Shown here: one piece after another, positions 1 to 64,000 of the stretch
Numbering within the stretch: the stretch's first letter is position 1
How the letters are laid out: every line of letters starts with the position of its first letter
From: Thiomonas delicata
GTDB taxonomy: Bacteria; Pseudomonadota; Gammaproteobacteria; Burkholderiales; Burkholderiaceae_C
DNA: 64,000 nt
Reading direction: 5' to 3'
Assembly (NCBI RefSeq): GCF_900088825.1
Contig: NZ_LT592170.1
Location: 1,426,523-1,490,522 of the forward strand
Made by a program: the position numbers and the translations under genes
Notes under the pieces: generated by a model
Database searches by the model: none
Told to the model about the DNA's origin: nothing
What the model saw: only the letters and a program-made list of their open reading frames with translations

Positions 1-1068
1 CGGGATAAGGTGCTTCTCCACGTCGCCGAAAGCGTAGACGCTGCGAATTTTCTGGAGAAGCACGTAGAACTCTTCGGGGGCGATACTGGACAACCGGATG
101 ACCGGGCCGCTGAGGTCCACCAGGCCGTTGGTGGCAAAGCTGTTCTGGGCCAATCGACTCTGCAAAGCGGGGTAGCTGAACAGCCCGCGACGTGTGTCGA
201 GCATGAACTCGGGTGTTCCGCCCAGCACGAAGCCGAGGCCCACAGCTGTGCCTTGTAGCGAGTCGTTCAAGATGCGCAGCACCTGCTCGTAATTCGCGTT
301 GCGAGCTTGCACGTTCGCCAGTTTGTACAGATTGACCATCTCGTCGAGCCCGACCAGCAAGCCGGAAAAGCCTGCGAGCCGAACAAACCGGGCCATGAGC
401 TTGAGCTGGTCGTATACAGAAGCGTCGTCAACGTAGCTACGTACTCCAAGGGCTTCGCGGGCATCGGTCTTAGTGCTGAACTCGCCACGCAACCAGCGCA
501 CCGCATCCGATTTGAGCTGCTCATTGCCCTCGTCATGGCCTCTGCAGTAGGCTGCGATGACGTCCGCGAAGTCGTAGCCGTTGACCAGCTCAGTCAGTTG
601 GTCAAGCTTCTGGCGCAGTACAGGTTCCGTGGGCTGCCCGGACGTTTTGGCCTCGGCCTTCGCGGTGGAGATGAATTTCTCCACGATGCTACTAAGTGCT
701 CCGCCGTCGGGCTTGGTGCGCGTAGACAAGTTGCGCATCAACTCGGCATATAGCGACCGAACTTGACCACCGCCCGCATGCAACCTGCGGTCCGGGTTCA
801 GGTCGGCCGTTGCAACGACGAGTTTTTTCTCCATGGCAACCGAGCGAACCAGGTTCAAGAAAAACGTCTTTCCTGCGCCGTATTCGCCGATGACAAGGCG
901 GAATGCGGAGCCCCCATCGGCCACGCGCTCAATGTCCGCAACGAGGGTTTCAATCTCTCGCGCACGACCTACCTGAATAAGACGCTGCCCCACGCTGGGC
1001 ACCACTCCGGCACGCAGCGATTGGAGGACGGCGTCTCGGTCCTTGGGGCGAATGATGGCGGTATTCAT
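1..1068 (-). CDS. sngB: SngB-like ATPase (Shango system), partial
   Basis: The minus strand is open from the ATG at 1068 to the left edge (356 codons, no stop). Visible in the translation are a Walker A motif GEYGAGKT at residues 61-68 and a Walker B LLVGLDE at about 237-243. This is the layout of the DUF2791 / BrxD-like P-loop ATPases. The ATG overlaps the stop of the TerB-domain gene by four bases (ATGA), so the two are almost certainly co-translated. A TerB-domain protein followed by such an ATPase is the order of the anti-phage system Shango (sngA-sngB-sngC); the third gene, a helicase, would lie beyond the window. BREX brxD is a related alternative, but no BREX gene is seen. Confidence 0.8.
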   Translation of the reverse strand, partial: MNTAIIRPKDRDAVLQSLRAGVVPSVGQRLIQVGRAREIETLVADIERVADGGSAFRLVIGEYGAGKTFFLNLVRSVAMEKKLVVATADLNPDRRLHAGGGQVRSLYAELMRNLSTRTKPDGGALSSIVEKFISTAKAEAKTSGQPTEPVLRQKLDQLTELVNGYDFADVIAAYCRGHDEGNEQLKSDAVRWLRGEFSTKTDAREALGVRSYVDDASVYDQLKLMARFVRLAGFSGLLVGLDEMVNLYKLANVQARNANYEQVLRILNDSLQGTAVGLGFVLGGTPEFMLDTRRGLFSYPALQSRLAQNSFATNGLVDLSGPVIRLSSIAPEEFYVLLQKIRSVYAFGDVEKHLIP

Positions 1069-3590
1069 GCTCGTATTTTTTCGAGGATTTCCGGGTTCAC
1101 GATGACCGGGTCATCCCCTTCGGAGAACGGGATATCGTGAGCGTCAAATGCTGCGTCGTTGATGTGCTCAAGCGCGCCATCAAGCATGAGGTCGAGGTCG
1201 CCAGCGATGTCCAGAAGGTCTTCGCGACTCCACTCGCGTTGACTCACCAGCATGCGTGCGAAGGAGGAGTGCGCCTCATCCAGTCCAAGTAGCGTCGTGG
1301 ATGTCGGCGCAGCGTCCGTGTCTTCCGGCTGCTCCCCCACCGGAGTCGTTGAGGCAGCGGCGGGTCCCTGTGCTTGCTCACTCTCCACAAAGATGTCTGC
1401 CAAGAGCGCCGACACACGCTCCGTGTCCCTCTGGAGGGCGGCGATGCGCTCCGGGTCAAGCCGGAGTCCCGCATCATCTTTGGCAGGAGCAGGCGTGATT
1501 GTGAGGCGCTTGCCCGCTGCGGCTCCATGCACATCGGAGAACACCTTTTGGGGGTCGACACCCAGGGTCTTGTAAACCTTTTCCAAGGTCTTCAACTCCG
1601 CCGGGGAGACTTCGCCATCCGGCCGTACCAGAGTCGCCATGAACGCCGCAATGGCCTCCTTGGCTGGAAGTTCAACGGCTTCGAACTTTTTCTTAAGTGC
1701 CGTCAGCGATGTAGGTGCTTGATGCAGCAGTCGTAGCAGAGCCAGCAATCGCGATGCCTGCCCAGGTGTTAGGTGTTGCCAGGAGCGGACTGCCTCGCGC
1801 AAGAATCCCGCCTTGGCGTTGCTTGTCTCGTTGTCCGAGCCCACCACGGTCGAGGCCAGTTGGAGGGTGAGAACTGCCACATGGAAGGAGCTGCCTCCGC
1901 GTATCGCTCCCGACTCAGCAGGCAGTTTGAATACAACCACAGGGTCTTCTGGCTTTGGGAGTTTGGCTTCCCCCAATACGTCAGGCTCAAAGCCGATACC
2001 GGAGGCCTCTAGAACGCGCGCCAGAGCAAGGGTCTTCTCCTTCGTGAAGATGGTTTTTGCATTCAAAGCGGCCAGCAAGGCACCGAAGGTCATCTCGGCA
2101 ACGCCGTCGACCATGCGTGACTGAAGGTTCTGGATGACTTCTCGTACCGCCAAGGGCCAGAGCGGTTCCGGAAGTTGCAGCACTGCCTCTAGGGACTCCT
2201 TGAACGCGGGGTCCCTCCCAACTAATCGGCTGTACGACTCCAGTGGTTTGGTTGCCGCGTCAACGACCGCTTGAAGCTTCTTGGTCGGCCCCGTGAGTAC
2301 GGTGATGTCTGGGATATTGCCGAAAGTGAGTTTCGGCTCGTGAACCTCAGAGCTACCGCGGAAGCCCGAAGAAGCTGGGTGGTAGCTGAATTTCAGCTTG
2401 GTCCGATTGTGCGGTAATTGGATGCCACGACCACACTGTGTCTCGTACTCTTGGTGGAACATTTTTTCGAATTCGTCTGCGCATCTCTGCGCTGGCGTGC
2501 GAAGGTAGACAGTCGGCGCCATCCGCGCCCAAGCGAGCGCGATATGGACTGGAACGGGCACGCCGTCGACCGCGGTCTGACCGAGCGCGAGTCGAAGGTA
2601 AAGCGGAAGCTCGTAGGCCTCGGCCAATGCGGGAACGGGCTTTTCGTACAGACGGGGCGGGTACTCAGCCAGCTCTACCCATTCCAGGAGCTGGTGCGCG
2701 TGATGCCGAAACGAACCAGACGCAGCTCCATAGGCGCTCAGCAGTCCGCGCAGTTCGGCCGCTATGGCAGGTAGCTCGAACCGGGCCCGCTCGTCTACAG
2801 GCGCGTCGAGGAGAACCCGCCGCTCCAGCCCGTAGAAGAAGAGGAAGACGAACCCTACGTCAGCGGCTGGGTCTCGACGTCCGCTAGCCAGCCAGGTGAG
2901 GTACGCGCGCCGAGCGTCGGGCGACACCTCGGCATAGCTTGGCCAATAGGTCGTCTGCCTTTCGGCATAGTTGCCGACTTTGGCAACCGGCTTAGATGGG
3001 TCGATGAGACACGGGTCATTGCGGCCATACGGCGTCGGCAGCGACGTGCCGACGTAGACCATGCCGTCCGGCAGGACCATCCCAGCGACGGCGACCGACT
3101 CACCCGGAGGTGTCCAGCGGGCCTGGCCAAAGCCCTTAGGAGGAGAGGGCACCCGAAAGGTTGGTGTTGCTTGTGGTTTTACTATCGGGCCGGAGATGGG
3201 GACGGGCACGTCGGGCGTTGAAGTCTTGGCGGCTATGGGCGTTTGAACCTGTTGAAGTGTCGGCTCGATTCGATGTGCCGAAAGTTGCTCCATGTGAGCC
3301 GTTCTAGGCGCTGCAAGATGTTCCGCGAGCACATCCTTTCCGACAGGGGCCTGGGTCATCGGCGACGGAACTGTGGATTGCCACACGTCGCGCTGGGCCG
3401 GCCGGGGCACGGACACCGGTGAGGGAGATTTCTTGTATTTTGTGGCGAGTAGGTACAGAAGGAAGCCGACTGCCGCGACCACGCCGATGCCAATCCAGAC
3501 CTCCTTGGGAATGGACGTCAGAAGTACGAGCGCGCCAAAAAACAGAACCGCCGCCGCGCCGCCTGAGCTCGATTTTCTTCTTCTTGCCAC
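1065..3590 (-). CDS. sngA: SngA-like TerB-N/TerB/TerB-C protein (Shango system)
   Basis: An 841-residue protein starting at GTG, preceded by the purine-rich AGGGGAAGGG. The N-terminus is basic (ARRRK), then two hydrophobic stretches at about 11-26 and 31-49 suggest membrane anchoring. A proline-rich linker runs to about 155. A TerB N-terminal domain begins near RWTPPGES (158) and contains the characteristic RQTTYWPSYAEVSP and FVFLFFYGLERR segments. A TerB-like helical domain follows at about 620-690 (DGEVSPAE) and a TerB-C-like acidic tail at the end. Despite the tellurite name, this architecture beside a DUF2791 ATPase matches SngA of Shango. Its stop overlaps the sngB start. A weak promoter candidate (TTGACC-17-TTACGT, minus strand) lies about 120 bp upstream. 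Confidence 0.85.
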   Translation of the reverse strand: MARRRKSSSGGAAAVLFFGALVLLTSIPKEVWIGIGVVAAVGFLLYLLATKYKKSPSPVSVPRPAQRDVWQSTVPSPMTQAPVGKDVLAEHLAAPRTAHMEQLSAHRIEPTLQQVQTPIAAKTSTPDVPVPISGPIVKPQATPTFRVPSPPKGFGQARWTPPGESVAVAGMVLPDGMVYVGTSLPTPYGRNDPCLIDPSKPVAKVGNYAERQTTYWPSYAEVSPDARRAYLTWLASGRRDPAADVGFVFLFFYGLERRVLLDAPVDERARFELPAIAAELRGLLSAYGAASGSFRHHAHQLLEWVELAEYPPRLYEKPVPALAEAYELPLYLRLALGQTAVDGVPVPVHIALAWARMAPTVYLRTPAQRCADEFEKMFHQEYETQCGRGIQLPHNRTKLKFSYHPASSGFRGSSEVHEPKLTFGNIPDITVLTGPTKKLQAVVDAATKPLESYSRLVGRDPAFKESLEAVLQLPEPLWPLAVREVIQNLQSRMVDGVAEMTFGALLAALNAKTIFTKEKTLALARVLEASGIGFEPDVLGEAKLPKPEDPVVVFKLPAESGAIRGGSSFHVAVLTLQLASTVVGSDNETSNAKAGFLREAVRSWQHLTPGQASRLLALLRLLHQAPTSLTALKKKFEAVELPAKEAIAAFMATLVRPDGEVSPAELKTLEKVYKTLGVDPQKVFSDVHGAAAGKRLTITPAPAKDDAGLRLDPERIAALQRDTERVSALLADIFVESEQAQGPAAASTTPVGEQPEDTDAAPTSTTLLGLDEAHSSFARMLVSQREWSREDLLDIAGDLDLMLDGALEHINDAAFDAHDIPFSEGDDPVIVNPEILEKIRA

Positions 3591-5004
3591 CAGCCCTTCC
3601 CCTCAAGCACGTCCGCACCTACCGGGCACTATGAGGGAGAATAGCGCGTGTGTGCTTAGGTAGTTCCCGAGCCTTCCTCTTCACTACGCGGGCAAACGTA
3701 ACAAGAATTTGCGCCCAGGGTCAAATAGCCAGTTGCGATTGCGCGTTCACGTGAATCGGCGAAGAGCTTTGGCTTAAGCAGCGGTGTGGTCCGGAGGGGC
3801 ACAGTGCTCAAGGAGCCGGTCGACCCGAAGCCGCGGCTCCCTGAAGCGTCCTGGCGCTCTACCACTTGAGAAACCATCTAGAAGCTTCTGTCACGCATGC
3901 TGGACGGCAGTGCTGAGATGTCCTTCCGTGCAGTAGCAGCTTGGAACGTTTTCCGTTATAAAAGGTATCTAGGTCGGCAGACCAATCATGCTCACGCTAA
4001 CCCCATGCCATTCACCAACCGGCTGCTGGCGGATGCTTCGGACGTCGTTGCTGCTTGGCACGAGCGCAGCACCCCGCCCACGCCCTCAGAGGCCGCTACT
4101 TAGCACTCTCCGCGCATCGCCGGGATGCCAGCGGTGACACCGATGCAAGCAACATGCGTGCACGGTCCGTGGCATCACTGTGATGCCCTCGCAGGGCAAC
4201 CGGCGGCACCCTCACCATCGACTAGCGCGCCATCACAAACCCCCACCCCGACGGCGCCATAGGCCATCACCTTGCCGAGCCCTCCGGCGGACGGTGCTGC
4301 GTCCAGCAGCGTGCATTGCACGGAGAGTTGCTGAGAGTAAGGGTCACGCTACTCCCAGTCGATACGCGAACGAGGAGTCAGCTGCCGCGACCGGGCACGG
4401 CAAGGCGGTGCGAACCGCCGCCGTCCCAGCGCAGCCCCCTCCGATGGACTGAGCGGGCGCCGCCAGGCGCGCGGCTGCAAGCAGCTCGGGCCCCGGGCTT
4501 TCAATGACCGAACCCAGGGTGGCGCGCTCACCCAAGGGGTGGGAGCACGATTTTCCACGTGGAAAGTCACCTTCCCCGGGGGCACCTTCGATGGCACGGC
4601 TGCTTGAAAGACCGGGCCAGCTGCGAGGAGACGGCTGCTGGAAGAACAGTTGGTGCCGACGTCGATGGACATAGGGCCTCGATAGACGGTTAGGGACGGC
4701 GGCGGTTCGCACCGGCGAAGCCGGGCGGGGAGCACAGCGGCCTTGTCGGACGTCGCGACGAAAACATGAACGACGCGCGCCCTAGCGCGCGAGGCAGTCT
4801 GCGGGGATGACACCCATTGCCCCCTGCCCGCAGGCGGCCGTGCGTGAACCCTCGCCCAACCAACATCAGCCCGACGGCGGCGTGGTGGGCTGGCTATTAG
4901 GCCCTGATGGCGCGGTCATCTCTACACGAGACATGCCGCTGCTGCCGTGACGAGACAAGCGCTGGACAGCGGCCCCGAAAACGACACACACGGAGCCCCC
5001 AGCC
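3591..5004. other. 1.4-kb stretch without a convincing gene
   Basis: All six frames hold only short ORFs of under 160 codons with no recognisable product, poor start contexts and heavy mutual overlap. The stretch presumably includes the sngA promoter at its left end. It contains an isolated 14-bp palindrome at 4552-4565. It may be decayed gene sequence or a non-coding RNA locus; I see nothing firm. Confidence 0.4.
4552..4565. promoter_or_regulatory. 14-bp perfect palindrome TTTCCACGTGGAAA
   Basis: The sequence is perfectly self-complementary with ACGT at its centre, the form of a dimeric regulator operator. It resembles the chromosomal parS core (TTTCACGTGAAA) but carries an extra C/G on each side of the core, so it is not a standard parS. 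No gene starts directly after it. The role is unknown. Confidence 0.35.
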
Positions 5005-6279
5005 ATGCAAGCACGAACGAAGACACGCCCAAACGCAACACGCGATGCCGGGCCAGTCGCCACAGGTTCACCCTCGCCCGCAACAGGTGGCGCCACCTCC
5101 GGCATCACCGTGAGCACGCGAAACGGCGTAACGGCTGTAACGCGTAACGGCGTAACCAACGAGGCCAAACTCGGCGACACGCCGGTTACAGCGTTACACG
5201 GTTACGACGACCAACGCCCGCTCGCACCCTCTCGCGGTCTGACCACCAGGGCATCGAGCCTCCATCTGCGTGACGCCATTTTCGAACGGTCCCTTCGGCT
5301 CGCAAACAGATTTAGGGTCATCCGCACCATCGACGTCGCCGCCGCTTGCTTTCCCGAGCGCCCATTCAAAGCTTCCCTGACAGCAGCCCAACGGGCGGTC
5401 CGCGGCATGGTCAAGCGTGGCCTTCTGCGTCGTTACAGGACCGACCGATTCCAGACGGTCTACGGACTCACGCAGCCCGGCGTAGATTGGCTCGGCGACC
5501 ATGGCCACGACGCCGCATCTTCAGTGCGAAGGGTCAGCGATATGACCAATCCCGAACACCGATTGTGGGCCCAATTTCTTGTGGTTTGCAGCTGGGCGCG
5601 AGGCCTCCGTGCGGTCACAGAATCCGAGCTCCTGCATGACCTCAATGCCAATGCCAAAGCTGGCACGCGCAATGGGAGCAGCAAGGCCGTCCAAGGTTAC
5701 ATCACCGTGAGCGTCCATCGCCGCGGCGCCTCTGTCCGCAAGCACCTGCGCCCAGATGCCGTCGCGTTCGATGTGGAGGGGCGAGGCGTCACCTGGTTCG
5801 AGGTTGACCGCAGCAAGCGTGGCTCAGACCGCGCGGCCGACTTGGCTGCTCTGGTCGGAGCAATTGGCAACAAAACGGCCGACGGTCGCGTTCTCCGCCG
5901 CGTTGTCGTCATGTGCAAAACCGAGCGCATTGAGCGGGATGCCCTGCGCATCGTCGAGCAGCTCGCGGCTGCTTGCAATCAGCTCGTGCTGACCGAAGGG
6001 CGTAGGCACATCCGGCGGCAGAGTGATGGCGTCTATGAAGTGATGGCGGCAATCCCGGTCAAGCGTCAGGACGGTCGAACCGCGCTGATAGACGAGCAAG
6101 TTGGGCATGTCATCGTGCAGATGCTGCCAATCTGGCTGCCGAAGGTGCGGATTGACGCGAGCAATCGATGGAGCACCGATGGTTGGTTCAGCGACAACTG
6201 CCTCCCGTACAGGCGGCCAGGAAACCTCAGCCTATGGCCGATGCCCGGGTCGCCGCTCGTCACGGTGGACGATGAGTGA
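5005..6279 (+). CDS. Winged-helix plus nuclease-like protein (replication-relaxation-like)
   Basis: Up to 424 residues. After a low-complexity N-terminus, a winged-helix-like segment (about 90-160) contains FPERPFK, QRAVRGMVKRGLLRRY and VYGLTQPGVDWL. A second domain (about 185-330) begins NPEHRLWAQFLV and carries RPDAVAF followed by TWFEVDRSKRGSDRAADLAAL. That D...ExD spacing resembles a PD-(D/E)XK-type core, as in replication-relaxation (Replic_Relax) proteins of mobile elements. Family assignment is inferred from this architecture only. The start is uncertain: ATG at 5005 would put the GTAAC repeat cluster (5128-5205) inside the coding sequence, and GTG at 5110 is an in-frame alternative. 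It lies directly upstream of an SSB-like gene and the element's helicase. Confidence 0.6.
   Translation: MQARTKTRPNATRDAGPVATGSPSPATGGATSGITVSTRNGVTAVTRNGVTNEAKLGDTPVTALHGYDDQRPLAPSRGLTTRASSLHLRDAIFERSLRLANRFRVIRTIDVAAACFPERPFKASLTAAQRAVRGMVKRGLLRRYRTDRFQTVYGLTQPGVDWLGDHGHDAASSVRRVSDMTNPEHRLWAQFLVVCSWARGLRAVTESELLHDLNANAKAGTRNGSSKAVQGYITVSVHRRGASVRKHLRPDAVAFDVEGRGVTWFEVDRSKRGSDRAADLAALVGAIGNKTADGRVLRRVVVMCKTERIERDALRIVEQLAAACNQLVLTEGRRHIRRQSDGVYEVMAAIPVKRQDGRTALIDEQVGHVIVQMLPIWLPKVRIDASNRWSTDGWFSDNCLPYRRPGNLSLWPMPGSPLVTVDDE
5128..5205. repeat. Iteron-like cluster: four GTAAC then three GTTAC
   Basis: GTAAC begins at 5128, 5137, 5144 and 5152. The inverse GTTAC begins at 5185, 5193 and 5201 with an exact 8-bp period. 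The two groups face each other across about 28 bp. The same motif at the same period recurs at 10229-10257, 19397-19482 and 25222-25234. The arrangement looks like binding sites for a protein encoded by the element or the host. Confidence 0.55.
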
Positions 6280-6335
6280 CCCGTCGCTACACGAAGGGAT
6301 GGCGCCATGCCATCTCCATTCGAATAGGACAAAAC

Positions 6336-6665
6336 ATGCAAGTTTTTGGAAACGTCGCGACCGCGCCGGAGCGAAAGGTCAGCAAATCCACTGGGCGGGG
6401 ACATTTTGAGTTTCGCTTGGCAGAGAGCCAGCGCGGTGTCGATACCGAACCGACCTGGTACACGGTGCGCGTGATGAAGGACCACAACCCCAAGCTCGAC
6501 AAGGGCGCGTTTGTCAAAGTCACTGGAAAGCTGAAAACCGACTTCTACCTTTCACGCGAAGGCAAACCGACCGGCACCCTGTTGATTCTGGCATTCGAGG
6601 CGACCAAGCTGGCCAAACCCGCCGCGCAGGCCACCGAGCCTGCGCGGCAAGAACAAGAAGACTGA
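6336..6665 (+). CDS. SSB-like OB-fold single-stranded DNA-binding protein
   Basis: A 109-residue protein opening with MQVFGNVATAPE, followed by FEFRLAES, a TWYTVRVMKD strand and FVKVTGKLKTDFYLSREGKPTGTLLILA. This alternation is the OB-fold pattern of short SSB-like proteins found on integrative elements. The C-terminus is acidic and polar (ARQEQED), as in SSB tails, but lacks a clear DDIPF peptide. I chose ATG 6336 because AGGAC sits about 5 bases upstream and the fold starts there; a GTG at 6276 that overlaps the previous stop would add 20 unrelated residues. It is likely co-transcribed with the preceding gene. A terminator follows at 6688. It probably protects single-stranded DNA during element replication or transfer. 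Confidence 0.7.
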   Translation: MQVFGNVATAPERKVSKSTGRGHFEFRLAESQRGVDTEPTWYTVRVMKDHNPKLDKGAFVKVTGKLKTDFYLSREGKPTGTLLILAFEATKLAKPAAQATEPARQEQED

Positions 6666-6687
6666 CTGGTCTTCGTTGATTCCAGCG

Positions 6688-6711
6688 CCCCCGACACCGG
6701 GGGCTTTTTTC
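6688..6711 (+). terminator. Rho-independent terminator after the SSB-like gene
   Basis: GCCCCC pairs with GGGGGC (six pairs, 6-nt loop) and is followed by six T. It closes the transcription unit that starts near 5005. Confidence 0.85.
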
Positions 6712-6916
6712 TTGGTTTTATGGAAAAACCTTCCACGGCTGACCCTCCATAGCTCCCATCGCCGGCTTGGCGCGTGTCGAAGACCTGCCGATGACTGCAG
6801 GTGGATAAATGCACTGCCTAGACGTGCCAGCTGATGCCAAAAACAGGCGTCAGTCGGCGTGAGAGTCCGCAGTCGGTCGGCGTCTCTGCCCATAAACGAC
6901 CGGCTGGAGTTTCACC

Positions 6917-7132
6917 ATGGAAGCACAAAAATTGCTCGACCTGGACGAGCTCGCGCAGATGCTGCGACGCAGCCCCGAGACCATCAAAAAAGACCTTCGC
7001 CGCAACCCAGACGCCGTGCCGCCGCGATTGATGCTGCCGCATACGCGCCTGCTGCGGTGGCGCGCTGTGGATGTCGATGCCTGGCTTGGGCAATACGTGC
7101 AGCCGGCCATGCCTCGCGGGAGGCTGCAATGA
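6917..7132 (+). CDS. AlpA-like helix-turn-helix regulator/excisionase
   Basis: A 71-residue protein with an N-terminal helix-turn-helix: LLDLDELAQMLRRSPETIKKDLRR, then LPHTRLLRWRAVDVDAWLGQYV. The recognition helix followed by a wing ending in W..xDVDxWL is typical of AlpA/MerR-like proteins (HTH_17 type) of mobile elements, which act as transcriptional activators or excisionases. Its TGA stop overlaps the ATG of the downstream helicase (ATGA), so the two form an operon. Its target is not known; the AlpA proteins of P4-like satellites control the integrase promoter. Confidence 0.75.
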   Translation: MEAQKLLDLDELAQMLRRSPETIKKDLRRNPDAVPPRLMLPHTRLLRWRAVDVDAWLGQYVQPAMPRGRLQ

Positions 7133-8409
7133 CGCGCCGCGCATTCCAGCCCCATCTCTACGCCAGCCACGCCGTCGCGACCGGTGGCATCGCCTCGGAC
7201 TCCAACCTTCTCTATCAGTGGACGGGCACTCACTGGTCCCCTATCGATGAAGAAGCGGCTGAACGCGATGCGTACGCGTGGCTCGTCGCGCAAGACCCTG
7301 CTTGGGCGAGTGCCGAGAACGCCCGTAAGGCAGTTCGTGCTGCGAGTCTTTTTTCCCCACGCCTGCCCAAGCTCACGGATGCGGTCGTCGTGCCGACCCA
7401 GTCCGGCTACGTGCATCTTGACGGAGCAGAGCTCGTTCTAAAGCCCGCCGACCCGAGCCTGGGGCTGACGCATTGTCTCGATTGCCCTTATGCGCCTGAG
7501 GGCGTGATGCCAGCCCACTTCGCAGCCTTTGTCCAAAGGGTATTGCCGGACCCCAGCGTACGGGCACGCGTGCAGGAGTACATCGGCTACACACTTCTTG
7601 CGGATGCGCGTTACCAGCGGGCACAGTTTTGGCTCGGCGAAGGCGCCAATGGCAAGGGGGTTCTCGCAAATGTGGTCCAAGCCCTCCACGGCCACATCGC
7701 GGCAATGGCGCTGGACCAGTTGGCCGGCTTTCATCTGTCGGTCCTCGTTGGTGCAAGCCTGGTCTATGTCGACGAGGTGCCTCGCAAACCGATTGACGAG
7801 CAGCGGCTCAAATCCATGATTGCCGGGGAGCGCATGCCCGTGGACCGCAAGTACCGCGAACCACTCAGCATCCATGTGCGCGGAAAGTGGCTTGTTCTCG
7901 GTAACCACCTCCCGGCCATATCCGACCACAGCAGCGGCTTTTGGCGGCGTTGGGACGTGGTGCCGTTTTCGGTCACGATTCCGGAGCGCGAGCGTGACCC
8001 GCTCCTCGCGCAGACCATCGTCCGCGAAGAACTGTCCGGCGTGCTGCGCTGGGCTCTCGATGGACTGGTGCGGCTACAAACCCGTGGAGGCTTTGACCCT
8101 GTCATGCCGGCGGCAATGCAGGCGATGCTGCAAGAAGCCAAAGCGGACACGAATTCCGTCGTGGCGTGGGTTGAAGACCTCGGCGTGAAACTACAGCTGG
8201 CGTGTGATGTCCCGAAGGAGCGTGTGTTCGAACACTATCGCAACTGGTGCGCGGTCAATGCCATGCACGAGGTGAGCGTCGTCCAATTCTGGAAGCGGGT
8301 GCGCGAGCATTTTCGGGAATTGACCGAGGCGCGCATACGGACGGGGCCTGGCCAGCGGCGGGTCTGCAATGTGAAGCTCTCGGCATCGACGACAGACCTG
8401 GATATCTGA
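7129..8409 (+). CDS. P4-type SF3 replicative helicase (primase C-terminal domain)
   Basis: A 426-residue protein. The C-terminal two thirds are a superfamily 3 helicase: Walker A GEGANGKG (about 167-174), Walker B LVYVDEV (about 207-213), and sensor VLGNHLPAI (about 256), followed by an RRWDVVPFSVTIPE arginine-finger segment. This is the phage/plasmid primase P4-family helicase domain. The N-terminal about 130 residues show no obvious AEP or TOPRIM primase motif, and the protein is far shorter than P4 alpha (777 residues), so priming may come from the host or another protein. It starts at ATG within the stop of the AlpA-like gene. A terminator and a palindrome cluster that may be the origin follow. 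Confidence 0.85.
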   Translation: MTRRAFQPHLYASHAVATGGIASDSNLLYQWTGTHWSPIDEEAAERDAYAWLVAQDPAWASAENARKAVRAASLFSPRLPKLTDAVVVPTQSGYVHLDGAELVLKPADPSLGLTHCLDCPYAPEGVMPAHFAAFVQRVLPDPSVRARVQEYIGYTLLADARYQRAQFWLGEGANGKGVLANVVQALHGHIAAMALDQLAGFHLSVLVGASLVYVDEVPRKPIDEQRLKSMIAGERMPVDRKYREPLSIHVRGKWLVLGNHLPAISDHSSGFWRRWDVVPFSVTIPERERDPLLAQTIVREELSGVLRWALDGLVRLQTRGGFDPVMPAAMQAMLQEAKADTNSVVAWVEDLGVKLQLACDVPKERVFEHYRNWCAVNAMHEVSVVQFWKRVREHFRELTEARIRTGPGQRRVCNVKLSASTTDLDI

Positions 8410-8434
8410 ACTGAAGGGCTGCATCAAGGGCGCG

Positions 8435-8466
8435 GGGCGCGAGTGCATTGGTCTCGCGCCCTTTTG
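8435..8466 (+). terminator. Rho-independent terminator after the SF3 helicase
   Basis: GGGCGCGAG (8435-8443) pairs with CTCGCGCCC (8453-8461) over a 9-nt loop, followed by TTTT. It lies 26 bases past the helicase stop. Confidence 0.8.
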
Positions 8467-8491
8467 CGTTGGCTCTGCCCGAGGAATGGCC

Positions 8492-8601
8492 GTGCCGAGT
8501 GTGCCAGGCGAAAATCCCAAAGACTTTGGGTTGTGTGACTCCTATTTCCTTTTTCCTTATCTTTCGCGAAAGTTTGGATTCTGACCCGTCACACTCGGCA
8601 C
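8492..8601. repeat. Nested palindrome cluster, candidate replication origin
   Basis: Outer arms GTGCCGAGTGTG (8492-8503) and CACACTCGGCAC (8590-8601) are perfect inverse complements. Inside lie CCCAAAG-A-CTTTGGG (8516-8530), GTGTGAC (8533-8539) with its partner GTCACAC (8588-8594), the 12-bp palindrome CTTTCGCGAAAG (8561-8572), and a T-rich pyrimidine tract (about 8541-8562). The cluster is intergenic and immediately downstream of the element's replicative helicase. An origin or regulatory region is an inference. Confidence 0.5.
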
Positions 8602-9055
8602 AGAAGCAGCATTCATCCATCAAAACAATCACCTACAACATGCGCCGGGTGCGCCTTTGACCCGGCAACAGCCAGCACAGCCAAGGCAGCCACTTGGCGC
8701 ATGACCCTGGCCCGAGTCGGGGCCAGGCAGGGCGACCACCACGAACCGCCGGTGGCAGGCCTCGAATACGCATGGGACAGGGGCAACCGGCTCTGCGTCC
8801 CACCGCCACACTGGCCGACCAGAGTTGGCCAGTGCATGAAGCAAGACAATCTATCCAGGAAGGAAAGGGTCCAGGGTCGACGCGGCTCTCCAAGGATGCG
8901 TTCCGGCGCGGTGGGTCTGGCAAACCAAGCTGAAGGACGCATGCGCGCCCGCAACGTCCCGCTGGTGGCTGGGTGCTTGCGCTGTGATTTCGACTTCTGT
9001 CGATGACGCTTGACTTGCTGACGCCTGAATCAGTCCATGAGAGATGCCACCCATG
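8602..9055. other. Gene-free stretch downstream of the palindrome cluster
   Basis: The only ORFs are short, overlapping shadows. Several local hairpins are visible, such as TGGCCC with GGGCCA near 8709-8726. I see no convincing gene. It may belong to the origin region or the promoter of the next gene. Confidence 0.35.
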
Positions 9056-9084
9056 TTTCAGTAAACTATTTGAAATTACTGAAA
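9056..9084. promoter_or_regulatory. Operator-like inverted repeat before the nucleotidyltransferase gene
   Basis: TTTCAGTAA (9056-9064) and TTACTGAAA (9076-9084) are perfect inverse complements separated by an 11-bp AT-rich spacer. The repeat ends 13 bases before the ATG at 9098, where a repressor would block transcription or initiation. The binding protein is not identified. Confidence 0.6.
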
Positions 9085-9097
9085 TTCGCGCAACGCC

Positions 9098-10159
9098 ATG
9101 CATGCCTTTGCCCTGTACCGGGTGCACGAACAGGCCTACAGCACGCTGTTTGCCAGTCTGGCTCAATCGGCTGCCACGCAGGAGCAGGTTCTCTTGGGCG
9201 CGCCCGGCACCATCATCGAGCACAAACGGGGCGCACACGTCTATTTCGCGCGGCAGTTCATGAGTCCGGAAGGCAAGCGGTGCGAAGAAACCCTAGGGGG
9301 CACCGCCAGGGACCCTGACGTGCTGCAGCGTGTACAAACCATGCGCCAACGCATGGAGCGCAGCCACGGCCTCATCGCGCGCATTCGCGAGCTTGGGCGG
9401 CTGGGCTTTCAACTCGCCGACAACAAAACGTGCGCCACGGTTGGTGTCTTGTACAACCATGGTCTGTTTGCCGCCGGTGCTGTTCTCGTGGGCTCACATG
9501 CCTATGCCGTGCTGCTGAACATGCTGGGCATTCAGGCCGTGGCGTACCGCACCGAAGACGTCGACATCGCTCGCGGGCACCCCTTGGCCTTGGCCGGCGT
9601 ACCCGACGATGGCCTCTTGGGCATGTTGCGACAGACTGGTATTGCGTTTGTGGAGGTTCCCGGCCTGCATCCGGCTGAACCCGCAACATCGTTCACCCAA
9701 ATCGGTCCCTCTCGCTTCCATGTGGACCTGTTGGTCCCGGCCAGAACGCAGGACATTGCCATCGTCCCGGTACCCGAGTTGCGCGCGCATGCCACGGCGC
9801 TGCCCTATCTGGGCTACCTGCTTGAAAACACCCAGATGAGCGTGCTGCTGGCCCGGCACGGCGCAGTTCCGGTCCGCATTCCTGACGCCGCACGCTTTGC
9901 CCTGCATAAGCTGGTTGTCGGGCGGCTGCGTCCTGCTGCGATGCACGCCAAGGCCAGCAAGGACCTCCAGCAAGCGGCCACCTTGTTGGCCATGCTTGCC
10001 GAGCAGCGCCCGGGGGACATCGAGGACGCCTGCCAGGCCTTGCCAAGTGCCGCGCGCGCGAAGGCTCGAGGTGCCTTGTCTTTTGTGAAGAGCCTTTTGC
10101 AAAACGCGCACCCTGCGGCCATTGAGGCGTTGCAAGCTGGCCTGAGTGCCAAGGCCTGA
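9098..10159 (+). CDS. Nucleotidyltransferase-fold protein (GSU2403-like)
   Basis: A 353-residue protein. It opens HAFALYRVHEQAYSTLFASLAQSA. A central region has GVLYNHGLFAAGAVLVGSHAYAVLLNMLG, then RTEDVDIARG and FHVDLLVPAR. The GSxAY...DxDIA...D pattern is that of the nucleotidyltransferase superfamily (NTP_transf_8 / GSU2403-like). The C-terminal half (HKLVVGRLR, KASKDLQQAATLLAML) is helical, as in that family and in AbiEii-type toxins. The real substrate is unknown. No Shine-Dalgarno is obvious at ATG 9098, and a perfect operator-like inverted repeat lies just upstream. A toxin, defence or nucleotide-signalling role is an inference from fold and island context; no partner antitoxin gene is adjacent. 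Confidence 0.7.
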   Translation: MHAFALYRVHEQAYSTLFASLAQSAATQEQVLLGAPGTIIEHKRGAHVYFARQFMSPEGKRCEETLGGTARDPDVLQRVQTMRQRMERSHGLIARIRELGRLGFQLADNKTCATVGVLYNHGLFAAGAVLVGSHAYAVLLNMLGIQAVAYRTEDVDIARGHPLALAGVPDDGLLGMLRQTGIAFVEVPGLHPAEPATSFTQIGPSRFHVDLLVPARTQDIAIVPVPELRAHATALPYLGYLLENTQMSVLLARHGAVPVRIPDAARFALHKLVVGRLRPAAMHAKASKDLQQAATLLAMLAEQRPGDIEDACQALPSAARAKARGALSFVKSLLQNAHPAAIEALQAGLSAKA

Positions 10160-10465
10160 GACCTTGTGGCGACGATTTTGCAGGCTTCGGGGCCGGCGAT
10201 TTCAATCGTGGAAGCGCATGGCTTTGTCGTTACGTCGTTACGCGGTTACAGCGTGACGCCGCCGCATCAACATCGGCTCGCGCTTTGCCCGGGGCCGCCC
10301 ATTGCATCTCCAATCCGACGACGCCTCTGACCTCCGCATATTGCCGAATCGCGGACTTCTTCCGTCCCCCCGCCACTTTCGCCGCTAAGCTAGCCACACG
10401 AAGGTGGCGGCAAAGCAAGGCAAAGCCGCCAGCCGCACCAAGCGCGGCTCAACCAGGGGGAGCTG
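10160..10465. other. Intergenic stretch holding GTTAC repeats
   Basis: There is no convincing gene. The stretch contains the GTTAC array at 10229-10257, and presumably the promoter of the following PH-domain gene. Confidence 0.4.
10229..10257. repeat. Four tandem 8-bp GTTAC-type repeats
   Basis: GTTAC begins at 10229, 10237 and 10245, and the one-mismatch copy GTGAC at 10253, giving an exact 8-bp period. The segment GGTTACAGCGT is shared with the array at 5184-5194. The site is intergenic. Confidence 0.6.
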
Positions 10466-10912
10466 ATGAGCTACATCGACCGCAATCTGCTGACCAACGA
10501 GCAAATCCTGCACCGCGGCTACCTCAGCCGCATCGTGTTCGTCTCACCGTCCCTGCTTCTCCTCCTCGGGCTCGCCGTCCTCGCGCTCGACGGTGATGTC
10601 GCGGTCATTGGCGTCATCCTCCTGCTCGCAGGCGTGGCTGGTTTGCTCGGCGCCTTCATTCGTTACAAGACGTCCGAATTCGCAGTCACGAACAAGCGCG
10701 TCATCATGAAGGTAGGGCTCATCCGCAGGACCTCTGTGGAGATTGTGCTCAGCAAAATTGAGAGCATCACCGTCGACCAGGGGATTGCCGGGCGAATTTT
10801 CAACTTCGGCTCGATTGCTGTGGTCGGAACCGGCGGAACCCACGACCCGTTCCATCGCATCGCCGCGCCGCTGCAGTTTCGGCGGGCGGTGCAAGAGCAG
10901 TTGGCGGGGTAG
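10466..10912 (+). CDS. PH-domain (bPH2/YdbS-like) membrane protein
   Basis: A 148-residue protein with a GGGGAG ribosome site. It begins with a short hydrophilic segment (LTNEQILHRGYLS), then two transmembrane helices at about 26-42 and 46-64. The soluble domain starts with YKTSEFAVTNKRVIMKVGLIRRTSVEIVLSKIESITVDQGIAGRIFNFGSIAVVGTGG, which is the bacterial PH-like (DUF304) signature. The TNKRVIMKxG and KIExxxVxQ motifs are clear. Such proteins sit in the inner membrane; their ligand is usually unknown. It lies alone between gene-free stretches, so context gives no further hint. It may be cargo or remnant host sequence. Confidence 0.75.
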   Translation: MSYIDRNLLTNEQILHRGYLSRIVFVSPSLLLLLGLAVLALDGDVAVIGVILLLAGVAGLLGAFIRYKTSEFAVTNKRVIMKVGLIRRTSVEIVLSKIESITVDQGIAGRIFNFGSIAVVGTGGTHDPFHRIAAPLQFRRAVQEQLAG

Positions 10913-11143
10913 AGCACCGCCACACGTATTGCTTCCATCCGGCAAACGAATCGAAACACGCCCAAGCCTAGACGCAACCATGCGTCGCGCAGAAACTGCG
11001 CGAGGAGCTTGCGAATGTGTCATCGGAGCCCTCCTCGATGCCGGCTGCCGACCTATCCCGCCGCAGCCGGCATCTACGAGAACCTGCAGTACTCATGGGT
11101 GGGTCGGTGTCGGGCCAAACTATGCATGCCACCGCATCGCCGC

Positions 11144-12037
11144 TCAGGCACGTTTGCCCGCGTCTTCAGCGCTGACCATCTCGATGGCTGTCCAGTCGAG
11201 TTGCCCGCGCCCCTTGGCGAGACTGGTCAGCAGGCGGGCATGGAGCAAGTCGGCCAAGGGCATCGGCACCGTGGCGCTCTCGGCCGCATCGCGGACCAGG
11301 CGCACATCCTTCATGCCCAGCTCCAGCTTGAATCCCGCCGGCTCGTAAGTCTGGGCTGCCAGGATGCGGCCGTAGTTCTGATAGATGGGGCAGTTGAATA
11401 TCGTCTGTCCCAGGAAACCGGCCAGGGCCTGCCGGTCGATTCCGCTCTTCTCGGCCAAGGTGAGCGCCTCGGCCATCGCCTCCACGGCGGACAGAATCAG
11501 AAAATTGCCCGACAGCTTCACGACATTGGCAGCGCCCGGCTCCTCACCAAAGTCGTGAATGGCCTGGCCCATGGCCTCGAGCAGTGGCTTGGCACGTGCC
11601 TTGGCCTCGGCCGTGCCGGACTGGCAAATCCACAGCTTCTGCGCAGCGGCCGCTTCTGGGCGACCGAAGACAGGTGCGCTGAGCCACAGGCTGCCCCGCT
11701 TGGCATGCTCGGCAGCCAGATGGCGGGACGTTTCCGGCGAGACGGTGCTCATCGAGATATGCAGACCGCCAGCGCCCAGCCGGTCGGCAACACCCGAGCC
11801 GCCAAGGGTGACGTCCAGCAGTGCAGCGTCGTTGGCCAGCATGGTGATGACCACGCCGCCAGGGGTCACCGCCGCTGCGACCGAGTCGGCCACCTTGGCG
11901 CCTGCCGCGGCCAGCGGCGCGGCGCGCTCGCGGGAGCGGTTGTAGACCGTCAGCGCGACGCCGCTGCGCAGCACGCTCGAGGCCATGGGTTCCCCCATGG
12001 CGCCCAGACCGATGAAAGTGACCGATGAGTCTTGCAT
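11144..12037 (-). CDS. NAD(P)-dependent 3-hydroxyisobutyrate dehydrogenase-family oxidoreductase
   Basis: A 297-residue protein with ATG at 12037, preceded by AAGGAA. The N-terminus VTFIGLGAMGEPMASSVLRSG is the GxGxMG dinucleotide-binding motif, followed by VYNRS (an Arg after strand 2 suggests NADP(H)). It has the family segment SMSTVSPETSRHLAAEH, the G..GAANVVKLSGNFL helix with the expected catalytic-type lysine, and GMKDVRLVRDAAES near the end. The substrate is not predictable within the beta-hydroxyacid dehydrogenase family, which includes glyoxylate/succinic semialdehyde reductases. It is an isolated metabolic gene among mobile-element genes, transcribed against its neighbours, and is probably cargo. 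Confidence 0.85.
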   Translation of the reverse strand: MQDSSVTFIGLGAMGEPMASSVLRSGVALTVYNRSRERAAPLAAAGAKVADSVAAAVTPGGVVITMLANDAALLDVTLGGSGVADRLGAGGLHISMSTVSPETSRHLAAEHAKRGSLWLSAPVFGRPEAAAAQKLWICQSGTAEAKARAKPLLEAMGQAIHDFGEEPGAANVVKLSGNFLILSAVEAMAEALTLAEKSGIDRQALAGFLGQTIFNCPIYQNYGRILAAQTYEPAGFKLELGMKDVRLVRDAAESATVPMPLADLLHARLLTSLAKGRGQLDWTAIEMVSAEDAGKRA

Positions 12038-12410
12038 CGTGGATTCCTTGTTGGTGAGTGAGAAGGGCCCAGGACTAGGCCCCTGGCATGCCCAACCGGG
12101 AATTCTCCGTTGGATGCCGACTTTGTGCTGTCGCGGCGGGGCAGGCTTCTTTGCCAGGCCATCGGCAGCCTTGGTGCGGCCTGGTATCGGATGCATCCGC
12201 GTCACGCCATGACTATCGCAAAATCGAGAATGCCCCCGTGTTGCGCCGTTACAGGACTCTGTACGCTTGGTCACATTTCCTCCAGTTACATCTCTGCCAC
12301 TGCCCGTAAACTGGGATTCCAATCAAGTTGTATGCCAGCCTCGCCGACATCGCGCAAGCGCTGGCGGAGTACGGCAAAACAAGTACAAGGACAAGGCGTC
12401 TGTACCCTGC

Positions 12411-13965
<1,555 letters not shown>

Positions 13966-13976
<11 letters not shown>

Positions 13977-15252
13977 GTGGGTGCCGCGACCTCTCTCCGA
14001 AGTGGCTCGCGAAATCACAGTGGGATTTGTGGGGACGATGGCAGACCAGTACGTCGCCGAGGGAGTGCCGTTCTTGCGGTCGTTGAATGTTCGTCCATTC
14101 GAGATTGACCTTGGTGATGTGAAGTACATCTCGCGTGACTTCCACGACCGCCTGCGGAAGTCGGCGCTACGTCCTGGTGATGTGGTCATCGTGCGGACCG
14201 GCAAGCCAGGGACGTGTGCCGTCGTTTCAGATGCTCTGCCTGAAGCGAATTGCTCTGACGTCGTCATAGTTCGCTGCGGAGAAGAGTTGAACCCGCACTT
14301 CTTGTCCTACTGGGTAAACGCCATGGCGGCTTCGCACGTCACTGCCCATACGGTTGGCGCTGTTCAGCAGCACTTCAACGTGGCGTCGGCGAAGCTGCTG
14401 CGCCTGCCCGTTCCGCCGCTGTCTGTTCAAGATGAAGTGCTCGCTCCGTTGCTAGCTATTGACCGTCGCATCGACCTCCTGCGCCAAACCAACGCCACGC
14501 TTGAAGCCATCGCCCAGGCGCTGTTCAAGAGCTGGTTCATCGACTTCGACCCCGTGCGCGCCAAGGCCGAGGGGCGCGAGCCCGAAGGCATGGATGCAGC
14601 AACGGCGGCGTTGTTTCCAAGTGAGTTCGAGGAGTCGGCGCTGGGGGAGATTCCGAAAGGGTGGGGGGTTCGCTCGCTTGACTCGTTCGCGAACTACCTC
14701 AACGGGTTGGCCATGCAGAAGTTCCCGCCGGAGAGTGATGAAGAGTACCTGCCAGTAATCAAGATTGCACAGCTTCGTGCAGGCAACACCAGTGGCGCTG
14801 ACAGGGCTAGCTCGCGGCTTAAACCCGATTACATTGTGCGTGATGGTGATGTCCTCTTCTCATGGTCTGGTTCGCTTGAAGTGGAGCTATGGTGCGGCGG
14901 AAATGGCGCCCTGAATCAACATCTGTTCAAAGTAACGTCCAGCAAGGTGCCAAAGTGGTTCTACTACTTGGCAACGAAACAATTCCTGCCCACATTTCGT
15001 GAGATTGCCGCCCACAAGGCGACTACGATGGGGCATATCCAGCGGGTGCACTTGATGGAGGCGAGCGTGGCCATGCCAGCACCTGAAGTCTTGGACGCTC
15101 TTTCGCCGCTGATGAGGTCCATTCTGGAACGACGAGTGATTGGCGCGCTACATGCGCGGGAGTTGGCTGCCGTCCGCGACGCCCTCTTGCCACGCCTAAT
15201 TTCAGGCAAACTTCGCCTGCCCGAGGCCGAGGAAGCCTTCGCAACTTCTTGA
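13966..15252 (+). CDS. hsdS: Type I restriction-modification specificity subunit HsdS
   Basis: A 428-residue protein with two target-recognition domains. The first covers about 1-160 ([17 protein letters not shown]... [47 protein letters not shown]), including the conserved helical spacer at its end. The second covers about 210-380 ([24 protein letters not shown]...), followed by a helix ending [21 protein letters not shown], the standard C-terminus. ATG 13966 has GGGGAGG about 7 bases upstream and overlaps hsdM; a TTG at 13960 is less likely. The recognition sequence, presumably bipartite, cannot be read from the protein. The 3' gene is an Mrr-like nuclease rather than hsdR. Confidence 0.93.
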
Positions 15253-15270
15253 CCTCTAACAGGGCTCACA

Positions 15271-16314
15271 ATGGCACTTTGGCTCGTTCGCGCTGGCAAG
15301 TATGGGGAACATGAAACTCGGTTTCTCGATGACAACCGCATCTATCTGACTTGGGATGCATTTACGGAGACCGACCTATCGGTCGCGAAGGACTACGAAG
15401 GCGTCAAGGCCCTCATGTCACAGCGTTATCCAAGCGAGCCATCGCGCCGCTTGGGAAACTGGTCAGGGCAAGTGTGGGCCTTTCTCCTCGCCATGAAGGT
15501 CGGAGATTGGGTGGTAGTGCCAAGTAAGACGTCACCCACGATTGCGATTGGGGAAGTCGTCGGGCCATATGCGTTCGACCCCAAAGCGGAGCCGATGTAC
15601 CGTCACTCCCGTGCCATCAAATGGCTAAACAAGGCCGTCCTTCGCAGTGCATTTGGCCAAGACCTTCTGTATTCGATGGGTGCATTCCTGACGGTCTGCG
15701 AAATCAAGCGCAACGACGCGGAGGCGCGCGTACGCAAAATGGCGGCCAATGGATGGCGGGATGTGTTCGTGAATACGACGGCATCCGTTCCAAGCAACGG
15801 GGGTGCCGAAAGTCAGGCTGACGCGGTAGACGTGGACCTCGAAGAGCTTGCGCGCGATGCCATTGGCAAACTCATCATCCAGAGATTTAAGGGCCATGGG
15901 ATGGCGAGGCTTGTCGAAGCCATCCTAAAAGCCCAAGGTTTTGCCACGTACCTCAGCCCCGAGGGGCCAGACAAGGGAATCGACATCCTGGCAGCCGGTG
16001 GCGCTTTCGGATTCGAGCGTCCCCGCATCTGCGTGCAAGTCAAATCGGGCGACACGCCGGCGGACCGACCCGAGTTCACCCAACTTATTGGGGCAATGCA
16101 GAGTGTGAAGGCCGAGCAGGGTCTCTTTGTCTCGTGGGCGGGGTTCAAGCCGACTGTGCTTAAGGAAGTCCCGACCCATTTCTTCTCGGTGCGTGTCTGG
16201 AACGAGAAGGACCTCGTTGAGCAGGTACTGGCGAATTACGACAAACTTGACCAGGATGTCCGTGCAGAACTTCCACTCAAGCGAGTCTGGATGATTGCCT
16301 CTTCGGAGGAGTGA
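15271..16314 (+). CDS. Mrr-like restriction endonuclease within the type I locus
   Basis: A 347-residue protein. The N-terminal about 150 residues (MALWLVRAGKYGEHETRFLDDNRIYLTW...VGDWVVVPSKTSPTIAIGEVVGPYAF) form a small beta domain resembling N-terminal reader domains of modification-dependent enzymes. The C-terminal part has FKGHGMARLVEAILKAQGF, then PDKGIDILAAGG and ICVQVKSG at about 253-260. That E..GxD...QxK arrangement is the catalytic core of Mrr-type endonucleases. It starts 18 bases after hsdS and ends 42 bases before hsdR, so it belongs to the same operon. A nuclease targeting modified or foreign DNA is inferred; it could complement the type I enzyme against phages that evade it by base modification. 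Confidence 0.85.
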   Translation: MALWLVRAGKYGEHETRFLDDNRIYLTWDAFTETDLSVAKDYEGVKALMSQRYPSEPSRRLGNWSGQVWAFLLAMKVGDWVVVPSKTSPTIAIGEVVGPYAFDPKAEPMYRHSRAIKWLNKAVLRSAFGQDLLYSMGAFLTVCEIKRNDAEARVRKMAANGWRDVFVNTTASVPSNGGAESQADAVDVDLEELARDAIGKLIIQRFKGHGMARLVEAILKAQGFATYLSPEGPDKGIDILAAGGAFGFERPRICVQVKSGDTPADRPEFTQLIGAMQSVKAEQGLFVSWAGFKPTVLKEVPTHFFSVRVWNEKDLVEQVLANYDKLDQDVRAELPLKRVWMIASSEE

Positions 16315-16356
16315 GCCGAGCATAGCCAGCGAACAATTGAACACAAAGCCCAAGCC

Positions 16357-19300
16357 ATGACGAGCGCAGTCCTTGAAGACCACCTCGAACAAGCCACGCT
16401 TCAGTGGCTCTCCGCGCTCGGCTGGCAAACCGCGCATGGCCCTGACATCTCACCGCCCGACGCCAGGACCGCTGGCACCGAGCGCGACACCTACCGCCAG
16501 GTCTGCCTACCCCATCGCCTTGCGGCCACGATTCAGCGCCTGAATCCCAACATCCCGACGAGCGCACGGGACGCGGCTCTGCGCCTAGTCCTCAACCCCA
16601 ACACCCCCGGCCTCGTCGCCGCCAACCGCCAGTTCCACCGCTGGCTGGTCGAAGGTGTCCCGGTCGAGTACCAGAGGGACGGCGAAACCCGCGGCGACCG
16701 CGTCCGGCTCATCGACTTCAGCGACGTTGGCCGAAACGACTGGCTGGCCGTCAACCAGTTCACCGTGCAAGGCCCCAAGCACACCCGCCGCCCCGACCTC
16801 GTGCTGTTCCTCAACGGCCTGCCCCTGGTGGTGCTGGAACTCAAGAACCCCGGCGACGAGAACGCCGACATCTGGGGCGCCTTCAACCAGCTCCAGGCCT
16901 ACAAAGACGACATTCCCGACCTGTTCATCGACAACGAGCTGCTGGTCATCACCGACGGCATCTCCGCCCGCATGGGCTCGCTCACCGCCGACCGGGAACG
17001 CTTCATGGCCTGGCGCACCATCGACGGCCACACCACCGACCCGCTCGGGTCCATGCGCGAACTGGAAACCCTGGTCCAAGGTGCCTTCGACCGCCAGACC
17101 CTGCTCGACTATCTGCAGCACTTCATCCTGTTCGAGGACGATGGGGGGCTGGTCAAGAAGGTCGCCGGCTACCACCAGTTCCATGCCGTGCGCGCCGTGG
17201 TCGACAGCGTGCTCAAGGCCAGCGCCCCTGGCGGCTCGCGCAAGGGCGGGGTGGTGTGGCACACCCAGGGGGCTGGCAAGAGCATCGAGATGACCTGCCT
17301 GGCCGGCATGCTCATCGGGCACCCGGAGCTCCAGAACCCCACGGTCTTGATGGTCACCGACCGCAACGACCTGGACAACCAACTGTTCGGCGTGTTCGCC
17401 GGCGCCACCGAGCTGCTGCACGAAACCCCGGTGCAGGCCGCCACCCGCCCCAAGCTGCGCGAGCTGCTGGGCAACCGCCCCAGCGGCGGCATCGTCTTCA
17501 CCACCATCCAGAAGTTCGCACCTGGCGAGGACGAAGACAGCTTCCCGGTGCTGTCCGAGCGCAGCAACATCATCGTCATCTGCGACGAAGCCCACCGCAG
17601 CCAGTACGGCTTTGCCGCCAAGCTGCCCGGACAGGACGATGCCACCCGTCGCTACCGCCAGACCGCGGCCGCGCCGCTGAGCGCGCAGGATGCCGGCGCG
17701 ATTGGGGCCACCACGGCCTTGGTCACAGCGGCCCCGGCCTCCAGCGTGCGCTACGGCTACGCCCAGTACCTGCGCGACGCGTTGCCCAACGCCACCTTCG
17801 TCGCCTTCACCGGCACCCCCGTGTCGCTGGAGGACCGCGACACCCGCGCCGTGTTCGGCGACTACGTCCACATCTACGACGTCGAGCAGGCGGTCAAGGA
17901 CGGCGCCACGGTGCCCATCTATTACGAGTCGCGCCTGGCGAAGCTCGAACTCGCGGAGGAGGACACCACCTGGCTTGATGATGACGTCGACCAATTGACC
18001 GAGGACGATGAGGACGACGCCAGCAAGACCAGCAAGCTGCGCCGCTGGGCCGCGCTGGAAAAACTCGTTGGCGCACCGCCCCGGATTCAGAAGGTGGCCG
18101 CCGACATCGTCGAACACTTCGAAAACCGCCTTGCCGCCCTGGACGGTAAGGCCATGGTCGTCGGCATGAGCCGCGAGATTTGCGTCCATCTCTACGACGC
18201 TCTCGTCGCCCTGCGGCCGGAATGGCACGACCCCGACCCCGACAAAGGCGCCATCAAAATCATCATGACCGGCTCGGCCTCGGACAAGCCGATGCTCAAG
18301 CCGCACATCTACACCAAAGAGGTCAAGAAGCGCCTGGAGCGGCGCTACAAGGACCCTGCCGACCCGTTCAAGCTGGTCATCGTGCGCGACATGTGGCTGA
18401 CCGGCTTCGATGCGCCCTGTCTGCACACGATGTATATCGACAAGCCCATGCGTGGCCACAACCTGATGCAGGCCATCGCCCGGGTCAACCGGGTGTTCAA
18501 GGACAAGCCCGGCGGTCTGGTCGTCGACTACATCGGCATTGCCAACGAGCTCAAGGCCGCCCTGAAGGACTACACCCTGGCCCACGGCAAGGGGCGGCCG
18601 ACCATCGACACCCACGAGGCCCTGCGCTTGCTGCTGGAGAAGATGGAGGTGCTCCACGGCATCCTGCACGGCTGCGACTACGCGGACTTCCGCACCCAAG
18701 CCTGGCAACTGCTGCCCAAGGTGGCCAACCATATCCTGGGCCAGGATGACGGCAAGAAGCGCTTCGCCGACGCCGTCCTGTCCGCCACCAAGGCGTTCGC
18801 GCTGTGCTGCACGCTTGACGAGGCTCTTGAACACCGGGACGAACTGGCCTTCCTGCAGGCCACCAAGGCTGCCCTGACCAAGCACACCACACAGGACAAG
18901 AAGCTCAGCGACGAGCAGAAAGAACACGCGCTGCGGCAGATTCTGAGCAAGGCCGTGGTCAGCGCCGAGGTCGTCGACATCTTCCAGGCGGCCGGGTTGA
19001 ACAAACCGGATATCGGCATTCTGTCCGAGGAGTTCCTCGACGACGTGCGGCACATGAAGGAGCGCAATCTGGCGGTGGAGCTGCTGGAGCGCCTGCTCAA
19101 GGATGACATCAAGACCCGATTCAAGACCAATGTGGTCAAGGCGGCCAAGTACAGCGAATTGCTTCAGGAAAGCCTCAAGCGCTACCGCAACCGCGCCATC
19201 GAGACGGCCCAGGTCATCGAGGAACTGATTGCGATGGCCAAGCAGTTCCAGCAGGAGGCCATCAGGGGCGCCGCGCTGGGGCTGAGTCCCGAGGAGCGGG

Positions 19301-19566
19301 CGTTCTACGACGCGCTGGCCGCCAATGAGTCGGCGGTCAGAGAACTGGGCGACGAGACGCTGAAGAAGATTGCGGTCGAGCTGACGCTGAAACTGCGTAA
19401 CTCTGTAACCGTCGATTGGTCCGTGCGCGACGCGGTGCGGGCAAGCATTCGGGTGATGGTCAAGACGCTGTTACGGCGTTACAAGTATCCGCCGGACAAG
19501 CAGGAGGAGGCAACCGAGACGGTGCTCAAGCAGGCGGAGATGCTGTCGGCGGAATGGGTAGGGTGA
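16357..19566 (+). CDS. hsdR: Type I restriction endonuclease subunit HsdR
   Basis: A 1069-residue protein, the usual length. The N-terminal nuclease domain has [23 protein letters not shown], whose D...ExK residues form the PD-(D/E)XK site (about 144-163). The SF2 translocase follows: [11 protein letters not shown] Walker A (about 305), [26 protein letters not shown] box (about 409), FTGTPV motif III, and [34 protein letters not shown] for motifs V-VI. The C-terminus is helical, as in HsdM-docking regions. It needs HsdM and HsdS to cut DNA, after ATP-driven translocation. The ribosome site before ATG 16357 is weak. Two 8-bp-spaced GTAAC/GTTAC pairs lie in its 3' end. Confidence 0.95.
19397..19482. 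repeat. GTAAC pair and inverted GTTAC pair inside hsdR
   Basis: GTAAC begins at 19397 and 19405, GTTAC at 19470 and 19478. Each pair has the same 8-bp period seen in the intergenic arrays, and the pairs face each other as at 5128-5205. They lie in coding sequence, so coincidence cannot be excluded. Confidence 0.4.
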
Positions 19567-19646
19567 GCAAAGTGGCACAACAGCGTCGCGGAGCTTCCGT
19601 TCGCAATTGGTCTATCAGAGCATCACGATTCAGTGCGTCAATAAGA

Positions 19647-19684
19647 GAGCCGATGGCCAGCAGTCGATTGCTGGCCATCGGCTC
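19647..19684. terminator. 16-bp perfect hairpin between convergent genes
   Basis: GAGCCGATGGCCAGCA (19647-19662) pairs fully with TGCTGGCCATCGGCTC (19669-19684) over a 6-nt loop. It separates rightward hsdR from the leftward unknown operon. Neither side has a strong T run (TCTTATT on the minus side), so it may act as a transcript-end stabiliser as much as a terminator. Confidence 0.55.
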
Positions 19685-19717
19685 AAGTGTGAGCAGGTCT
19701 TGCCCGTGAAAGAGCGT

Positions 19718-20164
19718 TTAATCCAACTCGTAGTTTGCCCTGATTTCTAGACGCAAATCTTCAGCATCAAAATCTTGTGACCAATTATTGCCGTCGTCGT
19801 CTTCCTGCATCACATCTTGATAACTGTCGATGTGTCGCTGAAATGTCTCTTCATCTCGCGTACAAGCATCAATTTCAGAGCGGGACATATTGCGCCTCAA
19901 ATTATCTTTGATGCCGTCTGCAAGTCCGGAATAGTCGTCTGCAATTTCGACATCGCCAGCGTCATAAATTTGCGGCTCGCCTGCTTCCTCCGCTTCACGA
20001 TTCATTGCGCGTACCGCTGCCGTTACTGCGTCACGGCGGTACATATACGTTGAATACAGATAGGCGTTCGCTTCGTCGTCCCAGACGTACACGCTGTATT
20101 CTGGCCATTCGCTTCTCGGGTCCTTGAAGCACTCTACATAGGAACGAGGTTGAAATTCTTTCAT
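19718..20164 (-). CDS. Acidic protein of unknown function
   Basis: A 148-residue protein that I do not recognise. GGAG lies about 6 bases before the ATG at 20164. It is strongly acidic, with clusters such as QEDDDGNN and DAEDLRLE. It is rich in Tyr/Asp near the N-terminus (YSVYVWDDEANAYLYSTYMYRRD) and has no membrane segment. Negative charge of this kind is seen in DNA-mimic anti-restriction proteins and in some antitoxins, but that is speculation. The gene is less GC-rich than its neighbours, which suggests recent acquisition. It is the last gene of a leftward cluster whose promoter (21733-21761) is overlapped by a WYL-regulator operator. Confidence 0.6.
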   Translation of the reverse strand: MKEFQPRSYVECFKDPRSEWPEYSVYVWDDEANAYLYSTYMYRRDAVTAAVRAMNREAEEAGEPQIYDAGDVEIADDYSGLADGIKDNLRRNMSRSEIDACTRDEETFQRHIDSYQDVMQEDDDGNNWSQDFDAEDLRLEIRANYELD

Positions 20165-20208
20165 TGCTTACTCCGAGTTCAGTGGGTAGGTTGCGTAAGC
20201 CATCTGAC

Positions 20209-20442
20209 TTACGCCATGGTGTAGGCAGTCAGTTCGGAAATCGCGGCATCCGAGATATCTTGTTTCTGCTGTTGCATGTTGATGTAAATGCCAAGGGCGA
20301 TGCGCCCTGGCAAGCTCGAGTTCATCCACGGGCGTGGCGTCGAGAGAGTGGGGTTCTGCGCAAATTGCCCCTCCAGAAAGAACGGTCCTTGCATGCTCGA
20401 GGGGTTCGATTGCTGCCAGCTTCGAGCGCTTGCCGAGTTCAT
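20209..20442 (-). CDS. Possible small protein of unknown function
   Basis: A 77-residue ORF (MNSASARSWQQSN... ending SDAAISELTAYTMA) with coding-like third-position GC preference and a helical C-terminus. It ends 44 bases before the acidic-protein gene in the same direction, so it fits as the middle gene of the leftward operon. No ribosome site is evident and no family is recognised. A frame-shifted alternative ORF covers the same bases. Confidence 0.35.
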   Translation of the reverse strand: MNSASARSWQQSNPSSMQGPFFLEGQFAQNPTLSTPRPWMNSSLPGRIALGIYINMQQQKQDISDAAISELTAYTMA

Positions 20443-20617
20443 GGCCTTTCACGGTCGATGCGTTTTATGGAGTGCTAGTGTTTGGCCGCAATTCAGGGGC
20501 CGGCGCCGTCAACGGCGGTCAGCTGCCACTATTGGGCGTCGGCGAACGGATGGCGCGGGTTCGGCTTTTTGGGTATGGCCGGCTCAAACCCCGTGGCGGG
20601 TGAAGCATCGTCTGCGG

Positions 20618-21475
20618 TTACTCGCATTTGCAAAAAATTTCCAGCGCATAGTGGGCGTCTGGAACATGTTGCTCAAGGTCTGCCGCCGTGTACGTCTTTC
20701 CCTCGAGGTCGAAAGCCACGGTCTTCGCCAGCGAGTCGCGCCAGGAGTTCTCGAAGGGACTGCCTGCGAAGTTTCTTGCCAGACCGCCGTCATCTCGTGT
20801 CCCGAGCACGACGATGCCCGGTTCACAGTAGTGGAGGCCATTTCGCCGAAGTCTTTGGTCCGAGACACGGGATGCATGCCCCCCAGCTGAATGACGCGCC
20901 TCGCAAAGCGACTTGAATGTTGTCGTCCTGCCACTGATACGAAGTGTTCTCTCCAGCACGTGCCGAACAGCCGAATTGGTGACGACCGATGCGCGCCATG
21001 ATTTTGGCGATGCTGCAATCGGGACAGCGAAGGATTTCTCCCTGGAAGACCAAGGAGAGTTCAGCCAATTCACTTGCGTTTGGAGCAGGTCTGAAGCACA
21101 GCGCTCCAGTTCATCCAAGGTGCCAATGAGAGCGCCTTCGACTTCGGCGTCTCGCCGGCGCTCGAGGTCAAGGCGAACATGCAGAAGCGCGTCTTTGGCG
21201 AACAGCGTGGGCCATGCCTTCAGGTCTCCTTTGGCCAGCATTTCCGTCAGCGCGCTCCGGGAAAACAAGCTGAACAGATTGGCCGTTGCATGCATTGCAA
21301 ACAGATTGGGGCTGCCAAGATGGCGGACTGCGTAAAGGGCGCCGGTCGTTGCGTTCAGCAGTGACGCCGCGTCATAGACGATTCCACTCGCGGGGTCCTT
21401 CTTGCCTTGGCTGACGCTTCGCAGCGATTCGTCAAACATTGCGATGTATCGCGCGGCTTGGTTGTTTTTGTTCAT
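20618..21475 (-). pseudogene. Unknown protein gene with apparently shifted reading frame
   Basis: One frame is open for 285 codons from ATG 21475. Its first about 140 residues (MNKNNQAARYIAMFDESLRS...LERCASDLLQTQVNWL) and last about 70 (EPGIVVLGTRDDGGLARN...HYALEIFCKCE) look protein-like. The middle is Ser/Arg-rich and unconvincing. In the next frame, 21068-20900 gives a zinc-ribbon-like segment (EILRCPDCSIAKIMARIGRHQFGC, then ENTSYQWQDDNIQVALRG). The third frame, about 20910-20840, gives VIQLGGMHPVSRTKDFGEMASTTV, with good codon bias. Three successive shifts that restore the first frame suggest indels, either real decay or assembly errors. No known family is recognised. It is the first gene of the operon repressible by the adjacent WYL regulator. 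Confidence 0.45.
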
Positions 21476-21732
21476 GAAAGCGTTCCAGGTTATTTGTTGC
21501 GGATGCTTAGGTGTGTGTGTGTGTGTCGAATAGTCGACATGGGGAATCTTTGGCGCATTGCGCCGTGGTAGGGGTCTTGGAGGCGCCCCTTGCCTTCTTC
21601 TCTGTCATGGCAGTCGCACCGCGACTGCCATGCGTTGCCGGTCGATGCCTGAGCACAAGTTTTTAAGGAACGCGAGCCACCAACTTGGTGGTCCGTTGCC
21701 GGGCGAACCGGCATCACAATCAACGAATATAA
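21476..21732 (-). other. Structured leader of the leftward unknown operon
   Basis: This is about 250 bases between the promoter and the first gene. It contains a perfect 12-bp hairpin (21606-21632), a (GT)8 tract (21511-21526) and the short inverted repeat GTCGA-N4-TCGAC (21525-21538). A 77-codon ORF starting with TTG at 21723, only a few bases after the predicted transcription start, spans the leader. Its codon use is weak and it is not called. Confidence 0.4.
21606..21632. repeat. 12-bp perfect hairpin in the operon leader
   Basis: CATGGCAGTCGC and GCGACTGCCATG are inverse complements separated by ACC. There is no T run on either side, so it is not a standard terminator. It could be an RNA structure or a protein site. 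Confidence 0.5.
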
Positions 21733-21761
21733 ATAATACGTCTATTTTCTATGCGTGTCAA
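21733..21761 (-). promoter_or_regulatory. Sigma-70 promoter for the leftward unknown operon
   Basis: On the minus strand TTGACA (21761-21756, perfect -35) is followed by exactly 17 bases and TATTAT (21738-21733, 5 of 6 for -10). This is the strongest promoter I see in the island. It points at the 21475-19718 genes and away from the WYL regulator gene. Confidence 0.75.
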
Positions 21762-21773
21762 TAAAGTAGACGT
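21738..21773. promoter_or_regulatory. Inverted-repeat operator, probably for the WYL regulator
   Basis: ACGTCTATTTT (21738-21748) and the inverse of 21763-21773 (ACGTCTACTTT) match at 10 of 11 bases. The left arm overlaps the -10 region of the leftward promoter and the right arm abuts its -35. The pair sits just upstream of the WYL gene start at 21790, so one dimeric repressor could control both directions. BrxR and CapW bind inverted repeats in comparable positions. Confidence 0.65.
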
Positions 21774-21789
21774 GTGGCACAATGCGCCT

Positions 21790-22695
21790 ATGGCAAACAC
21801 GCAACACCACACATCCACGCCGTCGGCGCTCGACCCTGCCGGTCATTGGGGCCAAGGCCGCCGGCTCGAATTCATTGACTTTCGCCTGCGCTGGGAGGGG
21901 CGCTTGAACCGGTCTGACGTGATGGAGTTCTTCAGCATCTCCACACCGCGGGCTTCCATGGACATCGGGCGGTACCTGGAGCTGGCACCCGGCAATGCCT
22001 TCTACGACCGCAGCTCACGCAGCTACTTGGCAGCCAAGGAGTTCAAGCCGCTTTTTCCCGACAACAACCCCGAGCGCTATCTCAACGAGTTGCTGGCACG
22101 TGAGGCTGGCGTCGTGCCCAAGGGCCTCAGCTTCATCGGTTGGGTCCCGCCACTGGCCGTGATGCCGCGACCTGGACGCGTCGCACGGGCTGATGTCTTT
22201 CTCCAGGTCTTGGATGCCATCCGCGGTCACAAGGCATTGACGGTGGTGTATCAATCAATGAGCACTCCGCGGCCACAGGAGCGCGTCATTGCTCCGCACG
22301 CGCTTGCCCATGACGGGATGCGCTGGCACGTCCGTGCCTATTGCGCCCAGCGGGAGAAGTACCTCGACTTCCAGTTGGGGCGCTTTCTCGAGGTGGCTCC
22401 AAGCCAACGCCCTGGTACGGATGGGGCTGACGACGCTGCTTGGCATCGCATGGTTCCGCTGGTTCTGGCCCCGCATCCTGAACTGAGCCCCGAGCAGCAA
22501 CACGCGATTGCCCTGGACTACGGGATGGTGGACGGCTGTACTACCTTGCAGTGCCGCCAATCGATGCTCTTCTACACGCTTCGCTCTCTGCGCTTGCTCA
22601 AAGAGGGAGTCGAGTCCCCGCAGGACCAGCAAATCACGCTGAGGAACCGCGCGGCGATTGCGGAGTTCCTCCCCAAGGACGCTGCTAAGAGCTGA
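21790..22695 (+). CDS. WYL-domain transcriptional regulator (BrxR/CapW-like)
   Basis: A 301-residue protein. The N-terminus has a winged helix (LEFIDFRLRWEGRLNRSDVMEFFSISTPRASMDIGRYLELAP) and a dimer linker to about 120. The WYL domain covers about 135-210 (ALTVVYQSMSTPRPQERVIAPHALAHDGMRWHVRAYCAQREKYLDFQLGRFLEV), with the RWHVRAYC core and R/Y ligand-type residues. A C-terminal helical extension (SPEQQHAIALDYGM...YTLRSLRLL) follows. This matches repressors that guard BREX, CBASS and other defence islands and are released by a nucleic-acid-like ligand. I chose ATG 21790 over 21751 because the latter lies inside the operator. The gene diverges from an operon of unknown genes, its likely target. 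Confidence 0.88.
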   Translation: MANTQHHTSTPSALDPAGHWGQGRRLEFIDFRLRWEGRLNRSDVMEFFSISTPRASMDIGRYLELAPGNAFYDRSSRSYLAAKEFKPLFPDNNPERYLNELLAREAGVVPKGLSFIGWVPPLAVMPRPGRVARADVFLQVLDAIRGHKALTVVYQSMSTPRPQERVIAPHALAHDGMRWHVRAYCAQREKYLDFQLGRFLEVAPSQRPGTDGADDAAWHRMVPLVLAPHPELSPEQQHAIALDYGMVDGCTTLQCRQSMLFYTLRSLRLLKEGVESPQDQQITLRNRAAIAEFLPKDAAKS

Positions 22696-23051
22696 CGGAA
22701 CACGGCGCTGCTCGAGGCCGCTTAAGGAGCATTCGCAGTGGGCAAGACCCTGGGCGCATTCGTTGCAAGAGCACGCGTCGAGCTCGCAATGACCGATGCC
22801 GCAGGCAAATGGTTGCCAGCACACACGCGGGCTGCAGGAACTCCCGCGCAGGTCTACACGCGGGGCCCCAGTACTCCGCCCGCTCCAGCATCATGCGCTG
22901 AACCCTCGGCGCGCTGCGGCTTGGCACGGTTGTGCGGCACTTCTTGCGCCTGACGGTTCCTGTATCACAGTTCGCCCGCGTCATATGGGCCCCTGGTCGC
23001 TGTGATAATTCGCCACTTGTCTCCTACGACGACGTGCCGGAGGCTTAGCTC
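22696..23051. other. Gene-free stretch
   Basis: Only short ORFs that overlap on both strands are present, with no recognisable product. The right end carries GGAGG at about 23039-23043 ahead of a 25-codon ORF. Confidence 0.35.
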
Positions 23052-23129
23052 ATGACCCTGCGGGCCAGGAGTTTGAAACTCGCCAAGGCAGCCGGAACGG
23101 CTTTGCACGCATTGATAGCGAACCGATGA
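23052..23129 (+). CDS. Possible 25-residue upstream peptide
   Basis: ATG 23052 follows GGAGG by about 8 bases. The basic, amphipathic peptide (MTLRARSLKLAKAAGTALHA...) ends in a TGA that overlaps the ATG of the next gene (ATGA). It could serve as a translational coupler or be the remnant of a larger gene. Evidence is limited to the ribosome site and the overlap. Confidence 0.35.
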   Translation: MTLRARSLKLAKAAGTALHALIANR

Positions 23130-23425
23130 CCGACGAATCCCAACTCACCATCCCGCCGTCCTTCATCGCCCTTTACGTGGAGCCAGGCCGCACCAAGCCC
23201 CATGCGCCGCGCGACGTCATCACCCAGCGCTACGAGTTCTGCGAAGACCTGGCGACGATGCTGACCGACCGCGCATCGGAAATCAAGTTCGACCTGGGGG
23301 TGACCGAGTCGGATGTTCTTGAACGCATCCACCGCGGCTTGGAGGTCGAAGGCTCTGGCCTTGATGCCAAGGAGGCGCGGTGGGTGGTGACGCGCCTGGC
23401 GGAGTTGCTGGGGTGGACGGCGTAG
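23126..23425 (+). CDS. Conserved small protein of Burkholderiales, function unknown
   Basis: A 99-residue protein (MTDESQLTIPPSFIALYVEPGRTKPHAPRDVITQRYEFCEDLATMLTD...). The RYEFCEDLA segment, the (T/S)E.DVLER.HRGLE motif and the ending EARWVVTRLAELLGW are typical of a small family, often annotated without evidence as ATPase with chaperone activity. It has no Walker motif, so that label is not supported. No signal peptide or membrane segment is seen. It starts within the stop of a 25-codon ORF. It may be host rather than element sequence, since this family is usually chromosomal. Confidence 0.7.
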   Translation: MTDESQLTIPPSFIALYVEPGRTKPHAPRDVITQRYEFCEDLATMLTDRASEIKFDLGVTESDVLERIHRGLEVEGSGLDAKEARWVVTRLAELLGWTA

Positions 23426-23489
23426 GATGTTTGAGAAGGATACGTACGCCTGATGTGCCGATTGGCTTGCGTTCCAGACACCGCATATT

Positions 23490-25046
23490 TCACACCTGGA
23501 ACGACGGCGGCCTCAGTTCGGTCGGCCGGCCCTTGCCTTCCAGAAAATACCCAATCTCGACCATGGCCCAGGTGTCCTGTTCGCAGTAGGCCAGCAGGTT
23601 GCGACGTAACTCCGCCTTGCGCCTGGGCGTCAGCTCGGCGTCGAAGCAGGACTGCAGGTAGGCAACCTGCGCGCCGGTGCCGTCCTGCACCTCGTCCAGT
23701 TCTCCATAGTTCAGGTCGGGGGCGATGACCGGCAGCACCTTCTTGATGGAGAACGACCCCTTCATCGCCGGATGGTAGAAATGCTCCTTGACCACGGGGT
23801 GCAGGTCGACCAATCGCGCGGCCAGTCGCTTCAGCCGGTCCGCAAAGGCCGGATGGCGTTTGGCCAGCTCGACGATGCGACCTCGTTCATACGTGGCGTA
23901 ATACACCAGGATGGGGCCACCGTCCCCCACGTCGATGGCGTGCAGCATCTCCTCGATGCAGGGCTCGGAGGGGTCATGCCCGCTGAGGTCCAGGAAGGCG
24001 CGGTGCTCGAACACGCCGGGCGCCCGCTCGATATGGCAAGACCACTGGAACGGCACCTGCTCGTAAGGTCGCAAGCCGACCCACCGCGGCACCGGCAGGT
24101 CAATGCCTTCGAAGTCGAAGTAGTAGCGGGGATACGTCAGCCTTTGCATGAAGGTGTTGGCGCCAGGGGCGAGGATAGGGCGCCCGGTGCGGTGGGCCTG
24201 CTGGATGCGGCGGTACAACGCCGCCTGTGCACCGACCAGCTCACCGGGACGCGGCTCCAGCAAAGACGTATAGCCCTTGGCGGCGAGCTTGCGCGCCAAG
24301 GCCTTCCCAGCCGTATCGGGGAGCAAACTCAGCGGATGTTCGGGGCCGGGCGGCTCCAGCCTTTGGCACAGCGCCGCGTAAGGGCAGGGGTGGGGATGGG
24401 TGCATTGATTGCCCATGCGGACGTCGGGCATGTCGCCGTCAACCACATCCCGAGCCTGCCGCAGCCATTGTGGAACAGCACGCATGCGCTGTTGCACCGC
24501 ATCGGTGACGTCCAGTTGGCGAAACAAGCCGCGGTAGTCGCCGGCGCCTGGATAGCGCCATTGGTTGTCCAGCAGATTGAGCTCGGCGCGCGCCAGCGGC
24601 AGGCCGGCGCCTTCCAGCACCCAGGCCTGCACGGCGACATCATCCAAATGATGCTCGTCCGGCGAACTCGGGGTGGCCTTGTCCGGCTTCAGCGGAAACG
24701 TGGAGGCCTTGGTCTCGCGCAGGACATAGCCCGCCGCCTCCGGCAGCAAGGCATCGGCGCGGGCATACAAGCCGTCGCGCACCATGGGCATTTCGACGGC
24801 GGGCAGCATGGCGGCGGCGGTCAGTTCGGCCAACGCGGTCGCAGCATCGCTTGCCGGGTCTCCGGAGGTGTTCGGCCAGAGGTACTCCCCGACATCCCGA
24901 CGCGCATACTCGCCGACGAGACGGCCGTCGAGGGTGCGGCGGTCGACGGGGACGGACGCAGAAGTTTGCGGCTCGGGCGGATGGTGATGCAGCCACAGCA
25001 TCCGCGGGCATTGGCGCCAGGCCATCAGGTCGGATTTGGTCAGCAC
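23490..25046 (-). CDS. DUF2779 protein, Cas4-like nuclease plus exonuclease-like domain
   Basis: A 518-residue protein starting at GTG with AGGGGGAG upstream. The N-terminal domain resembles Cas4/RecB-type PD-(D/E)XK proteins: TKSDLMAWRQCPRMLWL, an ADALL...YVLRETKAST block (acidic residues and ExK), and a cysteine group CTHPHPCPYAALC at about 216-228 that could hold an Fe-S cluster with Cys14. The C-terminal DUF2779 domain starts YYFDFEGIDLPVPRWVGLRPYEQVPFQWSCHIE and continues YYATYERGRIVELAKRHP, HPVVKEHFYHPAMKGSFSIKKVLP and AYCEQDTWAMVEI. Its D/E...H...D pattern is reminiscent of a DnaQ-like exonuclease. The target is unknown. Position next to the integrase, in an island full of restriction genes, points to DNA processing or defence. 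Confidence 0.8.
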   Translation of the reverse strand: MLTKSDLMAWRQCPRMLWLHHHPPEPQTSASVPVDRRTLDGRLVGEYARRDVGEYLWPNTSGDPASDAATALAELTAAAMLPAVEMPMVRDGLYARADALLPEAAGYVLRETKASTFPLKPDKATPSSPDEHHLDDVAVQAWVLEGAGLPLARAELNLLDNQWRYPGAGDYRGLFRQLDVTDAVQQRMRAVPQWLRQARDVVDGDMPDVRMGNQCTHPHPCPYAALCQRLEPPGPEHPLSLLPDTAGKALARKLAAKGYTSLLEPRPGELVGAQAALYRRIQQAHRTGRPILAPGANTFMQRLTYPRYYFDFEGIDLPVPRWVGLRPYEQVPFQWSCHIERAPGVFEHRAFLDLSGHDPSEPCIEEMLHAIDVGDGGPILVYYATYERGRIVELAKRHPAFADRLKRLAARLVDLHPVVKEHFYHPAMKGSFSIKKVLPVIAPDLNYGELDEVQDGTGAQVAYLQSCFDAELTPRRKAELRRNLLAYCEQDTWAMVEIGYFLEGKGRPTELRPPSFQV

Positions 25047-25402
25047 CGAAGCTCCCCCTTGTCAATCCGTGTCGGGCGGAACGGCGTGTTCCGGTCAACA
25101 GCATTGTGCCGAGCTGGAGCCTTGCGTCGCAAGCAGCGCCAGGGCTTGTTGTGTCGGAGGGACATCGGCGGTTCTGCAGGGCGCGTGCGTTCCCATAAAA
25201 AAGAGGCGCGTTTGGTGCAGCGTTACGTCGTTACGGGGCACCGCATCACAACGCGATTCAAGACCACCGCCGCGCTTTACGGAAGCGCGCCCGCAAGCGC
25301 GGCCAAACAAATCCCGCCAAAGCGTGAATTTTTCACGCGCCGCTATCTGGGTTTTGGTAAGCGGTGGCTTTTCGCTGCTGAGCTGTTCCTCGAGCGCATC
25401 TC
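25047..25402. other. Intergenic stretch between the DUF2779 gene and the integrase
   Basis: There is no convincing gene. It contains GTTAC pairs at 25222-25234 and presumably the DUF2779 promoter. Confidence 0.4.
25222..25234. repeat. GTTAC pair with 8-bp period
   Basis: GTTAC begins at 25222 and 25230 in the context CGTTACGTCGTTACG. That 15-mer is also present at 10228-10242 in the other intergenic array. Confidence 0.55.
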
Positions 25403-26974
25403 CTAGGCTCTTACGCGTCGTTCCGGAAAAGCGATGACGTTCGACCGAGGTGGCGTGGGCATTGCCGTGGCGGCAATGAAGTTCACCGACAAGGTGGACG
25501 CGTCCCCGTTTGACACGAGCTCCGCCATCGTGACATTCGCCTTTTCGGCAAGCCGTTCACGGCCCTTATGCGTGTAGTGCGCACCCTCGGTAGCGAACGC
25601 GGCATCGAGTCGCAGCGCCATCTTGGATGCGCAAAGGTGGGCATACCGTGTGAGCATTCGAAGGTCACGATGACCGGAGAAGGCCTGTAGGTCGACCAGA
25701 TTGAATTGACCCGTGTCGGCGACGCGGCTGATGCCCTCGTGCCGCAAGTCGTGGATATGAAGCCCTTCAATGTGCGCATGGTTCAGGATGTAAGCCCAGG
25801 CGTCACGCACCTTGTCCACGCTCATGGGGAACACCCGTTCGTCATGGCGAGGAAGGGCGTCGAGCATCGCCACGAGTTCAGCGCGCAGCGGCAAGGTGCG
25901 CGCCAAGCCATTCTTGGTCTCGGGCAAGAACGCGGTTTGCTTGACCAAATCCACATGGGCCCATGTCAATCCGAGGGTCTCGCCCCGCCGCGCAGCGGTC
26001 ATCAGCTGGAATGCAACGAAAGCCTGCATCATGGTGCCGGGTTGCGCTTGAGCCTGCGCTACCGGGCGCAATTCCTTGCGCAGTCGCGCCTCGATGCGCT
26101 TCTTTTGCGAGAGGCTGCGGTACTGCTCGGGGACCTCGGGATGGCTTGCCAGCAGTTGTTCGACGGTCGCATCGACGGCGCGTTCGAGGTCCCAGGCCCG
26201 TGCACCGGCAAAAATGCGCTCTTCTTCACCGTCAGCGAGTCGGCGGTTACGCTCGTTGCGGTAGCGTGGTCGTTGGACACCTCTGATGGGTGAGTCGGCC
26301 AGAGGGTATTTCCAAACGTCGAGGATGAACGTGAACAAGGCGCTGAAGATGTCGACTTCACGGTCGACCGTGGCCGGTTCGCTGTCCTGCAGACGCTCCT
26401 CAATAAAGTCGTTGAGGTCATCGGTCGTGACCTCGGGCAGAGGTTTGTGCAGCCATTCCAGGCTGCCATAGGTTGTCCGCATCTGAAAGCTGCCGGGGTG
26501 CACCCTACGACCATGGGCCTTTTGCCAGTCCTTGAACTCTTCGACCAGCGCCTTTCCGTGCGGGCCGCTGTCCATGAGCATGGCCTCAAGCTTGTAGGTG
26601 AGCATGTCGGCGGACTTGAGCTTGGGCACCTTCTCCTTCAAGTACCGAACCATGAGTTGCGCGACCGTGACCTTGTGGGAGCGTGCGTAGTCGACGTACA
26701 GACCTCGTCCGCGCTCCTCCTCGATTTTGCGGATGAGCTTTTCGGCTGTCTCGACCGACGGCAGGGTGAAGGTTTGTGGCGCGCGGCCTTTCTGCCGTAC
26801 CCGCACCAGGATGGTGTCTTCGAGCTGGGTCACGGCAGGTTTGAATCCCTGCGCCCGCAGCTCGGCCATGTGGCTGGCCACGCGCGCTGGTGCGTTGAAG
26901 GGGAACTCCCGCGTGAGGTCCTCGCGATTTCTGACTGTGACGCGAAAACGGGAGCGGTTTTCCAGGGTTGCCAT
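25403..26974 (-). CDS. int: Tyrosine recombinase/integrase of the island
   Basis: A 523-residue protein with ATG at 26974 and GGAG 6 bases upstream; a TTG four codons earlier overlaps that ribosome site and is unlikely. The N-terminal about 120 residues bind DNA arms, and a core-binding domain follows (about 130-230). The catalytic residues are visible: Arg in MTAARRGETLGLTW (about 326), Lys in ETKNGLARTLPL, HDLRHEGISR (H..R, about 410), GHRDLRMLTRYAHL with His/Arg and the nucleophile Tyr (about 442). It reads away from tRNA-Pro, starting about 210 bases from the tRNA 3' end. This is the usual place for an integrase that uses the tRNA gene as its attachment site. It marks the right end of the element. 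Confidence 0.93.
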   Translation of the reverse strand: MATLENRSRFRVTVRNREDLTREFPFNAPARVASHMAELRAQGFKPAVTQLEDTILVRVRQKGRAPQTFTLPSVETAEKLIRKIEEERGRGLYVDYARSHKVTVAQLMVRYLKEKVPKLKSADMLTYKLEAMLMDSGPHGKALVEEFKDWQKAHGRRVHPGSFQMRTTYGSLEWLHKPLPEVTTDDLNDFIEERLQDSEPATVDREVDIFSALFTFILDVWKYPLADSPIRGVQRPRYRNERNRRLADGEEERIFAGARAWDLERAVDATVEQLLASHPEVPEQYRSLSQKKRIEARLRKELRPVAQAQAQPGTMMQAFVAFQLMTAARRGETLGLTWAHVDLVKQTAFLPETKNGLARTLPLRAELVAMLDALPRHDERVFPMSVDKVRDAWAYILNHAHIEGLHIHDLRHEGISRVADTGQFNLVDLQAFSGHRDLRMLTRYAHLCASKMALRLDAAFATEGAHYTHKGRERLAEKANVTMAELVSNGDASTLSVNFIAATAMPTPPRSNVIAFPERRVRA

Positions 26975-27183
26975 GCGTGTCTCCAAAACGAAGTGGGGAC
27001 ACCGTGAAGCAACCAGGTTTATGCGCCGCGCAAGGTCGGCGACGCATGGCCCTCAAGCCGTTTGGCGTGCGTCGCACGCCGGACTTTGAGGCAATCTGTG
27101 GCACAGAATTGCCACAGATTTCAATTCGCGGGATTTTTTCTTTCCGGAAAATCTTCGCAATTTATTGATTTTGCAAAGATTTT

Positions 27184-27260
27184 TGGTCGGGGTGAGAGGA
27201 TTCGAACCTCCGGCCTCTACGTCCCGAACGTAGCGCTCTACCAGGCTAAGCTACACCCCG
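27184..27260 (-). tRNA. tRNA-Pro (anticodon CGG), element integration site
   Basis: The 77-base minus-strand gene folds as a cloverleaf: acceptor CGGGGTG with CACCCCG, anticodon stem CTACG/CGTAG with loop TTCGGGA (anticodon CGG), and T arm GGAGGTTCGAATCCTC. Discriminator A and a template-encoded CCA follow. The integrase gene lies just past its 3' end. The attachment core is presumably the 3' half of this gene; no second copy was found within the window. Confidence 0.95.
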
Positions 27261-27301
27261 ATGCGGATTGGCGGACACACAAGCTCCTGGGCTTCAATGG
27301 C

Positions 27302-28348
27302 TCAGGCGCTGCGGTCCAAAGAGTAAGCGCATAAGTTTATCAGAGCCTCGCGTTCAGGGCCTGGCTTTAGCGCGTCGACGAAGCCTCGCGCCTTAGACAG
27401 CTCGGCCTGAGCTGTTGCGTAAACAAGGTCGAGCGCTCGGGTTTGGTCGACGATCCGCAGGATTTGCGGCATCTCTTCGGCATGTCCGGAGCGGATCGCG
27501 TCCTCGATCAGTTTGCGCTCCGGCGCCGCGCAGCGTTGCATGGCGACGATCAGCGGGAGCGTGGGTTTTCCCTCGCGTAGATCGTCCCCGACGTTCTTTC
27601 CCATCTCGCCCGGTTTGCCGCTGTAGTCCAGGGCGTCGTCGATGAGTTGGAATGCCGTGCCTATCGTTCGCCCATAGGCGGCGGCGTTGTCTTCCAGTTC
27701 TTTTCCGCAACCTGCGAGCACGGCGCCTATGCGCGCGGAGGCCTCGAACAGAGCAGCAGTCTTGTAGCCGATCACTTTCAGGTATCGCTCCACGCTGACC
27801 TCGGGGTCATGCAGGTTCAGCAGCTGCAGCACCTCGCCTTCGGCGATGACATTGGTCGCATCGGCCAGGATTTGCAGGATGCGCAAATTGTCCGCAGTCA
27901 CCATCATCTGGAAGGCGCGCGAATAGAGAAAATCTCCAGCGAGCACGCTTGCCGCATTTCCGAAGGCGGCATTCGAGGTCTTGCGGCCGCGCCGCAGAGC
28001 GGACTCGTCAACCACGTCGTCATGGAGGAGCGTTGCCGTGTGGATGAGTTCGACCACGGCCGCGAGGGTGTGATGATGCGGCCCCGTGTATCCATGGACT
28101 TTGGCAGTCAAGAGCAAAAGGGCCGGTCGCAGGCGCTTGCCACCAGCGGAGATGATGTAGGCGCTGATGGCGTTGATCAGCTGCACTTCGGACGACAGGT
28201 TGCGGCGGATGGCGGCGTCAACCTCCAGCATGTCCTGGGCTACCGGGGAAAGAATCGACTGAATCGAGTGCGTGGAAGTCACGAAGTGTGCTGGTTTTGG
28301 AGAGGGGCGTGCGCTTGGCTGAAAGGCACTTGGCAAATCCAGCGGCAT
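27302..28348 (-). CDS. ispB: Octaprenyl diphosphate synthase IspB
   Basis: A 348-residue trans-prenyltransferase that elongates farnesyl diphosphate to the side chain of ubiquinone. Both aspartate-rich motifs are present: LLHDDVVDESALRRGR (first) and LIDDALDYSG (second), with GGKRLRP before the first and GKPTLPL after the second. Chain length (octaprenyl) is inferred from bacterial homologues. The N-terminal about 25 residues are not conserved, and a GTG at 28282 could be the real start. It is divergent from rplU-rpmA-obgE, the standard betaproteobacterial arrangement. This is the first chromosomal backbone gene after the island. Confidence 0.93.
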   Translation of the reverse strand: MPLDLPSAFQPSARPSPKPAHFVTSTHSIQSILSPVAQDMLEVDAAIRRNLSSEVQLINAISAYIISAGGKRLRPALLLLTAKVHGYTGPHHHTLAAVVELIHTATLLHDDVVDESALRRGRKTSNAAFGNAASVLAGDFLYSRAFQMMVTADNLRILQILADATNVIAEGEVLQLLNLHDPEVSVERYLKVIGYKTAALFEASARIGAVLAGCGKELEDNAAAYGRTIGTAFQLIDDALDYSGKPGEMGKNVGDDLREGKPTLPLIVAMQRCAAPERKLIEDAIRSGHAEEMPQILRIVDQTRALDLVYATAQAELSKARGFVDALKPGPEREALINLCAYSLDRSA

Positions 28349-28480
28349 TTTATAAGGTCCTTCGGTCGAGCCGAGGCGGCGTGTCGTGGATCTTCCATCG
28401 CAGATCGGCGTGCTTCTGCCCGCGGCTGGCGTCGTGCGGTCTTTGGGCGCGGCAGCGGCGTTCGCTGAGACGCATTCTGC

Positions 28481-28486
28481 TATGAT
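28481..28486 (+). promoter_or_regulatory. Candidate extended -10 promoter of rplU
   Basis: TGC-TATGAT, an extended -10 element, lies about 140 bases before rplU. No good -35 is seen at 17 bases, as is common for extended -10 promoters. It is the most likely start of the rplU-rpmA transcript. Confidence 0.4.
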
Positions 28487-28571
28487 GCAATGTTCAACGC
28501 CCTTTGCTTGGCCATTTTGGTCCTCGGGGCGGGTCGAGTGCGGGTCCGGTTGCGAGTGCGCGACCTAAGGT

Positions 28572-28605
28572 TGGCTGCCTGCGTGGCAGCCATGCGTTCC
28601 CGCAT
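28572..28605 (+). promoter_or_regulatory. Two adjacent hairpins in the rplU leader
   Basis: TGGCTGCC (28572-28579) pairs with GGCAGCCA (28585-28592). ATGCG (28592-28596) pairs with CGCAT (28601-28605). They end about 23 bases before the rplU ATG, where ribosomal-protein operons often hold autoregulatory RNA. Binding by L21 is only a possibility. Confidence 0.35.
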
Positions 28606-28628
28606 AGTCATTTTCCAGGAGTAGTCAT

Positions 28629-28940
28629 ATGTATGCGGTCATAAAAACCGGGGGCAAGCAATATAAAGTTTGCGCCGGCGAAAAGATCAGGGTAGAACAG
28701 TTATCCGCAGACATTGGCCAGGACATCGTGATCGATCAGGTGCTTGCCGTATTCAACGGCGCCGACACCCAGATCGGGACCCCGCTTCTTGCGGGCGCGG
28801 CGGTGAAGGCCAAGGTCTTGGCGCATGGGCGCGGCGAGAAGGTGCATATTTTCAAAATGCGCCGCCGTAAGCACTATCAGAAGCGGCAAGGTCATCGGCA
28901 GAATTACACCGAGCTGCAGATCGAAAGCATCGCAGCTTGA
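28629..28940 (+). CDS. rplU: 50S ribosomal protein L21
   Basis: A 103-residue protein with the L21 signature throughout: [14 protein letters not shown] at the start, EKIRVEQL, and [22 protein letters not shown] near the end, which contacts 23S rRNA. AGGAG precedes the ATG. rpmA follows by 12 bases, as in most bacteria, so the two are one transcript. Confidence 0.98.
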
Positions 28941-28952
28941 GGAGAGAACAAC

Positions 28953-29225
28953 ATGGCACAGAAAAAAGGTGGCGGCTCAACCCGCAACGGGCGTGACTCG
29001 GAAGCCAAGCGACTTGGCGTCAAGGCTTTCGGTGGCGAGGCCATTCCTGCGGGGTCCATCATCGTGCGCCAGCGTGGCACGCGCTTCCACGCCGGTGTGA
29101 ATGTCGGCACGGGCAAGGATCACACGCTGTTCGCGCTTGTCGATGGCCACGTCAAGTTTGTTCGCAAAGGCGAACACAATCGCCAGTTTGTGAACATCAC
29201 TCCGCTGAACACGGCCGAGGCCTGA
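28953..29225 (+). CDS. rpmA: 50S ribosomal protein L27
   Basis: A 90-residue protein. The N-terminus [24 protein letters not shown], which reaches the peptidyl-transferase centre, and the following [35 protein letters not shown] are diagnostic. GAGGAGAG precedes the ATG. A strong terminator follows at 29233, so obgE is probably expressed at a lower level than the ribosomal genes or from its own promoter. Confidence 0.98.
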
Positions 29226-29232
29226 GTTCGGC

Positions 29233-29262
29233 AAGCCGCGGCAGGCATGCCGCGGCTTTTCC
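29233..29262 (+). terminator. Terminator after rpmA
   Basis: AAGCCGCGGCA pairs with TGCCGCGGCTT (11 pairs) over GGCA, followed by TTCC. The stem is strong and the tail short. Confidence 0.8.
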
Positions 29263-29272
29263 TGATGACCCT

Positions 29273-29338
29273 CAAGCCCCGGCTTGCAGCCCGCTGGCAT
29301 TCTTGCCACGGGTCTGGCAAGCCGGGGCTTGTGTTTTG
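29273..29338 (+). terminator. Second long hairpin between rpmA and obgE
   Basis: CAAGCCCCGGCTTGC (29273-29287) pairs perfectly with GCAAGCCGGGGCTTG (29317-29331), followed by TGTTTTG. The loop itself folds through TGGCA-TTCT-TGCCA. It ends about 15 bases before the obgE start, so it could attenuate obgE as well as terminate the ribosomal transcript. Confidence 0.6.
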
Positions 29339-29339
29339 A

Positions 29340-31551
<2,212 letters not shown>

Positions 31552-31592
31552 TGCTTGCGCCGCACAGGTCGAAAGAAGTGATGCCAGGCAGG

Positions 31593-31616
31593 ACAGCGCG
31601 CATGTGCGCTGTTATT
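31593..31616. terminator. Hairpin between convergent proB and rppH
   Basis: ACAGCGC (31593-31599) pairs with GCGCTGT (31606-31612), followed by TATT on the plus strand. It probably serves both genes. Confidence 0.55.
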
Positions 31617-32179
31617 CACTCGGGCACGGCGTCCGGATTGAGCGCCGCGCCATGAAGCGGCCGACCATGCCGCACATTGGAGCGCAAGTAGCGGGTGCGC
31701 GGTTCCACCCGCGGCAGCAGATGCGCCAACTCGGACAAGGCCTGTTGATAGACCTCGCGCTTGAACTCGATCACGCTGTCCAGCGGCATCCAGTAATCGT
31801 CCCAGCGCCACGCGTCGAACTCGGGATGGCTGGTCGCGCGCAGGCAGACGTCGCAATCACGGCCCGTGAGCTTGAGCAGGAACCAGATCTGCTTCTGGCC
31901 CTTGTAGATGCCCCGGTTGTCGCGACGGAGATATTGTTGCGGCACGTCGTAACGCAGCCAGTTGCGGGTGCGCCCGAGCACATGCACGTGGCAAGGCTTG
32001 AGTCCGACTTCTTCGAACAGTTCGCGGTACATCGCCTGCTCGGGATTTTCACCGGCATTGATGCCCCCTTGCGGGAATTGCCAAGAATGCGCGCTGACCC
32101 GCTTCCCCCAGAACACCTGGTTCTTGCCGTTGAGCAGGACGATGCCGACGTTGGGACGATAACCCTCGCGGTCCAACAT
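31616..32179 (-). CDS. rppH: RNA pyrophosphohydrolase RppH
   Basis: A 187-residue Nudix enzyme that removes pyrophosphate from mRNA 5' ends and so starts RNA decay. The Nudix box is complete at about 36-58: [23 protein letters not shown]. The RppH-specific start [27 protein letters not shown], and QFPQGG, are present. ATG 32179 is chosen because family members begin MLDREGYR. It is convergent with proB and divergent from proS. Confidence 0.96.
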
Positions 32180-32352
32180 GGCCAATAGCCCTCATCTTTT
32201 AGAATCTGGTTTTGATTATAGGCACCAGCCCTCGGTCAGGCAGCGCCTTTTCAGGACCTTGCACGATGCCGGTAGGGTCAGCAAGCTCGAGTTCGAATCG
32301 CGGCTCACCGCTCCCTCCTTGTTCGCTTCCCACTTCCAAGCCCATACGTTCC

Positions 32353-34092
32353 ATGCGCGTTTCCAACTTTTTTATATCCACTCAAAAAGAGGCTCCTGCT
32401 GATGCCGAGGTGGCCAGCCAAGCCCTCATGCTGCGCGCGGGAATGATCAAGAAATTGGCCGCCGGCCTTTATACCTACATGCCTCTGGGCCTGCGCACCA
32501 TTCGCAAGGTCGAAGCCATCGTGCGCGAGGAAATGAACCGTGCCGGAGCCATCGAACTGCTCATGCCGGTGGTGCAGCCTGCCGAGCTTTGGCAGGAGAG
32601 CGGCCGCTGGGAGAAGTATGGTCCTGAGCTGTTGCGCATCAAGGATAGGCACCAGCGCGATTTCGTGGTCCAACCCACTTCGGAAGAAGTCATCACCGAT
32701 CTTGCGCGCAGCGAAATCCGGTCGTGGCGGCAATTGCCGGTGAACTTCTATCACATCCAGACCAAATTCCGTGACGAGCGCCGCCCCCGCTTCGGCGTGA
32801 TGCGCGCGCGGGAATTCGTAATGAAGGACGCCTACTCCTTCGATCGCGATTTCGACGGCGCCCAGCGCAGCTACAGGGTTATGTACGCCGCCTACCAGAA
32901 CATATTCCAGCGTTTCGGTTTCGAATTCCGCGCGGTTGCCGCCGATTCCGGGGCGATCGGCGGGTCCATGAGCCATGAATTCCACGTCATTGCCGAAACC
33001 GGCGAGGATGCCATCGCCTACTGTCCCGATTCGAGCTATGCCGCGAATGTGGAACTGGCGGAAGCCTTGCCGCTGATCCCGGCGCGCCAGGCCCCCGCGG
33101 AGGATTTGTGTCGAACCCCGACGCCAGGCGCCGCGAAGTGCGAGGACGTCGCCAGCCTCCTAGGACTGCCCTTGTCGCGCACCGTCAAATCGGTCGTGAT
33201 GGCGGCCGATACGCGCGGCGACAAGGGCCAAGTGCTGTCGACGCAGATCGTGCTGCTGCTGGTGCGCGGCGATCACGCGGTCAACGACATCAAGGTTTCT
33301 AAGCTGCCGGGCATGGCCGATGCGCGCATGGCCACCGAGGCCGAGATCGTGGATGCTTTCGGTTGCAGGCCCGGTTATATCGGTCCCATCGCCACCGCCA
33401 AGCCCCTGCGCGTCGTGGCCGACAGGACGGTGGTCAATATGCACGATTTCGTCGTCGGCGCCAACGTCGAGGATTTCCACTACACCGGGGTCAATTGGGG
33501 CCGCGACCTTCCGGAGCCCGAGGTCGCCGATATTCGCAATGTCGTGGCCGGCGATCCGAGCCCGGACGGCAAGGGACAACTGGCCATCTGTCGCGGCATC
33601 GAGGTCGGACATGTGTTCTACCTCGGCACCAAGTATTCGGCGGCCATGGGTGCCAGTTATCTGGACGAGAACGGGAAGTCGCAGACCCTGGAAATGGGCT
33701 GCTACGGCATTGGCATCACTCGCATTCTCGGGGCGTGCATCGAGCAGAACCATGACGCCCGCGGCATGATCTGGCCCGAGGCCATCGCACCGTTTACCGT
33801 CGTCATCTGCCCGATCGCCTACGAGCGCAATGCCGCCGTGCGCGAGGCGGCGGACCGGCTGCACGCGCAATTGCAGGAAGCCGGCATGGACGTGGTGCTC
33901 GACGATCGCGGCGAGCGCCCGGGGGCGATGTTCGCCGACTGGGAACTGATCGGCGTGCCGCATCGCCTGGTGGTTTCGGAGCGGGGCCTGGCGGCAGGGA
34001 CGCTGGAATACCAGCACCGGCGCGACGAAGCGCCCACCTCGGTTCGGCTCGACGGCGTCTTGGCGCATCTGCGTCAGCGTTCCCAGAGCTGA
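32353..34092 (+). CDS. proS: Prolyl-tRNA synthetase
   Basis: A 579-residue class II synthetase of the bacterial type with an editing domain. The start [38 protein letters not shown] aligns with the known N-terminus, so earlier start codons are rejected. Motif 2 ([28 protein letters not shown]) and motif 3 ([21 protein letters not shown]) are clear. The YbaK-like insertion lies between them (about 225-400). The C-terminal anticodon-binding domain includes [25 protein letters not shown]. It is a single gene, followed 40 bases later by a lytic transglycosylase. Confidence 0.97.
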
Positions 34093-34132
34093 GCGCCGTG
34101 CGGCCCGTTGCTTTCCTCCGGGGGCGCAGGCC

Positions 34133-34807
34133 ATGAAGAATGGTGTGGGCGTCCGGGCGCTGCGCAGCTTTGCCGTCGGCATCGCCCTGTTCTGTGCGAT
34201 AGGCGCCGGCGCGGGCTCGGCCTGGGCCGGGGGCCAAAAAGAGGAGCGGCTGTCGGACGCCGTGCGCCTGGCCCTCGCGGCGCAGATCGCCGATCCTTCG
34301 CCGCCCAAGCCGCATTTCCGCAGCCCCCAGCACCTGATCGGCTATCTCATGTGGCTGGCGACGGAATCGGCCCGATTGCGCGCACGCATGCCCAACTTCG
34401 TCGTGCGCGAGGCGTTTTTGCAGACCGTGTGGTACGAGGCGCATCGCGCAGGACTCGAACCCGCGCTGGTGCTTGGTCTGATCCAGGTGGAAAGCGGATT
34501 CAAGAAGTACGCGATCTCATCGGCGGGGGCCATGGGCCTGATGCAGGTGATGCCGTTTTGGACCCGGCAGATCGGCGATGGCGATGTGGAGCGGCTTCTC
34601 AATATGCAGATCAACCTGCGATACGGATGCGTCATCCTGCGTCATTACCTCGACGAGGAGCATGGCGACCTGTTCATGGCGCTGGGACGCTACAACGGCT
34701 CCCGGGGCCAGGCGGCCTATCCGGACGCGGTGCTGGCGGCGCGCAAGTCGTGGATGGTCGGCAACGGGGGCACGCTGTTCGCCTCCAACAATCATTCTGG
34801 GCGCTGA
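34133..34807 (+). CDS. Lytic transglycosylase (Slt-type)
   Basis: A 224-residue secreted enzyme. A signal peptide (ALRSFAVGIALFCAIGAGAGSAWA, cleavage near 31) targets it to the periplasm. The catalytic domain shows LGLIQVESGFKKYAISSAGAMGLMQVMPFW, with the catalytic Glu in the ES motif and the GLMQ motif, then NLRYGCVILRHYL and ALGRYNGS. It cleaves the glycan strands of peptidoglycan to form 1,6-anhydromuramyl ends. It converges on ffh with only 36 bases between. Its anhydro products are substrates for AmpD, encoded further right. Confidence 0.92.
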   Translation: MKNGVGVRALRSFAVGIALFCAIGAGAGSAWAGGQKEERLSDAVRLALAAQIADPSPPKPHFRSPQHLIGYLMWLATESARLRARMPNFVVREAFLQTVWYEAHRAGLEPALVLGLIQVESGFKKYAISSAGAMGLMQVMPFWTRQIGDGDVERLLNMQINLRYGCVILRHYLDEEHGDLFMALGRYNGSRGQAAYPDAVLAARKSWMVGNGGTLFASNNHSGR

Positions 34808-34843
34808 TCCGCGAGTGCGGAGCCAGGTAAGGCGCAGCGCCGA

Positions 34844-36199
34844 TCAGCGCCGCGCCGTTCCGGCTCCGCCCATGCGTTGCATCATCTTGAACAGCTTGCC
34901 GCCCTTCATCTTTTTCATCATGTCGCGCATCTGCTCGAACTGGCCCAGCATGCGGTTGACGTCCTGCACCTGGACGCCCGCGCCGGTGGCGATGCGGCGC
35001 TTGCGCGAGGCCTTGATCAGGTCGGGCTTGCGCCGTTCCTGCGGCGTCATGGAGCAGATGATGCCTTGCATGCGACGCACATCGCGCGAGGCCTTGTCCA
35101 TGTCGGCCTGACCCGCTCGCGCCTGCATCTCGGCGGGCAGCTTGTCCATCAGGCTCTGCAGGCCGCCCATTTTGTTCATCTGCTGGAGTTGCATGAGGAA
35201 GTCGTTGAGATCGAACTGCTCGCCCGACTTCACCTTCTGCGCCAGCTTTTGCGCGGCCTGGATGTCGACACTGCGCTGCGCCTCCTCGACCAGCGCGACC
35301 ACGTCGCCCATGCCCAGAATGCGGTCGGCCATTCGCGTCGGGTCGAACGCCTCAAGGCCGTCGATCTTCTCGGAGACGCCGGCAAATTTGACCGGCGCGC
35401 CGGTGACGTGGTGAACCGATAGCGCCGCGCCGCCGCGCGCATCGCCATCCAACTTGGTCAGCACGATGCCGGTGAGAGGCAGCGCATCATGGAACGCGCG
35501 CGCCGTGGCCAGCGCGTCCTGGCCCTGCATGGCGTCCACCACGAACAGGGTTTCAATGGGCGCGAGCGCGGCATGCAGGTCGGCGATTTCGCGCATCATC
35601 TCGGCGTCCACGGCAAGCCGGCCGGCGGTATCCACCAGCAGGACATCGATATGGTGCGCACGGGCATGGGCGATCGCGCGCTTGGCGATGTCCAGCGGCT
35701 TCTCGTCTGGCGACGAGGGCAGGAACTCGGCGCCGGCCTGTTGCGACACGGTTTGCAACTGGGCGATGGCGGCTGGGCGATAGACGTCGCACGACACGGT
35801 CAGCACCTTTTTTTTCTGGCGCTCGATCAGCCACTTCGCCAGCTTCGCCGTCGTCGTCGTCTTGCCGGCGCCTTGCAGGCCTGCCATCAGCACCACGGCG
35901 GGAGGCTGCACGGCGAGGTTGAGCCCGACAGCGCCCGGCCCCATCAGCGCCGCGAGTTCCTTGTGGACCACGCCCACCAGCGCCTGGCCAGGAGACAAGG
36001 AGCCGACGACTTCCTGGCCCAGAGCCTTGTCCTTGACCCGCGCGGTGAATTCGCGCACCACGGGCAGGGCGACGTCGGCCTCGAGCAGGGCGAGCCGAAC
36101 CTCGCGCAGCATGTCGGCAACATTCGCTTCGGTGATGCGCGCCTCGCCGCGAATCGTCTTGACGACGCGGGACAAGCGCTGGGTCAGATTGTTGAGCAT
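34844..36199 (-). CDS. ffh: Signal recognition particle protein Ffh
   Basis: A 451-residue GTPase that binds signal sequences and 4.5S RNA to deliver nascent membrane proteins to FtsY. The NG domain has LNNLTQRLSRVVKTIRGEARI, GLQGAGKTTTTAKLA (G1, about 107), DTAGR (G3), TKLDGDARGG (G4) and GVSEKIDGLEAF. The methionine-rich M domain follows at about 325-440 (MQLQQMNKMGG, IICSMTPQERRKPDLI, RKRRIATGAG, MMKKMKGGK). ATG 36199 gives the family start MLNN. It is divergent from a ccsA-like gene, a pairing widely conserved in proteobacteria. Confidence 0.97.
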   Translation of the reverse strand: MLNNLTQRLSRVVKTIRGEARITEANVADMLREVRLALLEADVALPVVREFTARVKDKALGQEVVGSLSPGQALVGVVHKELAALMGPGAVGLNLAVQPPAVVLMAGLQGAGKTTTTAKLAKWLIERQKKKVLTVSCDVYRPAAIAQLQTVSQQAGAEFLPSSPDEKPLDIAKRAIAHARAHHIDVLLVDTAGRLAVDAEMMREIADLHAALAPIETLFVVDAMQGQDALATARAFHDALPLTGIVLTKLDGDARGGAALSVHHVTGAPVKFAGVSEKIDGLEAFDPTRMADRILGMGDVVALVEEAQRSVDIQAAQKLAQKVKSGEQFDLNDFLMQLQQMNKMGGLQSLMDKLPAEMQARAGQADMDKASRDVRRMQGIICSMTPQERRKPDLIKASRKRRIATGAGVQVQDVNRMLGQFEQMRDMMKKMKGGKLFKMMQRMGGAGTARR

Positions 36200-36338
36200 G
36201 CGTGTTCGGGGTTGGGAGGTGGGGCCGCCCGGTGCGGGCAAGGCTGCGTCATGCCGGGGCGGCTAGGAGGCGGCGCGGGTCGCCGGATGGCTGCAGGGGG
36301 CGGGCCAGAGTGGCGAGACCCTCGGTTAAACTCGAAAC

Positions 36339-37166
36339 ATGTGGATTTTAGTCAACGGTGCGGCTTTCGCACTCTACCTGCTGGCTTCGTTCTTGGCCCG
36401 CCCGCGCGGTCCGCGGTCTGCCGCGGTCGCCGCTCCCGCCATGCCGGCATATCGCGATGCGGCAACGGTCGCGATGCTGTTGGCCTGGGTTGCGCATTCC
36501 GGCACCTTCATTCTGGTGCTCAGGGGGCTGCACGATCCCGATTTCGGTTTTGCTCCCGCGCTGTCGCTCACCTTCTGGCTGGTTGCGGCGGTGTATTGGA
36601 TTGAAAGCCTGTACTACCCGTTGCAGGGTTTGCGGGCCTGGATTTGCCTGCTGGCGGCCATTTCCCTGCTGCTGACCTGGATCTTTCCGGGCGACCGGCC
36701 GACCCCAACGGGGGCGGGCGTGGCCTTCGCCCTGCACTGGGCCATGGGGATCGCAGCCTACGGGCTGTTCGGCGCGGCCGTGCTGCATGGACTCATGTTG
36801 TGGTCGGCCGAGCGCGCCTTGCACCGGCGCCGGCCGACCTTGGCTGGCCTGGGTCCGGCATTGCCCCTGCTGACGCTGGAGAAGCTGACCTATCGTCTCG
36901 CAGCCTTGGGTTTCGCGCTTCTCACGGCTTCGCTGGTGTTCGCCGTGAGTTTCAGCGAAAAACTGTTCGGTCACGCTTTTGAGTTCAATCATCAGACGGT
37001 TTTCGCGGTCGCGTCCTGGTTGCTGTTCGCGGTGTTGCTGTTGGGGCGCGGCATGTTGGGTTGGCGGGGTCGCCAGGCTTTGCGTTGGTTGTTCTCCGGT
37101 TCGGCCCTTTTGCTGCTGAGCTATGTGGGCTCCCGGTTCGTGCTTCAGGTCATCCTGCACCGATGA
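36339..37166 (+). CDS. CcsA/YpjD-like cytochrome c assembly family membrane protein
   Basis: A 275-residue inner-membrane protein with about eight transmembrane helices. The segment FALHWAMGIAAYGLFGAAVLHGLMLW, and the EFNHQTVFAVASWLLFAVLLLGR region near the end, carry histidines placed as in the heme-handling helices of the CcsA/CcmC family. A tryptophan-rich WWD loop is not evident. Its place beside ffh and the protein length match YpjD rather than true CcsA. The exact function of YpjD is not settled. The downstream small gene overlaps its stop by four bases. Confidence 0.85.
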   Translation: MWILVNGAAFALYLLASFLARPRGPRSAAVAAPAMPAYRDAATVAMLLAWVAHSGTFILVLRGLHDPDFGFAPALSLTFWLVAAVYWIESLYYPLQGLRAWICLLAAISLLLTWIFPGDRPTPTGAGVAFALHWAMGIAAYGLFGAAVLHGLMLWSAERALHRRRPTLAGLGPALPLLTLEKLTYRLAALGFALLTASLVFAVSFSEKLFGHAFEFNHQTVFAVASWLLFAVLLLGRGMLGWRGRQALRWLFSGSALLLLSYVGSRFVLQVILHR

Positions 37167-37381
37167 AGTACCTCGTTCTGTTCGTGGTGGTGATCGTCGG
37201 ACTGATGGTGTTCAAGAGAAGCCAGCAGCGCCCGATCCACCGCACAGGCAAGCGCAAGGCGCTTGCGCCGCCCGAGCCCATGCACGCCTGCCAGCACTGC
37301 GGGGTTCACGTCCCGGCGAGTCGCTGCGTCTGGAAGGGCGAGCGGCCGTATTGCTGCTCCGAACATGCCCGCCTGGGCTGA
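37163..37381 (+). CDS. PP0621-family small membrane protein with zinc-finger-like tail
   Basis: A 72-residue protein. One N-terminal transmembrane helix (MKYLVLFVVVIVGLMVF) is followed by a basic linker and a C-terminal motif CQHCGVHVPASRCV...YCCSEH, where Cys pairs could bind zinc. This is the PP0621 family commonly found between ccsA-like genes and pilS in Burkholderiales. The start overlaps the preceding stop (ATGA). The function is unknown; membrane anchoring plus a metal site is what can be seen. Confidence 0.85.
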   Translation: MKYLVLFVVVIVGLMVFKRSQQRPIHRTGKRKALAPPEPMHACQHCGVHVPASRCVWKGERPYCCSEHARLG

Positions 37382-39095
37382 ATCGCGCGGTCGGTCCACC
37401 GAGGCGGACAGCGGATTCGCCTACCCGCGATCGGCCTCGGATTCCGGTCAATCCCGACACTTGCTCGACCGCTTGATCTCAGGCGCCGCGCCGAGCCGCG
37501 AGCGCTTGCGCGCATTCCGGCTGCTGGGTGGGGCAAGACTGGTGATGGGGGTCATCCTGCTGGGGTGGTTCGTGTTGATGGCGCTCACCCAGGTCCGCGG
37601 CTTCAACCCCCTGGGCATGCGGGTGGCCTCCGCCTATGTCGTGCTGGTCGTGCTGCAACTCGGTTTCAGCCTGATCACGTCGCGAGGTTTTGCCTGGCAA
37701 GTGCTGGCCGCCGTGTGCTCCGACCTGCTTGGCTACGCGGCGCTGCAGTTTCTCGCTGGCCAGCCTTCGCGCGAATTCGTGCTCAGCTACACGCTGCCCG
37801 TTCTGGCCGCGGGCGTCTATGGCAACTTGCGTTTCACGCTGGCCACGGCGGCAGCGGTGACGTTGGTCCTGCTGTCGCAGGCTTTCCTGATGCTGACCGA
37901 GCCGGCCGGCCTGGCCGATCCGCAATTCCTCGGCGCTGGCTTCGTCGGCGCGGCCTATTTCGCCATGGGACTGCTCGCCTGGCAGCTATCCCAGCGCCTG
38001 GTGCGGCAGGAACAACGCGCGCGCAGTAGCGAAGTTCGCGCGAACCGGCAGCAGGCCATCAATCGCCACGTCCTGCTGGAGCAGCCCGACGGCGTGCTCG
38101 TCCTCGACTCGGCATTGCGCGTGGAAGCGGCGAACCCCGCCGCCATGCGCATGCTGGGCCTGCGCGACAAGGATGTGTCCGAATTCGAGCGTGCGGGCCT
38201 GGCCACCTATCCTGGCGCGCGCGTGCTGGCCGACGCGGTGCGCCGGCAGGACGCGTCCGGGAAGGTGCAGCAGCCGGTGATGTTCGACGGCGCCGACGGA
38301 TTGCGTTTGCAGGCACGCGTGCAACTTCTGCGCCAACTTCCAGGCGGGCATGGCTATGTGGTGTTCGTACAGGACTTGCGCGAGATCAGCCACCAGATTC
38401 AGCAGGACAAACTCGCCGCGCTGGGCCGGCTTGTGGCTGGGGTGGCGCATGAAATCCGCAATCCGCTCGGCGCCATTGCGCAGGCCAATCAGCTTGCCGC
38501 CGAGGCAGGACTGAGCGAGGAGCAGCGTCAGCGTATGTCGGCCTTGATCGCGCAGAATGTGGACAGGCTCAATCGCATCGTCGAAGACGTTCTCGATCTT
38601 GGGCGCTCGTCCGCACGCGAAGGCGTCGAGCTTCAGCCCATGCGCCTGCTGCGTGAACTGGCTTTCGAATTCGGCCACGACACACCCGGGCGCATCGAGC
38701 TTATGGCCGACGACGAGGCGGCCATCATGCATTTCGACCCGCAGCATCTGCGCCGGGTGCTTGTGAACCTGCTGAGCAACGCACGACGTTTTGCCAGCAA
38801 TCGCCACGGCGCCATTCGCATTCGCCAGCGGGGCGTCGGAGGAGTGAAGGAAATCAGCGTGGCCAACGACGGGCCGGTGGTGGCGGCGCCGCTGCGCGCG
38901 CAATTGTTCGAGCCTTTTTTCACGACGGACAGCCGTGGCACCGGACTGGGTCTGTATATTTCCCAGGAACTGTGTTCCCGGTATGCGGCGCGTTTGGAAT
39001 ACCGGGTGCGGCGAGAACACGAGCCCAAGGCGTTTGGCGAGTTCGTCATCTTCGCCATGGCCGCCGAACCGCCTGTGCGAGCTGGCGAGACCTGA
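37365..39095 (+). CDS. pilS: Sensor histidine kinase PilS
   Basis: A 576-residue kinase. After a hydrophilic start, about six transmembrane helices cover residues 50-205. A PAS domain follows (about 230-340; HVLLEQPDGVLVLDSALRVEAANPAAMRMLG). The HisKA domain has LAALGRLVAGVAHEIRNPLGAI with the phospho-accepting His (about 365). The HATPase domain has VLVNLLSNARRFAS (N box) and FFTTDSRGTGLGLYI (G boxes). This is the topology of PilS, which senses pilin level and controls PilR for type IV pilus genes. It starts at ATG 37365 inside the 3' end of the small upstream gene, so the three genes form an operon. Confidence 0.92.
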   Translation: MPAWAESRGRSTEADSGFAYPRSASDSGQSRHLLDRLISGAAPSRERLRAFRLLGGARLVMGVILLGWFVLMALTQVRGFNPLGMRVASAYVVLVVLQLGFSLITSRGFAWQVLAAVCSDLLGYAALQFLAGQPSREFVLSYTLPVLAAGVYGNLRFTLATAAAVTLVLLSQAFLMLTEPAGLADPQFLGAGFVGAAYFAMGLLAWQLSQRLVRQEQRARSSEVRANRQQAINRHVLLEQPDGVLVLDSALRVEAANPAAMRMLGLRDKDVSEFERAGLATYPGARVLADAVRRQDASGKVQQPVMFDGADGLRLQARVQLLRQLPGGHGYVVFVQDLREISHQIQQDKLAALGRLVAGVAHEIRNPLGAIAQANQLAAEAGLSEEQRQRMSALIAQNVDRLNRIVEDVLDLGRSSAREGVELQPMRLLRELAFEFGHDTPGRIELMADDEAAIMHFDPQHLRRVLVNLLSNARRFASNRHGAIRIRQRGVGGVKEISVANDGPVVAAPLRAQLFEPFFTTDSRGTGLGLYISQELCSRYAARLEYRVRREHEPKAFGEFVIFAMAAEPPVRAGET

Positions 39096-39157
39096 CTGCC
39101 ATGAGGCGGCCCGCGCAGCGCTGCATGTGAATCGATGTTCTGACGACGAAACATCCT

Positions 39158-40628
<1,471 letters not shown>

Positions 40629-40642
<14 letters not shown>

Positions 40643-41234
40643 GGGGCGTGGCGATGGGGCCGCAGGCGCCTTGTTCGATCAGGGCTGGTATCGCCACGCG
40701 TTGCGTCGTCCTTCGCCACATTGGGATGCCCGGCCTGCCGGGGTCGATGCGGACTTGCTCGTGCTGCACAGCATCTCGCTGCCGGCGGGCGAGTTCGGCG
40801 GCGGGTTCATCGATGATTTGTTTCTCGGCGCGCTCGACCACCGGGCCCGGCCCGAATTCGCCGAGCTGGAGGGGTTGCGTGTTTCGGCGCATTTCCTCAT
40901 CCGGCGCGATGGAGCCTTGTTGCAGTATGTGTCGTGTGACCAGCGCGCCTGGCATGCAGGGGCATCGTCCTTCCGGGGGCGAGCCCGCTGCAATGACTTC
41001 AGCATTGGCATCGAACTCGAAGGCACCGACGCCATGCCATTCGAGCCGGCGCAATACGACAGCCTCGTCGCGCTCGTTTCTGCGCTGATCCAGGCCTATC
41101 CCATCAAGGCCATGGCTGGACATTCCGATATCGCGCCGGGCCGCAAGACGGATCCCGGTCCTCTTTTCGACTGGCCGGTCATACGCCGCGCAAGCGGCCT
41201 TGCTGCGTCGGCCTTTCCTTCGCACGAAGGCTAG
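40629..41234 (+). CDS. ampD: 1,6-anhydro-N-acetylmuramyl-L-alanine amidase AmpD
   Basis: A 201-residue cytoplasmic zinc amidase of the Amidase_2 type. Zinc ligands are visible as His in LLVLHSISLP, His in GHSDIAPGRKTDPGPLFDW, and Asp in KTDPG. RVSAHFLIRRDGALLQYVSCDQRAWHAGAS and NDFSIGIELEG complete the fold. It cleaves the peptide from imported anhydro-muropeptides during wall recycling and thereby lowers AmpR-type induction. It begins 14 bases inside pilR. Its substrates derive from lytic transglycosylases such as the one encoded at 34133. Confidence 0.95.
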
Positions 41235-41315
41235 GGCCTGTTCACCCACGGGCGATCTTTCACGCCCGTTCGGGGTGCAAATGCCAGTACGGCAGCATGC
41301 TCCGAACCACTTGAT

Positions 41316-41324
41316 TGTGGATAA
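41316..41324 (-). promoter_or_regulatory. Perfect DnaA box upstream of nrdA
   Basis: TGTGGATAA on the plus strand is the complement of TTATCCACA, the strongest DnaA-binding consensus. DnaA is known to regulate nrdAB in E. coli. Here the box lies just upstream of the NrdR boxes. Confidence 0.6.
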
Positions 41325-41352
41325 GGCTGTGCAAAGCCTGTGAGCAGGGTTT

Positions 41353-41400
41353 GCGCTAGCTATGGGGTCTTGCTATCCATCCAAACGCTAGATATAGTGC
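41353..41400 (+). promoter_or_regulatory. Tandem NrdR boxes upstream of nrdA
   Basis: GCGCTAGCTATGGGGT (41353-41368) and ACGCTAGATATAGTGC (41385-41400) start 32 bases apart, the three-helical-turn spacing typical of NrdR. The second box is close to the ACACTATATATAGTGT-type consensus; the first is weaker at its 3' side. They indicate repression of nrdA by NrdR when dATP is high. Confidence 0.7.
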
Positions 41401-41602
41401 AAACAAGGGTTGTGCGCGCAGGTTCGAAATGGATTCCAAATCAGTGTCCCCAACTGTTTTCCGGTCCCGCTGCCGTCAGCGTCTGAGTTTCCCAAACCCA
41501 GTCTGCGCCAGACCCCACCCAACATTCGTTTCAACGTCAATTTGCCGTCGAGCGTCCCCACGATGGCGTTTGGCGTGACCATCTAGCCTTAGGAGATCTT
41601 GC

Positions 41603-44542
41603 GTGAACCTCGTCCCATCCCCGCTCGCCGCCGATTCACAAGCCTCCGTCCTCCGGCAGCCCGTCGGCGACGACGCGAACACGCCGCAACACTATGCCGA
41701 CTACAAGATCATTCGCCGCAACGGTGCGGTGGTGGGGTTCGAGCCGGCCAAGATCCAGATCGCGTTGACCAAGGCCTTTCTTGCCGTGCAGGGTGGACAG
41801 AGCGCGGCGTCGGCCAGCATGCGCGAGCAGGTCGAGGAACTCACCCAGGCGGTGGTGCGTGCGTTGCTGCGCAGCCGTCCGGGCGGGGGAACCTTTCATA
41901 TCGAAGACATCCAGGATCATGCCGAACTGGCGTTGATGCGCGCTGGCCAGCACGAGGTGGCGCGTGCTTATGTGCTTTACCGTGAACGTCGTGCGCAGGA
42001 GCGCGCGAGGCACAAGCAGGAGACTGCGGTCCCGGCCGTGCAAACCCTGCATGTCACCGACGATGGCGTGCGCAAGCCGCTGGACCTGGCCGCCCTCGAC
42101 GACCTGATTCGCTCGGCCTGCGCCGATCTCGGCGCCGAGGTCAGACCCGAACCCATCCTGGCCGAGACCCAGCGCAATCTCTATGACGGCGTGCCCATGG
42201 CGGAGGTGTACAAGGCCGCCATCCTCGCCGCGCGCACGCTGATCGAAAGCGACCCCGGCTACGCCAAGGCCACGGCACGCTTGCTGCTGCACACCATCCG
42301 CAAGGACGTGCTGGGCGAGGAGGTCGTGCAGGAACACATGGCGGCGCGCTATCCCGAGTACTTCCCGCAATTCATCAAGGAAGGCGTCGGCCTGGAATTG
42401 CTCGATGAGCGCCTTGCCCAGTACGATCTGGCCCGCCTGGGCGCTGCGCTCAAACCGGAGCGCGATCTGCAGTTCGACTACCTCGGCCTGCAGACCCTGT
42501 ACGACCGCTATTTCCTGGCCAACCGCGCCGACACCCGGCACAACAAGGACGGTCGCCGCATCGAATTGCCGCAGGCTTTTTTCATGCGCGTGGCCATGGG
42601 CCTGGCGCTCAACGAGATCGACCGCGAGACGCGCGCCATTCAGTTCTACGAAGTGCTGTCCAGCTTCGACTTCATGTCCAGCACGCCAACCCTGTTCAAT
42701 GCGGGCACGCGCCGCTCACAGCTCTCCAGTTGCTATCTCACCACGGTGGCCGACGACCTCGATGGCATTTACGAGGCCATCAAGGAGAACGCCCTGCTGT
42801 CCAAGTTCGCCGGCGGGCTGGGCAATGACTGGACCCAGGTGCGCGCCCTGGGCAGCCATATCAAGGGCACCAACGGCAAATCCCAAGGCGTGGTGCCCTT
42901 CCTCAAGGTGGTCAACGACACCGCCGTGGCCGTGAACCAGGGCGGCAAGCGCAAGGGGGCGGTGTGCGCCTATCTGGAAACCTGGCATCTGGACATCGAG
43001 GAATTTCTCGAACTGCGCAAGAACACCGGCGACGACCGCCGCCGCACCCACGACATGAACACCGCCAACTGGGTGCCCGACCTGTTCATGAAGCGCGTGA
43101 TGGAAGGAGGCAACTGGACGCTGTTCTCGCCCTCCGACGTGCCCGACCTGCACGACAAGTTCGGGCTGGCTTTCGAACAGGCATACCTGCGCTACGAGGA
43201 GAAGGCGGCGCAAGGCGAGATCAAGCTGCACAAGAGCATTCCCGCGGCGCAGCTGTGGCGCAAGATGCTGACCATGCTGTTCGAAACCGGACATCCCTGG
43301 ATCACGTTCAAGGACGCCTGCAATGTGCGCAGCCCGCAGCAGCATGTGGGCGTGGTGCACTCGAGCAATCTGTGCACGGAGATCACCCTCAATACCAGCG
43401 CGACCGAGATCGCGGTGTGCAACCTCGGGTCCGTCAACCTCGTGGCGCATCTCAAGCAAGGCCCCGATGGCGGCTACGTGCTTGACCACGACAAGCTCCG
43501 GCGCACCGTGTCCACGGCGATGCGCATGCTCGACAACGTCATCGACATCAACTATTACGCCGTGGCCAAGGCCCGCAACTCGAACCTCAAGCACCGGCCG
43601 GTGGGACTGGGCATCATGGGCTTCCAGGATTGTCTGCATCTGGCGCGCATCCCCTACGCCTCGCAGCAGGCCGTGGAATTCGCCGACCGCTCGATGGAGG
43701 CCGTGTGCTATCACGCCTACTGGGCGTCTACCGAACTTGCGCAGGAGCGCGGGCGCTACAGCAGCTATCCAGGCTCCTTGTGGGACCAGGGCATCCTGCC
43801 GCACGACACGCTGAAACTTCTCGCCGAGCAACGTGGCGGTTACGTCGACATCGATGCATCCGCCAGCCTCGATTGGGACGCGCTGCGTGCGCGCATCCAA
43901 ACCCATGGCATGCGCAACTCCAATTGCGTGGCCATCGCACCCACCGCGACGATCTCCAACATCATCGGCGTGGACGCCTGTATCGAGCCGACCTTCCAGA
44001 ACCTGTATGTCAAGTCCAATCTGTCGGGAGAGTTCACCGTGGTGAATCAGTACCTGGTGCGCGATCTCAAGGCGCGTGGACTGTGGGACCAGGTCATGCT
44101 CGCCGACCTGAAGTATTTCGACGGCAGCGTGCAGCCCATCGATCGTATTCCTGCCGATCTCAAGGCGCTGTATGCGACGGCGTTCGAAGTCGACCCGCAG
44201 TGGATCATCGAGGCGGCAGCGCGACGCAGCAAGTGGATCGATCAGGCGCAGTCGCTCAACATCTATATGGCTGGAGCTTCGGGCAAGAAACTCGACGAAA
44301 CCTACAAACTCGCCTGGCTGCGCGGTCTGAAGACCACCTATTACCTCCGCACCATGAGCGCCACACACGCGGAAAAGTCCACCGTCAAATCCGGCCGACT
44401 CAATGCCGTGCCGCAAGCTGCGGGCGGCGCGCAACATATGCAGGCCTCATCGGTTGCGGCCCCGGCGGTGGAGCCGCCGACGGCTGGAAGCGATATCAAG
44501 TTCTGCGCCATCGATGATCCAACTTGCGAGGCTTGCCAGTAA
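41603..44542 (+). CDS. nrdA: Ribonucleoside-diphosphate reductase class Ia, alpha subunit
   Basis: A 979-residue catalytic subunit that reduces ribonucleotides to deoxyribonucleotides. It starts at GTG with AGGAGA 6 bases upstream. The N-terminal ATP-cone (about 35-130; YKIIRRNGAVVGFEPAKIQIALTKAFLA) is the allosteric activity site. Catalytic residues appear as Cys in RSQLSSCYLT, the NLCTEI loop with the thiyl Cys, and a CEAC pair at the extreme C-terminus that relays electrons from thioredoxin. Conserved late segments include PTATISNIIGVDACIEP. nrdB follows after 160 bases. Length is slightly over the usual for betaproteobacteria because of the N-terminal extension. Confidence 0.97.
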   Translation: MNLVPSPLAADSQASVLRQPVGDDANTPQHYADYKIIRRNGAVVGFEPAKIQIALTKAFLAVQGGQSAASASMREQVEELTQAVVRALLRSRPGGGTFHIEDIQDHAELALMRAGQHEVARAYVLYRERRAQERARHKQETAVPAVQTLHVTDDGVRKPLDLAALDDLIRSACADLGAEVRPEPILAETQRNLYDGVPMAEVYKAAILAARTLIESDPGYAKATARLLLHTIRKDVLGEEVVQEHMAARYPEYFPQFIKEGVGLELLDERLAQYDLARLGAALKPERDLQFDYLGLQTLYDRYFLANRADTRHNKDGRRIELPQAFFMRVAMGLALNEIDRETRAIQFYEVLSSFDFMSSTPTLFNAGTRRSQLSSCYLTTVADDLDGIYEAIKENALLSKFAGGLGNDWTQVRALGSHIKGTNGKSQGVVPFLKVVNDTAVAVNQGGKRKGAVCAYLETWHLDIEEFLELRKNTGDDRRRTHDMNTANWVPDLFMKRVMEGGNWTLFSPSDVPDLHDKFGLAFEQAYLRYEEKAAQGEIKLHKSIPAAQLWRKMLTMLFETGHPWITFKDACNVRSPQQHVGVVHSSNLCTEITLNTSATEIAVCNLGSVNLVAHLKQGPDGGYVLDHDKLRRTVSTAMRMLDNVIDINYYAVAKARNSNLKHRPVGLGIMGFQDCLHLARIPYASQQAVEFADRSMEAVCYHAYWASTELAQERGRYSSYPGSLWDQGILPHDTLKLLAEQRGGYVDIDASASLDWDALRARIQTHGMRNSNCVAIAPTATISNIIGVDACIEPTFQNLYVKSNLSGEFTVVNQYLVRDLKARGLWDQVMLADLKYFDGSVQPIDRIPADLKALYATAFEVDPQWIIEAAARRSKWIDQAQSLNIYMAGASGKKLDETYKLAWLRGLKTTYYLRTMSATHAEKSTVKSGRLNAVPQAAGGAQHMQASSVAAPAVEPPTAGSDIKFCAIDDPTCEACQ

Positions 44543-44702
44543 GCCCAACATTTGTCATGGAGCATGGTTTCGTCGCCATAGCGCCTTGCCGTTGGTTTTG
44601 CGCGTCATGCTGCAGCGATGAAGCGCGATATCCGCGCCGATTTCGTGCTCCGCATATTGAATGTATGTCATAAACATCTGATAATTCAAAGAAGGAAAAG
44701 CC

Positions 44703-46004
44703 ATGCTGAGTTGGGAAGAAAATACTGAAAGCGCAAGCGCGCCCATGGCGCGTGGGTCATCCGCTTTTTCGCCCGCCAAATCGTCCATCAATTCGTCCGC
44801 CATTTCACTCGCATCTTTGTCTGCGTCTTCCCCGGCCGCGGAAGAGGGGGTAGGACGGCCCTTGTTCCAAACCCTCTCCGGCAGCGCATCCGCGGGCGCC
44901 GTCCAGCACGGTGTATTGGGCGCCCTGAACGCGCCAGGCACGGCGGATGTATACAGCCAAAGAGCCTCGTCCACGGGCCGGGTTCAGGTCGAGGACAAGC
45001 GCATCATCAATTGCCGCGTCGATGTCAATCAACTGGTCCCTTTCAAGTACAAGTGGGCCTGGGACAAATACCTGTCGTCCTGCGCCAACCACTGGATGCC
45101 GCAAGAAATCAATATGTCGCGGGACATCGCTTTATGGAAGGATCCCAACGGCTTGACAGAGGACGAGCGTCGCATCGTCAAGCGCAATCTGGGTTTTTTC
45201 GTCACCGCCGACTCGCTTGCCGCCAACAATATCGTGCTTGGCACTTATCGGCATATCACCAACCCGGAGTGCAGGCAGTTCCTGCTGCGGCAGGGCTTCG
45301 AAGAGGCGATCCACACCCACGCCTACCAGTACATCGTCGAATCATTGGGTTTGGATGAGGGTGAAATATTCAATGCTTACCATGAAATTCCGTCGATTCG
45401 CAATAAAGACGAATTTCTCATCCCCTTCATCGACACCCTCACGAATCCCGAGTTCCGAACCTCCGCCTTCGGGGGATCCGAGCGCAACGATCAGGAGCTT
45501 CTGCGCTCCATCATAGTTTTTGCTTGCCTCATGGAAGGATTGTTCTTCTATGTCGGCTTCGCCCAAATTTTGTCCATGGGGCGCCAGAACAAGATGACGG
45601 GAGCGGCGGAGCAGTATCAATACATCCTGCGCGATGAATCCATGCATTGCAATTTCGGCATTGACGTGGTCAACCAGATCAAACTCGAAAACCCGCATCT
45701 CTGGACCCGCACGTTCAAGGACGAAATCACGGCGCTATTCCATAAGGCTGTTGACCTCGAGTATGCCTATGCCGAGGACACCATGCCGCGAGGGGTATTG
45801 GGGCTCAACGCCTCCATGTTCAAGGGTTATTTGCGTTTTATTGCCAACCGGCGCGCCCAGCAGATCGGGCTGGACGCGATTTTCCCGAACGAAGAGAATC
45901 CGTTCCCATGGATGAGCGAAATGATCGATCTGAAAAAGGAACGTAATTTCTTCGAAACCCGCGTGATCGAGTACCAGTCGGGCGGAGCCCTGTCCTGGGA
46001 ATAA
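44703..46004 (+). CDS. nrdB: Ribonucleoside-diphosphate reductase class Ia, beta subunit
   Basis: A 433-residue radical-generating subunit. The diiron and radical residues are present: Asp in [12 protein letters not shown], Glu/His/Tyr in [13 protein letters not shown] (the Tyr is the radical site), and Glu/His in DESMHCNFG with further Glu upstream. The C-terminal peptide SGGALSWE docks onto NrdA. The first about 95 residues are an extra Ser/Ala-rich, probably disordered extension, making it longer than typical NrdB. Curiously, it also begins MLSWEE, echoing the C-terminal docking peptide. AAGGAAAAG precedes the ATG. Confidence 0.96.
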
Positions 46005-46517
46005 TCGAGGCCGACTTTCGGCATCGACTCCCGAAACACACCATGACTATCAAGCCTTTAGGACGGACAACTTGAAGGGCTGTGATTTAAGGCCTGGGAT
46101 GCAAATCGGTGGAATACGTTCCGCCGGGATCTTCCATCCCCGCTTCAGGATGATGCGCGGTGTTGGTGCTTTGTCCTTCGTTTCTCGTCTTATTGCGGCC
46201 CGCGTCGTGACGGGTTTTCTTCGCATGGACCGCGGCGGCGCCGCCGCCGGTTCCCTGGGTTCAAAGACAAGATCCGACAATTCTGGTGTTCATGCAACCC
46301 ACCTGTCGGAAACCCCAACATTCATCGAAACGCCAACGCAAATCTTGCGTTTCGTGAGTGGCCCCTGGCAAGCCAGCGCTGGTTTGTCGGGGGTTGTGCA
46401 CATCGGTGCATTTGCAAATGTCCCGTATCGGAAACTGCCGGGAGGCAGGACCATGAGGAGCTTTGGATGCAATGGATGTGAATGAATTTCAATAACACTT
46501 GATCAAGGAGAATCCAA
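46005..46517. other. Gene-free stretch between nrdB and the histone-like gene
   Basis: Two overlapping ORFs (plus 46072-46485, minus 46050-46280) have no recognisable product or good ribosome sites and are not called. The inverted repeat GCGGCG-CCGCCGC near 46231-46244 is simple GC-rich sequence. The promoter of the histone-like gene is presumably near the right end, where AAGGAG precedes the ATG. Confidence 0.4.
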
Positions 46518-46754
46518 ATGGCAACTGCAATGAAGAAACCCGCGGCGAAGAAGGCTGCTCCGGCGAAGAAGGCTGCTCCGGCGAAGAAGGCTGCTCCGGC
46601 GAAGAAGGCCGCTCCGGCGAAGAAGGCCGCTCCGGCGAAGAAGGCCGCTCCGGCGAAGAAGGCCGCTCCGGCGAAGAAGGAGCCCGCTCCTGCTGCGAAG
46701 ACGGCGCTTAGCCCTCAGGCAGCCTGGCCGTTCCCGACCGGCGACAAGCCTTAA
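46518..46754 (+). CDS. Histone H1-like lysine/alanine/proline repeat protein
   Basis: A 78-residue basic protein composed mostly of seven perfect repeats of KKAAPA (18 bp each) after MATAMKKPAA, then a tail EPAPAAKTALSPQAAWPFPTGDKP. Such AlgP/H1-like C-terminal-tail proteins bind DNA non-specifically and are common in Burkholderiales. AAGGAG lies 7 bases before the ATG and a good terminator follows, so it is an independent gene. Repeat number is likely to vary between strains. A nucleoid role is inferred from composition. Confidence 0.9.
   Translation: MATAMKKPAAKKAAPAKKAAPAKKAAPAKKAAPAKKAAPAKKAAPAKKAAPAKKEPAPAAKTALSPQAAWPFPTGDKP
46545..46682 (+). repeat. 18-bp tandem repeats in the histone-like gene
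   Basis: There are seven full copies of GCGAAGAAGGCYGCTCCG and a partial eighth. The first three carry GCT and the next four GCC at the variable codon. The near identity suggests recent expansion by slippage. Confidence 0.9.
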
Positions 46755-46773
46755 TCGAGCCTGCCACCGTGAA

Positions 46774-46801
46774 AACCTGGGCCTAGTGCCCAGGTTTTTT
46801 T
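46774..46801 (+). terminator. Terminator after the histone-like gene
   Basis: AACCTGGGC pairs with GCCCAGGTT over CTAGT, and a run of seven T follows. It is a textbook intrinsic terminator. Confidence 0.92.
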
Positions 46802-46805
46802 ACGC

Positions 46806-47141
46806 ATGCGAGTCGAGTACCCATCATGGTTGCGCGCCGCTGAAACCAAGACGATTGTGTGCGTGGCTGCCCAACCCGGCGCTAAGACGACAGCGTTGGT
46901 CGGTCTGCACGCCGGGGCGCTGCGTGTACGCATCGCGGCTCCAGCGCTGGATGGCCGCGGCAACGCTGCCTTATGTGCCTGGTTGGCCGAGACCTTGGCC
47001 CTAGCGCGTCGCGATGTCAGCATCCTGCGCGGGGAGAAATCACGTCGTAAACAGTTGGCCGTGGCCATGTCCGCGGAAAGCGTGGCGAGCATCCTCGAGC
47101 CCCTGGTGGACATGGCGCAGAACGCGCACCGTCGGCCATGA
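46806..47141 (+). CDS. DUF167 (YggU-like) family protein
   Basis: A 111-residue protein. [71 protein letters not shown] is the DUF167 signature, with QPGAK, RIAAP..GRGNAAL and RGEKSR..K. Structures of the family show a small alpha/beta fold of unknown function. The start directly follows a terminator and no clear ribosome site is seen, so the N-terminal end is less sure. No partner gene explains its role. Confidence 0.85.
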
Positions 47142-47307
47142 GCAGGCCGGACCATGCAAGATTGCGAGGAGCTGCGCTGGCGCGATCGGCGTCGCGGCAT
47201 GCCCAACTGTTCCAATAGGCAGCTTCGCCAGCGCCGCGACATACGCCGAGGGTCGTTCCGCAGCTTCGCTTTTTCAACTCCGCCGTAACAACCTACAGAG
47301 CACGAGC

Positions 47308-47877
<570 letters not shown>

Positions 47878-47954
47878 CAATCAAGCCGCGCGCCGGGACC
47901 GCACCATCCAAGCCGAATGGACCATGGCGGTGCGCTCGTGTAGCGCTGACGGAT

Positions 47955-49352
47955 TCAGCCGGCGAGCTCGGCGCGCAGCCGGGCAATTTGGGCGCGAACT
48001 TGTTGCGGGGCGGTTCCGCCCAAGATGTTGCGTGATTGTGCCGAACCATGCAGGGTCAGGACCTCGAATACATCAGCCTGTACCGCGGGATGCAGGCGCT
48101 GCAGTTCGGCGAGGCTGAGCTCGCTCAGGTCGCAGCCGTGCTGCGTGCAGTCGCGCACGGCATGCGCCACGACCTCGTGCGCATCGCGGAAGGGCAGGCC
48201 TTTTTTCACCAGGTAGTCGGCCAGGTCGGTTGCGGTGGCATAGCCCCTGCGCGCGGCTTTCTCCATGGCTTCGCCGTTGACACGGATGCCACGCACCATG
48301 TCGGCGAACAGGGTGAGCGTGTCCAGCAGGGTATCGGCCGTGTCGAACAGGGGTTCCTTGTCTTCCTGATTGTCCTTGTTGTAGGCCAGCGGCTGGCCCT
48401 TCATCAGCACCAGCAGGGCGCTGAGATGGCCGACCACGCGTCCGGTCTTGCCGCGCGCCAGCTCGGGCACGTCCGGGTTCTTCTTCTGCGGCATGATGCT
48501 CGAGCCGGTGCAATAGCGATCGGGCAGGTCGATGAAGCCATAGGCGGGCGACATCCACAGCACGAGTTCCTCGCTGAGGCGCGAAACATGCACCATGATC
48601 AAGCTGGCCGCGGCGCAGAATTCGATGGCGAAATCGCGGTCGCTGACCGCATCCAGAGAGTTCTGGCTGATGGCTTCGAAGCCCAGCTCGCGGGCGACGC
48701 TGGCGCGGTCCAGCGCATAGCTTGTACCGGCCAGCGCGGCTGCCCCCAACGGCAGTCGATTGACCCGGCGGCGGCAGTCCGCGAGGCGCTCGGCATCGCG
48801 CCCGAACATTTCCACATAAGCCAGCAAATGGTGGCCGAAGGTCACGGGTTGGGCGACCTGCAGATGGGTGAAACCGGGCATGATGGTGTCGGCGTTCGCC
48901 TCCGCCACGTCGACCAGGACCGCGCGCAGGGCGCGCAGCACTGCCTGGATCCGGTCGATCGCGTCGCGCAGCCACAGGCGAATGTCGGTGGCCACCTGGT
49001 CGTTGCGGCTGCGACCGGTATGCAGGCGTTTGCCGGCATCGCCGACGAGTTGGGTCAGACGGGCCTCGATGTTGAGGTGCACGTCCTCCAGTTCGAGCTT
49101 CCAGTCGAAGCGGCCGGCGGCGATGTCTTCCGCGATCAGGCCCATCCCGCGTTCGATGTCGGCAAGGTCCTGGCTGCTGATGATGTGTTGGGCAGCCAAC
49201 ATGCGCGCGTGCGCAAGCGAGCCCTGGATGTCAAATCGCGCCAGACGCTTGTCAAACCCGACGGAAGCCGTGTAGCGTTGCACAAGCGCGTCGACCGGCT
49301 CGGAGAAAAGGGCCGACCAGGCCTGCTGCTTACGGTCGAGAGATGAACTCAT
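47955..49352 (-). CDS. argH: Argininosuccinate lyase
   Basis: A 465-residue enzyme that splits argininosuccinate to arginine and fumarate, the last step of arginine synthesis. [20 protein letters not shown], the catalytic-His region [20 protein letters not shown] and the superfamily signature [15 protein letters not shown] are all present. ATG 49352 gives [12 protein letters not shown]. It is divergent from the AlgZ-like kinase gene, with only 36 bases between, so the promoters must overlap or lie inside coding sequence. Confidence 0.97.
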
Positions 49353-49388
49353 GGATATGGGAATGGCGACGGACAGCGGAGGATTGTA

Positions 49389-50498
49389 TTGAGCACGGGC
49401 CGCAAGACGGAGTCCGGCCCGCACAGCCAGCTGGCCGGCCCCCCGACCAGCATGTGGCCGGTGGAGGGTTCCAGGGAGGATGCGGGACGGGCCGCAAGCG
49501 CGGCGGCGCCATTGCCTGATGCCTGCAATGCCGGCACGGCGATTCGCGCCTACATGCTGGTGAATGCCGTGGTGGTGTTGCTGGCCCTCGCTGCCGGGCC
49601 CAGGCCGGCGCAATGGTGGGGGCCACTGCTGCAGGGGCTGGCCGTGGCCGAGCCGGCCGCGGCCATCTGGCTCAGCTTCATGTGCCTGTCGCGCCGCAGG
49701 TGGCGCCGGCTGGGCGCGAGCATGCGCGTGGCGGTCGGCGTGGGGGCGGGGGCCGCGGCGGGCTGGATGGCCCAGGCCCTGGTCGGCTCGGTGCTCGCGG
49801 CGGGTGAAGGCGGGGGTCTGCCGGACTGGCGCAGCGCCCTCGTGGGGGCCGCGTTGGCGGCGGTTTTCCTGCACTATCTGAGCCTGCGCGCCCAGGCGCT
49901 CACACCGGCCACGGTGCAGGCCCGGTTGGCCGAATTGCAGGCGCGCATCCGCCCGCACTTCCTGTTCAATGCCCTCAACGCGGCGAGTGCCCTGGTTCGT
50001 GAGCAACCCCTGCAAGCCGAGCAGGTGCTGGACGATCTGGCCGAGTTGTTTCGTGCCACGGTCAGCCGCCCCGGCACCCTCAGCACGGTGGCGGAGGAGG
50101 TGGACCTGGCGCGGCGCTATCTGGGCATCGAGGCGGTGCGCTTCGGCGAGCGCATGCAGGTGCGCTGGGCCGTCGAACCCGGTCTGGAAGGTCTTCGCAT
50201 TCCGGCCCTCACCTTGCAGCCGCTGGTGGAAAATGCGGTGCGCCACGGGGTCGAATCGTGCGCAGGGCCGTGCCATATCGATGTGTGGGTCTCGCCGCGC
50301 GCCGGCATGCTGGAAATCGGCGTGGTCAACGACTACGCGCCGCGCGACGGCAGCGCCGGCCAGGGAACGCGCGTGGCACTGGCCAATATCACCCAACGCC
50401 TGCGTCTGCTCTACGACATCACCGCCGATCTGCGCCACGGCCGTGTCGAGGGCCTGGATCCGCCGCGCTACCGCGTTCGCATCCGCTTGCCCCTGTGA
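49389..50498 (+). CDS. AlgZ/LytS-type sensor histidine kinase
   Basis: A 369-residue kinase of the His_kinase family. It probably starts at TTG 49389, with GGAGGA 5 bases upstream; no ATG is suitably placed. Four hydrophobic helices span about 50-165. The phospho-acceptor region is [20 protein letters not shown] (His about 195), followed by [38 protein letters not shown]. The ATPase domain has [17 protein letters not shown] and [17 protein letters not shown]. It pairs with the LytTR regulator 4 bases downstream. The signal is unknown; AlgZ/FimS homologues affect motility and surface polysaccharides. Confidence 0.9.
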
Positions 50499-50502
50499 GA
50501 CT

Positions 50503-51282
50503 ATGAAGATCCTGATCGTCGACGATGAACCCCTGGCGCGTACGCGCCTGCACCGACTGCTCGATGAATTGCCCGAATGTGCGTCGAGTCGCATCGACGA
50601 GGCCGGGGACGTGGACAGTGCTCGGCAGCTGATGCGCGTGGGGAGCTACGAACTGCTGCTGCTCGACATCCAGATGCCGGGTGCCAGCGGCCTCGACTTC
50701 GCGGCCGATCTGGTACGCAGACGTCCCCACGCCGCGGCGTTGCCGGCGGTGGTGTTCGTCACGGCGCACGACGAACACGCGCTCGCCGCTTTCGACCACG
50801 GCGCGGTCGACTATCTGACCAAGCCCGTACGCCGCGAACGTCTTGCACAGGCCCTGGAACGCGTGGGGCCCCTCGTGGCGCGGGCGCGCGCGCAAGGCGG
50901 GGGCACGGCAGGCGCGGCCAACGACGCCCCGGCTTTATCCGTGGTCGAGCGCGGCGCCCTCTTGCGCGTCCCGCTGGCGGAGGTTCTGTACTTTCGCTCC
51001 GACAACAAGTACACCCTGCTACGCACCGCCACGCGGCATCATCTGATCGACACCGCGCTCGGCGAGCTCGAGCAGCGCTATGCCGGTCGTTTCGTGCGCA
51101 CCCACCGCAGCGCCCTGGTCGCGGTGGATGCCATCGCCGGACTCGAGCGCGAGGCTTCGCATGCTTGCACGGTGGGCGATGACAACGCCGATTGGGTGGT
51201 GCGGGTGCGGGGCCTGTCCGAAACCCTGCCGATCAGTCGCCGTCAGCTGCCCGTGCTGCGCGGTTTGCTGCGCCAGTCTTGA
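50503..51282 (+). CDS. LytTR-family response regulator (AlgR-like)
   Basis: A 259-residue regulator. The receiver domain has [19 protein letters not shown], phospho-acceptor Asp in [10 protein letters not shown] (about 57), and [11 protein letters not shown]. The C-terminal LytTR DNA-binding domain (about 150-255) shows [41 protein letters not shown] and [20 protein letters not shown]. It starts 4 bases after the kinase gene, so the pair is coexpressed. Target genes cannot be named from this window. Confidence 0.93.
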
Positions 51283-51291
51283 GGCGTGGCC

Positions 51292-52125
51292 TCAGACGAT
51301 CAATGTCGACAAGGCGACCGCGCCGAACAGCAGGCAATAGATGCCGAACGGGCGCAGGGCCTTCACCTCGTGGCCATGGAACCAGCGCATCAGAAACCAG
51401 GTCGACAGCCAGGCGCATACGCCCGACAACACGCCCGCGAGCACGATGGTGCCCAGCAGTTCGTGCGGCACCCCGGCATGCAGCAGCTTGGGTACTTCCA
51501 GCAGACCGGCGGCGGCGATGATGGGCGTGGCCAGGAGGAAGGAGAAGCGCGCCGCAGCCTCGTATTCCAGCCCAACGCCGAGGCCGGCCACCAGGGTTGC
51601 CCCCGAGCGTGAGAAGCCCGGAATCAGCGCCAGGGCCTGGGCTGCCCCCACCAGCAGTGCGCGCTTGTAGCCCAGCGCGGAAAGATCGCGTGTGGCGCGG
51701 CGGTTTTTCCAGAAGTCGCCCAGCACCAGCATCACGCCGTTGAGCATCAGCGCCACGGCAGCGAAGGTGAAGCCGCCGAACAAGGCTTTGATCTTGTGCG
51801 CCAGCAGCAGGCCCAGCAGCCCTGCGGGAATGCTGCCGACCACGAGCAGCCACAGCAGTCTGGCTTGTGGGTTGCCGGTGCCGCCCTTGGCGTTGAGCCA
51901 GCCGCCGATGAGTTGCACCCAGTCGCGCCAGAAATACAGCAGCAGGGCGAGGGCAGTGCCCAGGTGCAGGACCACGACGAAAGGCAGGAACCAGTCGGCC
52001 TCGCGGTCGATCGGCCAGTGGAACAAGGCTGGAACCAGAATGCTGTGCCCCAGGCTGGAGATGGGAAAGAGTTCGGTCACGCCTTGCAGCGCGGCCATGG
52101 CCAGCAGATAGACGGATGAATGCAT
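51292..52125 (-). CDS. uppP: Undecaprenyl-diphosphate phosphatase UppP (BacA)
   Basis: A 277-residue inner-membrane protein with about eight transmembrane helices. It recycles the C55 lipid carrier for cell-wall synthesis by removing a phosphate. The diagnostic segments are LQGVTELFPISSLGHSILVPAL (Glu-rich motif) and ALIPGFSRSGATLVAGLGVGLEYEAAARFSFLLATPII (PGxSRSxxT motif). The usual family serine-glycine loop is intact. It converges on the LytTR gene and is divergent from an unknown gene. Loss of this enzyme in other bacteria increases bacitracin sensitivity. Confidence 0.96.
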   Translation of the reverse strand: MHSSVYLLAMAALQGVTELFPISSLGHSILVPALFHWPIDREADWFLPFVVVLHLGTALALLLYFWRDWVQLIGGWLNAKGGTGNPQARLLWLLVVGSIPAGLLGLLLAHKIKALFGGFTFAAVALMLNGVMLVLGDFWKNRRATRDLSALGYKRALLVGAAQALALIPGFSRSGATLVAGLGVGLEYEAAARFSFLLATPIIAAAGLLEVPKLLHAGVPHELLGTIVLAGVLSGVCAWLSTWFLMRWFHGHEVKALRPFGIYCLLFGAVALSTLIV

Positions 52126-52311
52126 GCATGCTCCCGGAATGCGAGCGGCTCTCCTGTCGAGCCGAGCCGGCATTCTTGCAGTTCCCGATGACGGCGTGAG
52201 TTTTTTCACGTTTTGGCGGTTTATTTCGGCGCGCACCTGGTCCGACACGGATTCGTCATCAAGCCCCAATACTGTACGGAGCAAGTCCTTTGAGCCCCAC
52301 AGGAGTTGTTC

Positions 52312-52890
52312 ATGACCCCCACCAAAACCGACAAGGCCCACGACGAACTGAAGCATCGCGGGCATGGACTCACACCGGTCGAGCGCCAGATCCTCATCCT
52401 GTGCAACGGGACGCGGCAACTGGCCGAAATCACCGCGCTGATGGGGCCGCAGGCGGCCGCGCAGGTGCAGCATCTGACCGAGCGGGGGTTTCTGCGCGCG
52501 CGCACCCAAGCTGCGCCAGACGCGGAGTCGAACCCCAGGCGCGCGGCACGTGGAACGGGGGCCGCCTCCGGGAGTGAGGTGCCGGCGGGCAAGACTTCGG
52601 CGCCGGCACCGCGGCGTTCGCTGGTGATGGCGCGCATGTATCTGTTCGACATGATGGAGCGCATCCTCGGCCAGCAAAGCGATGTGGTGCGGCAGCATCT
52701 TCGCGCCGCGGCGACGCAAGATCAGCTTGCCGTGGCCATCGTCGACTGCCTTCAGTTGCTGGTCGAGCTTGCCGAGCCGAGCGTGGCCTTGCGCGTGGCG
52801 AATCAGTTGGCCGAGATGCTTCCGCTCGACCAGCCCCAGATCATCACCCGCGTCCAGGCCTTGGCGCGTCCGCTCGGTGTGGCGGCCTGA
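52312..52890 (+). CDS. Unknown protein with winged-helix-like N-terminus
   Basis: A 192-residue protein that I do not assign to a named family. AGGAG lies 6 bases before ATG 52312. Residues about 20-65 (GLTPVERQILILCNGTRQLAEITALMGPQAAAQVQHLTERGFL) look like a winged helix. A linker rich in Ala/Pro/Arg (about 66-105) is probably disordered. The C-terminal half (MARMYLFDMMERILGQQSDVVRQHLRAAATQDQLAVAIVDCLQLLVELAEPS) is helical. It could be a regulatory protein. It stands alone between uppP and the cytochrome genes. Confidence 0.75.
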   Translation: MTPTKTDKAHDELKHRGHGLTPVERQILILCNGTRQLAEITALMGPQAAAQVQHLTERGFLRARTQAAPDAESNPRRAARGTGAASGSEVPAGKTSAPAPRRSLVMARMYLFDMMERILGQQSDVVRQHLRAAATQDQLAVAIVDCLQLLVELAEPSVALRVANQLAEMLPLDQPQIITRVQALARPLGVAA

Positions 52891-53063
52891 GGCTTGACGA
52901 GCGGGCGGCGCGGCAGCCGGCTCGTGTGGCGAAAAGACGCCACTTTGTCATGCATGGTTGCAACCGTGTGATCCCGCTCACGAGGCGCACTGAGCAGGAT
53001 CAAATTGTGTGCATATCGTCAAGCCGGGTTGGCAATGGTCGGGGATCGGGCGCTCCGGCTCCC

Positions 53064-53069
53064 TATAAT
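53064..53069 (+). promoter_or_regulatory. Perfect -10 box before the cytochrome c genes
   Basis: TATAAT lies 51 bases before the first cytochrome ATG, inside CCCTATAATCGC. No -35 close to consensus is found at 16-18 bases, so an activator may be needed. Confidence 0.45.
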
Positions 53070-53119
53070 CGCAGGCTTCGAGTCGTTCCCTTCCTTTCAA
53101 TGACCTTGTCAAGCCTGCG

Positions 53120-53455
53120 ATGAAAAAGCTGATATTTGCGGTCTCGCTCTTGCTTGCTGCCAGTGCGCAAGCCCAAACCGTCTCGGGTGATGCGGCGGCT
53201 GGCAAAAGCAAAACCTTCATGTGCGAAGGTTGCCACAACATGGGCGGCGGCTATAAAACCGCCTTCCCCGACGTATACGACGTTCCCATGCTCAACGGGC
53301 AAAGCGCCGGCTATATCGTGCAGGCTCTGCAGGACTACCGTAGCGGTGCGCGCCGCAACCCCACCATGAAAGCCATCGCCAGTTCCCTGACCGACAAGGA
53401 AATGGCCGACATCGCCGCCTATTACGCACTGCCCAAGGGCCAGAGCGCCAAGTGA
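53120..53455 (+). CDS. Periplasmic c-type cytochrome (class I)
   Basis: A 111-residue protein with a signal peptide (MKKLIFAVSLLLAASAQAQ, cleavage about 19). It has one heme motif CEGCH (about 36-40), and a downstream Met in MKAIASSLTDKEMADIAAYYALP that can be the sixth ligand. The ending is like one half of cytochrome c4. The next gene encodes a second monoheme cytochrome with a similar C-terminus, so the pair resembles a split c4. The electron partner is unknown; the oxidase or dehydrogenase it serves is not in the window. Confidence 0.88.
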   Translation: MKKLIFAVSLLLAASAQAQTVSGDAAAGKSKTFMCEGCHNMGGGYKTAFPDVYDVPMLNGQSAGYIVQALQDYRSGARRNPTMKAIASSLTDKEMADIAAYYALPKGQSAK

Positions 53456-53466
53456 GGACCGCCCAG

Positions 53467-53844
53467 ATGAACCGACTGCTCGCAAAACTGTCCCTCTTGG
53501 CCACGACCGCGGCCGCCGCCCTGGTTTTCGCCGGACCGGTCCATGCCGCCGACATCAAGAAGGGTGAGGCCCTGGTCAACAAGGGTGGCTGCATCGCCTG
53601 CCACGGCGCCGGCCTCGACAAGCCGATCGCGCCCAACTACCCCATCATTGCCGGACAGTACGCCTCGTACCTGTTCCACGCCATGCAGCAATACCAGACC
53701 AAGCACCAGACCCCGCTGTACGGGCGCAACAATCCCATCATGAGCGGTGTCATGGCGCAGTTCAGCACCCAGGATCTGAAAGACATCGCCGCCTACGTGT
53801 CCAGTCTCAAGGGCCCGCTCTACATCCGCGACGAAGTGCATTGA
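53467..53844 (+). CDS. Periplasmic c-type cytochrome, second of pair
   Basis: A 125-residue protein with signal peptide LAKLSLLATTAAAALVFAGPVHA (cleavage about 27). It has heme motif CIACH (about 42-46) and candidate Met ligands in NPIMSGVMAQFSTQDLKDIAAYVSSLKGPLY. It starts 12 bases after the first cytochrome; a GTG overlapping the previous stop (53452) is an alternative. The sequence GQYASYLFHAMQQYQT parallels GQSAGYIVQALQDYRS of its neighbour, which supports origin by duplication. A terminator follows. Confidence 0.88.
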   Translation: MNRLLAKLSLLATTAAAALVFAGPVHAADIKKGEALVNKGGCIACHGAGLDKPIAPNYPIIAGQYASYLFHAMQQYQTKHQTPLYGRNNPIMSGVMAQFSTQDLKDIAAYVSSLKGPLYIRDEVH

Positions 53845-53877
53845 GCGGCCATCAACCGGGGCTCAGGCCTCGGCATG

Positions 53878-53905
53878 AAAAAACCGCCCTTTGGGGCGGT
53901 TTTTT
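53878..53905. terminator. Bidirectional terminator after the cytochrome pair
   Basis: AACCGCCC pairs with GGGCGGTT over TTTG, extended by an A run on the left and a T run on the right. It can stop both the cytochrome transcript and the convergent purine-catabolic transcript. Confidence 0.85.
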
Positions 53906-53942
53906 CATGGGCTGGCGGCGGTGAGCCGGCAGGAGCGGCCGT

Positions 53943-55184
53943 TCAGGCTTGCGGACGCAGCAGGTCGAGCAGGCTGCGCGCCACGACCTTGGTGGCGCGG
54001 CGCAGATCGTCCAGGGCCAGGTTCTCATCAGCGCGCTTGGCGTTGGATTCAAGAATCGTGCGCGGGCCGGCGCCGTAGATCACCGCCGCAATCCCGCGTG
54101 CTGCATACAGGCGGACGTCCGTGTAAAGCGGCGTGCCACGCTCGGGCGGGGTGGCGCCGAACACGGCCTGAGCATGACGTTGGATGACGCGCACCAGTTC
54201 GGCGCTCTCGGGACGCGGCCTGAGGGCCGAGGCCAGCAGGAGCCGGCGCAGGTCCACGCGCACGGCCATGCCCGCCGCAGCGGTGGCGATGGTGGCGCGG
54301 ATCTCGGCTTCCACGCGCACGGGATCTTCCTCGGGAATCATGCGTCGGTCGAGCCGGAACACCACTTCGCCCGGCACGACATTGGTGTTGGTGCCGCCGG
54401 CGATCGTGCCGACGTTCAGATAGGGGTGACCGATGCCGGCGATGCCCGATTGCACCTGCGCATACCGGCTGTTCAGCCCATACAGCGCCTGCAAGATGCG
54501 CACGGCGGCCTGCAGTGCGTCCACCCCGGTCTGCGGAACGGCTGCGTGTGCCATGCGCCCATGGACCGTCACCTCCATCTGCAGGCAGCCGTTGTGCGCG
54601 GTGACCACTTCGTAGCTGAAGCCGGCGGCGATCAACAGATCGGGGCGGGTGAGCCCCTGTTCGAGCAGCCAGCCGGGACCGAGCTCGCCGCCGAATTCCT
54701 CGTCGTACGTGAAATGCAGTTCCACGCTGCCGGCCAGTTCCACGCCCAGGGCCTTGAGCGCGAGGAGGGCATAGGTGTAGGTGGCGAAGTCGCTTTTGCT
54801 CACGGCCGCGGCGCGGCCGTAGAGCTTGCCGTCCACGATGTCGCCGCCGTAGGGGTCGTGGGTCCAGCCGGGCCCGGGCGGGACCACGTCGCCATGCGCG
54901 TTGAGAGCGATGGTGCGGCCCGGGCCGAAGCGCTCCCGCACGATCAGATTGGTGATGCTCTGCAGCCCGCATGCGCGTACCTGCGCGGCCGGGACGGGGT
55001 GGCGCTCGACGCGCAGCCCCAGGGCCTCGAGGCGTTCCGCCGTGCACGCGGCATGGGGCGCGTTGTCGCCGGGCGGCGTGTCGGTCGGTACGCGAACCAG
55101 GGCCTGCAGCAGGCGCACCTGGGCGTCGAAATGCGCATCGACCCAGCGGTCGATGGCGTCGAAGTCGGTCGCGGGGGTCAGCAT
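53943..55184 (-). CDS. M20-family peptidase/deacylase
   Basis: A 413-residue metallohydrolase of the M20/ArgE/DapE type. LNAHGDVVPPGPGWTHDPYGGDIVDGKLYGRAAAVSKSDFATYTYAL contains the first metal His/Asp and the loop where most members have GxxDxKG. FTYDEEFGGELG carries the catalytic Glu-Glu, and RMAHAAVPQTGVDA the lid-domain His. Substrate is not predictable. It overlaps by 7 bases the end of the OHCU decarboxylase/allantoate amidohydrolase gene, so it is in the purine operon. A role on a ureido or N-carbamoyl compound such as ureidoglycolate or a related purine breakdown product is inferred. Confidence 0.85.
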   Translation of the reverse strand: MLTPATDFDAIDRWVDAHFDAQVRLLQALVRVPTDTPPGDNAPHAACTAERLEALGLRVERHPVPAAQVRACGLQSITNLIVRERFGPGRTIALNAHGDVVPPGPGWTHDPYGGDIVDGKLYGRAAAVSKSDFATYTYALLALKALGVELAGSVELHFTYDEEFGGELGPGWLLEQGLTRPDLLIAAGFSYEVVTAHNGCLQMEVTVHGRMAHAAVPQTGVDALQAAVRILQALYGLNSRYAQVQSGIAGIGHPYLNVGTIAGGTNTNVVPGEVVFRLDRRMIPEEDPVRVEAEIRATIATAAAGMAVRVDLRRLLLASALRPRPESAELVRVIQRHAQAVFGATPPERGTPLYTDVRLYAARGIAAVIYGAGPRTILESNAKRADENLALDDLRRATKVVARSLLDLLRPQA

Positions 55185-56986
55185 GGGGGGGCGGCGAGGT
55201 CGTCGAGCAGACGGTTGAAGGCGGCGCAGGCGAGATGCAGATCGTCCGCCGTGCTCGATTCGAGCGGGTTGTGGCTGATGCCGGCGTTCTCGCCGCGCAC
55301 GAACAGCATGGCCTGGGGCAGCGTCGCGTGCAGCTTCATCGCGTCGTGCCCCGCCCCGCTGGGCAGGCGATGCAGCGGCAGGCCCAGCGCCTGCACGGCG
55401 CGTTCCCAGCGCGCCTGCCATGCGGGGTCGCTGGGCGCGGCGCGCTCGCGCATGGTCTCTTCGAGCGTGAAGCGCAGGCCGCGGCGGGAACAGATGGCCA
55501 TCAGTTCCGCGCGCACGTCGCCCAGCAGGCTGTCGCGCTGCGCATCGCTCGGGGCACGCAGGTCCAGACTGAAGCGGCAGCGCCCCGGCACAACGTTGAT
55601 CGATCCGCCCGGCACGTCCAGCATACCCATGGTCGCCACCGCATCGCCGTCGGCGGCGGCGCGGCGTTCCATGTACAGCGCAAGCTCGGCCGCTCCGCAG
55701 GCCGCGTCGCGGCGCTGGCGCATCGGGGTCGTGCCGGCGTGGCTGGCCAGACCGCAGATCTCGCCGACGCAGCGCACATTGGCATTGATCGAGGTGACGA
55801 TGCCGAGCGGCAGGTCCAGCGCGCTCAGCACAGGGCCCTGTTCGATGTGAACTTCGATGAAACCCAGATAGCGTGCCGGGTCGCGCCTGAGCGCGGCGAC
55901 GGCGTCCAGGCTGGCGGGCAGGCCGGCATGGAGCATGGCGTCGCGCATGGTCATGCCCGCGGCGTCCCGCTGCTCCAGCCACGCGGGGGCGAACGCGCCG
56001 ACCAGCGCGCCCGAGCCGAGGAACGCGGTTTTGTAGCGCTGCCCCTCCTCCTCGGCAAAGGCGACCACCTCGATGCCATAGGGCAGGCGCCGCCCCGCGC
56101 GGCGCAGTTCGCGCACGCAGACCATGGGAATGAGAATGCCGATGCGGCCGTCGTATTTGCCGGCGTTGCGCACCGTGTCGTAGTGGCTGCCGGTGAGCAG
56201 GCGGCGGGCCTGAGGATCGCTGCCGTGATAAAGGCCCACGACATTGCCGACCGCGTCGATGGCGACGTCGTCGAAGCCGCAGTCCAGCATCCAGGACTGG
56301 ATGTCGTGCGCGCAGGCCCGGTGCGCGTCGGTGAGGTAGGTCGCCGTGAGCTGGCCCTTCGCGGCCCACTCGGGTTCACTGTGGGCAGCCAGGGCCTCGC
56401 ACCAGTCCCACACCGCGTTGCCCAGCGCCGGTTCGAAGCCGAACTTTGGGTTCAGCCGGATTTCGGCGATGCGGTGGATCTGGCGCAGGCACTCGGCGAA
56501 TTCGACGTCGTCAGGGTTGTGCAGACGGCGTTCGAGCGCCGCGATGATCTGTCCGCGCGTCAGGCCCGTGCCGCGTGGCCCGCGCACCGCAAGGATGAAG
56601 GGGCAGCCGAAGCGGGCCGAATACGCGGCGTTGAGGTCGCGGAGCTGCGCGAATTCCTCGGGCGAGCAATGTGCGAGGCCTGCGCGGCCCTGCTCGTCGA
56701 GCGATTCCGGCGTGAGGTCGCCAGCCAGCGCGGCCTTCCCGGCAAGTTCGGGATGCGCGCGGACGAGCGCAAGTTGCTGCTCGTGGCCTGCCTCCCGCAC
56801 TGCGCGCACCAGCGCCTGCTTGAGCGCCGCCAGCGAGGCGAAGGGGCGCAGGTCCCAGGCGCGCTCGGCGATCCACGGCGAATGCTCGTACACGCCGGCG
56901 AGCTTGGCGATGAAATCCCCGCGCGGCGCCGCATTGAGTTTGGCGAGCAGTTCGCCGCCGTCTTCGGATATCGCGCCACCGGACAT
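55178..56986 (-). CDS. Fused OHCU decarboxylase and allantoate amidohydrolase
   Basis: A 602-residue two-domain enzyme. Residues 1-170 are an OHCU decarboxylase (UraD): GVYEHSPWIAERAWDLRPF, LVRAHPELAGK and SARFGCPFILAVRG. It converts 2-oxo-4-hydroxy-4-carboxy-5-ureidoimidazoline to S-allantoin. Residues about 190-600 are an M20-type allantoate amidohydrolase (AllC-like): LTGSHYDTVRNAGKYDGRIG, VAFAEEEGQRYKTAFLGS, EVHIEQGPVL, HAGTTPMRQRRDAA and PSGAGHDAM. This joins the third and fifth steps of urate breakdown in one chain. The start is 2 bases past puuE, giving tight coupling. Such fusions are known in some Burkholderiales, so it is probably a real single gene. Confidence 0.92.
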   Translation of the reverse strand: MSGGAISEDGGELLAKLNAAPRGDFIAKLAGVYEHSPWIAERAWDLRPFASLAALKQALVRAVREAGHEQQLALVRAHPELAGKAALAGDLTPESLDEQGRAGLAHCSPEEFAQLRDLNAAYSARFGCPFILAVRGPRGTGLTRGQIIAALERRLHNPDDVEFAECLRQIHRIAEIRLNPKFGFEPALGNAVWDWCEALAAHSEPEWAAKGQLTATYLTDAHRACAHDIQSWMLDCGFDDVAIDAVGNVVGLYHGSDPQARRLLTGSHYDTVRNAGKYDGRIGILIPMVCVRELRRAGRRLPYGIEVVAFAEEEGQRYKTAFLGSGALVGAFAPAWLEQRDAAGMTMRDAMLHAGLPASLDAVAALRRDPARYLGFIEVHIEQGPVLSALDLPLGIVTSINANVRCVGEICGLASHAGTTPMRQRRDAACGAAELALYMERRAAADGDAVATMGMLDVPGGSINVVPGRCRFSLDLRAPSDAQRDSLLGDVRAELMAICSRRGLRFTLEETMRERAAPSDPAWQARWERAVQALGLPLHRLPSGAGHDAMKLHATLPQAMLFVRGENAGISHNPLESSTADDLHLACAAFNRLLDDLAAPPC

Positions 56987-56988
56987 GT

Positions 56989-57945
56989 TCAATTCCACAC
57001 GAGGGCCGTGGCGGCATCGAAGGGGTGGACCTCTTCCCAGTGCCGCGCAATGTCGATGCGCCGGGTCACCCAGACACGGTCGTGGCGCTCGATGTGATCG
57101 AGAAAGCGCTGCAGCGCACGGATGCGTCCGGGCCGGCCCAGCAGCCGCGCATGCATGCCCACCGACATCATTTTCGGCACCTCGGCGCCTTCGGCGTAGA
57201 GAGCGTCGAAAGCGTCGCGCAGATAGATGAAAAAGTCCTCGGCCTGGGCGTAGCCCTGCGGCAGGGCGAAACGCATGTCGTTGGCGTCCAGCGTGTAGGG
57301 CACGACGAGGTGCGGGACAAGCTCGCCATCGGTCTTGCGCACCTGCAGCCAGTAGGGCAGGTCGTCGGCATAGGAATCGCTGTCGTACACGAGCCCGCCG
57401 GCGTCGGCCACCAGGCGGCGGGTGTTCGGGCTGTCGCGCCCGGTGTACCAACCCAAGGGGCGCGCGCCGCAGACCTGTTCGATCGCCTGCAGGCCCAGGC
57501 GCATGTGTTCGCGCTCGGTGGCTTCGTCGACGTTCTGGTAGTGGATCCAGCGCCAGCCGTGACAGGCAATCTCGTGGCCGAGTTCGACGCAGGCGCGGCC
57601 CACGTCCGGGAGCCGCTGCAGGGCCATGCCGACGCCGAAGATGGTGATGGGAAGGCCGCGCCGCTCGAACTCGCGCAGCAGCCGCCACACGCCGGCGCGC
57701 GAACCGTATTCGTAGAGGCTTTCCATGCTCAGGTGCCGGGCCGGGAAGCTCGGCGGGTTGAACATCTCCGAGAGGAATTGCTCGCTGCCGGCGTCGCCGT
57801 GGAGCACGCTGCTCTCGGCGCCTTCCTCGATGTTGAGCACGAACTGCACCGCGACGCGCGCCGCGCCCGGCCAGCGGGCGTGCGGCGGGTTGCGGCCGTA
57901 GCCGGCGAGGTCGCGCGGGTATTGACGAGGGGACGGCGCGTTCAT
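56989..57945 (-). CDS. puuE: Allantoinase PuuE
   Basis: A 318-residue polysaccharide-deacetylase-fold allantoinase, the cofactor-independent type. YPRDLAGYGRNPPHARWPGAARVAVQFVLNIEEGAE, then EIACHGWRWIHYQ and GWYTGRDSPNTRRLVADAGGLVYDSDSYADDLPYW, are diagnostic of PuuE. It opens the hydantoin ring of S-allantoin to allantoate, which the downstream fusion protein then hydrolyses. It is the first gene of the leftward group after the GntR regulator (15 bases apart), so they may share one transcript. Confidence 0.96.
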   Translation of the reverse strand: MNAPSPRQYPRDLAGYGRNPPHARWPGAARVAVQFVLNIEEGAESSVLHGDAGSEQFLSEMFNPPSFPARHLSMESLYEYGSRAGVWRLLREFERRGLPITIFGVGMALQRLPDVGRACVELGHEIACHGWRWIHYQNVDEATEREHMRLGLQAIEQVCGARPLGWYTGRDSPNTRRLVADAGGLVYDSDSYADDLPYWLQVRKTDGELVPHLVVPYTLDANDMRFALPQGYAQAEDFFIYLRDAFDALYAEGAEVPKMMSVGMHARLLGRPGRIRALQRFLDHIERHDRVWVTRRIDIARHWEEVHPFDAATALVWN

Positions 57946-57960
57946 CGCATCTCGCCCGGA

Positions 57961-58737
57961 TCAGGCACCGCGCGCGGGGTTGAGGGCCTGCAGCAGGTCG
58001 GCGCTGGCGGTGCGTGGCTGGTAGAGCAGGCTGTTCTCGGTGTCGGCCAGGTGTGCCTCCATCAGCGCCTTGGCACGTTCGACGTCCCGGGCTTCCATCG
58101 CCTGGAGGATTTCGAGATGCTCGTCGGACGAATGCTCCGCCGCGCGCGACGATTGGTACATCAGCGTGATGAGGGCACAGCGCGAGATCAGCTCGGACAG
58201 GATTTGCGCCAGAACCCGGTTGCCGATGCGTTCGGCCATCAGCACGTGAAAGTCGCCGAGCAGGCGCGTGCGGCCTTGCACGTCGATCCGCCTCACCACC
58301 GTCTGCTCCTGCTTCATGTGCGCGCGCAGGGCGCGAAAGTCGGCGCTCGTGGCCTTGGCGCAGAACTCCTCGACCAGGTGCTGTTCCAGCATGCGGCGCA
58401 CCGAGAACACCTGTCTGGCCTCCTCCACCGAGGGCGAGGCAACGAAGGCGCCGCGCGAGGGCTCCAGTGCGATGAGGTGGTCGCGCGAGAGCTGGAACAG
58501 CGCCTGCCGCACGATGGTGCGCGACACGCCGTAGATGCTGGCGATTTTCTGCTCGGTGAGCTTGGCGCCCGGTGCGAGCCGGTGTTCGATGATGGCCGCG
58601 GTGATGGCGGCCACGATGGTCTGCGTCGAATCCGCCTCCGCCAGTGGCGGGCGCGATGGCCTTCTTGCGGGCGCGACCCCGGTTTCCGGCTCAGGCGTCC
58701 GGCGCGGTTTGGCGCGCGGCAACGTGGCGTCCCTCAT
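57961..58737 (-). CDS. GntR-family (FCD) transcriptional regulator
   Basis: A 258-residue regulator. A basic tail (about 1-30) precedes the GntR winged helix (about 35-105): IVAAITAAIIEHRLAPGAKLTEQKIASIYGVSRTIVRQALFQLSRDHLIALEPSRGAFVASPS. The all-helical FCD ligand-binding domain follows (about 110-245), with candidate metal-binding His residues in DFHVLMAERIG and DEHLEILQAMEARD. AGAGGA precedes the ATG. Located between the divergent halves of the urate cluster, it is the likely local regulator; the ligand is probably a pathway intermediate. Inverted repeats before uraH are candidate sites. Confidence 0.92.
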   Translation of the reverse strand: MRDATLPRAKPRRTPEPETGVAPARRPSRPPLAEADSTQTIVAAITAAIIEHRLAPGAKLTEQKIASIYGVSRTIVRQALFQLSRDHLIALEPSRGAFVASPSVEEARQVFSVRRMLEQHLVEEFCAKATSADFRALRAHMKQEQTVVRRIDVQGRTRLLGDFHVLMAERIGNRVLAQILSELISRCALITLMYQSSRAAEHSSDEHLEILQAMEARDVERAKALMEAHLADTENSLLYQPRTASADLLQALNPARGA

Positions 58738-58984
58738 ATCGTTGTCCTCTTGTGCGGCGGTGTGAGGCGTGGTGATGGGTTCATGATCGCGCAGCGTAGC
58801 AATTCAGCGGCGCGCAAGCGGGTGCATGCAGGTTCGTTCGCCACGCGCCTGGTTGCCGCAACGCGTCCGCCCCTTTTGGCGCGGTGTTTGCATGACTCGG
58901 TGGCATGCTTGTCCGAGGGTTCTCGGAGTGCGTTGCGACAAAATTGTTTGGCCGAGTCATTGTATTTCGATTTTGCTTCAAATA

Positions 58985-59012
58985 GCATACAAAAACGCAA
59001 TTTCTTGTATGC
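58985..59012. promoter_or_regulatory. Inverted repeat at the uraH start, candidate GntR operator
   Basis: GCATACAA (58985-58992) and TTGTATGC (59005-59012) are perfect inverse complements with a 12-bp spacer, ending 4 bases before the uraH ATG. A third half-site-like TTGTATTT lies at about 58958. TTGTAT-type half-sites are common for FCD-GntR proteins. The site would block either transcription or initiation. Confidence 0.5.
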
Positions 59013-59016
59013 AAAA

Positions 59017-59370
59017 ATGAGCAAACTGACCACCCATGTCCTCGACGCCGCAAACGGCAAGCCCGCGGCGGGCGTACGCGTCACGGTGTCGCGCGAGCAA
59101 GATGGGGTGTGGGTCGAACTGAGCACCGCCGTCACCAACGCCGACGGTCGCTGCGATGCGCCGCTGCTGCAGGATGCCGGCTTCGCCTGTGGCCGCTACC
59201 GGCTGGTGTTTCACATTGGCGCTTATTTCAGAGAGCAAGGGACCGTCGTGGAACAACCGGCCTTCATGGAGCGGATCCCCGTCGAATTCGGTGTCAGCGA
59301 TGCAAGCGCGCACTACCACGTGCCCTTGCTCGTCACGCCATGGAGTTATTCCACCTATCGCGGCAGTTGA
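59017..59370 (+). CDS. uraH: 5-hydroxyisourate hydrolase
   Basis: A 117-residue transthyretin-like enzyme. LTTHVLDAANGKPAAGVRVTVSRE at the start (with catalytic His), GRYRLVFHIGAYF in the middle and HYHVPLLVTPWSYSTYRGS at the end (the YRGS signature) are diagnostic. It hydrolyses 5-hydroxyisourate made by PuuD to OHCU, the substrate of the decarboxylase encoded at 56986. No good Shine-Dalgarno is visible before ATG 59017; the space is taken by the inverted repeat described at 58985. Confidence 0.97.
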   Translation: MSKLTTHVLDAANGKPAAGVRVTVSREQDGVWVELSTAVTNADGRCDAPLLQDAGFACGRYRLVFHIGAYFREQGTVVEQPAFMERIPVEFGVSDASAHYHVPLLVTPWSYSTYRGS

Positions 59371-59794
59371 GGTGGAGCACGATTCATGCAAGGTGGTGTG
59401 CGGGAGAGCGAGCATGAGTCGGGCGCCGACGATCCCGAGGCCTGCAGCGCTGGCACCAAAGCCTGGACACCGATGATCCGTATGAAAATCACTTCTGAGT
59501 GCCCCAGGGTCGGCACACCGCACCGCGCGTTCGCCAGCCACGCGCAGGCGAACGCGCGGTGCGGCTCATCCCACCCGCGGGGTCAAGAAAATTTGGGAGC
59601 GGCCCGACGTTTCCTTGCGAAACGCCGGCCAGGACAATGTATGCAAGCGCCGGTGTTGTCCGCATGGATGCACGTCCGGCGCTCGGGTCGCCGCAGAGCG
59701 TCACCGCCGTTGCTTGCGACGGCACGCGGCCTTGGAGACTTTCGCAGAGCCTGCCGTGGCGAAAGTCGTCTTCATGTGATGCACGGACAAGAAC
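59371..59794. other. Gene-free stretch between uraH and puuD with a strong hairpin
   Basis: There is no convincing gene. An 18-bp perfect stem lies at 59518-59564, and GACGTTTCCTTGCGAAACG forms a smaller one near 59609-59627. The puuD promoter presumably lies here. Confidence 0.45.
59518..59564. repeat. 18-bp perfect stem hairpin
   Basis: CCGCACCGCGCGTTCGCC (59518-59535) pairs completely with GGCGAACGCGCGGTGCGG (59547-59564) over an 11-nt loop. There is no T run, so it is not an intrinsic terminator. It resembles REP-type elements or a transcript-stabilising structure. Confidence 0.6.
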
Positions 59795-61000
59795 ATGACG
59801 AACGACCTTCTCGCCACCCTGATTCCCTACGCCTTGAATTGGGCCGGCATGCTGTTGCGCTGGCTGCACGTCATCGCCGCCATCGCCTGGATCGGCGCCT
59901 CGTTCTATTTCGTCTGGCTCGACAACAGTCTTGAGCCGCCCAAGGATCCCGACATCCGGGCCAAAGGGGTGGACGGTGAACTATGGGCCGTGCATGGCGG
60001 CGGCTTCTACAACCCGCAGAAATACCTGGTCGCACCCGGAACCTTGCCGCAGCACTTGCACTGGTTCTACTGGGAGAGCTACGCCACCTGGCTGTCCGGC
60101 TTTGCGCTGCTGTCGGTGCTCTACCTGTACAACGCCGGTATTTTTCTGGTCGACCCACAGGTTTACGCTTGGCCGTCGCCGGCCTTGGCCGGATTCGCCG
60201 CCATCGGTTTCCTGGTCATCGGCTGGTTCGTTTACGACGCCATCTGCCGGTTTCTGGGCCAGGGTCAAAAAGGCGACCGCAACGTCGGCCTGCTCGTGGC
60301 GGTTTATGTGGTGATGGCCGCATGGCTGGCCTGCCATCTGTTCGCCGGGCGCGCGGCGTTCCTCCTCACCGGAGCCATGCTGGCCACCATGATGAGCGCC
60401 AACGTGCTGTTCTGGATCATCCCAGGCCAGCGCCGGGTCGTGGCGGCCATGCGCGCCGGACAGCCGCCCAATCCGCTGGACGGCAAGCGTGGCAAGCAGC
60501 GCAGCGTGCACAACACCTATTTCACGCTGCCGGTGGTGTTCGCCATGCTGTCCAACCACGACAGCTTCGTCTACGACGCGCCGAACAACTGGCTGGTGTT
60601 GGTGTTGATGATGCTGGCCGGCGCTCTCATTCGCCAGTTCTTCGTGCTCAAGCACAAGGGCGCCTGGAAGTGGCGGTACTGGGTCGTGGCGGCGGCCATC
60701 ATCCTGGCCGTCGCGGTGGCACTGGGGCCCAGTCCGCAGCCGGCCCCGGCCTCCAGCAAACCGGTGACCTTCGCCCAGGTGCAGCGCATCGTCGCGGAGC
60801 GCTGCCTGATGTGCCACGCAGGGGCCGCGGCGAGCAAGGGCGTGCGCCTGGATTCGGCGCAGGCCATCGTGTCGCACGCCCGGGACATCGACCGGCAGGT
60901 GGTGGTCACACGGGCCATGCCGCTGAACAACGCCACGCGGATCACGGATGCCGAGCGCGCCGAGATCGCGCAGTGGGTGAAACAGGGCGCCAAGCCCTAG
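59795..61000 (+). CDS. puuD: Membrane urate hydroxylase with cytochrome c domain (PuuD)
   Basis: A 401-residue inner-membrane protein that oxidises urate to 5-hydroxyisourate without forming hydrogen peroxide. About eight transmembrane helices cover residues 15-320. They contain RWLHVIAAIAWIGASFYFVWLDNSL, a PuuD-typical start with a His that may bind heme or metal, and VHNTYFTLPVVFAMLSNH. The C-terminal about 70 residues form a periplasmic cytochrome c domain with heme motif CLMCH at about 338-342, and a Met in RAMPLNNATRIT as likely ligand. Electrons presumably pass to the respiratory chain. It is followed after 86 bases by a tautomerase gene. Confidence 0.95.
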   Translation: MTNDLLATLIPYALNWAGMLLRWLHVIAAIAWIGASFYFVWLDNSLEPPKDPDIRAKGVDGELWAVHGGGFYNPQKYLVAPGTLPQHLHWFYWESYATWLSGFALLSVLYLYNAGIFLVDPQVYAWPSPALAGFAAIGFLVIGWFVYDAICRFLGQGQKGDRNVGLLVAVYVVMAAWLACHLFAGRAAFLLTGAMLATMMSANVLFWIIPGQRRVVAAMRAGQPPNPLDGKRGKQRSVHNTYFTLPVVFAMLSNHDSFVYDAPNNWLVLVLMMLAGALIRQFFVLKHKGAWKWRYWVVAAAIILAVAVALGPSPQPAPASSKPVTFAQVQRIVAERCLMCHAGAAASKGVRLDSAQAIVSHARDIDRQVVVTRAMPLNNATRITDAERAEIAQWVKQGAKP

Positions 61001-61086
61001 GCGCCGTGGCAGCGATTCGTGCGACCTGTCCATAATCCCGTCTGCGCGGCGGGCATCGTGCCCGCCGGCCAGATGGAGAACCCGCA

Positions 61087-61272
61087 ATGCCCGCAATCCG
61101 CATCGACATGTTCGAGGGCCGCAGCCCCGAAGTGAAAAAAGAACTCGTCGAGAACATCACCCAGGCCGTGGTCGAGACCCTCAAGTGTTCGCCCGAGGCG
61201 GTGGACATCATCCTCAACGAAGTGCCCAAGTCGCACTGGGCCACGGGCGGCAAGCTGTGGAGCGAGCAATGA
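61087..61272 (+). CDS. 4-oxalocrotonate tautomerase-family protein
   Basis: A 61-residue protein. After removal of Met the N-terminus is Pro, the catalytic base of the family (MPAIRIDMFEGRSPEVKKELVENITQAVVETL). The later part, SPEAVDIILNEVPKSHWATGGKLWSEQ, matches 4-OT-type subunits that form hexamers. GGAGAAC precedes the ATG. Its substrate is unknown. Lying just after puuD, it could act on a tautomerisable intermediate of urate breakdown, but no such role is established to my knowledge. Confidence 0.92.
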   Translation: MPAIRIDMFEGRSPEVKKELVENITQAVVETLKCSPEAVDIILNEVPKSHWATGGKLWSEQ

Positions 61273-61365
61273 TCGGTGCGCCCATCCAGCTTTAAGCCTT
61301 TGTGAATGCGACAAAGGCCAGCTTGGCGCCAACCCGGCGCGCATCTTGAGCCTGAGGAGACCCGC

Positions 61366-61866
61366 ATGAAAAACCAGAAACGCCGTGCCGCGATCGCGGT
61401 TCTCGGCATGACCCTGCTCGGCGCCGGCGCCGTCCACGCCGCGCCACCCCTGGCCATCGGCATCAAGCGGCTGACGTTGGAAACCGCGCTCAAGGCGGCG
61501 CAGACCGCCATCGAGACCTGCCGGGCCAAGGGTATCCAGGTCGGGGTGACGGTGGTGGATCGCAGCGGCCAGCCGCAGGTCATGCTGCGCGATGTGCTGG
61601 CGCCCGACCTCACCGTGCGCGTGAGCCAACTCAAGGCCTACACCGCGGTGTCGTTCAACGCGCCGACCTCGGCGCTCGATCGGCAGGCACAAAGCAGCCT
61701 GGCGCATGTGCCGGGCCTGCTGTTCTCGGCCGGCGCGGTGCCGATCGCCGCAGGAGGTGTGCTGTACGGGGCCATCGGCGTCAGTGGCGCCCCTTCGGGC
61801 GACACCGACGAGGCATGCGCCAAGGCCGGCGCGCAGGCCATCGAGGCGGACTTAGACATGCAGTAG
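61366..61866 (+). CDS. Secreted GlcG/HbpS-family protein
   Basis: A 166-residue protein with GAGGAGA before ATG 61366. A signal peptide (KRRAAIAVLGMTLLGAGAVHA, cleavage about 26) sends it to the periplasm. The mature part has the GlcG/HbpS fold: LTLETALKAAQTAIETCRAKGIQVGVTVVDRSGQPQVMLRD, VSQLKAYTAVSFNAPTSAL, and GGVLYGAIGVSGAPSGDTDEACAKAGAQAI. HbpS binds heme in Streptomyces; other members are of unknown function. It closes the puuD-tautomerase row and may be cotranscribed with it. Confidence 0.9.
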   Translation: MKNQKRRAAIAVLGMTLLGAGAVHAAPPLAIGIKRLTLETALKAAQTAIETCRAKGIQVGVTVVDRSGQPQVMLRDVLAPDLTVRVSQLKAYTAVSFNAPTSALDRQAQSSLAHVPGLLFSAGAVPIAAGGVLYGAIGVSGAPSGDTDEACAKAGAQAIEADLDMQ

Positions 61867-62162
61867 ACACGCGCGATTCCGCCCTTGCGCGCATGCCGCG
61901 CACGCAAGCGCCAGGCTCGCGCCGGGGAGGTCGGTGGATGCCGCACGCATGCTTTGGCGCCGGGTTGGTCGGCGCGAAGAGGATGGGGCGCGCATTGTGG
62001 CGCGGCATCGCCCGCGCCTCGACCTTGGCACACGATGTCCCCGCGGCGCTGCATCAGGCGCGAGGTCCTGTTGCCCTGATGCGGAGTCGATCAAGCCGGC
62101 AAGAGGCCAAGAAGGCCGGCGAAGCGGTTCGAAAATCCAGAGCGCCCCGAAAGCCCCAAGCG
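61867..62162. other. Intergenic stretch between convergent GlcG-like gene and fumC
   Basis: There is no convincing gene and no clear intrinsic terminator. Only overlapping GC-rich shadow ORFs occur. Confidence 0.4.
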
Positions 62163-63572
62163 TTATGACTGGGTCGCTGCAACGTAGGGCCTGACCATCT
62201 TGGCCGGGTCGACGATGCGGTCGAATTCGGCCTCGGTCACATAGCCCAGCTGGAGCGCGGCAGCCTTCAGCGTCAGGTCGTGATCCTGCGCGTAGTGGGC
62301 GATCCTGGACGCCTTGTCGTAACCGATCACCGGCGCAAGCGCGGTCACCAGCATCAGCGAGCGCTCCACATACTCGGCGATCTTCTTCCGGTTGGGCTGC
62401 GTTCCCTCGACGAGGAACTTGCGGAAGTTCGTGCAGCCGTCGCTCAGGATCGTGATCGAGTGCATGACGTTGAAAATGATCAGCGGCTTGTAGACGTTCA
62501 TCTCCAGATAGCCGCTGGCGCCGCCGAAGCCGACCGCGACGTCGTTGGCCATCACCTGCACGGCGAGCATCGTCAGGGCCTCGGCCTGGGTCGGGTTGAC
62601 CTTGCCCGGCATGATGGACGAACCGGGTTCGTTCTCGGGAATCATCAGTTCGGCAAAACCGGCCCGCGGGCCGCAGGACATGAGCCGAATGTCGTTGCCG
62701 ATCTTGTAGAGCGAGGCGGCCAGCGTGCGCATCGTGCCCGAGAACTGCACGAGGGCGTCGTGCGCCCCCTGCACGGTGAATTTGTTCGGCGCGCTGACGA
62801 AAGGCAGTCCGGTCAGCCGTGCGATTTCGGCCGCGGCGCTTTCCGCAAAACCCGGGCCCGAGTTGATGCCGGTGCCCACCGCCGTGCCGCCCAGCGCGAG
62901 TTGATAGACGCCGCCCAGCGCCGCATCGAGCCGCTCGAGGTTGTCGGCCAGCATGCCCGCGTAGCCGGACCATTCCTGGCCCAGCGTCAGGGGTGTGGCG
63001 TCCTGCATATGGGTGCGCCCGATCTTGACGATGTCCTTCCAGTCCTCCGCCTTCGCCGCGATGGCGTCGCGCAGCGCCCGCACCGCGGGAATCAGCCGCC
63101 GCGTCGCGTTGACGGCGGTGGCGATGTACATGGCCGACGGAAACGAGTCGTTCGACGACTGCGCCATGTTGACGTGATCGTTGGGATGCACCGGCGTCTT
63201 GCTGCCCAGCGGCGTTCCGGCGAGCTGGCAGCAGCGGTTCGAGATCACCTCGTTCACGTTCATGTTGAATTGCGTGCCGCTGCCCGTCATCCAGACGCGC
63301 AGCGGAAACATGTCGTGATGCTGCCCGGCGAGAATTTCGTCGCAGACCTGAGCGATCAGTTCGTACCTCGGCGCGCCGAGTCGCCCGCCCGCAAGGTTGG
63401 CGGCCGCCGCGCCTTTCTTGAGAATGGCGTAAGCCGTGATCATCTCGCGCGGAATCAGATCCGTGCCGATGCTGAAGTGTTCCAGCGAGCGCTGCGTCTG
63501 CGCCCCCCAGAGCCGGTCCGCCGGCACCTCGACCACACCCAAGCTGTCCGATTCTTGACGTACGTTTGGCAT
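62163..63572 (-). CDS. fumC: Class II fumarate hydratase FumC
   Basis: A 469-residue enzyme of the citric acid cycle that converts fumarate to malate. [64 protein letters not shown] (catalytic His region) and the signature [13 protein letters not shown] are all present. ATG 63572 is preceded by GGAGGAAA, making it clearly better than the upstream ATG at 63608. It lies in a convergent pair with the GlcG-like gene. Confidence 0.96.
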
Positions 63573-63869
63573 GTTTCCTCCAGTGCGCGGTTCTTTCGAT
63601 GCATGCAATCAGAACCCGGGAATTCCGGCCTGGAACGCATTCTTCAAGTGTGCGCCGCGACGCGGCCACCCGGCTTGCGCTCTAACAGGGCTTCACCCGA
63701 GTCCGGCATGAAGTATGAAGCGCGCGATGGCGGCCGTCATAACCGCCATCGAGGAGACCCTTCAGCGAGATTTGCTTAGGGCGTTTTGCACGGGGCGTTT
63801 GCCGACCTTAACGCAACCACAACGTCATTGCCAACGCTGGCCCATCTGTCGTTGATGGTCGGCCGCCGA
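63573..63869. other. fumC upstream region
   Basis: There is no convincing gene. A GATGGCGG...CCGCCATC hairpin at 63726-63750 may end the transcript arriving from the right. The fumC promoter must be in here or further right. Confidence 0.4.
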
Positions 63870-64000
63870 TTACATCATTATTCCTAGCGTGATGCTCAGC
63901 GATGTCAGTGCGCCCGTGGTGTTGAACGATGGGTTGGCGCCGCACACGTCGTCGTAGGCAAAGCCGTAGGCCTGGCCATTGGCGCTCCAGGCGTGAAAGC
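63870..64000 (-). CDS. C-terminal end of a beta-1,3-glucanase-like protein, partial
   Basis: The minus strand reads FHAWSANGQAYGFAYDDVCG...NTTGALTSLSITLGIMM, then a TAA at 63872-63870. The G(Q/K)AYGF.YDDV segment near the C-terminus is reminiscent of GH64-type beta-1,3-glucanases, but only about 43 residues are in the window. The rest lies right of 64000. Confidence 0.5.
   Translation of the reverse strand, partial: FHAWSANGQAYGFAYDDVCGANPSFNTTGALTSLSITLGIMM

What the first reader, a model, noticed from the sequence alone, without database searches (positions are those of the whole stretch)
5128..25234. GTTAC repeats at exact 8-bp period recur across the island
The motif occurs as GTAAC at 5128, 5137, 5144, 5152; GTTAC at 5185, 5193, 5201; at 10229, 10237, 10245 (and GTGAC at 10253); GTAAC at 19397, 19405 with GTTAC at 19470, 19478; and GTTAC at 25222, 25230. 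CGTTACGTCGTTACG is shared by two intergenic arrays 15 kb apart. At 5128-5205 and 19397-19482 the groups face each other. I noticed no comparable 8-bp-spaced pairs in the chromosomal half. This looks like iterons or dispersed sites of an element-encoded DNA-binding protein (replication, partition or silencing).
Basis: partly seen in the sequence, partly recalled or inferred. Interest (0 to 1): 0.7.

Follow-up and report, generated by a model that had tools for sequence, protein, structure and literature searches.

The report
Dispersed GTTAC site arrays of islands
A family of mobile islands in related bacteria carries short, regularly spaced DNA repeats scattered over the element, some inside protein genes where the DNA letters are preserved; they look like docking sites for an island-encoded protein that helps keep the island in the cell.

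Summary
The repeats are real, concentrated in islands and far above chance. The window holds most of a 38.4-kb tRNA-Pro island with four GTTAC array loci; a second island region in the genome has its own. Of 19 GTTAC-N3-GTTAC pairs in 3.84 Mb, 16 lie in these two regions and 2 in a copied island segment. Spacing is mostly 8 bp (7 and 9 occur); many arrays are two groups facing each other. Two lie inside genes (ORF5005, hsdR), where synonymous positions are conserved more in the repeats than elsewhere. Arrays follow ORF5005, a replication-relaxation relative: 13 of 17 elements have pairs within 45 kb of it (63 of 90 pairs in 14 genomes); 522 kb of fetched element DNA has 50 such pairs against 3, 0 and 3 for control motifs. 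They do not follow the SF3 helicase, absent from sister elements that carry RepA+RepC. Best reading: dispersed iteron- or centromere-like sites read by an element protein, most likely ORF5005; binder and role are inferred. The opposed format recurs in phages (81 viral stretches against 7-10 for controls), often beside replication genes. A new variant of a known kind.

The parts
5128..5156 (-). left arm of main opposed array: GTAAC at 5128, 5137, 5144, 5152, inside ORF5005
   Evidence: aligned in 7 loci
5185..5205 (+). right arm of main opposed array: GTTAC at 5185, 5193, 5201, inside ORF5005
5005..6279 (+). ORF5005, relative of replication-relaxation proteins; best candidate for the array-binding protein
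   Evidence: homologue in pPNAP03 annotated replication-relaxation and matching PF13814; residues 99-160 conserved more than the rest
6276..6665 (+). SSB-like protein, frequent neighbour of ORF5005
   Evidence: PF00436
6859..8409 (+). P4-family SF3 helicase with C-terminal RFX-like DNA-binding domain (start probably downstream of 6859)
   Evidence: PF19263, PF02257; TIGR01613; nearest solved structure 7ola
8492..8601 (.). 29-nt inverted repeat flanking an A+T-richer core, just 3' of the helicase: candidate helicase origin, distinct from the GTTAC arrays
10229..10257 (+). direct array GTTAC x3 plus GTGAC, between two ORFs
   Evidence: copy at C4:1266171
16357..19566 (+). hsdR cargo gene that carries an opposed pair of arrays
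19397..19409 (-). GTAAC pair in hsdR
19470..19482 (+). GTTAC pair in hsdR, 73 bp from the opposed pair
25222..25234 (+). GTTAC pair on the integrase side
   Evidence: homologous arrays in L065 and L011
25322..25338 (.). palindrome GCGTGAATTTTTCACGC beside the integrase-side array
25403..26986 (-). tyrosine integrase of the island
   Evidence: PF00589
27184..27260 (-). tRNA-Pro; 47 bp of its end are repeated at C4:1415263, the other end of the island

Best explanation
The arrays are element-wide binding sites: 5-bp units repeated at 8 bp (7-9), often in two groups facing each other, about 5-9 kb apart over part of an integrative element. An element-encoded helix-turn-helix-type protein, most likely the ORF5005 product, binds them cooperatively and ties the distant arrays into one nucleoprotein complex. 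That complex serves maintenance (replication control, cohesion or partition) of the excised or integrated element, as dispersed iterons or centromere sites do in some plasmids. Shown here: the arrays, their concentration in these elements, DNA-level conservation, and linkage to ORF5005. Inferred: the binder, its fold, the cooperativity and the maintenance role.
For: Concentration in the islands. In 7 ORF5005 sequences 26 of 27 array bases are invariant against 291 of 609 outside, and 5 of 6 synonymous third positions against 13 of 106; left-arm Val codons are always GTA and the right-arm Val codon (5185) always GTT. In 4 hsdR sequences 20 of 20 array bases against 2463 of 3073, and 7 of 7 synonymous thirds against 484 of 873; the 5 plasmid hsdR relatives that I aligned (of 31 records matched) lack the pairs. 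Integrase-side array plus palindrome recurs in three elements. In 14 genomes 63 of 90 pairs lie within 45 kb of ORF5005, and 13 of 17 elements have one. In 521,853 bases of fetched element DNA there are 50 GTTAC pairs at spacing 8 or 9 against 3, 0 and 3 for three control 5-mers. ORF5005 residues 99-160 stay 73-100% identical to the window in the array-bearing elements compared, the rest 48-94%. In relatives, spacing is 8 in 46, 9 in 22 and 7 in 6 pairs.
Against: No binding data. Four ORF5005 elements have no pair within 45 kb: G158 (an imperfect 7-bp array is there), G125 (core 82% conserved), G961 and G489. G961 and G489 are diverged over the whole protein, so their lack of pairs is weak support for the core as reader. 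Counted over whole genomes, GTTAC pairs are no more frequent than the reversed control in most relatives (for example G957 1 against 62, G968 19 against 39); only their location is special. Two of the three G904 elements have arrays at the window's exact offsets, so they are copies, not independent cases. ORF5005 is mostly linked to ssb, to HTH genes (i1563/i2408) and to RepA/RepC, so linkage does not name the binder. ORF5005 itself has no Pfam hit even at E 1, and AlphaFold2 models were poor. No ParA-type Walker motif was found.
Confidence: 0.5

Rival explanations
1. The arrays are replication-origin iterons of the island's P4-family SF3 helicase (6859-8409), whose RFX-like C-terminal domain reads GTTAC, as in SaPI/PICI origins.
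For: The helicase has an RFX_DNA_binding domain; 12 of 81 viral arrays lie within 300 bp of a D5-type helicase cluster; L240 has three GTTAC units at 9 bp about 460 bp upstream of a 58% identical helicase, without ORF5005.
Against: The second island and several sister elements have the arrays but no such helicase. Around four orthologues at 47-52% identity no GTTAC array at 8-9 bp was seen in about 40 kb each, and one has a GAGTC array instead. Island spacers are G+C-rich. A separate origin-like repeat follows the helicase gene.
Confidence: 0.12
2. The arrays are iterons of an IncQ-like RepA/RepC replicon, ancestral in this element family; the window island lost RepA/RepC and keeps the arrays as relics or uses RepC from the second island in trans.
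For: RepA (AAA_25) and RepC are in the second island and in many relatives; an array lies about 135 bp 3' of RepC in G908 and about 400 bp in G185.
Against: No RepA or RepC in the window island, in the G492 pieces or in the 50 kb of G116 by tblastn at 1e-4, yet all have arrays. The 8-9-bp period does not match the about 20-bp iterons that I recall for IncQ RepC. Arrays inside hsdR and ORF5005 are odd origins.
Confidence: 0.17
3. The arrays are operators of a transcriptional regulator encoded by the element (for example the HTH proteins i1563/i2408).
For: These HTH genes were found in most of the elements with arrays; G125 and G961, without pairs nearby, show neither in the 20 kb read.
Against: By position several arrays do not sit at gene starts: 123 bp into ORF5005, near the 3' end of hsdR, 3' of int (no promoter scan was run). 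The HTH region of i2408 falls to 42% identity while the 5-bp unit is unchanged.
Confidence: 0.13
4. The repeats are by-products of coding sequence or of shared descent, without function.
For: Some arrays lie inside genes and encode conserved residues; the hsdR sequences compared are close relatives.
Against: Synonymous sites are conserved more in the repeats than outside; arrays recur at different positions in different elements; control 5-mers are rare in the same DNA.
Confidence: 0.05

Closest known systems
Dispersed centromere-like iterons of Myxococcus plasmid pMF1 (ParB; PMC3235114, passages seen)
   Same: Several repeat sites scattered along the replicon, some inside ORFs, bound by one plasmid-encoded protein; unit similar to an 8-bp motif.
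   Different: Other motif (AGATGTCT-like), a ParA is present, an 18.6-kb plasmid; here no ParA motif seen and an integrative element.
pSM19035 parS / omega protein heptads (PMC9499535, passages seen)
   Same: Short contiguous units in direct and inverted orientation at several places of the replicon.
   Different: 7-bp WATCACW units at promoters, six sites of 7-10 units, ribbon-helix-helix ParB plus ParA (delta).
PICI/SaPI origins and SCCmec Cch2 iterons (PMC6092414, PMC7581432, passages seen)
   Same: Two sets of short iterons in PICIs, 5-nt units in SCCmec, read by a helicase; many viral GTTAC arrays found here fit this format.
   Different: One site 3' of rep, in PICIs flanking an A+T-rich stretch; the island arrays are multiple, some intragenic and G+C-rich.
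IncQ (RSF1010) RepA/RepC replicon (recalled; RepC by Pfam)
   Same: The sister island and relatives carry AAA_25 RepA and PF06504 RepC.
   Different: The window island lacks both; array period is 8-9 bp.

Membership tests
tRNA-targeted integrative element | tyrosine integrase next to a tRNA with a direct repeat of the tRNA end at the far end | tested here: met
   int 25403-26986, tRNA-Pro 27184-27260, 47-bp repeat at C4:1415263
PICI/SaPI-type origin | two iteron sets flank an A+T-rich stretch | tested here: not met
   16 island-family spacers are 57-81% G+C, 13 of 16 above their locus
PICI/SaPI-type origin | origin directly 3' of the rep/helicase gene | tested here: not met
   main array is 1.6 kb upstream of the helicase frame; another inverted repeat sits 3' of it
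ParABS partition with dispersed centromeres | several sites dispersed over the replicon | tested here: met
   four array loci in the window island
ParABS partition with dispersed centromeres | ParA-type ATPase | tested here: not met
   no deviant Walker A match in 11 element stretches by pattern; a pattern can miss one
ParABS partition with dispersed centromeres | centromere-binding protein binds the sites | not testable with these tools
   needs EMSA or ChIP
IncQ-like replicon | RepA and RepC encoded by the element | tested here: not met
   met in the second island, not found in the window island by tblastn
Replication-relaxation (PF13814) | profile match | tested here: inconclusive
   54% identical homologue matches at 6e-6; window ORF5005 does not match

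The most novel reading that the evidence does not exclude
A ParA-less, element-wide site system in which a replication-relaxation-type protein reads opposed GTTAC octads dispersed through the element, and in which cargo genes such as hsdR carry array sites in their own coding sequence by choice of synonymous codons, so that cargo DNA itself takes part in element maintenance.
Probability: 0.33. Interest if true: 0.75.

Novelty: new variant of a known kind. Interest (0 to 1): 0.56.

Why it matters
It gives a sequence signature that marks a family of integrative elements (pairs near ORF5005 in 10 of the 13 same-family genomes with a strong ORF5005 match) and a testable site for a protein family (replication-relaxation) whose DNA target I do not know of. 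If cargo genes are selected to hold maintenance sites, element evolution is more tightly knitted than modular exchange suggests. The use of the same opposed GTTAC format next to phage replication genes is a second lead.

Tried and rejected
Helicase-origin reading: my first idea (P4 alpha-like helicase with RFX domain reading GTTAC) was dropped as lead. Chance and coding artefact: rejected. Promoter operators: not favoured from positions; no promoter scan was run. A viral scan for relatives of the helicase gave 2 pattern stretches and none confirmed; one for ORF5005 gave 25 and none confirmed. ORF5005 was seen in 3 of 300 order genomes, in 1 of 369 class genomes, our own, and in 18 of 399 family genomes at E 0.001, 13 of them strong. 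The two-armed pattern itself matched only our own genome among 200 of the family. Structure prediction of ORF5005 failed (mean pLDDT 38). Its core gave one mostly helical model (75.6) and four at 46-49, so no fold search was made. Paper searches: GTTAC/GTAAC with the words motif, repeats or sequence found none; GTTAC with iterons and phage listed 14 papers, none relevant by title or abstract start; RFX domain with primase and phage found none. Passages of PMC4234260, PMC7145576 and PMC5016525 were also seen. Rows dropped: the five weak ORF5005 matches (E 8e-5 or weaker) and the G968 fragment were left out, and the MAG genomes G492-G495 were left out because the pattern itself had found them. 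L213-L215 were read on the wrong strand; these orthologues were then judged on DNA only. The AAA_25 profile was built from array loci and their kin, so its counts (16 of 81 viral, 13 of 98 genome, 2 of 25 control) lean towards them. Many viral and genome loci are short pieces, so absences there mean little.
Full report
Observation. The spacing is mostly 8 bp, but 5128-5137 is 9 and 5137-5144 is 7. The island has 8 pairs at spacing 8 and 34 motif occurrences in 38,491 bp; the chromosomal side of the window has no pair and 4 occurrences in 36,769 bp. 300 Markov simulations of the island gave no pair, and no other 5-mer has more than 3 such pairs.

The element. The island is bounded by tRNA-Pro at 27184-27260 and a 47-bp copy of its end at C4:1415263, 11.3 kb left of the window; it is 38.4 kb long. 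It carries an integrase, a type I restriction system with an Mrr-like gene, and SngA and SngC genes of the Shango defence system. A second island region lies at tRNA-Asn on contig C5, between copies of the tRNA end. A scan of the whole genome for GTTAC-N3-GTTAC gave 19 pairs against 3 for the reversed pattern. 16 are within 45 kb of the two ORF5005 copies, 2 are in a 94% identical copy of window 9038-10788 at C4:1266171, and 1 is elsewhere.

The arrays are conserved as DNA. In seven ORF5005 sequences the array lies about 120 bp into the gene, and the gaps after the start codon are multiples of three. Array bases are invariant in 26 of 27 compared positions against 291 of 609 outside; synonymous third positions in 5 of 6 against 13 of 106. 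The left-arm Val codons are GTA and the right-arm Val codon is GTT in all seven, which the protein does not require. In hsdR the opposed pairs are 73 bp apart in the window; the same offset occurs in G492, G493, G495 and three times in G904, in hsdR in the four cases that I read (G492, G493, G495 and one of G904). In four hsdR sequences 20 of 20 array bases and 7 of 7 synonymous thirds are invariant, against 2463 of 3073 and 484 of 873. Five plasmid hsdR relatives (of 31 records matched) lack the pairs. The three other hsdR proteins are 88-97% identical to the window's, so this second contrast is modest by itself.

A third site type recurs near the integrase: array plus palindrome GTGAATTTTTCAC in the window, in L065 (Burkholderiales MAG 22) and in L011. 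Further arrays lie roughly 1-2 kb 3' of an SbcC-like gene, near ssb, near RepC, and in or next to i3405 homologues. In G904, of another genus, arrays at two places have the window's exact offsets: copies of the same island, which shows that it moves.

Which protein reads them. I first suspected the SF3 helicase 6859-8409 because of its RFX-like C-terminal domain and its likeness to the primase chain 7ola. Against that, the second island has ORF5005 at 95% and ssb at 83%, but an AAA_25 helicase and an IncQ-type RepC in place of the SF3 helicase, and many relatives are alike. Four helicase orthologues at 47-52% show no GTTAC array at 8-9 bp in about 40 kb each, one carrying opposed GAGTC repeats instead. 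A 29-nt inverted repeat with an A+T-richer core lies directly 3' of the helicase; its outer part is conserved in G492. It is a better origin candidate. RepC does not fit everywhere either: tblastn finds no RepA or RepC in the window island, in the G492 pieces or in 50 kb of G116, yet all have arrays.

ORF5005 is the common partner. In 14 genomes chosen by ORF5005 match, 63 of 90 pairs lie within 45 kb of it, although these zones make up 1-7% of each genome; 13 of 17 elements have at least one pair there (pattern N3 for G000, N3/N4 for the others). The four without are G158, G125, G961 and G489. Counted over whole genomes the pairs are not more frequent than the reversed control in most of these relatives, so the point is where they lie: in 521,853 bases of fetched element DNA there are 50 GTTAC pairs against 3 CATTG, 0 GATTC and 3 ACTTG pairs. 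Two same-genus genomes without an ORF5005 match have no pairs. ORF5005 residues 99-160 are 73-100% identical to the window in the array-bearing elements compared, the remainder 48-94%. The core is 56% and 68% in G961 and G489, which lack pairs but are diverged throughout; G125 (82%) is an exception. The HTH protein i2408, also often linked, falls to 42% in its HTH region, and RepC to 42% against the second island's copy. This favours ORF5005 but does not prove it. The helix-turn-helix nature of its core is my reading of the sequence; a homologue matches PF13814 and structure prediction did not settle it.

What the arrays do. PICI origins have iteron sets flanking A+T-rich DNA (PMC6092414, passages). 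The viral arrays found here lean that way: the spacer is on median 9.3 points A+T-richer than its locus, with 37 of 81 richer by at least 10 points. The 16 island-family spacers measured are 57-81% G+C, 13 of them above their locus. Several short arrays, dispersed, some inside ORFs, resemble the centromere-like iterons of pMF1 (PMC3235114, passages) and the heptads of pSM19035 (PMC9499535, passages). No ParA-like Walker motif was found in 11 stretches. I therefore commit to element-wide maintenance sites read by ORF5005, at 0.5.

Phages. The opposed pattern GTAAC-N3-GTAAC-N20-50-GTTAC-N3-GTTAC occurs in 81 viral stretches, against 10, 7 and 8 for three control motifs, and in 98 stretches of the genome collection. 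51 of the 81 viral arrays lie within 300 bp of one of four gene clusters: 16 beside a cluster whose tested members are primase-helicase-like (Prim-Pol in two of four, AAA_25 in three of four), 12 beside D5-type helicases, 6 beside DUF3854 helicases, 17 beside terminase small subunits; 30 beside none of these (families). These may be phage origins or packaging sites. Whether they share a reader with the islands is unknown; convergence is possible.

Noticed in passing
viral loci L120-L200, e.g. L129:2416, L141:4909, L134:4654: Opposed GTTAC arrays recur in 81 viral stretches against 7-10 for control motifs, in many cases just 3' of primase-helicase genes, with spacers that tend to be A+T-rich: perhaps a widespread phage origin format.
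   Followed up: partly
L057, L058, L059, L069, L099 (Alistipes/Rikenellaceae contigs): Several opposed GTTAC arrays per contig; in some, two arrays flank an AAA_25 helicase gene.
   Followed up: partly
window 8492-8601: Inverted repeat GTGCCGAGTGTG...CACACTCGGCAC around an A+T-richer core just 3' of the SF3 helicase, partly conserved in G492: candidate origin.
   Followed up: partly
L242:16831-16940 and L246:2498-2564: Other opposed arrays in stretches with helicase relatives: GAGTC units near the helicase (L242) and GTGAA units about 13 kb from it (L246).
   Followed up: no
window 1065-3590 and L014:7453-9654: SngA and SngC of the Shango defence system on the island, besides type I restriction and Mrr-like genes.
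   Followed up: no
L011:6153-6577, 11407-11831; 11322-11405, 16109-16192: A 425-bp exact repeat holding tRNA-Asn and an 84-bp exact repeat: looks like a nested insertion into the homologue of ORF23772.
   Followed up: no
window 9038-10788 and L009:8981-10723: 94% identical copy of an island module (nucleotidyltransferase gene plus array) about 170 kb away, beside a 29-bp repeat shared with a duplicated 1.3-kb stretch.
   Followed up: no
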